A stretch of DNA of 41,110 nucleotides from Clostridia bacterium (GTDB lineage Bacteria; Bacillota; Clostridia; Oscillospirales; Acutalibacteraceae): positions 1 to 41,110 of the forward strand of contig JAFRXS010000047.1 in NCBI GenBank assembly GCA_017443405.1, written 5' to 3'. Numbering within the stretch: position 1 is the first letter of the stretch; every line of letters begins with the position of its first letter. The notes beneath the pieces were generated by a model that was not told the DNA's origin, did not search any database, and worked only from the letters and a program-made list of their open reading frames with translations. The position numbers and the translations under genes were made by a program. Positions 1 through 41,110 of the stretch are shown here, in pieces.

Positions 1-195
1 AGTTTCGCAGACGGCAATAAAAGAATCGCCGCTGCGATGTTCCTTTATTTCCTTGATAAGAACGGCGTCCTGTTTGGTGATGGAGAAAAGCTTATCGACG
101 ATCATACGCTTGTGGCATTGACGATCATGATCGCCGAATCCCGACCTGAAGAAAAAGAAATCATGATAGATGTGATCATGAATTGCATTGCCTGA
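1..195 (+). CDS. Fic/Doc-family protein, C-terminal fragment (5' end outside window)
   Basis: The window opens inside a reading frame that starts SFADGNKRIA and runs 64 codons to a TGA. This matches the Fic/Doc active-site loop HxFx(D/N)xNKR; the catalytic His would lie just outside the window. The following helix (AMFLYFLDKNGVLF) and the tail (VALTIMIAESRPEEKEIMIDVIMN) resemble the Fic/Doc proteins often annotated next to RhuM-type virulence proteins. Fic proteins transfer AMP or other phosphate-containing groups from nucleotides to target proteins, and Doc members act as toxins. The fragment looks intact to its stop. A four-helix-bundle remnant follows in the same frame directly after the stop. 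Family assignment is good; substrate and toxin role cannot be judged from the tail. Confidence 0.8.
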   Translation, partial: SFADGNKRIAAAMFLYFLDKNGVLFGDGEKLIDDHTLVALTIMIAESRPEEKEIMIDVIMNCIA

Positions 196-371
196 TACGG
201 AATAATTAAGGGTGATACAATCAAAATCCGGTCAAAAGCGTTTGCGGTCGATATCATCAGTTTTTGCGAGAACCTCGGGGAACGCAAAAGGACGGGCGCG
301 ATCCCCGATCGGATTCTCCGCGGCGGTACGGGCATCGGGGCAAATGTTCACGAAGCGAACTTCGCGGTGTA
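196..371 (+). pseudogene. Four-helix-bundle protein (S23/IVP family) remnant, cut by MITE copy 1
   Basis: After the Fic stop, the same frame reads DTIKIRSKAFAVDIISFCEN, then RILRGGTGIGANVHEANFAV. This matches the four-helix-bundle family encoded in rRNA intervening sequences and found as free genes (FAxxIxxFxxx ... LxRSGTSIGANVxEA). No ATG, GTG or TTG start is available between the preceding stop and the homologous part. The frame ends at the TA target site where the 275-bp element begins. Just after the element, AGCAAGG and TTTATCAG recall the family's SKADFIS segment, but the rest is not recognisable and runs into a terminator. The gene is therefore both start-less and truncated. Its role is unknown even in intact members. 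Confidence 0.65.
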
Positions 372-646
372 GGGTAAGGGGAGTCGAACACAAAACGGTT
401 TTTCAGAGCATCTTTTCCCCAATACTGCCTCATCTGCCTTGATAATACGACAGTATTATCTGCGGCAGCTTCGTTGTCTTGAAAAAAATCTGCCTCTGAA
501 AAACTGCGTCGCACCTTTGGACAAGGTATTGTTGAGCTATTTTGTGCTCTGAAGACGCCGCTTTGCTGACGCAAAGCAAGGATGAAGAGCGCGAAAGAGC
601 CAAAAAGACCCGGCCAAAGGCGATTCGGGTTCGACTCCCCTTACCC
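372..646 (+). mobile_element. MITE copy 1 (275 bp, TA target duplication, IS630/Tc1-mariner-like)
   Basis: A 275-bp non-coding element begins GGGTAAGGGGAGTCGAAC and ends with the exact inverse of those 18 bases. It is flanked by TA at 370-371 and 647-648. The same element occurs in reverse orientation at 1412-1686 with about five substitutions and the same length. It encodes no transposase. Inside are short hairpins (ATAATAC/GTATTAT and CTTTGC/GCAAAG). TA duplication and short inverted ends are typical of MITEs mobilised by IS630/Tc1-mariner DDE transposases; this family assignment is inference. It ends the four-helix-bundle remnant. Confidence 0.85.
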
Positions 647-681
647 TAAGCAAGGTTTATCAGTTCCGAATACCCTCAAAA

Positions 682-715
682 CGGGCGGGGAGCCTGCCGT
701 TCCCCGCCCGTTTTT
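682..715 (+). terminator. Rho-independent terminator, probably bidirectional
   Basis: A perfect 10-bp stem, CGGGCGGGGA (682-691) and TCCCCGCCCG (701-710), with a 9-base loop, is followed by TTTTT. AAAA before the stem gives a U-run for the minus strand as well. It closes the minus-strand methyltransferase/GNAT transcript, and on the plus strand it follows the Fic/four-helix-bundle region. Confidence 0.85.
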
Positions 716-887
716 ATTCTATCACCTTTTCGATCGTTTCCCGCGATATTATCTCGCCGTCTTCCTCAAAGTGATCGTCTCTGCGCCCGAATTCCTCGAG
801 CGCGCCGAAATAGAACGCCTCCTGGTTGTCTTTGATGAACCGCTCTCTGTCGTCCCCGGTGAGCCGAACGAGAGCTATTCCCGTCAT
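714..887 (-). pseudogene. GNAT-type acetyltransferase, N-terminal fragment (57 aa)
   Basis: The minus-strand frame starts MTGIALVRL with AGGTGG placed 7 bases before the ATG. It reads FIKDNQEAFYFGALEEFG, DDHFEEDGEIISRETIEKVIE and then stops. This resembles the first 50-60 residues of a small GNAT family (about 140 residues) whose members contain AFxYGAxEEFGxRDDHFxEDGEIIS. The acetyl-CoA-binding half (R/QxxGxG/A) is missing: the stop falls inside the T-run of the terminator. The gene therefore lost its 3' part, probably by deletion. It starts 13 bases after the methyltransferase stop and was probably cotranscribed with it. Family assignment is moderate and it is unlikely to be active. Confidence 0.55.
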
Positions 888-900
888 TTGTTTACCACCT

Positions 901-1849
901 TTACCATACGAACGGGATGAGCTTGTATCTCACCCGGGTCTTATATTCCGCGTAGCCTTCAAGACCTTCGGTGAGGACCTTTTCCTCGTTTTTGATGCGT
1001 TTCACGATTATCGGGATATATAAGAGCAGGATAAAGAACGAGATGGGGGAGCCGAGGACTATACCCATCGAAGGGAACAGGATAAGCGTAGCGGTATACA
1101 TCGGATGACGGACTACGCCGTAAAGCCCCGTGTCTATGACCTTCTGATCCTCCGCGACGCCGACCGTTCTCGACAGGTACGTGTTTTCCCTTAAGACCTC
1201 GGCGTACATGGCGTAGACGAGGAGGAACACGGCCGCGCCGGTGGCAGACGCCCACCACGGCAGAAGAAACCGATCGAAGCGGAAGCAGAGCCCCGCGGCG
1301 ACGAACGCCGAAACGAACATCAGCGCGCTGAGCGCGAGAACGGTCTTCTGCTCCGCTTCATCCTCTGTCGCGTCCAGTCTTTTTTCAAGAAGTCCCGGGT
1401 TTTTGATCATAGGGTAAGGGGAGTCGAACCCGAATCGCCTTTGGCCGGGTCTTTTTGGCTCTTTCGCGCTCTTCATCCTTGCTTTGCGACAGCAAAGCGG
1501 CGTCTTCAGAGCACATAATAGCTCAACAATACCTTGTCCAAAGGTGCGAAGCAGTTTTTCAGAGGCAGATTTTTTTTAAGACAACGAAGCTGCCGCAGAT
1601 AATACTGTCGTATTATCAAGGCAGATGAGGCAGTATTGGGGAAAAGATGCTCTGAAAAACCGTTTTGTGTTCAACTCCCCTTACCCTAAGGACTATGCCC
1701 GCGATGAACATCGGCGCGAAAAGTATGCCGATAAGCAGCCAGCCGGCGGGATACCGGAGCGTCCCCGCCGGGACGAAAAGAAGCGCGCCGAAGATAAGCA
1801 GACCGGCGGCGAACTTGCCTATCGCCTGAAATAACAGTTTTTTCGTCAT
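901..1849 (-). pseudogene. Isoprenylcysteine carboxyl methyltransferase-like membrane methyltransferase, split by MITE copy 2
   Basis: The 5' part (1849-1689) encodes MTKKLLFQAIGKF and two membrane segments to AGIVL. The 3' part (1409-901) encodes MIKNPGLLEKRLDA, further hydrophobic segments, and the ICMT/PEMT-type motif GLYGVVRHPMYTA with a later EEKVLTEGLEGYAEYKTRVRYKLIPFVW. Removing the element and one TA joins the halves in frame (GIVL-MIKNPG) as a 223-residue protein. The family methylates carboxyl or other groups on membrane-associated or small substrates using SAM; the HP and EE motifs belong to the SAM pocket. A GAGGG site lies 8 bases before the ATG. As it stands translation runs into the element and ends, so the gene is inactive. 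The damage looks recent because the two halves are otherwise undecayed. Confidence 0.85.
1412..1686 (-). mobile_element. MITE copy 2 (275 bp, inverted relative to copy 1)
   Basis: This is the reverse complement of the element at 372-646 with about 98 percent identity: roughly five substitutions, including one in a terminal repeat (GAGTTGAAC for GAGTCGAAC). It is flanked by TA at 1410-1411 and 1687-1688. The target is the methyltransferase gene, whose reading frame is restored if element plus one TA is removed. That fixes the boundaries and shows the duplication is exactly two bases. Confidence 0.9.
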
Positions 1850-1980
1850 ATCTCATCCCTCTTTAGCCGGAGGCTCATTCCCCCGCGCTGCAGACCGAAC
1901 GGACCGCGGGGGACGCCGCGCAGGGATCATATCGCTTTTTTTGTATCGAAAACACGGTTTGTAAAACCGGCGATATAACA

Positions 1981-2004
1981 GCCCCGCCGCGGCAGCGGCG
2001 GGGC
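1981..2004 (-). terminator. Possible terminator hairpin after hydA
   Basis: A perfect 10-bp GC stem, GCCCCGCCGC/GCGGCGGGGC, with a GGCA loop lies 25 bases past the hydrogenase stop. The minus-strand continuation (TGTTATATCG) is only weakly U-rich, so efficiency is uncertain. The remaining 1853-1980 shows no gene and should hold the promoter of the methyltransferase gene. Confidence 0.45.
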
Positions 2005-2028
2005 GTATTGTCGTGGGTTCGTAAAGGT

Positions 2029-3750
2029 TCAGATCTTCCACCCGAGGTGGTCGGTGTGGAGCAGGTGGTGCGATTTCTCGCCCAAAGGCGCTTTGAGATA
2101 TTCATCGTAGAGCTTGCCGACGGACGGGTTCTCGTGAGAGAATCTTATCGGGTTGTTCACGTCGAGCCTGCGAAGTCTCGCGCCGCGTTCCTCGAACATC
2201 TCGAAGCCGCGGATGGGCTGACCGCCGCCGCCCGCGCAGCCGCCGGGGCACGCCATGATCTCGACGAAATCGTATTCGGCCTCGCCTCGCCTGATTGCCT
2301 CAATGAGCGCTCTCGTGTTGCCGAGGCCGCTCGCCACCGCGCAGCGGACCTTCGCTCCGCCGAGATCGAATTCGGCTTCGTTCCAGCCCTTGTGATAGCC
2401 CCTGACCGCCCTGAAAGCGTCCGGATCGGGGTTCCTGCCCGTCGCAAGGAAGTAAGCCGAGCGAAGCGCCGCCTCCATGACGCCGCCGGTCGTGCCGAAG
2501 ATGACCGCGGCGCCGGTCCCGTCGCTCATCGGGTCGTCGAGCGGCTTGTCCTTAAGCTTTGCGACGTCGATATTCGCCGACTTGATCATCTTTACGAGCT
2601 CGCGCGTCGTGATGACTATGTCGACGTCGCGGCCCCTTTCGTCGGTCGTCATCGTTTCGTAAGCCGCTTCCGCCTTTTTCGCGACGCAGGGCATGACCGA
2701 GACGCTTATAATGTCCTTGGGGGACTTGCCGATCTTTTCCGCGAAATAGCTCTTGACCGCGGCGCCGAACATCTGCTGCGGGCTCTTTGCCGTCGAAAGC
2801 TGCGGCACCATATCGGGATACTGCGTCTTTATGAAACGCACCCAGCCCGGGCAGCAGGAGGTGAACATCGGGAATTTGTGAGCGTCCCTGTTTTTGAACC
2901 TCTGCAGGAACTCGCTGCCCTCCTCCATGATCGTAAGGTCCGCCGAGAAGTTGGTATCGAACACGTAGTCGAAGCCGAGCTGCCTTAGAGCCTCGCCCAT
3001 CTTCTGCATAGTCGCTTCTTCGGGCTTCAGACCGAGCTCCTCGCCCCACGCGGCTCTGACCGCGGGCGCGACCTGGACTATCTTGACCTTGTCCCTGCTG
3101 CCGAGCGCCTTGAGGAGCGCGTCCTTGTCGTCCCTCTCGTGCAGCGCGCCGACGGGGCAGTGCGTTATGCACTGACCGCAGAGCGAGCAGTCCGCCTTGT
3201 CGATGGAAAGACCTTCCTTGACGTCGACGGTCGTTCTCGCGCTCGTTCCGCAGATATCCCACACGCCGAGCGACTGTATCTTGTCGCAGACCTGTATGCA
3301 GCGCATGCATTTGATGCACTTTTCATTGTCGCGGATGAGCGGGAAGCTCCTGTCCCACGATACTTTTTTGATGACCTTCCTGTAAACGTCCGCCGTCAGG
3401 CCGAATTCCTCCGCGAGGCTCTGAAGCTGACAGTTGCCGTTGCGCACGCAGGTCGCGCACGAGTAATCGTGCTCGGAAAGTATGAGCTCGAGCGTCGCCT
3501 TGCGCGCGGCGAGCACCTTCGGCGAGTGGGTATAGACCGTCATTCCCTCGCGGACTACGTTGTTGCAGGAGGCGGCGAGGCGGTCCATGCCCTCGATCTC
3601 CACGACGCAGATACGACATGCGCCGATCTCGTTTATATCCTTGAGGTAGCACAGAGTGGGGATCGCGATCCCGTTCTGCTCGGCGGCGCGAAGAATGGTC
3701 GTGCCGTCTTCGACGCAGATCTTTTTACCGTTGATAGTAAGGTTCACCAT
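2029..3750 (-). CDS. hydA: [FeFe] hydrogenase, catalytic subunit
   Basis: This 573-residue protein reversibly reduces protons to H2 in the cytoplasm of fermenting anaerobes. Domains in order: plant-type 2Fe-2S (C34, C45, C48, C62); His-Cys3 4Fe-4S (H94, C98, C101, C107); two 4Fe-4S sites (C145/148/151/155 and C188/191/194/198); and the H-cluster domain with TSCCPGW (C299, C300), MPCVAKKAEA (C355) and MACPGGCAGGGG (C501, C505). All cluster ligands and the proton-relay Cys are present, and length and spacing are close to clostridial CpI. The start ATG overlaps the stop of the upstream flavoprotein gene by seven bases (ATGGTGA), so the two are translationally coupled. The partner suggests electrons come from NAD(P)H through that flavoprotein. 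Maturases HydE, HydF and HydG are not in the window. Family is near certain; electron partner is inferred. Confidence 0.97.
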   Translation of the reverse strand: MVNLTINGKKICVEDGTTILRAAEQNGIAIPTLCYLKDINEIGACRICVVEIEGMDRLAASCNNVVREGMTVYTHSPKVLAARKATLELILSEHDYSCATCVRNGNCQLQSLAEEFGLTADVYRKVIKKVSWDRSFPLIRDNEKCIKCMRCIQVCDKIQSLGVWDICGTSARTTVDVKEGLSIDKADCSLCGQCITHCPVGALHERDDKDALLKALGSRDKVKIVQVAPAVRAAWGEELGLKPEEATMQKMGEALRQLGFDYVFDTNFSADLTIMEEGSEFLQRFKNRDAHKFPMFTSCCPGWVRFIKTQYPDMVPQLSTAKSPQQMFGAAVKSYFAEKIGKSPKDIISVSVMPCVAKKAEAAYETMTTDERGRDVDIVITTRELVKMIKSANIDVAKLKDKPLDDPMSDGTGAAVIFGTTGGVMEAALRSAYFLATGRNPDPDAFRAVRGYHKGWNEAEFDLGGAKVRCAVASGLGNTRALIEAIRRGEAEYDFVEIMACPGGCAGGGGQPIRGFEMFEERGARLRRLDVNNPIRFSHENPSVGKLYDEYLKAPLGEKSHHLLHTDHLGWKI

Positions 3751-5576
3751 TTTTCGATCCTCCCTCCTCTGAAGCAGCCGAAGCCGAAGTGGTCGCAGCG
3801 CAGACAGCGCGCGGCCTCCTGCTCCGCCTCTTTATCCGTCATGACGTATTCGAACGGGTCGAAGTTCTTGTTGCGCTCGCACGCCTCTTTTTCGCGCATG
3901 TTGACTCTTCCGCAGGGGATCCTGTCCCTCACTTCCGCTTCGGGGATAGTGACTCCGCTTGAGATCGTATGCCTGAAGCCGAGGTATTCGTCGATATTCG
4001 CGGCAGCAGCCTTGCCCGCAGCGATCGCCCTTATGACGGTGGCGGGGCCGGTCGCGCAGTCGCCGCCGGCAAAGACGCCGTCCATTCCGAGGACCTGCGT
4101 GTAATCGTCCGCGTCGATCTGATCCCACTTTCTCGGCACGCCGTATTCGGCGAAGCGGTCGCTCTCGATAGCCTGACCTACGGCGACGATGAGAAGATCG
4201 CAGGGGATCATGTATTCTTCTTCACCGGCGTCCTTGGGCGCGGGCCTGCCGCGGTTGAATCTGCTGATCATCTGCTGCTTGACCCAAAGCCCCCTGATAT
4301 GGCCGTTTTCGTCCTTTTCTATCCTCGACGGCGCGACGAGCTCGAGTATCTCGGCGCCCTCCGCCTGCGCTCCCGTGATCTCCTCCTCGAGAGCGGTCAT
4401 GTCGACTATCCTTCTGCGGTAAACGACGCTGACCTTGTCGGCGTTTGCCCTGATGGCGGTCCTCGTGCAGTCCATCGCGACGTTGCCGCCGCCGATGACG
4501 ACGACCTTCTTGCCGGTGTGGTCGGGGAAAATGCCGTCGCCGATGCCTCTGAGTATATCGACCGCCGAAACGACGCCCTCGGCGTCCTCGTTCTCAAGGC
4601 CGAGCTTTTTGTCCTTATGCGCGCCGATCGCGATGAACACGGCGTCGTACTCTTCCCTGATCTTTTTTATCTCCTCGGGGGAGTCGATCTTCGTGTTGAG
4701 CCTCGCCTCGACGCCGGTCGAAAGGATGCAGTCGATATCGCCCTGCAGCCTCTTCCTCGGCAGACGGTAGTTCGGGATGCCGTAGCGCAGCATGCCGCCG
4801 AGCTGCTTTTTCTCCTCGAAAACGGTGACCTGATGCCCCATGAGCTCGAGGAAATACGCGCAGGTCAGACCGCTCGGACCGCCGCCGATGACGGCGACCT
4901 TTTTGCCCGTCGACGGCTGACACTCCGGCGCCGGCACGTCGGGCGCCTTGTCGCAGACGTAATGCTTGAGGCCGCGTATGTTCATCGGCCCGTCGATCAT
5001 CCTGCGCCTGCAGTAATTCTCGCAGGGATGCTCGCAGATGAGGGCACACGCGGTCGGGAAGGGATTGTCCTTGCGGATCACCCTTATGGCGTCGTCCGCC
5101 CTTCCTTCGAGAGCGAGAGCGATATAGCCGGGGATGTCGACGTTGGCGGGGCAGCCGGAAACGCACGGCACGGCGCGGCTGAACGAGCAGGTGCATCTGC
5201 CCGTTTCGATGTGCGAGATGTAGTCCTCGCGGAAGCCCCTGACGCCCGTGAGCACCATATTCGCCGCGGCGTATCCGATGGCGCAGTCCGCCGTCAGATA
5301 CACGGACTCGGCGGTCTTTTCGATAAGATCGACGGTCTCCTCCGTCGCTTCGCCGTCAAGCACGCTTTCGATGAGCGTCGCGAGCTGACCGAGCCCTACG
5401 CGGCAGGGCGTGCACTTGCCGCAGGACTGCGCGTGACAGAGCCTGACGAAGCCCAGGGCTATGTCGATCGGGCATGAACTCGTGGAAACGGCGTTTATGC
5501 GGTGCGAAAGCTCCTCGTAGAGCTTGTCGACCGTCGCCTCGGCCATCGAGACAGTCGGTATTTTTTGTCTTGCCAT
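3744..5576 (-). CDS. NuoF-C-domain/GltD-type FAD-NAD(P)H oxidoreductase, hydrogenase partner
   Basis: This 610-residue fusion protein has three parts. Residues about 30-125 resemble the C-terminal 4Fe-4S domain of NuoF (SCGKCTPCRVG at 51-61 and a fourth Cys in LTADCAIG). Residues about 128-215 are the FeS domain found at the N-terminus of GltD and dihydropyrimidine dehydrogenase (CVSGCPANVDIPGYI, CEHPCENYC). Residues 226 to about 545 are a two-Rossmann flavoprotein (VIGGGPSGL, VIGGGNVAMD, GVFAGGDCATGPATVI). The tail ends CLRCDHFGFGCFRGGR. It lacks NuoF's FMN/NADH-binding domain, so NAD(P)H would be handled by the GltD part. It is the first gene of the operon with hydA and probably links NADPH or NADH and ferredoxin to H2. 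It is easily misannotated as glutamate synthase small subunit; the true gltD is at 36636. AAGGGG lies 7 bases before the ATG. Confidence 0.85.
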   Translation of the reverse strand: MARQKIPTVSMAEATVDKLYEELSHRINAVSTSSCPIDIALGFVRLCHAQSCGKCTPCRVGLGQLATLIESVLDGEATEETVDLIEKTAESVYLTADCAIGYAAANMVLTGVRGFREDYISHIETGRCTCSFSRAVPCVSGCPANVDIPGYIALALEGRADDAIRVIRKDNPFPTACALICEHPCENYCRRRMIDGPMNIRGLKHYVCDKAPDVPAPECQPSTGKKVAVIGGGPSGLTCAYFLELMGHQVTVFEEKKQLGGMLRYGIPNYRLPRKRLQGDIDCILSTGVEARLNTKIDSPEEIKKIREEYDAVFIAIGAHKDKKLGLENEDAEGVVSAVDILRGIGDGIFPDHTGKKVVVIGGGNVAMDCTRTAIRANADKVSVVYRRRIVDMTALEEEITGAQAEGAEILELVAPSRIEKDENGHIRGLWVKQQMISRFNRGRPAPKDAGEEEYMIPCDLLIVAVGQAIESDRFAEYGVPRKWDQIDADDYTQVLGMDGVFAGGDCATGPATVIRAIAAGKAAAANIDEYLGFRHTISSGVTIPEAEVRDRIPCGRVNMREKEACERNKNFDPFEYVMTDKEAEQEAARCLRCDHFGFGCFRGGRIEKW

Positions 5577-5660
5577 GGAATACCCCTTTCGGATCTTTGT
5601 TGTTCCGGTTCGAGTTTTATAGTGTTTGGATAATAATAGCGAAATAAAACCTTATTATGC

Positions 5661-5689
5661 ATTATAGCACACTTTTTTCCCGCTGAAAA
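5661..5689 (-). promoter_or_regulatory. Promoter of the hydrogenase operon
   Basis: On the minus strand TTTTCA (5689-5684) is followed after 17 bases by TATAAT (5666-5661). This gives a leader of roughly 75-80 bases ending in AAGGGG and the ATG at 5576. Confidence 0.65.
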
Positions 5690-5694
5690 CTATT

Positions 5695-5723
5695 TTTAAA
5701 AAATCATTGAAAACGTTTATAAT
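5695..5723 (+). promoter_or_regulatory. Possible promoter of a small RNA
   Basis: TTTAAA (5695-5700), 17 bases, then a perfect TATAAT (5718-5723). No start codon with a ribosome site follows; instead GC-rich structured sequence and a hairpin with a T-run. The -35 box is only fair. Confidence 0.4.
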
Positions 5724-5729
5724 ACGCAG

Positions 5730-5816
5730 GCGAACCCGCGGTGCGGTCCGCCGCGCATGGCGGGGCGCATCCGTAACGCGGTCTCCGGACGGTAAGGGGA
5801 CCGTTCGCCGTTTTTT
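5730..5816 (+). ncRNA. Candidate small structured RNA with own terminator
   Basis: Between the divergent promoters lies about 87 bases of GC-rich sequence with short inverted repeats (for example CCGCC/GGCGG around 5749-5764). It ends in a stem CGGACGGT (5786-5793)/ACCGTTCG (5800-5807) followed by CCG and TTTTTT (5811-5816). No plus-strand gene precedes this terminator, so it would end a short independent transcript starting near 5730. CCGGACGGT recurs at about 5954, just upstream of the radical SAM start codon, so the terminator arm could pair with that leader. No known RNA family is recognised. Confidence 0.35.
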
Positions 5817-5836
5817 GCGGGACGCGGAGATATTGT

Positions 5837-5866
5837 TTGACAGATACTGCTGTCCTATGATATAAT
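5837..5866 (+). promoter_or_regulatory. Consensus promoter of the 5978 radical SAM gene
   Basis: Perfect TTGACA (5837-5842), an 18-base spacer and perfect TATAAT (5861-5866). It predicts a leader of about 105 bases that contains a small hairpin GTCGGT/ACCGAC and ends with GAGG about 8 bases before the ATG. Confidence 0.8.
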
Positions 5867-5977
5867 ATAAATGATTTATAATCGTGTTTTGTCGGTCAAA
5901 AAACCGACGACCACGCTTAACGCACAGGATAGGCGAAAGTATCGTCTGCTTCACCGGACGGTTGACGAGGTTACGAG

Positions 5978-7456
5978 ATGAAAGCTCTTTTCATTATGCC
6001 CTATAGCCGGGATCTGATCCACGCGGTCTCTCTGCCGCTAGGGCTTCTTTCAATCTCTACCTATCTCAACGCCAACGGTCATGAGGCGAGGATATGCGAT
6101 CTGTCCGTTTCGCACACTGATGTTGTCAAGGCCTGCGAAGAATTCAAACCGGATATCGTAGGTATTTCCCTTTGTTCCGTCAAGCATCTTGACGGAGCGG
6201 TGCATATTTCAAAGAAGCTCCACCGTTTGGGGAAGACCGTTGTCTGGGGCGGCCCTTTCTGCGACATGGTGGATTCCGGTATGATGGTCGAGAGCGGCCA
6301 CGCCGATTACGTCAGCCTATCGGAGGGCGAGGGGACGTGGCTGGAGATCATGCAGCGCCTTGAAGCCGGACAGTCGCTTGACGGATGCCCCGGACTCGTT
6401 TACATGAAAGACGGCAAAAGCGTCCGCGCGCCCGACAGGGAATTCCTCGATCTCACGACTCTGCCGGACCTTGATTTTTCGCTTGTGGACGTTCCCGCCT
6501 ATCGGCAGTATCTGTACGGCTGCGACAATCTCGTCTACGTTTACCTTTCAAAGGGATGCCCGGCGAAGTGTACGTTTTGCGCCAACTCGGTCTCGCATCG
6601 CTGCCGCTACCGCCGGCGCTCCCTGGATCAGTTTATGCGCGAGGCGGAGGTGCTCGTCAGGCAATACGGCGTGAACGGAATGTATTTTTCAGACGAGCTC
6701 TGCTTTTTTAATAAACAGCAGCTCTATGAAGTCTGCGACGCGTTCGACGCTTCGGGGCTGGATTTTCACTGGGGGTTCCAGACTCGCATCGGTCTGCTGG
6801 GACCTGAAGAATTCCGCCGCGTATATCAAAGCGGGTGCCGATGGGTCGATTTCGGGGTTGAAAGCGGCAGCGAGGAGCAGCTGCGTATCATGAAGAAGGC
6901 GATCCCCTACGATAAGATCGAACCCACCTTCCGCTGGTGCGAGGATGCGGGGCTGATCTCTCTCGCGAACTTTATTATCGGTCTTCCTCACGAAACTGAA
7001 GAGCAGTTCCGGGAAACGGTTGATCTCGCCCTGCGCATTCATTCAACACAGAACTCCCTGCTCAGATTCTGTATCCCGCCAAACACAGAAATGGGAAAAG
7101 CGGCAATACGCGACGGACTCATGAAGCATCAGTTCAAAAAACTGTCGGACTACCGGAGGATCGATTTTTTCGTTTCCAGGACCGATAATTATTCGGAGAT
7201 CCCGAACAGAGAACTGAACGTAGTCCAGTCCTATTTTCTGTGGAAAGCCATCTTTAAAAAAGAGTACGGAAAAAAGGAGGAAACAAAAAAATTCGATCTG
7301 CTGTTCAAGCATATCCAGACCGTTTTCAGACGGCTGTCTTTCCTTGACTTCCGCTGCCGCATCCTGACGCTGACCGAATTGGTCCTGCTTTTCTCGAGGT
7401 TCTTCTTCGACGTCTATTTCCACCCCCGGACCAGGAAGAAATACGGTCTGCTTTGA
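5978..7456 (+). CDS. B12-binding-type radical SAM protein
   Basis: A 492-residue protein. The N-terminal 150 residues have the layout of a cobalamin-binding Rossmann domain (LPLGLLSISTYLNANGHEARICDL, PDIVGISL, TVVWGG), without a DxHxxG motif, as in many radical SAM members. The radical SAM cluster motif is C194-x3-C198-x2-C201 (KGCPAKCTFC), followed by GMYFSDE, VDFGVESGS and FIIGLPHETEEQF. Class B radical SAM enzymes typically methylate unreactive carbons or rearrange carbon skeletons; substrate unknown. It is monocistronic, with its own consensus promoter and a terminator. The C-terminus (FHPRTRKKYGLL) is basic and matches a broken tail at 19798-19884. It is not closely related to the longer CDW-type paralogues. 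Family assignment is strong and function open. Confidence 0.9.
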   Translation: MKALFIMPYSRDLIHAVSLPLGLLSISTYLNANGHEARICDLSVSHTDVVKACEEFKPDIVGISLCSVKHLDGAVHISKKLHRLGKTVVWGGPFCDMVDSGMMVESGHADYVSLSEGEGTWLEIMQRLEAGQSLDGCPGLVYMKDGKSVRAPDREFLDLTTLPDLDFSLVDVPAYRQYLYGCDNLVYVYLSKGCPAKCTFCANSVSHRCRYRRRSLDQFMREAEVLVRQYGVNGMYFSDELCFFNKQQLYEVCDAFDASGLDFHWGFQTRIGLLGPEEFRRVYQSGCRWVDFGVESGSEEQLRIMKKAIPYDKIEPTFRWCEDAGLISLANFIIGLPHETEEQFRETVDLALRIHSTQNSLLRFCIPPNTEMGKAAIRDGLMKHQFKKLSDYRRIDFFVSRTDNYSEIPNRELNVVQSYFLWKAIFKKEYGKKEETKKFDLLFKHIQTVFRRLSFLDFRCRILTLTELVLLFSRFFFDVYFHPRTRKKYGLL

Positions 7457-7507
7457 CCGAATAAAAGTATCCCGCGAATAAAACGGCGGGGAGTCCCGAT
7501 CATACAA

Positions 7508-7544
7508 AAACAGCCAGGCGCCGCGATCCGACGCCCGGCTGTTT
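7508..7544. terminator. Bidirectional terminator between convergent genes
   Basis: Stem AAACAGCC (7508-7515)/GGCTGTTT (7537-7544), extended by AGGCG/CGCC inside, with A-rich and T-rich flanks (CAAAAAC and GTTTTAAAAC). It serves the plus-strand radical SAM gene and the minus-strand CotH/membrane protein transcript. Confidence 0.85.
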
Positions 7545-7587
7545 GTTTTAAAACTGAAATCGGGAAAACCGGTTTCGAGGGATAAGA

Positions 7588-8382
7588 TCACCTGCGGAAC
7601 ATGCGCTTCCAAGCGTCGGCGTCCGGCAGAAACGTTTCAAGCGCAAGGAACAGCAGAACCATCCAAGGGAAAAACAGCAGCCGGAATCCGCTTCTGAAAT
7701 GAAGATTCGATTCGGGAACGAGAGCGCTGTTCGTATACTGCAGCAGGCACGCGGCAAGAACAAGAGCGGTCAGCCCCCAGAACGTGCGGCTCGATATCCT
7801 GACCGGAATCACGCCGACCATTCGCCTTTCGGCGCGGCCGGACCTTTCCTTTTTTCCTTTCGATCCGCCGTTCTTTTGCGGTTTTTGCCCTTTATCGGCA
7901 ATAAAAACGGAGATGAAAAACACAAAAACAAGGGCCATCAGACAAAAATCGGAGATCGCGCTGTAGTTCTTCCCGGAGATACCGACAAAGGAAAACCCGG
8001 AACGTATCAGCCGTATCACCGTCGCGACGAGATAAACATAGATAAGATCCGTGACGGCTTCAAAATATACCGTGACCGTATTTCCTTTTTCATATTCCCG
8101 GTAACAGCGCAGCCAGCAGCACAGCAGGATGACGGGAAAGACGGAGAACACTGCTGAGGGCAGCAGCGCGCAGGACGCCGCGCAGACCGCCGGGGCGCTG
8201 ATGAGCGCCCCGTGACGGTTCGGAAGCAGCCGGCAAAGCAGCGCCGCGACCAGGAACAGAAGATATACGGCCGCGCAGCGGAAAAAATACGCGTCCGCGG
8301 TCAGCGCGTTGCCGATAAGCGGAAACATCCAGAATATCACAAGCAAAGGACACAGGATGATATACTGCTTTTTACGGTCCAT
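7588..8382 (-). CDS. Hypothetical polytopic membrane protein
   Basis: A 264-residue hydrophobic protein with about seven membrane segments: near residues 5-28, 32-52, 60-90, 106-125, 140-160, then after a charged loop (KGQKPQKNGGSKGKKERSGRAERR) two more at about 200-218 and 232-250. I do not recognise the family. The start MDRKKQY is preferred because AAGGA lies 9 bases upstream; an ATG nine bases earlier touches that site. It begins about 40 bases after the stop of the CotH fusion gene and is the last gene of that operon. By position it may assist the CotH fusion protein or move its product. It is not obviously a transporter. Confidence 0.6.
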   Translation of the reverse strand: MDRKKQYIILCPLLVIFWMFPLIGNALTADAYFFRCAAVYLLFLVAALLCRLLPNRHGALISAPAVCAASCALLPSAVFSVFPVILLCCWLRCYREYEKGNTVTVYFEAVTDLIYVYLVATVIRLIRSGFSFVGISGKNYSAISDFCLMALVFVFFISVFIADKGQKPQKNGGSKGKKERSGRAERRMVGVIPVRISSRTFWGLTALVLAACLLQYTNSALVPESNLHFRSGFRLLFFPWMVLLFLALETFLPDADAWKRMFRR

Positions 8383-8423
8383 CGTTTTCATTCCTTAAAT
8401 CGTTATAGGCGTTATCGATTCCG

Positions 8424-11144
8424 TCAGGTGTACGGATGAAAAACCGCGGCGGCATAAATGACGCAGTAGCAAATCAGGACCGGGAGAGGTATGCGCCGAA
8501 GCGCCGGTATGATCTTTTTCCCGAGTATCCGCGGCTCGCGGTACAGGACAAACAATAAACAGGCGAAGGAGAGAGTGAAGGCGTGCGCCAGCCACTTGAC
8601 GTTATCCGTTGAAACGAACAGGCATGACAGATTGATAAAGAAAAACAGCGCTGCCATACAGAAGAAAACGAATTTTTGCATTCTGTTTTTGCCGGTTTTC
8701 AGCTTGTATCGGAAGCATGACATCATAAGAGCCAAAACGGGGCTGACCAGAACTAACGCGTAAGCCAGGACGATATATCTGGTTTTTGTGCTTTCAAGGA
8801 AGATCGTCAGATGCTGCCTGAGCCTGATAACGATCTGCGCCGTCAGCAGGGAATTGACGCCCAGTTGATTCAGGATGTCGGCTTCCGTTCCGTTGTCGAT
8901 CCCGCTTTCGACCGGCGGAACGTTGAACATAACCCTGTAGATCTCGTCCAGGTCTCCGGAACATCCCCTTATCTTCAGCAGAGAGAAAAACTCATCCGGA
9001 GTCATTTTTATGCCGTTTCGGCTGAAAGCGACAAAATACGCCGTCAAGCCGACGGAGACGACGGCAAATACACACGCGAGGGCGAACAGTCTGCGTCTGT
9101 CTTTCGACTCGTCTTCGAGGGTGGCTTCATACAGGAGTATGATGACGATGAACGGCGCGAAGCAGAGAACGGATGAATAATAGATCATCGGCAGAAGAAA
9201 AGCGAAAACCGGGATCAGCGGCCTGAGCTTTTTTTTGCCCAGGAGGAAGAAGACCGCGACGGCGCAGTAAAGCCACCACGCGTCGAGCATGCCGAGCTCC
9301 TTGACGTAGATGCCGAATGAGCACGGACCGGTAATAAAGAAAAACATCAGTAAAATCGCGTACGGACGTTCCTTCGCGTCGACCCGGTAATACAGCTTTT
9401 CCAGCAAACGGGAAAGCGCCGCGAATACCGACAGCAGCAGTACCGTTTCAAGCGCGGTCACTTTCGACGGAGAGGCTTCGCCGAATAAAAAGGAAGTTAT
9501 CGCGCCGGGCAGGAGCCGTGAACAGAATCCGAAGCTGTAATCCAGCGCGTGATAGGCATAGGCGTATTCTCCGGCTTTCCAGTCCCCGAACTGCCACGCA
9601 AATATACATTCGTACACGAGAATGAACAGGAAAATGCCGAGCATCACGTTGTGCCCCGCAAGCGACTGTTTTATGCTCGACCGAAGAGAAAAACCGGTGA
9701 TAGATCCGACCGCGTTCCCGATTTTTCTTTTACGTGAGACCGATCCGGCGATAACGCCGATCGCCGCGGCCGCAGCAAGCAGGATCAGCCAGACGTAATT
9801 CCCGACAGTTGCCGGTCCCGAGAGGGATACGCCTTTGCGAGCGATCCGTCCGGGCAGTTTCGAATCCAGCAGGGGGGAGTAAGATACGGCGGTGGTCATT
9901 ATCTCTGCATAAGAATATTCATAGTAATCCGCAAATTTAGGATTAACAGGGAAAGACACGGCTCTGCCGTCAAGCTGCGCCTTGATGTTTCCGTAATACT
10001 CGCCGAGCATGTAGCGCAGATTGGAATATGTATCGGGGGAATCCGAGCGCAGATCCGAAAGCGCGTTATCATAGTTGAGCAGGATGGAATGATCTCTCGG
10101 CAGATACGGGGAGATCGCGTCGAGAAGAGCGTCGTACCTCGCGTTTATCGCCGTAGGATTCAGAAAATCTTCAGTAAATTCGCGGATATAGGCAAGGTAC
10201 TGTTCTTTGTATGACTGATTTTGCATAAGCAGATCGAACAGCGGGGCGGGGTCCTCTTCTTTCCGCCGGCTGTAATACCGGTCGATGCTGTCCGGCATCT
10301 TCCGGCCTGAAAAAGCTTCGCTGAGGTCCCACGGGATCAGATCGTATCTGCCGTTGTTGTCATATAACGCATAGTTGTTCTGCTCGGTAAGGATCGAACC
10401 GTCCGCGCCGGTCACCGCCACGCAGGCGAAGTATCTGAGCCATTCGTCGACGTTGATGAGTTCTCCATATCCTTCGCCGCGGTCAAGCGCTCCGATGAGC
10501 TCCTGAAGCCTGTCGATCTCGGTATCCCCGGAAACCTTTTCGAACAGGTGACCGAACCATTTTGAATCGATGCACTTCTCGCGTTTTTCTTCGTCTATGG
10601 TGGATTTGTAGGCTGAGTTCAGCGGCTCGGGATACCGTTTTTTTAAAAAGGTCTTGTTTATATCCTCTACCGCGATGTACAGCCCGAAATCGACGTCATT
10701 GAAGCGGATGAACGCAAGCGAATGAGCGGGCGTCGGTATCTCCGCGTAGTCGAACAGGTCAAGCGCCAGGTATTCTGCGATCATCCGGTAAGGGTAGAAA
10801 CTGTTGATGAATTTTACGGACTTGTTTTCGATGCCTCCGAAAGGCCTGACCTCGGAGAACTTCACCTCAAAAGGGATCCGCTTTGTCGGCGACGCCAGAC
10901 CGAAGTCCCTGGATGAGTTGCCGCGGATGTTTACAGTCGCAATATCCGCTTCCGCGCCGTCTGCGGAAACGGTTACGGTATACGGGGCCTTTTCCCGTGA
11001 AGAGGTCAAAGCCCTGTAATCCGAGGAAAGGATCCTGATATCGACCTCGATGACTCCCGGCGCGGTCTCCTGCGCCGAGATGTTCGGAAGAAAACTCAGG
11101 ACCAGGCATATCAGCGGGATAATTATGCCGATTGCTTTTTTCAT
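8424..11144 (-). CDS. CotH kinase-domain protein with large C-terminal membrane domain
   Basis: A 906-residue protein. Residues 1-24 are a signal peptide or anchor (MKKAIGIIIPLICLVLSFLP). Residues about 70-420 form an extracytoplasmic CotH-type domain: NIRGNSSRDFG (72-82) with SPTKRIPFEVKF, GLYIAVEDINKTFLKKRY, and NNYALYDNNGRYDLIPWDLSEAF (256-278). From about residue 455 there are 10 or more membrane segments resembling the hydrophobic part of integral-membrane glycosyltransferase-like proteins. CotH proteins are atypical secreted kinases that phosphorylate spore-coat proteins. A CotH domain fused to such a membrane region is unusual. The ATG at 11144 is chosen because GGGTG lies 8 bases upstream and the signal peptide starts there. 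It lies 39 bases after a CDW radical SAM gene and is probably cotranscribed with it. CotH part sure; function of the fusion unknown. Confidence 0.8.
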   Translation of the reverse strand: MKKAIGIIIPLICLVLSFLPNISAQETAPGVIEVDIRILSSDYRALTSSREKAPYTVTVSADGAEADIATVNIRGNSSRDFGLASPTKRIPFEVKFSEVRPFGGIENKSVKFINSFYPYRMIAEYLALDLFDYAEIPTPAHSLAFIRFNDVDFGLYIAVEDINKTFLKKRYPEPLNSAYKSTIDEEKREKCIDSKWFGHLFEKVSGDTEIDRLQELIGALDRGEGYGELINVDEWLRYFACVAVTGADGSILTEQNNYALYDNNGRYDLIPWDLSEAFSGRKMPDSIDRYYSRRKEEDPAPLFDLLMQNQSYKEQYLAYIREFTEDFLNPTAINARYDALLDAISPYLPRDHSILLNYDNALSDLRSDSPDTYSNLRYMLGEYYGNIKAQLDGRAVSFPVNPKFADYYEYSYAEIMTTAVSYSPLLDSKLPGRIARKGVSLSGPATVGNYVWLILLAAAAAIGVIAGSVSRKRKIGNAVGSITGFSLRSSIKQSLAGHNVMLGIFLFILVYECIFAWQFGDWKAGEYAYAYHALDYSFGFCSRLLPGAITSFLFGEASPSKVTALETVLLLSVFAALSRLLEKLYYRVDAKERPYAILLMFFFITGPCSFGIYVKELGMLDAWWLYCAVAVFFLLGKKKLRPLIPVFAFLLPMIYYSSVLCFAPFIVIILLYEATLEDESKDRRRLFALACVFAVVSVGLTAYFVAFSRNGIKMTPDEFFSLLKIRGCSGDLDEIYRVMFNVPPVESGIDNGTEADILNQLGVNSLLTAQIVIRLRQHLTIFLESTKTRYIVLAYALVLVSPVLALMMSCFRYKLKTGKNRMQKFVFFCMAALFFFINLSCLFVSTDNVKWLAHAFTLSFACLLFVLYREPRILGKKIIPALRRIPLPVLICYCVIYAAAVFHPYT

Positions 11145-11183
11145 ATACATTTCACCCGGCAGCAAATGATCGTCGGTCGCATG

Positions 11184-13118
11184 TCACTGCGTACAGGACG
11201 GATAGGTCAGCTCCCTGTGCTCGCGGGGATTCGTCAGCAGCGTTGCGCTGCGGCGTTTGCCGAACCAGATTATCTCCCTGGCGTAGACGTCCCAGCGGTC
11301 GATCTTCTTTTCCGTTTCGATCTTAAGGACCGTTCGCTTTTTCTCGAGCGGCGCGTATCTGTTTTCGTAGATGTTTTCAAAATACGTATAAAAGTCGTAG
11401 GCACTGTCGACCGTGACGGTAGCCTGCCCCGGCTGACGGATGATCGCGCACTGATAACCGAACAGCTCGCCGCAAATCTCTCTGGGGATGCCGAGGGAGC
11501 CGACGAAATCGGCGATCTCTCGGCGGAAGGTATCGAAGTTGTAGGCGAGGTCCAGGAAGACGCCCTCCTCGAAGTACCAGCCCACCTTGCTGAAGATATC
11601 GTTCTGATAGCACCAGTCGGAATGCTCCGTATCGAAGGTCTTATGCTCGATCATCCGGAACAGCGAGCAAATATACCGGCTTTCGTCGGAAAAGATGTAG
11701 TCGAGCAGACGGTTGTAAAAATCGAAATAGGAGATCCCCAGTTCATGCCTGGCGTAGAGCGCCACGCAGCGCAGCAGGCCGAGATGGTGGAAGCTCTGAA
11801 GGGTGACGGAGAACATATTGGCCCTCACCCAGTCCGCCTTTGACATGTCTTTCGTTTCGACAACAACGTCGTAATATTCCTGAACGCCGTTGAAATTCGC
11901 GGGATAGTGGATGCCGTGGAGCGGCTGACGCTCCCAGCGTATTCCGAATTTGTCCCGGTATTCCGGCTGAGCGAGCGGCGCGTTGCAGTAGACCTGGCAG
12001 GTATAAACCGTCATCGAGTTGTGCTGACCCGCTTCGAGCAGCGAGCAAAGCCCGTGACAGAAGCTCTCATAGGTCTCGCCCGGCAGGCCGAGTATCAGCT
12101 CGGTATAGGTCGGGATGCCGACCGCAGAATAGCGGGCGTTGAGCTCGGTATAATACTGCATGTTCAGGTTTTTCCTGCCGATGTTTTCAAGCACGGCGGG
12201 GTCCATTGACTGATAAGCGAGCGTCACGCCCTTGTCCGCTCCGTTCGCGTTTAAAAGCGTGCCTATCTCGAATACGAGGTCGTCGCTGTTCTTCGCGTAA
12301 CAGGGCTTGAATATCTGGGGGTAGCCTGTCGCGTTATGCCGGTCGACAACGTACCGCGCGATCTCAAGATCGCGTTTCGCGATGCCGAAATTCGAATCGG
12401 CGCAGTAGCAGTACGGGATCTTGTGCTCGCTCATCCAGTCGATCTCGGCCTTGACCTTTTCCATCGGGAAAAAGCGCAGACGCTCGGAAAAACACCAGTC
12501 GCAGAACGCGCAGGTGTAGGGGCAGCCGCGGTTCGTCTCCAACGTCCCCTGAAAGTTGATCTGCGGATAGTCGGTGAGCATCCTGTCGAAAAGACCGGCA
12601 AGATACGGGGAGGGAAGCTCGTCAAGCGGGAAGCACTTGTCCCGCTTGGGAGTCGTGACGCAGCGGTCGCCGTCGCGGTAGGATATGTCGCGCACCGAGG
12701 CTATCCCGCCGCGGTCCGCAGCGAGAAGGAATTCTTTGAAGCAGAACTCGCCCTCGCCGTGCATCAGAACGTCGATATATGGTTCCGTCTCAAGAAGCTC
12801 CGTGTTGAACGGGATATTGTGCCCGCCGAAAACTATCAGACAGTCCGGATAGCGTTCCTTGATCAAGCGCGCCAGCTTCTTGTTGTACTCCATGTTCCAT
12901 ACGTAACAGGAGAAACCCACTACGGCAGGATCGCGGACCTCTTCGAGCGCCTCCGATAACTGCTTGCGCATGTAAAGGATATCTCCGAGAGCGTATATCT
13001 CATTGACTGCCGGATCTGAAAAAACGTACGCGGCGATACAGCCCGCCGCGTAAGGCAGGTAGGCGATATAATCGCTGTAAGTTACGTTCACCTGAACGAG
13101 ATATACGTTTTTTTTCAT
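11184..13118 (-). CDS. CDW-type B12-binding radical SAM protein (paralogue E)
   Basis: A 644-residue protein. Residues 1-150 form the B12-like domain (MKKNVYLVQVN, AYLPYAAG, VVGFSCYVWNMEYNKKLA, VFGGHNIP, HGEGE). Residues 190-430 are the radical SAM barrel: ETNRGCPYTCAFCDW (C199, C203, C206), CADSNFGI, AYQSMDPAVLENIGRKN and ELILGLPGETYESF. The last 200 residues are family-specific and contain NRYAPLEKK and WDVYAREIIWFGKR. The start ATG at 13118 gives the KNVYLVQ N-terminus shared by the paralogues. Upstream in-frame codons lie in the leader. It heads an operon with the CotH fusion and a membrane protein. It has its own promoter and is divergent from paralogue D. Likely a cobalamin-dependent methylase or C-C bond-forming enzyme; substrate unknown. 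Confidence 0.88.
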   Translation of the reverse strand: MKKNVYLVQVNVTYSDYIAYLPYAAGCIAAYVFSDPAVNEIYALGDILYMRKQLSEALEEVRDPAVVGFSCYVWNMEYNKKLARLIKERYPDCLIVFGGHNIPFNTELLETEPYIDVLMHGEGEFCFKEFLLAADRGGIASVRDISYRDGDRCVTTPKRDKCFPLDELPSPYLAGLFDRMLTDYPQINFQGTLETNRGCPYTCAFCDWCFSERLRFFPMEKVKAEIDWMSEHKIPYCYCADSNFGIAKRDLEIARYVVDRHNATGYPQIFKPCYAKNSDDLVFEIGTLLNANGADKGVTLAYQSMDPAVLENIGRKNLNMQYYTELNARYSAVGIPTYTELILGLPGETYESFCHGLCSLLEAGQHNSMTVYTCQVYCNAPLAQPEYRDKFGIRWERQPLHGIHYPANFNGVQEYYDVVVETKDMSKADWVRANMFSVTLQSFHHLGLLRCVALYARHELGISYFDFYNRLLDYIFSDESRYICSLFRMIEHKTFDTEHSDWCYQNDIFSKVGWYFEEGVFLDLAYNFDTFRREIADFVGSLGIPREICGELFGYQCAIIRQPGQATVTVDSAYDFYTYFENIYENRYAPLEKKRTVLKIETEKKIDRWDVYAREIIWFGKRRSATLLTNPREHRELTYPSCTQ

Positions 13119-13191
13119 TGCCGTAAGTCCGCAGTTTGCGCCCGGACGGTATGGTTTCCGACCGACAGCACCAATAATAATATCCATACTC

Positions 13192-13220
13192 ATTTTACAA
13201 CAATTTGCGCCGAAAAGCAA
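13192..13220 (-). promoter_or_regulatory. Promoter of paralogue E operon
   Basis: Minus strand: TTGCTT (13220-13215), 17-base spacer, TAAAAT (13197-13192). The leader to the ATG at 13118 is about 70 bases. Confidence 0.6.
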
Positions 13221-13247
13221 CAAAGCAGACCGTAATTATTTCCTCGA

Positions 13248-13275
13248 TTGACAAAGCGACTGATTTTTGTATAAT
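13248..13275 (+). promoter_or_regulatory. Consensus promoter of paralogue D
   Basis: Perfect TTGACA (13248-13253), a 16-base spacer and perfect TATAAT (13270-13275), about 80 bases before the start codon. It is back to back with the minus-strand promoter at 13192-13220. Confidence 0.8.
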
Positions 13276-13360
13276 TAAATATCAGAAAAACCGTTCGACC
13301 CGTTCACGGAAAGCCGTGTGCGCCGCGGCGGATCTTTCGTGACGGCAGGAGGAGGATCGG

Positions 13361-15289
13361 GTGAAAAACGTATATTTCGTTCAGGTCGACGTCGCCGCGA
13401 CGCTCGGCGCCCGTAACGCCTACCTGCCGTATACGGCGGGTATTCTTGCCGCGTCCGTATGGAGAAGCGAAACGGTAAGAAGAAACTGCGAATTCAAGGA
13501 ATTCATTTTCCTTCGTGAAAACACCGAGACCGTCCTGCGCCGTATGGAACGGCCGTTCCTTGTCGCATTTACCAACTATTGCTGGAACACCGAGTACAAT
13601 AAGCTGCTCGCCGCCGGCATCAAGGAGAAATGGCCGGAATGCGTGATCGTTTTCGGCGGGCATAATATTCCCGACGATTTTTCGTTCCTGGAAGAGTATC
13701 CGTATATTGACGTGCTCTGTCACGGTGAAGGGGAGGACGTTCTGCGGGACCTTTTCGACGCGCTTCTTCTCGGTCTGCCTCTCGGCGGCGTTGCCAATAT
13801 CTCTTACAGGGATCCCGGAAAAGGACCGGTCCGGACCGCTTACGCCTGTCCGGGACCTATTGAGTCGTTTCCGTCGCCGTATCTCGACGGATGGTTAGAC
13901 CCCATCCTCGAACAGCACCCGGATATTACGTTCAACGCGATACTTGAGACGTCACGCGGCTGTCCGAACAGGTGCGCCTACTGCGACTGGGGTCTGCTTC
14001 AGTCAAAGGTCCGTCAGTTCCCGATAGAAAGAGTCAAAGCGGAGATCAGGTGGTTCGGCGAGCATAAGATAGCGTTCGTCTGGGGCGCGGACGCAAATTT
14101 CGGTATGTTCCGCCGCGACCTTGAGCTGGCCGATGAACTTGTAAAGACAAAAAAGGCGACCGGATATCCCGAAAAGATGCGTGTGAACTACGCGAAGAAC
14201 AATTTTGAAAACGTTTTCGCGATAGTTAAGAAGTTCAAGGAATGCGAGTTCGACCGCATCGGCGCGACGCTGTCTTTTCAGAGCCTTTCGCCCGTCGTAT
14301 TAAAGAACATCGGCAGGACGAACGCCGATATAGAGTTCTATAAAAATCTGCTCACCAAATACAACACCGAAAAGATGAAGACCTATTCGGAGCTGATACT
14401 CGGTCTGCCGGGCGAGACCTACGAAAGCTTCATCTCCGGTATCGGCAAGCTGTTTGAGATCGGGCAGCATTTTGTGTTCGAGGTCTACGCCTGCATCGTT
14501 CTTCCCAACGCGCATCTCGGCAGGCCGGAAGTCATCGAAAAATACGGCATCAAGACGGTCAGAACGGAGATCGTGCGCCCGCATTTTGAGGACGTGGAAT
14601 TCAACGTGCCGGAATACAATACCATCATCACCGAGACCGCCGACATGCCGCGGGACAAGTGGATACGCGCCAACGTGTTTTTCAGCGTCGCGAAAGCGTT
14701 TCACGGGAACGGTCTTCTGCGCGCCTTCGCTGTATACCTTTATTATCACAAAGGCATACCCTATGAGCGGTTCTACGACGGCATCATCGATTACTGTGAA
14801 AAACGCCCCGGGCTCGTTCTGGCAAAGGTCGTCGAAGAAGTCAGAAAAGACGCTCTTCAGCAGAGCGTCGGCGGCAGCAAGTATAAGCTGCAGGTAAAAC
14901 AAACCGGGGACGTTATCTGGAACCCGCACGAATACATAGTCCTTAATCTTCTTGAGGATATCGACGGGTTCTACCGGGAAATACGACCGTATCTTGAATC
15001 GTTCTGCATCGAAAAAGACGTTTTCGGGGATCTGCTGGCTTATCAGGAGGGCATCCTGCGCAAACCCCGCGAAGCGGAGAGGACAGTCGACCTTGACTAT
15101 GACGTCCACGGTTTCCTGTCGGACGTATACGTCAACAACGTCCACCCGCTCAAAAAGAAACGGCACAGGCTCGTTATGAGGGACACGGCTCCGTCGCCCG
15201 ACTGGAAGCACTTCGGGAAATACGTTATCTGGTACGGGCATATGGGCTGGGCTTCATACAAGGACGATATTACCGTGACCGATCCCTGA
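13361..15289 (+). CDS. CDW-type B12-binding radical SAM protein (paralogue D)
   Basis: A 642-residue protein starting with GTG; AGGAGGAGG lies 5 bases upstream and decides the start. The B12-like domain has KNVYFVQVD, AYLPYTAG, FTNYCWNTEYNKLLA, VFGGHNIP and HGEGE. The cluster motif is C201, C205, C208 (ETSRGCPNRCAYCDWG), then WGADANFGMF, LSFQSLSPVVLKNIGRTN and ELILGLPGETYESF. The C-terminal domain has the equivalents NNVHPLKKK and WKHFGKYVIWYGH. Around the cluster it is closest to paralogue A (shared ETSRGCP.RCAYCDWG, SKVRxFPxER and WGADANFG). It is monocistronic, ending at a strong terminator. It presumably performs a reaction of the same kind as the others on a related site. Product unknown. 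Confidence 0.9.
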   Translation: MKNVYFVQVDVAATLGARNAYLPYTAGILAASVWRSETVRRNCEFKEFIFLRENTETVLRRMERPFLVAFTNYCWNTEYNKLLAAGIKEKWPECVIVFGGHNIPDDFSFLEEYPYIDVLCHGEGEDVLRDLFDALLLGLPLGGVANISYRDPGKGPVRTAYACPGPIESFPSPYLDGWLDPILEQHPDITFNAILETSRGCPNRCAYCDWGLLQSKVRQFPIERVKAEIRWFGEHKIAFVWGADANFGMFRRDLELADELVKTKKATGYPEKMRVNYAKNNFENVFAIVKKFKECEFDRIGATLSFQSLSPVVLKNIGRTNADIEFYKNLLTKYNTEKMKTYSELILGLPGETYESFISGIGKLFEIGQHFVFEVYACIVLPNAHLGRPEVIEKYGIKTVRTEIVRPHFEDVEFNVPEYNTIITETADMPRDKWIRANVFFSVAKAFHGNGLLRAFAVYLYYHKGIPYERFYDGIIDYCEKRPGLVLAKVVEEVRKDALQQSVGGSKYKLQVKQTGDVIWNPHEYIVLNLLEDIDGFYREIRPYLESFCIEKDVFGDLLAYQEGILRKPREAERTVDLDYDVHGFLSDVYVNNVHPLKKKRHRLVMRDTAPSPDWKHFGKYVIWYGHMGWASYKDDITVTDP

Positions 15290-15311
15290 TAAAGGGGCAA
15301 AGAATATATGC

Positions 15312-15355
15312 AAAAACCTCCTGCGATACGGAAAACGGTATCGCAGGAGGTTTTT
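15312..15355. terminator. Strong bidirectional terminator
   Basis: An 18-base inverted repeat, AAAAACCTCCTGCGATAC (15312-15329)/GTATCGCAGGAGGTTTTT (15338-15355), around the loop GGAAAACG. Runs of five A and five T flank the GC core. It separates convergent paralogue D and the PQWYP gene. Confidence 0.95.
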
Positions 15356-15365
15356 GCGGTCGTCC

Positions 15366-17204
15366 TTATCTGAATTCGGGAGCTACGCGATCTTCCGAGC
15401 GGTAAAAGCGGACCCGGTCGCGCCCGAATTCGTCAAGATAGAGGAGCAGGTGATCGAAATCAGAAAAGACAACGGGAAAGAGTGAATATGCGTTTTCGTC
15501 GAGAAATGCGAACTGGAAATCGCGACGGTACGCTCTTCGCGTTTTCATATCCACGCCCTCGATCTCGTCGCGGTAAACGGTATAAAATTCGCCGTTTTCC
15601 TCGTAGCTGAGGACGCCGTTGTTGCCGATACCCTCCTTGAGCAGCGAGTGCTTCTTCAGCGCGAAGTTTGAAAGCGTGACGCTGTTGATTATGTCGCGGT
15701 TGTTCCTTATGGTCGCCATCGTGGCTTCGATCTCATCCGGAGTTTCCGTAGGATACCCGAAGATGAAAAGTCCGTTGTTCCAGATGCCGGCTTCGTGCGA
15801 ATCCCGAAGGATCTTCATCCGGTGTTCGGCGTCGATACCCTTATTCATAAGACGCATTATCCGCAGGGATTCACATTCGTAGCCCCACATGAACAGCCTC
15901 GCGCCCGCGCGGTACAGGTTGCCGAGGACTTCCGGTGTGAAGCCGTCCTCAAGACGCGCAAAGGAATAGAATCTTATATCAAGCCCGGCTTCTGTGATCG
16001 CCAGCGCGAGCCTGTTGTAGAACGCGGGCGGTATGCACTCGTCTGAAAACAGGAAGTACCGGGCGCCGAATCTGTCGCGATAATACTTCAGTTCTTCTAT
16101 TATCCTGCCGATCTCTTTCGGGCGGTAGCCCTGCTGCCCGTAGTGGTAGTCGCAGAAACTGCATTTCCCCCAGTAGCACCCTTTGGAAAGCTGGACGGGA
16201 AAAACGGGCGAGGGGGTCAGATAAAGCGAAAGATCGTAATCTGAAAAATCAGCGGGAGCCGTTTCGTTCATGTCGATACGCAGCCCGGAAAAACCGGTCG
16301 AAACGCATTCGTTCTTTTTTCGGTCGAAATAAACGAGGTTGGTTACGTCGCGAATATCGCGTTTTCCGTCAAGATATTCGCAAAGCTCCGTAAGCGCGAG
16401 TTCTCCGTCGCCGATAGTGAGATAGTCGACGTAATCGGTAAAGATCTCGTCGTGTTTCATCATATCCGCGCATATCTGCGTGGCGTAATTGCCGCCGAGC
16501 AGCACCTTCGCGGACGTATTGTTTTTGAGGAAAAAAGCCAGAGTGAAAACGGGGATCAGCTGGCTGAGATCCGTAAGCGACAGGCTGACGGCGTCGTAGT
16601 TTTCTTCCGCGATCCGCCTCGCGGTCTTCTCCATGTAACCGAAAAACATATTGACGCTTCTGTCGTGCACCTGAGCCTTAACAGAGTCCCACGACAGCGG
16701 GAACAGGGGATTTGCGAAATAATTGTCAAGGTCCAGCTCGTTCGGCGCGAAGGGCATTGACAGCACACGCAGGGCAAGCCGGAGGATATGCATCGCCCGG
16801 GCCATCTTCTCGGGAACAAAAAACTCTTCCCGGTTTTTCATCACGCGGACCGCCGAATCTGTATGCGTCCTGATATAGTCCGTCTCATCGCCGTGTTCGG
16901 CGTAAAACTTCTTGAGGGAAAGGTACTTTATGAGTTTAGTCTTTTCTTCATAAGTGCCTTCCGCGCGGACCTTTTCGGCGTCCGTCTTCTCGCATTCCGC
17001 CGAAAGCGCCGCAAGGTCGGCGCGGGCGCGTTCATCCGCGGCAGCCACGCGGGCGTCCGTGAGTATATCGTTGAAGAAAAGCGCGTTGAGATCGAGCGCT
17101 GTTGCTTCAAATCCCGCCTTCATCAGCTGCGCTTTAAGCAGCGGCGCGGCAAGATACGGGGAAACGGGATACCACTGCGGGGGGTGGATAAGCAATACTC
17201 TCAT
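15366..17204 (-). CDS. PQWYP-type radical SAM protein with Cx4Cx2C motif (paralogue 2)
   Basis: A 612-residue protein. The N-terminus MRVLLIHPPQWYPVSPYLAA and later TDLSQLIPVFTLAFFLKNN, VLLGGNY and YLTIGDGELAL form a B12-domain-like region, split by a helical insert of about 130 residues. The cluster motif is GCYWGKCSFCD with C343, C348 and C351, that is Cx4Cx2C rather than Cx3Cx2C. It continues with YFLFSDECIPP, FYSFARLEDGFTPE, MWGYECES, NKGIDAEHRMKILRD and FIFGYPTETPDE. The end has DFDHLLLYLDEFGRDRVRFYR. The ATG at 17204 is chosen because AAAGGA precedes it and the PQWYP motif is N-terminal. It is a paralogue of the gene at 21887. It lies 161 bases after the DUF6273 pair. Radical SAM membership is strong; reaction unknown. 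Confidence 0.85.
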   Translation of the reverse strand: MRVLLIHPPQWYPVSPYLAAPLLKAQLMKAGFEATALDLNALFFNDILTDARVAAADERARADLAALSAECEKTDAEKVRAEGTYEEKTKLIKYLSLKKFYAEHGDETDYIRTHTDSAVRVMKNREEFFVPEKMARAMHILRLALRVLSMPFAPNELDLDNYFANPLFPLSWDSVKAQVHDRSVNMFFGYMEKTARRIAEENYDAVSLSLTDLSQLIPVFTLAFFLKNNTSAKVLLGGNYATQICADMMKHDEIFTDYVDYLTIGDGELALTELCEYLDGKRDIRDVTNLVYFDRKKNECVSTGFSGLRIDMNETAPADFSDYDLSLYLTPSPVFPVQLSKGCYWGKCSFCDYHYGQQGYRPKEIGRIIEELKYYRDRFGARYFLFSDECIPPAFYNRLALAITEAGLDIRFYSFARLEDGFTPEVLGNLYRAGARLFMWGYECESLRIMRLMNKGIDAEHRMKILRDSHEAGIWNNGLFIFGYPTETPDEIEATMATIRNNRDIINSVTLSNFALKKHSLLKEGIGNNGVLSYEENGEFYTVYRDEIEGVDMKTRRAYRRDFQFAFLDENAYSLFPVVFSDFDHLLLYLDEFGRDRVRFYRSEDRVAPEFR

Positions 17205-17365
17205 TCGGTCGGTTTCCTTTTTTGAGTAGTATGATCCTACGGATATACGAGACCGGGAAGCGGTACGCACCGCTGTTCCGGATATCTAACCAGTGTGATG
17301 TCTTGGCTCAATGCGAAAGGCATCGGGTTTAATGTATAATTAAATGCTATTAGTCGGATAATTAG

Positions 17366-18463
17366 TTAATTGTCTCCATTCGGAATGTCGGTGACAAGGT
17401 CATCAAGTTGCACAAGTCTGACTGCTGGTCTTATTCCTGTATCAAGACCGTCCGGACTATATGGAAGATAGTATGCGCAGCAAACACAACCCTCAAAATT
17501 CACTGCACTGTTCAATGTTGCCCCCTTCGGGGTACTGTCTTTTACTGCCGAACGAAGCCACCAATAACAGGCACCGTTTGTATGTGTCCAGTTTCCCTGA
17601 CTTTTAGCATAATCCGTGGGATATGCCAATCTGAGCTGATCGTGTTTTTCCGGTCTGGAGGAAAAGCCGTTTTTAGGATCGGTTGCCTCGGCATAAGACA
17701 AAAGAAAGATGCGGTCATTGAAGTCTTCTGCGTTTGTTTTATTATTATGTGGTGTGGAATTACCGAGATCCGTATATATGATACCTTCTGTTTCGGCTTC
17801 CGAAAAAGCCGAATTTATAAATGTTGAATTCAGCCATTGCCGTATATCGCTGGTATAATAGTCTGCGGCAATTATCTTAAAATCAGGGTCCTTATAGAAT
17901 TCCGGCGCATTCAGTCCTTTTTTTTGCTGTTTAATGTAAATGACATTTTCAATCGGCTGGGAATCTAAAACCATATCGCTTAACAGCAGATTATCATCTG
18001 AGCTTAATACTATCCAACGGATAGGTTCATAGCGATACCAGTATACAGAATTCAATGCAATGTCATATGACTGCTGCGTTGTTTTGCTCGATTGCTGGTG
18101 ACAAAGATGCGCACGAAAGTCCGATAGTTTAATCGCTCTGTATTTTTCATTACTGTATTCGACGTCTGCGAAACACATATAATCCGACTGGACTGCAGAA
18201 CCGACAGTTCCGTTTCCATTATAGTAACCATAAGACTTCCAGTCTAAAGGAAGACTGTTTAATTTTTCAATCAGATTTATATCTTTGACTTGTGATTGAG
18301 GATAGCTTCCAAAATAAATATAGTGCGCATCTGAGTTTTTCTCTTCGATGTATGATTCCGAAAAACTGAAAGTCATAGCATGCCGCATAAGAACAAATCC
18401 GCAACAGAGAAGCAGTAATACGCCTAAAAATAAAACGAAAAGGAACGATTTTTTATTTCTCAT
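17366..18463 (-). CDS. DUF6273-like secreted or anchored protein (copy 2)
   Basis: A 365-residue protein. Residues 6-30 are an N-terminal membrane segment (FLFVLFLGVLLLLCCGFVL), probably an anchor or uncleaved signal. The rest is predicted outside the cell and shows FGSYPQS, EPIRWIVLSSDD, DIRQWLNSTFINSAFSEAE, a W-rich stretch near GACYWWLRSA and DTGIRPAVRL. These fit the DUF6273 pattern (FGxYPQ ... W ... WLRS ... RPA) common in surface proteins of gut Firmicutes. Function unknown. Its ATG overlaps the stop of copy 1 by four bases (ATGA). Base composition is visibly more AT-rich than the surrounding radical SAM genes, which suggests transfer from elsewhere. Confidence 0.7.
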   Translation of the reverse strand: MRNKKSFLFVLFLGVLLLLCCGFVLMRHAMTFSFSESYIEEKNSDAHYIYFGSYPQSQVKDINLIEKLNSLPLDWKSYGYYNGNGTVGSAVQSDYMCFADVEYSNEKYRAIKLSDFRAHLCHQQSSKTTQQSYDIALNSVYWYRYEPIRWIVLSSDDNLLLSDMVLDSQPIENVIYIKQQKKGLNAPEFYKDPDFKIIAADYYTSDIRQWLNSTFINSAFSEAETEGIIYTDLGNSTPHNNKTNAEDFNDRIFLLSYAEATDPKNGFSSRPEKHDQLRLAYPTDYAKSQGNWTHTNGACYWWLRSAVKDSTPKGATLNSAVNFEGCVCCAYYLPYSPDGLDTGIRPAVRLVQLDDLVTDIPNGDN

Positions 18464-19629
18464 TGAAGGTTCACTTCCGTCTGTTCAATCAATCTATCAG
18501 GATATTTCAAGTAAGCTGCGCAGCGAATTCCGCCAACGTAACAGGAGGAATAAAACTGTCTGTCCGCATTGATCAGCTGATATTTCGTGTTGATGCTGAT
18601 CACATCCGCTGCGCCGTCGCCCGGGGTGCAAAGCCATTGCCAGGAATAATAACCGTTCCGCTCATATTCGGAAAACGCACCTCTGCAACGGGCGTAATCT
18701 GTTATAGGCGCATATTCCAATTTCCCATTCCAATGTGGGTAAAACTGTTTCATAGAACTGTTTGGTTCGGAAACACTTCGTAATGACGGAAGAAAAACCT
18801 TATCATAGTTCATCGATAAAAGACCGTATTGGTTTTTTGTTTTCGATTCGTCAGTACGATATCCTTTCTTTTTTACTTGTTTTTGCTCCTCTTTTGTGAA
18901 AGCTTTTGAGTAGAATTCATTGTTCATCCATTTGCGAACTGAACAAGTCTTATAAAGATTGCTCGGAAGGAAAAACCATTCTGTGGCAGATAATTCCGTG
19001 TTGGAATTCGGTATTCCGTCCATATTTCTATCGATCCAGAATAAGCGGTTATTATAGGGCATGGCATCAAGTATCTTCTCGCTGACTATAAAACCATCGT
19101 CCAGACTAACAATATACCATTTTATTGGTTCAAAAAGGAACCAATAAGTCTTATTGAGGTCAAATCCGTTGTCATCCTGAAGTGATTCCTCGGATGTTGC
19201 AGGAGATAGAGTCGATTCGGGACGGTATCGTTCGATTACGACAGCACGATATTTATTGTCCTTATACTCGACATCGGCATATTTCATGCATTCGGTTTCT
19301 TGCATGGTGCCGTAAAAATCTTTACCCGAATAACAATCATTAAAATAAATCCAGTCAAGCTGAAGAAAAGATAATTCATGTAATAAGCTGTTGTCAACAA
19401 CCAAGGTCTGCGGATATGTACCGAATGATATTGGATTATTGACATCTAATGAAACATAAGAGTCCTCTCGTTCTGCAGCCTCTAAATAATTGTGGTATAG
19501 AATAAACACGGGAATTAATACAATACAGATGCCAAGAAATACGCTTAAACGGCGTTGCATTCGTTTGCGTTTTGTTTTTTGTGCGAGCAATCTCTGCTCT
19601 CTCAGTTTGATGCTCCTTGATTTTGCCAT
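18460..19629 (-). CDS. DUF6273-like anchored protein (copy 1)
   Basis: A 389-residue protein with a basic N-terminus (KSRSIKLREQRLLAQKTKRKRMQRR), one membrane segment at about 29-46 (VFLGICIVLIPVFILYH) and a long outside domain: ISFGTYPQTLVVDN, EPIKWYIVSLDDG, CSVRKWMNNEFYSKAFTKEE, SWQWLCTPG and VGGIRCAAYL. It is a diverged paralogue of the gene at 17366, with which it overlaps. GGAGGGTGT precedes the ATG. Like its partner it is AT-richer than its neighbours, and the pair separates two groups of radical SAM genes. DUF6273 assignment is by motif pattern only; the function is unknown. It may be surface-exposed. Confidence 0.65.
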   Translation of the reverse strand: MAKSRSIKLREQRLLAQKTKRKRMQRRLSVFLGICIVLIPVFILYHNYLEAAEREDSYVSLDVNNPISFGTYPQTLVVDNSLLHELSFLQLDWIYFNDCYSGKDFYGTMQETECMKYADVEYKDNKYRAVVIERYRPESTLSPATSEESLQDDNGFDLNKTYWFLFEPIKWYIVSLDDGFIVSEKILDAMPYNNRLFWIDRNMDGIPNSNTELSATEWFFLPSNLYKTCSVRKWMNNEFYSKAFTKEEQKQVKKKGYRTDESKTKNQYGLLSMNYDKVFLPSLRSVSEPNSSMKQFYPHWNGKLEYAPITDYARCRGAFSEYERNGYYSWQWLCTPGDGAADVISINTKYQLINADRQFYSSCYVGGIRCAAYLKYPDRLIEQTEVNLQ

Positions 19630-19797
19630 ACACCCTCCAGAATCGCGTTGGCATGTGGATATGGGATTAATCAGTCGAGTTTTTCATTTGAACGGTGTTC
19701 AGTCACCGAAATCGGAACGCAGAGCCACAAAAGAGTGTTGGATTATGGCGCTCTCAAAAGCGTAAAAAGCGGCACGTTGAGATCGTTCGTTCTTTCA

Positions 19798-19884
19798 ACA
19801 TGGAGCGCGGGCACGGAATACCTTCGGATCTACCGATACGCGCACTTCTATCCCCGGATCAGGAAAAAATACGGAATGAAATAA
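19798..19884 (+). pseudogene. C-terminal remnant of a B12-type radical SAM gene
   Basis: The plus-strand frame ends EYLRIYRYAHFYPRIRKKYGMK and a stop. PRxRKKYG plus the stop position match the C-terminus of the radical SAM protein at 5978 (FHPRTRKKYGLL). Nothing upstream in this frame looks like radical SAM sequence, and no start with a ribosome site is present. It is read as the tail of a deleted related gene on the opposite strand to its neighbours. The rest of 19630-19892 shows no gene; it must contain the promoter of the DUF6273 pair, which I could not place with confidence. Confidence 0.5.
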
Positions 19885-19892
19885 CGGCCGGA

Positions 19893-21836
19893 CTACTTCC
19901 CGTTCTCCGTGAACGTCTGTTCCACGGTGTTGTTCATTCCTGTGAACAGCTGCGCGTCGTCTCGGCGGCCGTACCAGACGCAGATGCGCGCCCACTCGTC
20001 CCAGGACGGGGCGGCGCGGTCGACGGCATAAAGGCGGTTCGTTTTTTTCTCCGGCGGCGCGTAGCGGTCCGTATAGATGCGTTTGTAGTAATTGTAGAGA
20101 TCGTATGAAAGAGTCAGGGATAATTCGTTTTTACCGGGACGCTTCATGACTTCCTTCTGATACAGCAGAAGGTCGCCCAGTATATCGGGATCCGTGCCGA
20201 AACGGCCTACAAAGTCTTTAAGCTCGCGGTAAAAAGCGTCGGCGTGTTTCATGAGGAAGATAAACAGGAATTCGTCGAATGCCCAGGTCAGTTTTTCTTC
20301 TTCGCCGTATACGCAGGAAAAAGAGTTTTTGCCGGCGATGACTCCGTCTACAAGCTCCGCTATCCTGCGGTAAGCCTCCCCGCATACGCTGTTTTCTCCC
20401 TGTTCGCGGCACCGGTCGATCAGCGACTCGTAGAAATCCCTGTACGAAACGTTTTTTTCTTTCCTTAAGTAGATGGCTACCGCTCTGGTCATCGCCAGAT
20501 TGTGCAGCGCCTGAATGAATACGGCGAATATGCAGGAACGCTTCCAGCCCTCGATCCCCATCGCGGAGGTGGATATGACGACGTTGGAGTGTTCCGGTAC
20601 GTCTTTTTTATCAACCTTGGTATGAAACTGGGTGAAGCTTGTTTTTACCGTCCGGATATCGAAACGCTCGCGGTATTCTTTCGATCCCAGAAGCGAATTC
20701 GGAAGGAGTTCGCAGGGATAAATACCTATCGCGGTGTGCTGGTTGCAGTCAAGCAGCGTGCAGATCCCGTCGGCAAAACTGTCGTAGGTCTCGCCGGGGA
20801 GACCGAGTATCAGCTCGGAATAGACGTGCGTCCCCGCCTCGTTATATCGGGTCATCAGATTCTTGAAGTGTTCCAGCTCCATATTGCTCCTGCCGATGTT
20901 TTCAAGCACCTCGGGAGACAGGCTCTGGAACGAGAGCGTGGGCGATTTGCCGATGCGGCTGCGCATCAGCTTCGTGCTGATATCGAAGACCACGTCGTCC
21001 TTGTTCTTCGTGTAATTGGTCTTGAATACCTGCGGATAACCGTACTTTTTATTCGACTCTATGATCATGTCGGTGATCTCTTCGTCTCTCGGGAAAAGCC
21101 CGAAGTTCGCGTCGGCGCAGTAGACGAATTCGATCCTGTTTTTGACCATCCAGTCGATCTCGGCTCTTATGCGGCTGTCCGGAAACATACGGATACGCGA
21201 TTTGAGCGCGCCCCAGTCGCAGAACGCGCAGCGGTTGGGACAGCCGCGGTTTGTCTCCCAGATCATCGAGGGCGTTATTCCGGAGTTTTTGACGATATCG
21301 TCGAAATAACCCTCAAGGTAAGGGGAGGGGTAGTTCTCGATCGTCGGCGGCACGCGGTATTCGGTCGTGACTGTCACTCCGTTTTTCCGGTAGGAGATAT
21401 TGTTTACTTCGCTGAGGTCTCCTCCGGAGGCGAACGCCAGCAGAAGGGATCTGAAAACCTCTTCGCCCTCGCCGTGCATGATGATATCCGCTTCCGGTAT
21501 CGTGTCGAGGTCGCTTCCGTCGGGACGGACGCTGTGTCCGCCGAACGCGACGATCGCGTCGGGATAGACCTCTTTGAGCTTTTTCGCGAACCGGCGGTTG
21601 TATTCCATGTTCCAGACGTAGGAGGAAAAGCCGACGAAATAGGGATCTTCGAGCGAGGCGACGGCAGTATCTATATCTTCGCGGGTAAAGATGAATCTCC
21701 CGAGCTCGTATTCCCGGCGGATCGCTTCGTCGGCAAAAGCATACGCGGCAAGGCAGCCCGCCGCATAGGGCAGGTAGGCGCTTTTAACGCTTTCGCCGTA
21801 AACGGCGCTGGCCTGTACCAGGTAGACTTTCTTCAT
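19893..21836 (-). CDS. CDW-type B12-binding radical SAM protein (paralogue C)
   Basis: A 647-residue protein, last gene of the seven-gene operon. B12-like domain: KKVYLVQAS, AYLPYAAGCLAAYAF, FVGFSSYVWNMEYNRRFA, AFGGHSVR, HGEGEE. Cluster motif C199, C203, C206 (ETNRGCPNRCAFCDWG), then YCADANFGLF, LSFQSLSPEVLENIGRSN and ELILGLPGETYDSF. C-terminal domain with DRYAPPEKK and WDEWARICVWYGRR. The ATG at 21836 is chosen for alignment with the other paralogues; the AAAAGGA directly before it is unusually close. It starts 50 bases after the stop of the PQWYP gene. Probably a cobalamin-dependent radical enzyme acting on the operon's product. Confidence 0.88.
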   Translation of the reverse strand: MKKVYLVQASAVYGESVKSAYLPYAAGCLAAYAFADEAIRREYELGRFIFTREDIDTAVASLEDPYFVGFSSYVWNMEYNRRFAKKLKEVYPDAIVAFGGHSVRPDGSDLDTIPEADIIMHGEGEEVFRSLLLAFASGGDLSEVNNISYRKNGVTVTTEYRVPPTIENYPSPYLEGYFDDIVKNSGITPSMIWETNRGCPNRCAFCDWGALKSRIRMFPDSRIRAEIDWMVKNRIEFVYCADANFGLFPRDEEITDMIIESNKKYGYPQVFKTNYTKNKDDVVFDISTKLMRSRIGKSPTLSFQSLSPEVLENIGRSNMELEHFKNLMTRYNEAGTHVYSELILGLPGETYDSFADGICTLLDCNQHTAIGIYPCELLPNSLLGSKEYRERFDIRTVKTSFTQFHTKVDKKDVPEHSNVVISTSAMGIEGWKRSCIFAVFIQALHNLAMTRAVAIYLRKEKNVSYRDFYESLIDRCREQGENSVCGEAYRRIAELVDGVIAGKNSFSCVYGEEEKLTWAFDEFLFIFLMKHADAFYRELKDFVGRFGTDPDILGDLLLYQKEVMKRPGKNELSLTLSYDLYNYYKRIYTDRYAPPEKKTNRLYAVDRAAPSWDEWARICVWYGRRDDAQLFTGMNNTVEQTFTENGK

Positions 21837-21886
21837 TCCTTTTCTTCTTTCATCTGAAGGTATCCGTGTTTTTCCGGGCGCCGGAG

Positions 21887-23713
21887 CTACGTCTGTTCTT
21901 TTTTGTACTGCAGACGGTAGTCCCGCACGAAATCCCTGCCGTATCTTGACAGGTAAAGCAGCAGATGGTCGGTATCCGTGAAGCCGAGGCTCCACAGACA
22001 GTCCGCCGTCTGCGCGAGGAAACGGCGCTCGAACGTCATGCGGTCGTGCTTGACCTTTTCCATCGTGGTGTTCACCGAATGGTAGCTGCAGGAAACATGG
22101 AAATCGCCGTTTGATTTGTAATCGGTGATCCCGACCTTGTCAAGCTCGTTTTTCAGTATGGCGTTTTTCTTGAGCGAGAAGTTGGAGGGCGTACAGCTGT
22201 TGATGAGCATGCGGTCCTCGATCACGTCTATCGTCGCCTGAAGCTCTTCCGGCGTTTCGGTGGGATAGCCCAGAAGGAACGTGCACTGCGTCCACATGCC
22301 TATATCTACGCAGTCGCGCAGTATGCGCATTCGCACGTCGGGGTCGATGCCCTTGTTCATCAGCTCCAGCAGACGCGGCGAAGCCGCTTCAAACCCCCAG
22401 GAGAAGTATTCCGCGCCGGAATCGTGCAGCTTTTTGAGCAGCCCGCGCGTGAAACCGCGGTCGAGCCTTGCGAACGAATAGAAGTGTATGCGTATGCCGC
22501 GGGCGTTGAGCTCGTCGATGAATTTATCGTAGAAGCGCGGCGGCACGGCCTCGTCGACAAAGATGAAGTGATCGACGCCGTAGCGGTTTTTCAGGTATTC
22601 CACCTCGTCGGCGGCGTGCCTGACGCCCTTGATGTCGAATTTCTGCTGACCGGTATAGAAATCGCAGAACGCGCACTTCCCCCAGTAGCAGCCCTTTCCG
22701 AGCTGGACCGGCAGGACCGTTTCCGGTGAGAAGTATTTCGAGAGATCGTAATCGTCGAAATCGGGGAACGAGAGAGCGTCCATATCAAGCAGCGGAGCCG
22801 GTTCGTTCGCGGTCACCTGCCCGTCCCGGAGCCGGACCAGGGAGTGAACGTCTTCTATCGCCCTTCTTCCCTCCATGTATTCCGCAAGCTCGACTGCGGC
22901 GATCTCGCCGTCGCCGACCGAAACGAAATCACAGAAAAGGGTGAAGAACTCAGGGGTCTCCTTTATCTCGGTGATTATCTTGTAGATGTAATTGCCGCCG
23001 AGACAGACTTTCTTGTCGGTGCGCTCCCTGAGCATACGGGAGAGCGTCAGCGCCGGCACGAGCTGACTGAGGTCAGCTACGGAGATGCCCACAAGATCGC
23101 AGTCGGCCAGTGGCATTTCCGGCAGTTTTCTCTCGAAATAGGAGATGAACATATTGCGGTCCAGGTCGCGGCTCAGCGACTTGACGTCGGCATAGGAATA
23201 GGACATGACCGGATCGGATATGTAATTGTCAAGCATTATCTTTGCCGGTGCGTAGGGGAGGGAAATTATCTTCAGCGCGTCGACCAGCAGGTCCTTCGCC
23301 TTGAACAGAGTTTCGGGTTCGTAAAAACGCTCTCTGTCCTTCATCACCCGGACGGCGTCCTCAACTCCGTCAAGCACGCGACCGATAAAGCCGTCGCCCC
23401 GGGCAAGTAATTCGCTTATGGTCCTGAAGCGAAGAAGCTTCGTCCGGACGTCTCTTGAGTAGGAGGCGAAATTCTTCTCGGGATCGTCAAGGGAGGAAAC
23501 GAGCTCCCTAAGAGCGGGCAGTTGACGCTTCGCGTTTTCAAGGCTCTCTTCAACTGTGTTCCGGGTCAGGATATCGTTGAAAAACTCTATATTCAGATCG
23601 TAATACGCGGCGGCAAAGCCGGCGGCTTTTAACTGGCCGACCAGCACCGCGCCGGATAGATACGGATTCATCGGATACCACTGTGGCACCGAAACAAACA
23701 GAGTTTTTGCCAT
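21887..23713 (-). CDS. PQWYP-type radical SAM protein with Cx4Cx2C motif (paralogue 1)
   Basis: A 608-residue protein. N-terminus AKTLFVSVPQWYPMNPYLSG and YYDLNIEFFNDIL; then a helical insert; then DLVGISVADLSQLVPALTLSRML, VCLGGNY and FVSVGDGEIA. The cluster motif is GCYWGKCAFCD with C342, C347, C350 (Cx4Cx2C). It is followed by HFIFVDEAVPPRFY, HFYSFARLDRGF, SWGFEAASPRLLELMNKGID, FLLGYPTETPEEL and the tail DTDHLLLYLSRYGRDFVRDYR. AGAGG lies 5 bases before the ATG. It sits between the 2Fe-2S reductase and CDW paralogue C in the operon. It shares overall architecture with the 15366 gene. Substrate not predictable. Confidence 0.87.
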   Translation of the reverse strand: MAKTLFVSVPQWYPMNPYLSGAVLVGQLKAAGFAAAYYDLNIEFFNDILTRNTVEESLENAKRQLPALRELVSSLDDPEKNFASYSRDVRTKLLRFRTISELLARGDGFIGRVLDGVEDAVRVMKDRERFYEPETLFKAKDLLVDALKIISLPYAPAKIMLDNYISDPVMSYSYADVKSLSRDLDRNMFISYFERKLPEMPLADCDLVGISVADLSQLVPALTLSRMLRERTDKKVCLGGNYIYKIITEIKETPEFFTLFCDFVSVGDGEIAAVELAEYMEGRRAIEDVHSLVRLRDGQVTANEPAPLLDMDALSFPDFDDYDLSKYFSPETVLPVQLGKGCYWGKCAFCDFYTGQQKFDIKGVRHAADEVEYLKNRYGVDHFIFVDEAVPPRFYDKFIDELNARGIRIHFYSFARLDRGFTRGLLKKLHDSGAEYFSWGFEAASPRLLELMNKGIDPDVRMRILRDCVDIGMWTQCTFLLGYPTETPEELQATIDVIEDRMLINSCTPSNFSLKKNAILKNELDKVGITDYKSNGDFHVSCSYHSVNTTMEKVKHDRMTFERRFLAQTADCLWSLGFTDTDHLLLYLSRYGRDFVRDYRLQYKKEQT

Positions 23714-23729
23714 GAGACCTCTCGGAACT

Positions 23730-24710
23730 TCAGTATTTCAGGGTAACGTCGCTGTCGGGAAACGCGCGGCAGGGATGGATGAAGCCGAATTTGACGTCGG
23801 CATTCCGGCGGCCGTCGCCGGAGTCGAAAAAATGCGTTACGCGGCCCTGTAAGAGTTTTGCGCGGCAAAACGCGCAATCTCCGGTACGGCATTTATTGAA
23901 AAGAAGGATGCCGTTTCGCTCAAGCGCGTTTATAAGCGGTTCGTCGGAATAACAGTCGAGACCGTTTGTTTCGCCGCCGGCGATCACGGTGCAGCGAAAC
24001 TGTTCCCGCCCGACGGAGCGCCCGGGAGCGTCGGTGAACAGTATACGGGTTCTCAGACCTTCAAAGGCGGCGGACGCGGATTCGCAGAAAACCTTCTTAC
24101 CGCATATGAAAACGGTGTCGGCTATTATGTTTTGCTTCGCGGGCAGGTCGTCCGCGCCGCGGCAGAGGTACGCGGAGGCGCGGTCGTTTTTTTGCATCGC
24201 CAGGGCGCAGCCGAGACCCGTTCCGTCGGCGATGACCGCGCAGGTCTCGCCGTCGCGCGGCGGCTGACGGAAGAAATACCCGACCGGAGGTCCCGAGAGC
24301 AGTTCGTCGCCTTCACGCAGCGCGTCTATGCGCGCAAACGCGGCGGGATCGCCTGTCGGATCGACGGTGATCTCCCAGACTCCCAAAAGCGCGTCTGCGG
24401 GCGTCCCGCTGAGGAAAAACGGGCAAAGCGCGCCGTCGATGAGCAGGTTTATGTACTGTCCGGGACGGAATACGGGGAGTCTGCCGCCGTCGCCGCGCAG
24501 CCGCAGCGCGACAGATCCGTCCGGGGCGTTTTCCCTTTCGCTGACGGTCAGAGAGATACGCTCCGGATGCAGTTCACCGCCCATCGCGACGGCTCCGGCG
24601 GGCGCCTTTATCGGCGCGGAGGACGCGCTTTCAAAATGCGCTTCCCGCACTTTTTTTATGCCGGTAATGGCATTTACGTCCCTTATCAGGGAAAACGCAG
24701 TATGCTTCAT
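23730..24710 (-). CDS. Ferredoxin-reductase-type flavoprotein with C-terminal 2Fe-2S domain
   Basis: A 326-residue protein with the order FAD domain, NAD domain, plant-type ferredoxin (PaaE/phthalate-reductase relatives). Residues about 40-130 form the FAD barrel (RPGQYINLL, PFFLSGTP). Residues about 130-230 are the nucleotide-binding part (VIADGTGLGCALAM, FICGKKVF). The 2Fe-2S ligands are C274, C279, C282 and C314 (CRTGDCAFC ... HPC). It would pass electrons from NAD(P)H singly to a partner. The ATG at 24710 is preferred, with GAGGG just upstream; a GTG at 24722 would overlap the previous stop by four bases. Within the operon it is a natural electron donor for radical SAM cluster and B12 reduction, or for the CrtI-like enzyme; this role is inferred. 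Confidence 0.82.
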   Translation of the reverse strand: MKHTAFSLIRDVNAITGIKKVREAHFESASSAPIKAPAGAVAMGGELHPERISLTVSERENAPDGSVALRLRGDGGRLPVFRPGQYINLLIDGALCPFFLSGTPADALLGVWEITVDPTGDPAAFARIDALREGDELLSGPPVGYFFRQPPRDGETCAVIADGTGLGCALAMQKNDRASAYLCRGADDLPAKQNIIADTVFICGKKVFCESASAAFEGLRTRILFTDAPGRSVGREQFRCTVIAGGETNGLDCYSDEPLINALERNGILLFNKCRTGDCAFCRAKLLQGRVTHFFDSGDGRRNADVKFGFIHPCRAFPDSDVTLKY

Positions 24711-24718
24711 CTTGTCCC

Positions 24719-26251
24719 TCACGTAAGGCTGTCGCGGCCGAGGATGTACTTTGCTTTGCCGAAGCCGGTGCTGAAAGCTGAGGAATAACCGTTGAGGTTC
24801 ATTCCGTAACCGCCGACGAATTCCAGCCCCGGGATATCGGAATACCGTTTATCCATCAGCTTGTGCGAAAAGATACTGTCCCAATTCGATTCCTTGTAGC
24901 CGTAGATCGAACCGCCGGGGGAATTCATATAGCGCGCGAAGGTGACGGGCGTCGCGATCTCCATCTCTTCGATATGACCGCGGATGTCGGTCCCCGTCGC
25001 CTTCTCGAAGACTCCTATCATTTTTTCTGTGAATCCGTCCTTGATGCGGTGGTAGTCCTCCGCGCTTACTCCGTCCCAGAAATCGGACGTGAACAGCGTC
25101 GTCATGGTGAGGATGCAGGTCCCCTCGGGGGACGCCCCGGGATAAGCGGCGTTGATACAGACCGTATTTTGTACGCCGTTGGTTTCGGGCAACGCCATAT
25201 CCCTTACCTGTTTGACCGTATCCATATCCGGATAGATGAAGTATGAATAGTCGTTCAGCCCGAGTTCGGACGAGGAACGGTCCAGTCCGAGGAATACGCA
25301 GAAACCTCTGCCTCCGAGCTCGCGCGCGTTGGTTTTTTTTGTGTCACTCACGCTTACGCGGCGCGGGTCGATCATGGTGCCGTAGACGGTGTGCGGAGAC
25401 AGGTCGCAGATCACGCAGCCGGCGCCGTATTCTCTTCCGTCCGCCGTCACGACGCCTCTTACGCCGTCGGCTCCGACAAGGACCGTTTTTACCTCGACCC
25501 CGGTGTAGAGATCTCCGCCGTTCTCCTCGAGGCAATCCGCCAGCGTCAAAGTCATTTCGAGGCTGCGCGATTTGGGTATGACCGACTTCATTTCAATATA
25601 TGAATTGACCATGCTGAGGTAGTGCATGAACGTGAGGTCGTTGCCGTCTGCGCAGAGATACGCCCAGTAGCCCCTGAATATATCCGCCGCCTTGCCCGTA
25701 AGACCAGCGGCGGCAAGACCGTCGTCGAGACTCATCGTACAGGTGTGAAGGAAATCCCTGTGGCGCAGCAGTCGGCGGATCGCGTCTGCGGGGCTTTTCG
25801 CCTTGCCCAGTTCCTCGGTGGCTTTCAGGTACTCGGCGGCAAGATCGAACACGGCTTTTATTGTGTCCCGGCTTCCCGGCACGTAACGCTCCATGGCGTC
25901 GATATACTGAGGTATGCCGAACGGCATCGTGACGTCGATGGGGTCGGGCGAGCCGTAGGTGATAAGACGGTAAGCCTCCGGTACGGCTGCCCATTCGATC
26001 CTGTCCGAGATGCCGAGAAAATCGAACAGCTGTCTCACGCTGCCGGAGCGGTTTTCGTCCCTGCCGAAGCCGCACAGCTCGTGAAGCGAAACCTCGAACT
26101 CGAACCTGCCCCGGCGGAAAGACGTCGCGACGCCTCCGGGGGTACGGTTCTTTTCGAAAAGAGCGACCTTTTTCCCGCCCTTTGCCAGCGCCGCGGCGGC
26201 AGCAAGACCGCCGTTACCCGCGCCGACGACTATCACGTCGTACTTCTTCAT
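24719..26251 (-). CDS. CrtI/phytoene-desaturase-like FAD oxidoreductase
   Basis: A 510-residue protein. The N-terminal dinucleotide fold is KKYDVIVVGAGNGGLAAAAAL (GxGxxG at 10-15), with ALFEKNRTPGGVATSFRRGRFEFEVSLHEL as in CrtI, carotenoid isomerase and retinol-saturase relatives. The C-terminal FAD motif is GLEFVGGYGMNLNGYSSAFSTG. Family members desaturate, saturate or isomerise polyisoprenoid or other lipid chains. No prenyl or phytoene synthase is nearby, so a carotenoid pathway is not supported. GGAG lies 8 bases before the ATG at 26251. Downstream, the 2Fe-2S reductase follows almost without gap. In this operon it suggests a hydrophobic, unsaturated or reducible substrate. Confidence 0.82.
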   Translation of the reverse strand: MKKYDVIVVGAGNGGLAAAAALAKGGKKVALFEKNRTPGGVATSFRRGRFEFEVSLHELCGFGRDENRSGSVRQLFDFLGISDRIEWAAVPEAYRLITYGSPDPIDVTMPFGIPQYIDAMERYVPGSRDTIKAVFDLAAEYLKATEELGKAKSPADAIRRLLRHRDFLHTCTMSLDDGLAAAGLTGKAADIFRGYWAYLCADGNDLTFMHYLSMVNSYIEMKSVIPKSRSLEMTLTLADCLEENGGDLYTGVEVKTVLVGADGVRGVVTADGREYGAGCVICDLSPHTVYGTMIDPRRVSVSDTKKTNARELGGRGFCVFLGLDRSSSELGLNDYSYFIYPDMDTVKQVRDMALPETNGVQNTVCINAAYPGASPEGTCILTMTTLFTSDFWDGVSAEDYHRIKDGFTEKMIGVFEKATGTDIRGHIEEMEIATPVTFARYMNSPGGSIYGYKESNWDSIFSHKLMDKRYSDIPGLEFVGGYGMNLNGYSSAFSTGFGKAKYILGRDSLT

Positions 26252-26277
26252 TTCGCTGCTCCGATGAAACAAACCGT

Positions 26278-28224
26278 TTATTTACTGTCGTTCCGGTCCG
26301 CTCTTTCTTCAAGATAGATACTGCGGTTGTCCTTACGTCCGAACCAAGCCACGATCTTGGCGTACTCTACCCAATCGTCGAAGTAACGGGCGTCTATTTT
26401 CATTTCGTGTTTTTTCCTGACAAGCGGCACCCGTTTGTTTTTGAGCGTATTTATGAAATAGCTCTCAAAATCATATTCCGAAACTACCGTGCCTCCACCG
26501 TAGAAAGGACGCTTTATCATAGCGCGCTGAAAACGCAGCAATTCGTCAAACAGTACGCCGTCGTCGAAGAATCCCGACAAAAACGTTTTAGCGTCTTCGT
26601 AAAACGCGTCAAGATCCCACACCGTGCAGAGGAAGATATACTCCTCGAACGGCCAGCGAACGGTTCCGAAGCGGTCGTCGGCGATCACAAATTCCGTGCC
26701 GGGGACGCCGTCCGCGATGTCCTTAAGGCGTTTTTCTACGGTCGCGACAGCTTTCGCCGCGGAATTGTCGGAACTTTGCAGCCACCGGAGCGTTCTTTCG
26801 TAGAAATCGGAGTAGCCGACGCCGTACTCGTTGTGAAGGAACAGGGAGAACAGTTGGAACAGTCCCAGGTGATGGAAGCACTGCACGGTGAACGAGAACA
26901 GGTTCATCGATATCCAGTCCCGGTCCGTCATCGAATATGTGGAAGTGATAAGATTCGAGTATTCGGTAATACCGTCGGGTATCGCTCCCTCGATATGCGG
27001 CTGGTTAAGCGGGATCCTGGAGGTGCGGATCTTATACTTTTCAACGTAGTCCGGCGAAGCCATCACGGAGCAGGGTAGCCATTCGCAGTTGTGGATGTAG
27101 ATGGAATTGTGCTGACCGAGGCACAGCAGCCGATCGATGCCCTCCGAGAAACTCTGGCGGGTCTCGCCCGGCAGTCCGAGGATCAGCTCGGTATAGGTGC
27201 TGATGCCTGCCGCGTTGTACATCTCCATAAGCTCCTTGTAATGCTCTACGGAGATGTTTTTTCTGCCGATATTGGCGAGCACCTCATCGCTCATGGACTG
27301 GAATGAGAGCGTGATGCCCTTACTCAGACTGTATTTTTCCAGGGCGCAGCCTATTCGGAAGATCCTGTCGTTACTGTTCTTCGCGTATGACGTCTGGTAG
27401 CCTTTCGGAAAACCGTTTTTCAGGTACATCTCAATGATGTAGTCGGTTATCTGCTCGTCCCTCTCGAATATGCCGAAATTGGAATCGGCGGAGCCCATAC
27501 CGAAAATTCTGTGCTCGCTTATCCAGCGTATCTCGCTGAAAACGCGTTCAAGCGGGAATTTGCGGATTCGGGATTTCATATTGCTCCAGTCGCAATATGT
27601 GCACGAATTCGGACACCCGCGCGTGGTTTCGATAAGCGCCATGAAGACCTTGTCTTTATTCTCGGCGAGTATCTTATCGAAGTACCCCGTCAGGTAGGGA
27701 GAAGGATAGTCGATCGTGTCGCCGGTTCCGAGGGGAGAGCCGGGAGTCGTGACGACGCCGCGGGCGCCGCGGTAAGAGATACCGCCGATATCTTCGACAC
27801 AGCCGATCCCCGCGGTACAGAGCAGCAGACGGCGGAACGCCTCCTCGCCCTCGCCGTGGATGAGATAATCTATATACGGGCATTCCTCAAGGAGCCCGCC
27901 GCCGGGAGTTACGTGATGGCCGCCGAAGACCGTCACGCAGTCGGGAAAGCGCTCCTTGATCCGGCGGGCGATATACTTGTTGTATTCGAAATTCCAGATG
28001 TAGGAGGAGAAGCCGACGACCGACGGGTCCTCTATTTTTTCGATCAGCTGCTCAGGAGGCTCACGCAGGAAAAAAATATCTTTCAGTTCGAAGCGGCTGC
28101 TCACCGCTTCGTCGTTCATGGCATAGGACATCAGGGCGGCGGCCGTGTAGGGCAGGTGCGCCGTGTTGCCGTAGGGATAATTCACCTGCAGCATATAGAT
28201 GTTCCGTTTCTTTTCGTCAGCCAT
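26278..28224 (-). CDS. CDW-type B12-binding radical SAM protein (paralogue B)
   Basis: A 648-residue protein. B12-like domain: KRNIYMLQVN, AHLPYTAAALMSYAM, VVGFSSYIWNFEYNKYIA, VFGGHHVT, HGEGEE. Cluster motif C204, C208, C211 (ETTRGCPNSCTYCDW), then SADSNFGIFERDEQI, LSFQSMSDEVLANIGRKN and ELILGLPGETRQSF. C-terminal domain with NKRVPLVRKK and FDDWVEYAKIVAWFGRK. The start codon lies inside the end of the glycosyltransferase gene (overlap ATGGCTGA), with AAGG 5 bases upstream, so the two are translationally coupled. This is the most diverged of the five CDW proteins around the cluster. Substrate unknown. Confidence 0.88.
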   Translation of the reverse strand: MADEKKRNIYMLQVNYPYGNTAHLPYTAAALMSYAMNDEAVSSRFELKDIFFLREPPEQLIEKIEDPSVVGFSSYIWNFEYNKYIARRIKERFPDCVTVFGGHHVTPGGGLLEECPYIDYLIHGEGEEAFRRLLLCTAGIGCVEDIGGISYRGARGVVTTPGSPLGTGDTIDYPSPYLTGYFDKILAENKDKVFMALIETTRGCPNSCTYCDWSNMKSRIRKFPLERVFSEIRWISEHRIFGMGSADSNFGIFERDEQITDYIIEMYLKNGFPKGYQTSYAKNSNDRIFRIGCALEKYSLSKGITLSFQSMSDEVLANIGRKNISVEHYKELMEMYNAAGISTYTELILGLPGETRQSFSEGIDRLLCLGQHNSIYIHNCEWLPCSVMASPDYVEKYKIRTSRIPLNQPHIEGAIPDGITEYSNLITSTYSMTDRDWISMNLFSFTVQCFHHLGLFQLFSLFLHNEYGVGYSDFYERTLRWLQSSDNSAAKAVATVEKRLKDIADGVPGTEFVIADDRFGTVRWPFEEYIFLCTVWDLDAFYEDAKTFLSGFFDDGVLFDELLRFQRAMIKRPFYGGGTVVSEYDFESYFINTLKNKRVPLVRKKHEMKIDARYFDDWVEYAKIVAWFGRKDNRSIYLEERADRNDSK

Positions 28225-28978
28225 AGAACCTTTGATAGAGGATCGAATCCTTTTTCAGCATATCGCGCTTTTTCATGAAACGGATATGCAGCGCGGTCTT
28301 GAGATAGAGCGCAGTCTGCCGGAAGGAGTTTTTTGACTTTCCCTGCTTGCGGGAGTAGCAGTCTGTGGGGATCTCGACGAAACTGTAGCCGAGCCGCAGA
28401 GGCTTTAGCACCATTTCGATCAGTATCGGGAAACCTTCGCTCTCCCATGCGATCGACTGATAAAGTTCGGTCGGGACGATCTGGTACGGTATCGTGAAAT
28501 CCGTCATCTTTACACGGAACAGGAGCTTTAAAAACTGCTGCGCGGCAAAGTTGAGCAGACGTCTCACCGTATTGTATCCGTGGAATGAACAGCCGCGGAG
28601 CCAGCGTGACGCGGACACTACGGTGTCGCCGTCACGTTTCGCGCCGGCTATCATACCGGCAACGCAGCCGAGGTCCAGAGCCATGTCCGACGCCATCAGT
28701 ATGCAGTGGCTGCCGCGGGCGATATCGATCATCTCGGTCAGGGCGGATATGCCCTTTTTGCGCTGCATGAAGGTGACGACGGGAACGTCGGACTCCATCG
28801 CCGCCAGCTCGTCCACGACCGCTTTGCACCCGGGCGTTATGTGCTGTGAATAGCCGATGATGATCTCGCGCAGATCGCGGTGATCGCAGATATCCAGTAC
28901 GCCGAGGACCGTTTCCCGCAGGGAATCCGTTTCGTCGACCGCGCCCATCATGAGCGTCACGTTCTTGAATACCGCCAT
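28217..28978 (-). CDS. Family 2 glycosyltransferase
   Basis: A 253-residue protein resembling the GT2 (GT-A fold) dolichol-phosphate-sugar synthase group: MMGAVDETDSLRETVLGVL, EIIIGYSQHITP, SHCILMASDMALDLG (metal/nucleotide-sugar site, with SDMALD in place of a classic DxD), GDTVVSASRW and IPYQIVPTELY. It is soluble, with no C-terminal membrane anchor. GGCGG lies just before the ATG, and the gene starts four bases after paralogue A ends. It probably adds a sugar from a nucleotide donor to a lipid or polyprenyl phosphate or to the operon's product. The sugar cannot be told from sequence. It is the only glycosyltransferase in the operon. Confidence 0.85.
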   Translation of the reverse strand: MAVFKNVTLMMGAVDETDSLRETVLGVLDICDHRDLREIIIGYSQHITPGCKAVVDELAAMESDVPVVTFMQRKKGISALTEMIDIARGSHCILMASDMALDLGCVAGMIAGAKRDGDTVVSASRWLRGCSFHGYNTVRRLLNFAAQQFLKLLFRVKMTDFTIPYQIVPTELYQSIAWESEGFPILIEMVLKPLRLGYSFVEIPTDCYSRKQGKSKNSFRQTALYLKTALHIRFMKKRDMLKKDSILYQRFYG

Positions 28979-28981
28979 TTT

Positions 28982-30910
28982 TTAACCGCCTGTATATTCC
29001 ACGGTGATGCCGGGGTTGAACATTCGTCCGTCTTTGCCGAACCACGCCGCGTCGCGCGCGTATTCCGGCCAGCTCTCCGTCGTTTTTTCGTTGTCTACGC
29101 GGATCCTGTTCGCTTTTTTTTGCGGAGGAGCGTAATTGCCTTCTATAGCGTCGGTAAAATACCGGTGCCAGTCATAAGAGAATTCGCGGGAGAAGTGGTT
29201 TTTGAGCGGTCTTTTGAGTATGCAGCGCTGATAACCGTACAGCTCGTCAAGGACGTCTTCTTCAATGCCCATCGATAGGAACAGCGGGCGCATCGCCGCG
29301 TAATACTCGTCAAGTCGGTATATCACGTCCATGAACGGGGTCGCGTTGGGCTCCCATGATATATTCCCGTAGACGTCGTTGGTGTAGAGGATCATGGGCT
29401 CCTCTCTCAGGACAGTATTGTAAAAACGCAATAAGACTTCGTATCCGTTATTGACGACGTGTTCCCTGCTGTGCTTCGCGAAATCGATGACAACGTTGTA
29501 GAAATCCTCGTAGCGTATATGTTTTTCATAGAAGGCATAGATGGCGAGACTGCGCAGCATGCCGTTGTGATGCATGGACTTTTCGAAGCAGGCGAAGATG
29601 TTTGCGTCCACCCACTGCTCTTCCGACATCGTATTCGTGGCGACCACGTAATTCGACCGCTCGGTTATCTCGGAATCCGTTTTTGAATGAGCCGTCAGAA
29701 AAATGACGTTCGCCGTCCGGATGCCGTATTTTTTCATGTATTCGGGCTGCGCCATCGGAGAATTCGGCAGCAGCTCGCAGTTGTATACGCTTATGAAGCG
29801 GTGCTGCCCGTTTTCAAGCAGAAGCCCCAGACCGCGGCAGAAACTCTCGTATGTTTCCAACGGCAGACCGAGGATAAGCTCCGAATAGGTGGATACCCCC
29901 GCCGAACGGTACAGGGCTATCTGCTCTCTGAGCTGGTCGAGAGTCATGTTCTTTCTCCCGATGGCCTTGAGCGTTTCGGGATTAAGGCTCTGGAAGGACA
30001 GCGTCGCGCCTTCCTTTGTTATCCCGTCCTTTTCAAGCATGCGGTTGATGCGGAATACGCGGTCCGGGTTGTTTTTGGCGTAGTTCGTGCGCAGGCGCTC
30101 CGGGTAGCCGTACTTTTCCCTGACCTCGATAAGATGCCGGGTTATCTCCTCGTCGCGCTCGTACGCGCCGAAATTTGCGTCGGCTCCCCACAGGAACGCT
30201 ACCTTGTGCTCGGCGAACCAGTCGATCTCGGCAAGGACTCGCTCCATGGGGAACAGCCTGACCTTTGACGCTGTGCAGCCCCAGTCGCAGTAGGCGCAGC
30301 GGCGCGGACAGCCCCGGGAGGTCTCAAGAATGGCGTCCAGCTGCATGTCGGGATGTTCTTCCAGTATGCTGTCGAACACCCCCGTCAGATAGGGCGACGG
30401 GTAGTCGACGCGTTCCTGCACGACCTGCTGTGTGGTGACGAAGCCGTCGCCGCTGCGGAAGCTCAGATTGTTTATGCCGCGGAAATCGGGATCATCTTTG
30501 AGCAGCTCCAGCAGAAGTGAACGGAACGCGTCCTCTCCTTCGGCGTGGATAAGGAAATCAATGAAAGGGTATTGTCTTAAAAAGCTGTCGTCGGGCGGTA
30601 CGTTGTGACCGCCGAAGATGATGACGCAATCCGGAAATCTTTCCTTTGTCTTTCTCGCGAGGGCAAGATTGTAACGCGTGTTCCAGATATAATTGGAAAA
30701 ACCGATAACGGCCGGCGTCTCGAAAGACGCGACGGCCTCGTCCGTAACCTCCCGGGTAAAGACGAAACGTTTGAAGGCGTATGCCTCCCGGACCTTCTCG
30801 TCCTCCCAGGCGCTGGCTACAAGCAGACCGGCCGCGTACGGCAGATAGGCGGCCTTGAATATGTCGCCGCCGTATGTGGTCGATGCCTGTACCATGTATA
30901 CGTTTTTCAT
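28982..30910 (-). CDS. CDW-type B12-binding radical SAM protein (paralogue A)
   Basis: A 642-residue protein, first gene of the operon. B12-like domain: KNVYMVQAS, AYLPYAAGLLVASAW, VIGFSNYIWNTRYNLALA, IFGGHNVP, HAEGED. Cluster motif C201, C205, C208 (ETSRGCPRRCAYCDWG), then WGADANFGAYERDEEI, LSFQSLNPETLKAIGRKN and ELILGLPLETYESF. C-terminal domain with GNYAPPQKK and WPEYARDAAWFGKD. AAAGGA lies 7 bases before the ATG. Its expression would be set by the promoter and palindrome directly upstream. It is most similar around the cluster to paralogue D at 13361, implying duplication within the locus. Confidence 0.9.
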   Translation of the reverse strand: MKNVYMVQASTTYGGDIFKAAYLPYAAGLLVASAWEDEKVREAYAFKRFVFTREVTDEAVASFETPAVIGFSNYIWNTRYNLALARKTKERFPDCVIIFGGHNVPPDDSFLRQYPFIDFLIHAEGEDAFRSLLLELLKDDPDFRGINNLSFRSGDGFVTTQQVVQERVDYPSPYLTGVFDSILEEHPDMQLDAILETSRGCPRRCAYCDWGCTASKVRLFPMERVLAEIDWFAEHKVAFLWGADANFGAYERDEEITRHLIEVREKYGYPERLRTNYAKNNPDRVFRINRMLEKDGITKEGATLSFQSLNPETLKAIGRKNMTLDQLREQIALYRSAGVSTYSELILGLPLETYESFCRGLGLLLENGQHRFISVYNCELLPNSPMAQPEYMKKYGIRTANVIFLTAHSKTDSEITERSNYVVATNTMSEEQWVDANIFACFEKSMHHNGMLRSLAIYAFYEKHIRYEDFYNVVIDFAKHSREHVVNNGYEVLLRFYNTVLREEPMILYTNDVYGNISWEPNATPFMDVIYRLDEYYAAMRPLFLSMGIEEDVLDELYGYQRCILKRPLKNHFSREFSYDWHRYFTDAIEGNYAPPQKKANRIRVDNEKTTESWPEYARDAAWFGKDGRMFNPGITVEYTGG

Positions 30911-30936
30911 CGGTTTCCTTTCTTCCTGATTTAAAT

Positions 30937-30950
30937 ATATGTATACATAT
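30937..30950. promoter_or_regulatory. 14-bp palindrome, candidate operator
   Basis: ATATGTATACATAT is a perfect palindrome that begins three bases after the -10 box of the operon promoter, so it covers the predicted transcription start. This position is typical of a repressor operator. No regulator in the window is an obvious owner apart from the adjacent LysR gene, whose family usually binds further upstream. Confidence 0.5.
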
Positions 30951-30952
30951 TG

Positions 30953-30981
30953 ATTATAATATAACCGTCGGACAAAATCAA
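30953..30981 (-). promoter_or_regulatory. Promoter of the seven-gene radical SAM operon
   Basis: Minus strand: TTGATT (30981-30976), 17-base spacer, perfect TATAAT (30958-30953). Leader of about 36 bases with AAAGGA before the ATG at 30910. The rest of 30911-31076 shows no gene and no clear terminator for the LysR transcript, so readthrough from it is possible. Confidence 0.75.
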
Positions 30982-31076
30982 CTTAAAAAGCGGACTTTTA
31001 TTATTTTGAGATCATACGAGGAAAGCGCCCGGACCGGACTCGGTGACAAAAACAGCCCGCGGATAAAGCGTTCCGG

Positions 31077-31967
31077 TTATTGTATCTCGTACAGTTCCCT
31101 GACGTGGTCGACGAATTTGCCGGCGAGCGCGCTCAGGGGTTTTTCTTTGTCCCACGACAGGCGGTAGCTGAGCTTTACCTCGGGCGAAAGGCTCTTTATG
31201 ACCACGTTTGTTCCCGCGGGTATGCTGTCCGCCACGGAGGCGGGGAACAGGGCTACGCCTATGCCGCGCTCGACGAGCCTCGACGCGTTTGACGAGTGGG
31301 CGGTCTTGACGACGAAGCGCGGTTCCTTGCCCGTTGTCTCAAACCAGTCGCGTATCTCCTCCTCGCGTGATTTTCTTGAGGATATTATCAGATCGTCGTC
31401 CGCCAGCTCACCGACGGTGACGGTCTCTTTGCCGTTCGCCGCCAGGGGATGTACGGCGGGGATAAGGGCGACCCAGTGCTCGGAGAACACCTTGACCGAG
31501 TCGAGCAGGTCGTTGTTCGTCGGGGACATGGTGACCGCGAAATCGATGAGTCCCGCTTTCAGGCGGTCGGTCAGGTCGTCGACCGTGCCGCACCAGAGAT
31601 TGTAGGTCACGCCGGGATATTCCTTTTTGAACGACTCGATCCAGCGCGCGACGAGCGTCGGTCCGCCCGCGTCGACGTGGCCGATATAAAGCGTGCCGCT
31701 CACGCCCTGCTTTATGCCCTTGACCTCGGAGCTCGCGATATCCGTCAGAGCCAGCAGCTGCCTGCCCCGTCTCCGGAGGGCGATCCCCTCCTGCGTCAGC
31801 GTGACGTTTCTTTTGCCCCTTATCAGCAGGGTGCAGCCGAGCTCTTCCTCAAGGTCCATCAGCGCCCGGCTCAGCGGCGGCTGGGAGATATGCAGCTTTT
31901 CCGACGCTCTCGTGATATTCCCCTCCTCGGCGACGGCCAGAAAATACCTGATTTGACGCAGATCCAT
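31077..31967 (-). CDS. LysR-family transcriptional regulator, likely of glutamate synthase (GltC-like)
   Basis: A 296-residue protein. Residues 1-60 are the winged helix-turn-helix (MDLRQIRYFLAVAEEGNITRASEKLHISQPPLSRALMDLE style; key residues A20, A21-like small residues and SQPPLSR). Residues about 90-296 are the periplasmic-binding-protein-like effector domain (GTLYIGHVDAGGPTLVARWI, DFAVTMSP, RLVERGIGVALFPASV). AAAGGAG lies 9 bases before the ATG. It is divergent from gltB with 127 bases between start codons, the arrangement of gltC/gltAB in Bacillus. I infer control of the glt operon by a metabolite such as 2-oxoglutarate or glutamate. Its effector and target are not proven by sequence. 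Confidence 0.85.
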   Translation of the reverse strand: MDLRQIRYFLAVAEEGNITRASEKLHISQPPLSRALMDLEEELGCTLLIRGKRNVTLTQEGIALRRRGRQLLALTDIASSEVKGIKQGVSGTLYIGHVDAGGPTLVARWIESFKKEYPGVTYNLWCGTVDDLTDRLKAGLIDFAVTMSPTNNDLLDSVKVFSEHWVALIPAVHPLAANGKETVTVGELADDDLIISSRKSREEEIRDWFETTGKEPRFVVKTAHSSNASRLVERGIGVALFPASVADSIPAGTNVVIKSLSPEVKLSYRLSWDKEKPLSALAGKFVDHVRELYEIQ

Positions 31968-31996
31968 GATAAGGGCTCCTTTTATTATGCTTTTTC

Positions 31997-32008
31997 GGTA
32001 TCATTACC
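31997..32008. promoter_or_regulatory. Dyad in the LysR-gltB intergenic region
   Basis: GGTA-TCAT-TACC lies about 17-28 bases upstream of the weak gltB -35 box, where an activating LysR dimer would sit. It is a short dyad and only suggestive. Confidence 0.35.
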
Positions 32009-32024
32009 CCGATATTATATGTAT

Positions 32025-32053
32025 TTTATTTCTTATTGTCAAGGATGTATAAT
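32025..32053 (+). promoter_or_regulatory. gltB promoter with weak -35
   Basis: Perfect TATAAT (32048-32053) preceded at 17 bases by TTTATT, a poor -35. A strong -10 with a weak -35 fits an activator-dependent promoter. The leader is about 35 bases and ends GGGAGG before the ATG. Confidence 0.6.
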
Positions 32054-32094
32054 GTCCGACGTAAGAAAAGCTACGTTCCGCCGGGAGGCATCCC

Positions 32095-35000
32095 ATGAAA
32101 CAGTATGACAGAGAATATCTTAAAAAAAGCTACGACGGGCTCCACGGCGCCCGCGACGCCTGCGGCGTGGGTCTTATAGTGAATATAGACGGCAAAAAAG
32201 AACACAGGACGGTCAGCGACGCGCTGAGCATCGTCGAGAGACTCGACCACCGCGCCGGCAAGGATGCGAGCGGCGAGGTGGGCGACGGAGTCGGCATCCT
32301 TCTGCAGGTGCCGCATACGTTCTTCAAAAAAGCCGCGAAAGACGCGGGCGTCGCGGTCGACGGCGAGGGCGAATACGGCGTGGGGATGTTCTTTCTGCCC
32401 CGCGAAACGCGGAAAAGGAGGCTGTCCGAACGCCTTTTCGGAGTCATCTGCGAAAAAAACGGACTCAGGCTCCTCGGATGGAGGGACGTCCCGACAAATC
32501 CGGAGATACTCGGCAAAAGAGCGCTTGACGCTATGCCGTGCATAAAGCAGTGCTTCGTCGAAAAGCCCGATGACTGCGAAAAGGGACAGGCGTTCGACCG
32601 CAGGCTCTACGTCTGCCGCAGGGAATTCGAGCAGAGCGCGGACGACGTCTACATCAATTCGCTCTCGTCGAGAACGGTGGTCTACAAGGGCATGTTCCTC
32701 GTCGGGCAGCTCCGCGCGTTCTACCCCGATCTGGAGGACGAGGATTTCAAGTCCGCGATAGCTATAGTGCATTCGCGTTTTTCGACCAACACGACGCCGT
32801 CGTGGGAGAGGGCGCATCCTTACCGCCTTATAGCCCATAACGGCGAGATCAACACCATCAGGGGCAACTACGACCGCATGCTCGCGCGCGAGGAGACGCT
32901 GTATTCCCCGCAGCTCGAGGAGGACGCAGAAAAGATATTCCCGGTCATCAGCAAAACGGGATCGGATTCCGCGATGCTGGACAATACGCTCGAGTTCTTC
33001 ATGATGAACGGGATACCCCTGCCCCTTGCCGTCATGATGACGGTGCCGGAGCCGTGGAGAAACGACCCGTATATGGATAAACGCAAGGCGGATTTCTATC
33101 ATTATTACGCCACGATGATGGAGTCCTGGGACGGTCCGGCGGCGATACTTTTCACCGACGGAGAGATCGCCGGCGCGACGCTTGACCGCAACGGTCTGAG
33201 GCCTGCGAGATACTGCGTGACCGACGACGGACGCCTGATTCTTTCCTCCGAAACTGGCGCTCTCGAGCCGGACCCCGCTCATACCGTCAAAAAGTCGCGC
33301 CTGGGGCCGGGCAGGATGCTGCTCGTCGATACGGCGCGAAAAAGGATAATATCCGACGGGGAGTGCAAGTCGCTCTACGCGGGCGAGCACCCCTACGGCG
33401 AGTGGCTTTCTCTCAATCTCATGCGGCTGTCGGAGCTTAGCATCCCCAACAAAAAGATCCCGGTACACACGCAGGACATGCGCGACAGGCTCTATAAGGT
33501 GTTCGGATACACCTACGAGGACGTCAAGAACGAGATCCTTCCCATGGCGGAAAAGGGGACGGAAGCGACGGCGTCGATGGGGACGGACATACCGCTCGCC
33601 GTGCTGTCGGAGAAGCATCAGCCGCTGTTCTCGTATTTCAAGCAGGTTTTCGCGCAGGTGACCAATCCGCCGATAGATTCGGTCAGGGAGGAGATAGTCA
33701 CCGATACCGCGGTATATATCGGTTCGGACGGCAACCTCCTGAAGCCGTCGGGCGAAAACTGCCGCGTGCTGCAGATAAACGATCCGATACTCACCGAAGT
33801 CGATCTGCTTAAAATCAAGGCGCTCGACCGCGACGGGCTCAGAAGCGGAGTCGTTTCGATACTCTACTACAAGAACACATCGCTCGAAAAGGCGATAGAA
33901 AGACTGCTTGTCGCGGTCGACGGCATCTGCCGCAAGGGCGTGAACATCGTCATCCTTTCGGACAGGGGCGTCGACGAGAACCACGTGCCGATCCCGTCGC
34001 TTCTTGCCGTGTCGGCGGTGGAGCAGCATCTTGTGGAGACGAGGAAGCGGACGGCCGTTTCTCTCATCATCGAAAGCGGCGAGCCGAGGGACGTTCACCA
34101 GGTCGCGGCGCTGCTGGGATTCGGGGCGAGGGCGGTCGATCCGTATCTCGCGCACGAATGCATAGTCGAGCTCATTGACCTTAAGATACTCGACAAGGAC
34201 TACCATACCGCCATCGACGACTATAACAGCGCGCTGCTGCACGGGATAGTCAAAACCGCCGCCAAGATGGGCATCTCCACGCTGCAGTCCTATCAGTCCG
34301 CCAAGATATTCGAGGCCGTCGGTCTCGCTCCGGATCTTATCGACAGATACTTCACGGGGACGGTCAGCCGCGTCGGCGGCATAGGGATCGATGAAATCGC
34401 CGAGGGCGTGCTTTACAGACACGACAGGGCGTTCGACCCGATGGGGCTCGCGGTCGACACTTCGCTCGACAGCACCGGCTTCCACGCCCTCAGGAGCGGC
34501 GCGGACAAGGAGGACCATATGTATTCCCCGCAGACGATCGTGACGCTGCAGAGAGCCGTGAGGGAAAACAGCTACCCGCTGTTTCGCAAATACACCTCGC
34601 TTGTGGACGACGACACGCCGCATACGCTAAGGGAGCTCCTCGATTTCAGGACGGACGGCGGCAGCGTGCCTCTTGACGAGGTCGAAAGCGCCGGCGAGAT
34701 AGTCAAACGCTTCAAGACCGGAGCGATGTCCTACGGCTCGATCTCGAAGGAGGCGCACGAAACTCTCGCGGCGGCGATGAACCGTCTCGGCGCGAAGTCC
34801 AACACGGGCGAGGGCGGCGAGGACCCGGCGCGTTTCGGTACCGAAAAAAACAGCAAGATAAAACAGGTCGCGTCCGGCAGGTTCGGCGTGACGAGCGAGT
34901 ATCTGGGCAACGCCGAGGAGATACAGATAAAGATGGCGCAGGGCGCGAAGCCCGGCGAGGGCGGTCACCTGCCCGGCAAAAAGGTCTATCCGTGGATAGC

Positions 35001-36630
35001 CGAGCGCAGATACTCGACCCCGGGAGTCGCCCTCATCTCTCCGCCTCCGCACCACGACATATATTCGATAGAGGACCTGGCGCAGCTCATCTACGACCTC
35101 AAGAACGCGAACAGGCAGGCGAGGATATCCGTCAAGCTCGTTTCCGAGGCGGGCGTGGGGACGGTAGCCTGCGGAGTCGCGAAGGCGGGGGCTCAGGTCA
35201 TACTGATCTCCGGCTACGACGGCGGGACCGGCGCTGCGCCGCAAAGCTCGATACACAACGCCGGACTGCCCTGGGAGCTCGGGCTCGCGGAAACGCAGCG
35301 CAGCCTTATCGAAAACGGACTGCGCGAGCGGGTGGTCATCGAGACCGACGGTAAGCTCATGAGCGGACGCGACGTGGTCATCGCCGCTTTGCTCGGGGCG
35401 GAGGAATTCGGCTTCGCGACCGCTCCGCTGGTCAGCATGGGCTGCATGATGATGCGCGCCTGCAACCGTGATACCTGCCCCGTGGGCATAGCCTGCCAGA
35501 ACGAGCTTCTGCGCAAAAGGTTCGCGGGCAAGCCCGAGCACGTCATGAATTTCATGCTCTTCATAGCCGAAGAGGTCAGGGAAATCATGGCGGAGCTGGG
35601 GTTCAGGCGGTTTTCCGATATGGTCGGCAGAAGCGACCTGCTCAAGGTCAAGGACAAACAGATAACGAAACGGGCGGAAAAAGTCGATATGAGAGGGATC
35701 ATCGGGGATACCTTCGCCGGAACGGGGGCGCGCCGCTTCGATCCCGCGCAGGTCTACGATTTCCATCTTGAGAATACCCTTGACGCAAGAGTCCTGCTGC
35801 CGGAGTTCGGCCGCTGGGACTCAAAAGGCGTCCTGCGTATCGGCCCGGTACCGCTCACAAGCGCCGACCGGACCGCCGGAACGATGCTCGGCTCAGAGAT
35901 CACGAAACGGTTCGGCTCATCGCTCCCCGAGGACAGCGTCGTCGTCGAAATGAGCGGAGGCGCGGGACAAAGCTTCGGAGCGTTCATCCCGGCGGGACTG
36001 ACGCTGAAGCTCGAGGGCGACGCCAACGACGGCTTCGGCAAGGGGCTCTCGGGCGGCAAGCTCATCGTCGTTCCTCCGCGCGGCGCGAAATACAGGGCGG
36101 ATGAGAACGTCATCATAGGCAACGTCGCCCTCTACGGAGCGACCGGCGGCAAGGCGTATATCAACGGTATCGCCGGCGAGCGCTTCATGGTCAGGAACTC
36201 CGGCGCGGTCGCCGTCTGCGAGGGCTGCGGCGATCACGGCCTTGAGTATATGACCGGCGGCAAGGCTGTCATCCTGGGCGGGATCGGCAAGAATTTCGCC
36301 GCGGGGATGAGCGGAGGCGTCGCCTATATACTTGACGGGGATCACTGCCTGTATATGAAAACGAACACGTCGCTCATAGAGATCGAGGAGCTGACGGACG
36401 AAGCGGACAGGGAGGAACTGATGTCGATACTCGGGGATTACGCGAGATGCACCGGCTCCGAAAAGGCGCTCCGGATCCTATCCGATCCCGACAGATATAT
36501 CCCGGATTTCAAAAGGATAATTCCGGTCGAATACAGGAAGATGCTCGGGCTGATCTCGGCCAACGAAGCAAAGGGCATGAGCCGTAAAGACGCTGTCTAC
36601 GAGGCGTTCATGCAGGCGACAGCGGGGTGA
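32095..36630 (+). CDS. gltB: Glutamate synthase, large subunit
   Basis: A 1511-residue cytoplasmic enzyme that makes glutamate from glutamine and 2-oxoglutarate. The N-terminal Ntn-type glutaminase domain begins at Cys23 (DACGVGLIVNIDG), so a 22-residue propeptide would be removed. It is followed by HSRFSTNTTPSWERAHPYR and HNGEINTIRGN. The central and FMN domains carry the synthase site (KTGAMSYGSISKEAHE, SNTGEGGEDP, GAKPGEGGHLPGKKV, ISGYDGGTGAAPQSS). The 3Fe-4S ligands are C1117, C1123 and C1128. The C-terminal beta-helix has repeated GGxxxG turns (MSGGAGQSFGAF, YGATGGKAYINGIAGERF). Length matches bacterial NADPH-type large subunits. The stop overlaps the first GTG of gltD. Assignment is near certain. 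Confidence 0.98.
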   Translation: MKQYDREYLKKSYDGLHGARDACGVGLIVNIDGKKEHRTVSDALSIVERLDHRAGKDASGEVGDGVGILLQVPHTFFKKAAKDAGVAVDGEGEYGVGMFFLPRETRKRRLSERLFGVICEKNGLRLLGWRDVPTNPEILGKRALDAMPCIKQCFVEKPDDCEKGQAFDRRLYVCRREFEQSADDVYINSLSSRTVVYKGMFLVGQLRAFYPDLEDEDFKSAIAIVHSRFSTNTTPSWERAHPYRLIAHNGEINTIRGNYDRMLAREETLYSPQLEEDAEKIFPVISKTGSDSAMLDNTLEFFMMNGIPLPLAVMMTVPEPWRNDPYMDKRKADFYHYYATMMESWDGPAAILFTDGEIAGATLDRNGLRPARYCVTDDGRLILSSETGALEPDPAHTVKKSRLGPGRMLLVDTARKRIISDGECKSLYAGEHPYGEWLSLNLMRLSELSIPNKKIPVHTQDMRDRLYKVFGYTYEDVKNEILPMAEKGTEATASMGTDIPLAVLSEKHQPLFSYFKQVFAQVTNPPIDSVREEIVTDTAVYIGSDGNLLKPSGENCRVLQINDPILTEVDLLKIKALDRDGLRSGVVSILYYKNTSLEKAIERLLVAVDGICRKGVNIVILSDRGVDENHVPIPSLLAVSAVEQHLVETRKRTAVSLIIESGEPRDVHQVAALLGFGARAVDPYLAHECIVELIDLKILDKDYHTAIDDYNSALLHGIVKTAAKMGISTLQSYQSAKIFEAVGLAPDLIDRYFTGTVSRVGGIGIDEIAEGVLYRHDRAFDPMGLAVDTSLDSTGFHALRSGADKEDHMYSPQTIVTLQRAVRENSYPLFRKYTSLVDDDTPHTLRELLDFRTDGGSVPLDEVESAGEIVKRFKTGAMSYGSISKEAHETLAAAMNRLGAKSNTGEGGEDPARFGTEKNSKIKQVASGRFGVTSEYLGNAEEIQIKMAQGAKPGEGGHLPGKKVYPWIAERRYSTPGVALISPPPHHDIYSIEDLAQLIYDLKNANRQARISVKLVSEAGVGTVACGVAKAGAQVILISGYDGGTGAAPQSSIHNAGLPWELGLAETQRSLIENGLRERVVIETDGKLMSGRDVVIAALLGAEEFGFATAPLVSMGCMMMRACNRDTCPVGIACQNELLRKRFAGKPEHVMNFMLFIAEEVREIMAELGFRRFSDMVGRSDLLKVKDKQITKRAEKVDMRGIIGDTFAGTGARRFDPAQVYDFHLENTLDARVLLPEFGRWDSKGVLRIGPVPLTSADRTAGTMLGSEITKRFGSSLPEDSVVVEMSGGAGQSFGAFIPAGLTLKLEGDANDGFGKGLSGGKLIVVPPRGAKYRADENVIIGNVALYGATGGKAYINGIAGERFMVRNSGAVAVCEGCGDHGLEYMTGGKAVILGGIGKNFAAGMSGGVAYILDGDHCLYMKTNTSLIEIEELTDEADREELMSILGDYARCTGSEKALRILSDPDRYIPDFKRIIPVEYRKMLGLISANEAKGMSRKDAVYEAFMQATAG

Positions 36631-36635
36631 GAACG

Positions 36636-38102
36636 GTGGGAAAGACGACAGGTTTTCTAAAATACAGGCGCCGGGAGAACGCCGAAGCCCCGGAAGCTGA
36701 AAGAATAAAGGATTACGGCGAGTTCCGCCGCGGACTCGACGAAGACGACAGACGCTGCCAGGCGGGCAGATGCATGGACTGCGGGGTGCCGATGTGCCAG
36801 AGCGCGATGAAGCTCTGCGGCATGGTGACGGGCTGTCCGCTGCACAATCTCATTCCGGAGTGGAACGACGAGATCTACAAGGGGCACTTCGGGCACGCGC
36901 TCGCGCGGCTGCTCAAAACGTCGAACTTCCCGGAATTCACCGGCAGGGTCTGCCCGGCGCTGTGCGAGAAGGCGTGCATAAACGGAATGGACGGCGACCC
37001 TGTGACGGTGCGCGACAACGAGCTTTTCCTGATAGAAAAGGCCTTCTCCGACGGTTTGATGAAGCCCCGGACGCCCGCTTTGCGAAGCGGGAAGAAGGTG
37101 GCGGTCGTCGGCTCCGGACCCGCCGGGCTCGCCGTCGCGGATCAGCTCAACCGGCGCGGGCACTGTGTGACCGTGTACGAGCGCGAGGACCGCATAGGCG
37201 GATTGCTGATGTACGGCATACCGAATATGAAGCTCGACAAATCGGTGATAGTCAGACGGCAAAAACTGATGGAGGCGGAGGGCGTAGTATTCAGGACGGG
37301 CTGCGACGTAGGAGGCGGCGCGGATTTCGCGGAGCTCCGTAAGGAACACGACGCCGTGGTCCTGTGCTGCGGAGCGAAAAAGCCGAGGAGCCTGAACGTC
37401 GAAGGGCTCGACCGGTGCGGCGAGGCGTGCTTCGCCGTCGATTACCTCAAGGCGTCGACCGTCGCCCTGCTGAAGGGAGGCGATGCACCTCCCGGGCTCA
37501 ACGCCCGGGGCAGGAACGTCGTGATAGTCGGCGGCGGCGATACCGGCAACGACTGCGTGGCGACCTGTATAAGGCAGGGCTGCAAGAGCGTCGTCCAGCT
37601 CGAGATGACGCCGAAACCGCCCGAGCGGCGTACGGCGGATAATCCGTGGCCGCAGTGGCCGAAGGTCCTCAAAACGGACTACGGTCAGCGCGAGGCGGCT
37701 GCGGTCTTCGGCAGCGACCCGCGGGTATTTGAGACAACGGTAAAGGAGCTTATCGCCGCGGACGGGAAGCTCAAGGCCGTCAGGACCGTAATGGTCAGGT
37801 TCGGCGAACACGGTCCCGAGCAGATACCTGGGACCGAAAAGGAGATCGCCTGCGATCTGCTCATTACGGCGGCGGGCTTCGTCGGCTGCGAAGAGTATAT
37901 CGCCGAAGCTTCGGGCGTCGCCCTTACGAAAAGAGGGACTGCCGAAACGGCGCCCGGGGGCTACGCGACGTCCGTCGGCGGCGTGTTCTGCGCCGGCGAC
38001 ATGCGCAGGGGCCAGTCCCTGGTCGTCTGGGCTGTCGCCGAGGGCAGGCGCTGCGCGGCGGAGGTCGATGAGTTCCTTATGGGATACACTACTTTGACGT
38101 AA
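36636..38102 (+). CDS. gltD: Glutamate synthase, small (beta) subunit
   Basis: A 488-residue protein that supplies electrons from NADPH to GltB. Its N-terminal FeS domain has [27 protein letters not shown] and [13 protein letters not shown]. Two Rossmann domains follow: [17 protein letters not shown] and [18 protein letters not shown], with a late [24 protein letters not shown] for FAD. The GTG at 36636 is preferred over one nine bases earlier because [12 protein letters not shown] matches the usual GltD N-terminus and GGGGTGAG then serves as ribosome site. It is the second gene of the operon, essentially joined to gltB. Assignment is near certain. Confidence 0.97.
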
Positions 38103-38116
38103 AGGAGGAGTTGGTT

Positions 38117-39889
38117 ATGGATGAGCTGTTGTCATCACTCAGCGAACAGATCTTCGGGGTCTGGTTCCTGATCGGAGCGGCTCTTGTCTTCTGGATGCAG
38201 GCGGGCTTCGCGATGGTCGAATGCGGCTTCGCGAGAGCGAAAAACGCCGGCAATATCATCATGAAGAACCTGATGGATTTCTGTATCGGGACCGTGGTGT
38301 TCATCCTCATCGGTTTCGGTCTGTTCCTCGGGGAGGACGCGCTGGGCGGTTTTCTCGGGCTCCCGACGCTCGGGATATTCACTGATTACGAGAGTTTCGA
38401 CTGGTCGAATTTCGTCTTCAATCTCGTTTTCTGCGCCACGACGGCTACTATCGTTTCGGGCGCGATGGCGGAAAGGACGAAATTCAAGTCTTACTGCATC
38501 TATTCCGCCGTCATTTCGGCGGTCATCTATCCGATCGAGGCGCACTGGACCTGGGGCGGAGGCTGGCTTGCCCGCATGGGCTTCCACGATTTCGCCGGCT
38601 CCAACTGCATACACATGGTCGGCGGCATCAGCGCCCTGATCGGCGCGGCGATGCTCGGCCCCAGGATCGGTAAATTCGTCAGGGACGCCGGCGGCAAGGT
38701 CACAAAGGTCAACGCGTTCCCCGGTCACAATATCCCGCTCGGCGCTCTGGGCGTGTTCATCCTCTGGTTCGGCTGGTACGGCTTCAACGGCGCGGCGGCG
38801 ACGGATATCGGGCAGCTCGGCACGATATTCGCGTCAACGACTATAGCGCCCGCGGTCGCGACAGTCGTGTGCATGATCGTCACCTGGATCAAATACGGCA
38901 AGCCGGACGTTTCCATGTGTCTTAACGCTTCTCTTGCGGGACTCGTGGCGATAACGGCGTCCTGCGACAGCGTCGACGCCCTGGGCGCCTCGGTGATAGG
39001 CGCGGTCGCCGGAGCGCTCGTGATCTTCGCCGTCTGGCTGCTCGACAACAAGCTCCGGGTAGACGATCCCGTCGGAGCGGTCGCGGTGCACATGTTCAAC
39101 GGCATATGGGGCACGGCGGCGGTCGGCCTGTTCTCGGTCGACACGGTCCCCGGCTACGCGATAGCCGACTCCGCGGGCGCGCGGATGACCGGTCTGTTCT
39201 ACGGCGGCGGCTTCAGGCTGCTCGGCGTACAGCTTGCGGGGATGCTCGCGACGGCGGCGTGGACGGCTGTCACGATAACGGCGACCTTCTTCATCATCAA
39301 GAAGACCGTTGGCCTCAGAGCCTCCGAGGAGGAGGAGCTCACTGGTCTGGACTCGACCGAGCACGGACTCGCCAGCGCGTATTCGGGCTTCAGCATAATG
39401 GACGTGACCGGTACGATCATGCAGGAGAACGAGAACACCGACCTCGGCGTCCGCGATTACGACGCGGCGTCGCCCGCCGTGCGCAACGCGGCGGTGAAGG
39501 TCGACGCGGCGCGGGCAGCGCCGGAGTTCGACACCGGTATGCATAAGGTCGTGATCATAGCGAAGCTGTCGAGATACGATCATCTCAAGAAGGCGATGAA
39601 CGATCTCGGGGTCACGGGCATGACCGTCACGCAGGTCATGGGCTGCGGCATACAGAAGGGCGCGGGCGACAGATACCGCGGAGTCGAGGTCGATACGACG
39701 CTTCTTCCCAAGATCAAGGTCGAGGTAGTCGTCAGTAAGATACCCGTAGACAGGGTCATCGACGCCGCCAAGAGGGCGCTTTACACGGGCCATATCGGCG
39801 ACGGCAAGATCTTCGTTTACAACGTAGGCAAGGTAGTCAAGATCCGCACGGGCGAAGAGGATTACGCCGCGCTGCAGGACGTAGAATAA
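38117..39889 (+). CDS. amt: Ammonium transporter fused to a C-terminal PII-like domain
   Basis: A 590-residue membrane protein. Residues 1 to about 430 are Amt with eleven predicted membrane segments and hallmarks [44 protein letters not shown]-type [31 protein letters not shown] and HMFNGIWGT (pore histidines in HNIPL and HMFNG). After a linker, residues 475-590 form a GlnB/PII domain ([82 protein letters not shown]). The T-loop reads [14 protein letters not shown], lacking the Tyr that is uridylylated in enteric PII. It imports ammonium and probably gates itself by ATP/ADP and 2-oxoglutarate. AAAGGAGGAG decides the ATG. It is cotranscribed with gltBD. Confidence 0.95.
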
Positions 39890-39917
39890 TAACACATCAT
39901 TATACGGAGGGAAAACA

Positions 39918-41110
<1,193 letters not shown>

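Follow-up and report, generated by a model that had tools for sequence, protein, structure and literature searches.

A locus rich in radical SAM genes from an Oscillospirales bacterium and its possible role in the C-methylation of surface sugars

Introduction

Which product would call for seven large radical SAM genes, a glycosyltransferase and two further redox enzymes on one short stretch of DNA? The window analysed here is a complete contig of 41,110 bases, and the seven radical SAM ORFs at 11184-30910, five of the CDW type and two of the PQWYP (PQW) type, all lie where the first-pass annotation had placed them. All seven proteins exceed the gathering score of Pfam Radical_SAM (PF04055). 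The annotation had attributed them to a pathway that it could not name, and no characterised pathway with this gene set was found in literature titles and the opening parts of abstracts. Gene content, family relationships, co-occurrence and linkage were computed directly, as was the GT-C-like fold of one predicted model. We put at about even the chance that the locus encodes a lipid-linked cell-surface glycan pathway, whose sugars would be C-methylated by interchangeable radical methylases.

Organisation of the locus

The core of the locus is one operon of seven genes on the (-) strand, which runs in the order CDW5 (28982..30910), GT2 (28217..28978), CDW4 (26278..28224), a CrtI/CrtD-like FAD oxidoreductase (CrtI, 24719..26251), a 2Fe-2S (Fer2) reductase-like protein (FeS, 23730..24722), PQW2 (21887..23713) and CDW3 (19893..21836). 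With gene starts trimmed by eye (the ORFs of CrtI and CDW3 are listed from 26272 and 21995), the successive gaps and overlaps are +3, -8, +26, -4, +16 and +50 bases, and the tight coupling claimed earlier is real. CDW1 (11184..13118, (-), ORF listed from 13223), CDW2 (13361..15289, (+)), which diverges from CDW1, and PQW1 (15366..17204, (-), ORF listed from 17270) lie outside this operon. Between PQW1 and CDW3 are two DUF6273 genes (17366..19629, (-)), partly in DNA of low GC (0.417 at 18001-20000); DUF6273 is also found close to CDW genes in loci L066, L071, L201 and L203.

The range 11184-30910 omits three related genes. The first is rSAM0 (5978..7456, (+)), an eighth B12-binding radical SAM gene, whose relatives occur in 8 of the 40 CDW loci sampled. 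The second encodes a polytopic membrane protein (7588..8391, (-)), and contig C109 has a distant relative of it (22% over 208 residues) close to its CDW array. The third is a CotH-GT-C fusion (8424..11165, (-)), in which residues 78-366 form a CotH kinase domain and residues 480-913 a polytopic domain at the C-terminus.

The CDW proteins

By profile comparison the nearest known proteins of the CDW family are TokK and CysS, methylases which act repeatedly on unactivated carbons. TokK is known to act on a carbapenam and CysS on a benzoate derivative, and neither substrate is a sugar. The cluster cysteines (Cx3Cx2C) are kept in 122 of 122 CDW proteins, and the lower-face tryptophan (Trp76 of TokK, Trp75 of CysS), located through the profile alignment, in 120 of them; both features are intact in CDW5. 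Pfam B12-binding (PF02310) exceeds its gathering score in CDW1, CDW3 and CDW4; CDW2 (22) and CDW5 (28.4 against 32.1) are listed with scores short of it, and the N-terminal B12-binding region is covered by the alignment to TokK. The KedN5 model NF033712 gives 227-270 bits for the five window proteins against a cut-off of 700, and because of this score they were not filed as members of the KedN5 subfamily. Models of hopanoid and ladderane radical SAM enzymes give weak matches, far below their cut-offs. The CDW proteins appear to be TokK/CysS-type cobalamin radical SAM enzymes, for which both methylation as the reaction and a sugar as the substrate are putative. That they instead act on sugars by other chemistry, such as epimerisation, deoxygenation, ring change or C-C coupling, seems unlikely to us, as they are much nearer in sequence to the methylases than to OxsB (E 5e-10) and have kept the tryptophan of TokK and CysS.

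Ten CDW genes are spread over three contigs of the source genome, where they form three groups. For all 122 CDW of the tree the nearest relative lies in a different locus, and judged from this placement the genes are old, shuffled modules.

Distribution and gene partners

The survey covered 398 genomes of the family, with a closer look at 40 sampled CDW loci. CDW genes repeatedly form runs that include GT2 and, in part, PQW and radical SAM genes of the 5978 type; PQW genes are nearly confined to CDW genomes (12 of 13). The gene set is thus no chance cluster, and the scattering of single homologues without partners, which the first-pass annotation had named as the pattern that would speak against a pathway, is not what is seen, though in 10 of the 40 sampled loci CDW is present as one gene only.

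CDW genes occur in 44 of the 398 genomes and a heptose-kinase-like gene in 31, with both in 24 (p 4e-11 for co-occurrence at genus level); the two are at most 20 kb apart in 13 of these 24, where about one would be expected. The kinase-like gene is absent at the cut used from 20 of the 44 CDW genomes, and seven genomes have it without CDW. The activation genes near CDW are heptose-type in many genomes and fucose-type in some, nearly all of the heptose-pathway names being best matches that score under NCBIfam cut-offs. HddA reaches 164 (L184), 149 (own genome), 144 (L076) and 409 bits (L075) against 600, HddC 199 (L191) and 256 bits (L075 and L076) against 300, and GmhA (TIGR00441) 152 (L186) and 199 bits (L077) against 209. 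For GmhB (TIGR00213) the cut-off of 149.6 is reached in L184 (161) and missed in L191, L077 and the own genome, and the nucleotidyltransferase half of the gene on the own contig C176 and of that in L184 is closer to MurU-type models than to HddC. On the window contig no nucleotide-sugar gene was found, and 22 of the 40 loci have none of the six activation genes tested, a count in which gene picking missed at least one (L202). CDW homologues of Planctomycetota, Nitrospinota and Yanofskybacteria also lie among heptose-type genes; activated-sugar genes were present in 6 of 30 distant CDW loci and in 1 of 23 loci of weaker relatives, which is not a significant difference (p 0.12).

A diffusible, exported and antibiotic-like glycosylated natural product would account for the kinship with TokK, CysS and KedN5, which are all enzymes of antibiotic pathways. 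A Streptomyces relative (L073) adjoins a very large ORF and has none of the tested sugar genes, and in L060 and L096 CDW has ABC-transporter-like genes nearby. We nevertheless hold such a product to be improbable, as a Pfam scan of 17 window proteins found no NRPS or PKS domain, the GT-C-like and CotH proteins suggest the cell surface, a single genome carries three CDW groups and the make-up of the arrays varies among genomes.

Glycosyl transfer

GT2 carries a Glycos_transf_2 domain (36.4 bits) and resembles dolichyl-phosphate mannose synthase (DPMS) and ArnC; the match to DPMS has an E value of 6.5e-19 over positions 3-230 of a 17-row profile, and a GT2 of this kind is present in 27 of the 40 sampled loci. 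The metal site of DPMS consists of the DxD motif and a glutamine, of which the first aspartate and the glutamine are absent from all 17 GT2 rows and the second aspartate alone is kept. Because this site is incomplete, GT2 was graded as working like DPMS and was not filed as a true DPMS. The fusion protein has no Pfam match beyond its CotH part, and the predicted model of its C-terminal domain has a GT-C fold with a top Z of 13.9, which is close to the range that, by the tool's own caution, helical models can reach. In GT-C enzymes the catalytic acidic residues are located in the first outer loop.

PQW, CrtI and the 2Fe-2S reductase

The PQW proteins have a Cx4Cx2C cluster motif in 11 of 11 rows. 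Pfam B12-binding is listed below gathering score for PQW1 and is not listed for PQW2 in the Pfam scan, yet the predicted model of PQW2 matches entire cobalamin radical SAM structures, namely OxsB, AprD4 and TsrM. The top NCBIfam match of PQW1 and PQW2 is TIGR03975 (rSAM_ocin_1), with 136 and 127 bits against a cut-off of 281.85, and their assignment as rSAM_ocin_1 RiPP maturases was rejected on that score. A RiPP pathway, in which the other enzymes would likewise modify a peptide, builds on this match and is very improbable: the scores fall short, operon gaps of 50 bases or less leave scant room for a precursor gene, two of the larger intergenic gaps, viewed by eye, hold no ORF resembling a precursor peptide, and GT2 and the sugar genes would remain unexplained.

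CrtI scores 60 bits against the phytoene desaturase model TIGR02734 (cut-off 238.1); it was rejected as a member and is related at superfamily level only. The presence of CrtI and the 2Fe-2S reductase in the operon, as first described, is borne out, but both are accessory, occurring in 2 and 1 of the 40 sampled loci, respectively, besides the window and L048. A CrtI/CrtD-like gene is also seen in L048, L189 and L214.

The first-pass annotation had proposed a glycosylated hydrophobic product, and the radical enzymes might indeed methylate or join glycolipid chains of polyprenyl or acyl type while CrtI reduces or desaturates the chain. CrtI shares the operon, GT2 is of the polyprenyl-phosphate type and there are the weak matches to hopanoid and ladderane models. 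We give this only a small chance, as those models score far under cut-off, CrtI is rare, the recurring partners serve sugar activation and glycosyl transfer, and L195, L200 and L210 combine CDW, GT2 and sugar genes without PQW, CrtI or FeS. The glycosylated, hydrophobic aspect of that proposal fits a polyprenyl-linked sugar route, but the wider neighbourhoods, in which a DPMS-like GT2, GT-C-like proteins and activation genes of heptose or fucose type are found, favour a surface glycan over a lipid assembled by radical chemistry.

Proposed pathway and implications

The glycan context of the CDW loci is well supported and suggests that this gut-type bacterium adds carbon branches to its own surface sugars. 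As to the activities, the order of steps, the substrate, the donor and the acceptor, we infer the following. The DPMS-like GT2 would load polyprenyl phosphate with a sugar activated by GDP, of heptose type in many genomes and of fucose type in some. Once flipped, this sugar would be passed to a surface acceptor by GT-C enzymes such as the CotH fusion. The CDW proteins would be C-methyltransferases acting on the nucleotide sugar or on the sugar on its lipid carrier, with each old subfamily placing one or more methyls at its own sugar carbon, and the methyl pattern would follow from how many CDW genes, and which, a locus contains. PQW and 5978-type enzymes may carry out additional radical reactions, for which the 2Fe-2S reductase is a possible electron donor, and CrtI an accessory redox step. 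The glycan reading does not account for CrtI, FeS, PQW, DUF6273 or the kinase part of the CotH fusion. More tentatively, gut Oscillospirales may possess a modular C-methylation toolkit, in which several old CDW subfamilies, each serving one carbon, are combined differently from one genome to the next and the CDW set of each locus encodes the branching of surface heptoses or deoxyhexoses; we regard this as possible though somewhat doubtful. On that reading, TokK/CysS-type enzymes would be active outside small-molecule antibiotics, and a bacterial surface would bear a combinatorial C-methylation code.

If the proposed pathway is true, a class of enzymes studied for its part in making antibiotics shapes bacterial surfaces in the gut as well. 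Branched C-methylated sugars could withstand glycosidases, and surfaces so modified, which face phages and hosts, could escape routine sugar analysis. The natural sets of CDW paralogues would be a source for reading the site selectivity of radical methylation. Methyl-branched heptoses or fucoses are predicted for these Oscillospirales lineages, which can be checked by mass spectrometry.

Comparison with known systems

GT2 shares with DPMS/ArnC-type enzymes the profile alignment over the catalytic domain, a C-terminal arginine and a Gly-x-Ser region, but it sits in radical SAM operons and lacks the first DxD aspartate and the following glutamine. The likeness of the CotH-fused domain to the GT-C enzymes ALG12, STT3, PglB and PMT lies in its predicted fold, and the window protein differs in its fusion to a CotH kinase domain. 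OxsB, AprD4 and TsrM have Cx3Cx2C where PQW has Cx4Cx2C, and the sequence match of PQW to OxsB is weak (E 1.9e-6). GenK is a cobalamin-dependent enzyme. According to an excerpt of PMC4039129, it is a radical SAM enzyme that C-methylates a sugar of an aminoglycoside; it resembles the proposed sugar methylation but belongs to an antibiotic pathway. The GDP-heptose capsule pathways of Campylobacter jejuni, with GmhA, HddA, GmhB, HddC, dehydratases and epimerases (PMC10680097), have related families near many CDW arrays; the matches here are mostly under curated cut-offs, and the excerpt of that paper mentions no radical SAM arrays. KedN5 is the NCBIfam neighbour of CDW, which stays under its cut-off. 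Closest are TokK and CysS, from the asparenomycin and cystobactamid pathways, with which CDW proteins share the TokK profile match over most of their length, the Cx3Cx2C motif, the tryptophan under the cobalt and a W two residues past the cluster, whereas the CDW genes are arrayed, with up to nine per sampled locus, and often stand beside glycan-type genes.

Gene content of the window

The window comprises all of contig C159 (41,110 bases) of a draft genome of 2.55 Mb in 227 contigs. The seven radical SAM genes of the first-pass annotation, encoding five TokK/CysS-like cobalamin enzymes (CDW1 to CDW5) and two PQWYP-type enzymes (PQW1 and PQW2), are confirmed in position within 11184-30910. All seven proteins exceed the Pfam cut-off for Radical_SAM; the B12-binding domain exceeds its own in CDW1, CDW3 and CDW4, is weaker in CDW2, CDW5 and PQW1, and is not listed for PQW2 in the Pfam scan. 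The proposed seven-gene operon also holds, with CDW5, a dolichyl-phosphate-mannose-synthase-like glycosyltransferase (GT2), CDW4, an FAD protein (CrtI), a 2Fe-2S reductase (FeS), PQW2 and CDW3 on the minus strand at intergenic spacings of -8 to +50 bases, computed with gene starts trimmed by eye. CDW1 and CDW2 (plus strand) and PQW1 lie outside this run. Two DUF6273 genes (17366-19629) are located between PQW1 and CDW3, in part in low-GC DNA, and DUF6273 recurs by CDW arrays in the loci L066, L071, L201 and L203.

Three further genes lie just outside 11184-30910: rSAM0, an eighth B12 radical SAM gene (5978-7456), one for a polytopic protein (7588-8391) and a CotH gene (8424-11165). Contig C109 of the same genome has, near a CDW array, relatives of rSAM0 and of the polytopic protein, as well as of the membrane part of the CotH protein. 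Pfam identifies an ICMT/PEMT-type membrane methyltransferase at 901-1476. By eye, 2029-5576 holds two genes, one for an iron-only hydrogenase-like protein and the other for its NuoF/GltD-like partner; the nitrogen assimilation genes read by eye at 32095-41108 encode glutamine synthetase, both glutamate synthase subunits (large and small) and an ammonium transporter that has a PII-like tail. No sugar-nucleotide gene was found on this contig, in a Pfam scan of 17 of its proteins and a reading of others by eye.

The source genome encodes ten CDW proteins on three contigs, of which the remaining nine share 38-43% identity with CDW5. On C109, MetH-like and MTHFR genes (L013:3340-6667) are divergent from a three-CDW array and possibly serve in methyl supply. 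The same contig encodes several proteins of 615-670 residues (L014:1770-18842). Most of them look polytopic and carry a D-E motif judged GT-C-like by eye, and one has a CotH domain.

Recurrence and diversification of CDW arrays

A scan of named genomes, keeping the best 80 matches, gives at least 79 CDW loci. Among the matches listed, the titles of the 26 closest (L048-L071, L079 and L096; E 4e-125 or better) are all of Clostridia-type MAGs, and seven of them name goat or sheep gut samples. The CDW genes in these loci occur mostly as runs, often alongside GT2, PQW1, PQW2 and the 5978-type enzyme (rSAM0). The array, read at first pass as a probable pathway, is thus neither a chance grouping nor a single case, since CDW runs with these recurring partners exist in other genomes. 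L048 contains CDW2, CDW1, CDW5, GT2, PQW1, CrtI, FeS, PQW2 and rSAM0, and L054, L064, L065 and L071 have a similar core without CrtI and FeS. The PQW1 relative at L054:4195-6087 has one stop codon inside the matched range. An Lgt-like (prolipoprotein diacylglyceryl transferase) gene lies by CDW at L050:4937-5860, with a clustered relative in L069, and a carbamoyltransferase and a weakly GDSL-like protein, encoded close to a CDW gene at L056:13186-16548, might provide further sugar decoration.

CDW (E<=1e-80) occurs in 44 of 398 family genomes, spread over 18 of 135 genera, and PQW in 13, of which 12 also carry CDW (p 9e-12) and G484 is the sole exception; the surveys share phylogeny, an effect that genus-level counts and other phyla reduce without removing. 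In 40 loci sampled from 27 of the 44 CDW genomes, with genes called by profiles, 30 hold at least two CDW genes and 23 at least three, with a maximum of nine; the partners are GT2 (27/40), GT-C (17/40), PQW (10/40), rSAM0 (8/40), CrtI (2/40) and FeS (1/40).

When 122 CDW proteins are placed in a midpoint-rooted tree, every one has its nearest relative in a different locus. The clades of CDW2 (14 loci), CDW3 (17 loci) and CDW5 (4 loci) contain a single copy per locus; those of CDW1 and CDW4 are not so limited. This pattern fits old modules, in which separate subfamilies would serve separate steps and are mixed among loci.

Sugar-activation genes beside CDW arrays

Neighbours of the arrays include GHMP kinases, nucleotidyltransferase-HAD fusions, NAD-epimerases, a small cupin-like protein, a sedoheptulose-7-phosphate-isomerase-like gene and fucokinase/GDP-fucose pyrophosphorylase-like genes. 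At least one of six tested activation genes is present in 18 of the 40 loci, four of them fucokinase loci, a minimum given that gene picking missed at least L202. In sampled loci, heptose-type genes lie within 3 kb of 10 of 12 members of a 14-member CDW clade, chosen after the tree was seen and with branch support of 0.57, versus 21 of 96 for the rest.

A kinase resembling HddA, of the GDP-heptose pathway, occurs in 31 of the 398 family genomes, 24 of which also have CDW (p 1.6e-20, with shared phylogeny; by genus 13/17, p 4e-11); seven genomes have the kinase without CDW and 20 the reverse. Among the 24 genomes with both, 13 have a listed CDW no more than 20 kb from the kinase, versus 1.3 expected, with up to three listed CDW places counted per genome plus extra places in G016. 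In the source genome this kinase maps to C109, some 30 kb away from three CDW genes; C176 carries a nucleotidyltransferase-GmhB-like fusion.

L072-L078 are the seven best distant loci, and three of them also have heptose-type genes with a distant CDW relative: HddA-like and HddC-like genes in L075 (Planctomycetota) and L076 (Nitrospinota), and GmhA-like and GmhB-like genes with an epimerase in L077 (Yanofskybacteria). None are found in L072, L074 and L078, which are short (<9 kb), or in L073 (Streptomyces, 21.8 kb). An activated-sugar gene is present in 6 of 30 distant loci with CDW of at least 200 bits versus 1 of 23 below, a contrast not significant by itself (p 0.12).

The best NCBIfam models of the array neighbours are HddA, GmhB, GmhA, partly HddC, and bifunctional fucokinase, nearly all matched below curated cut-offs. 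In C. jejuni, GDP-heptose is made by GmhA, HddA, GmhB and HddC, after which dehydratases, epimerases and reductases act (PMC10680097).
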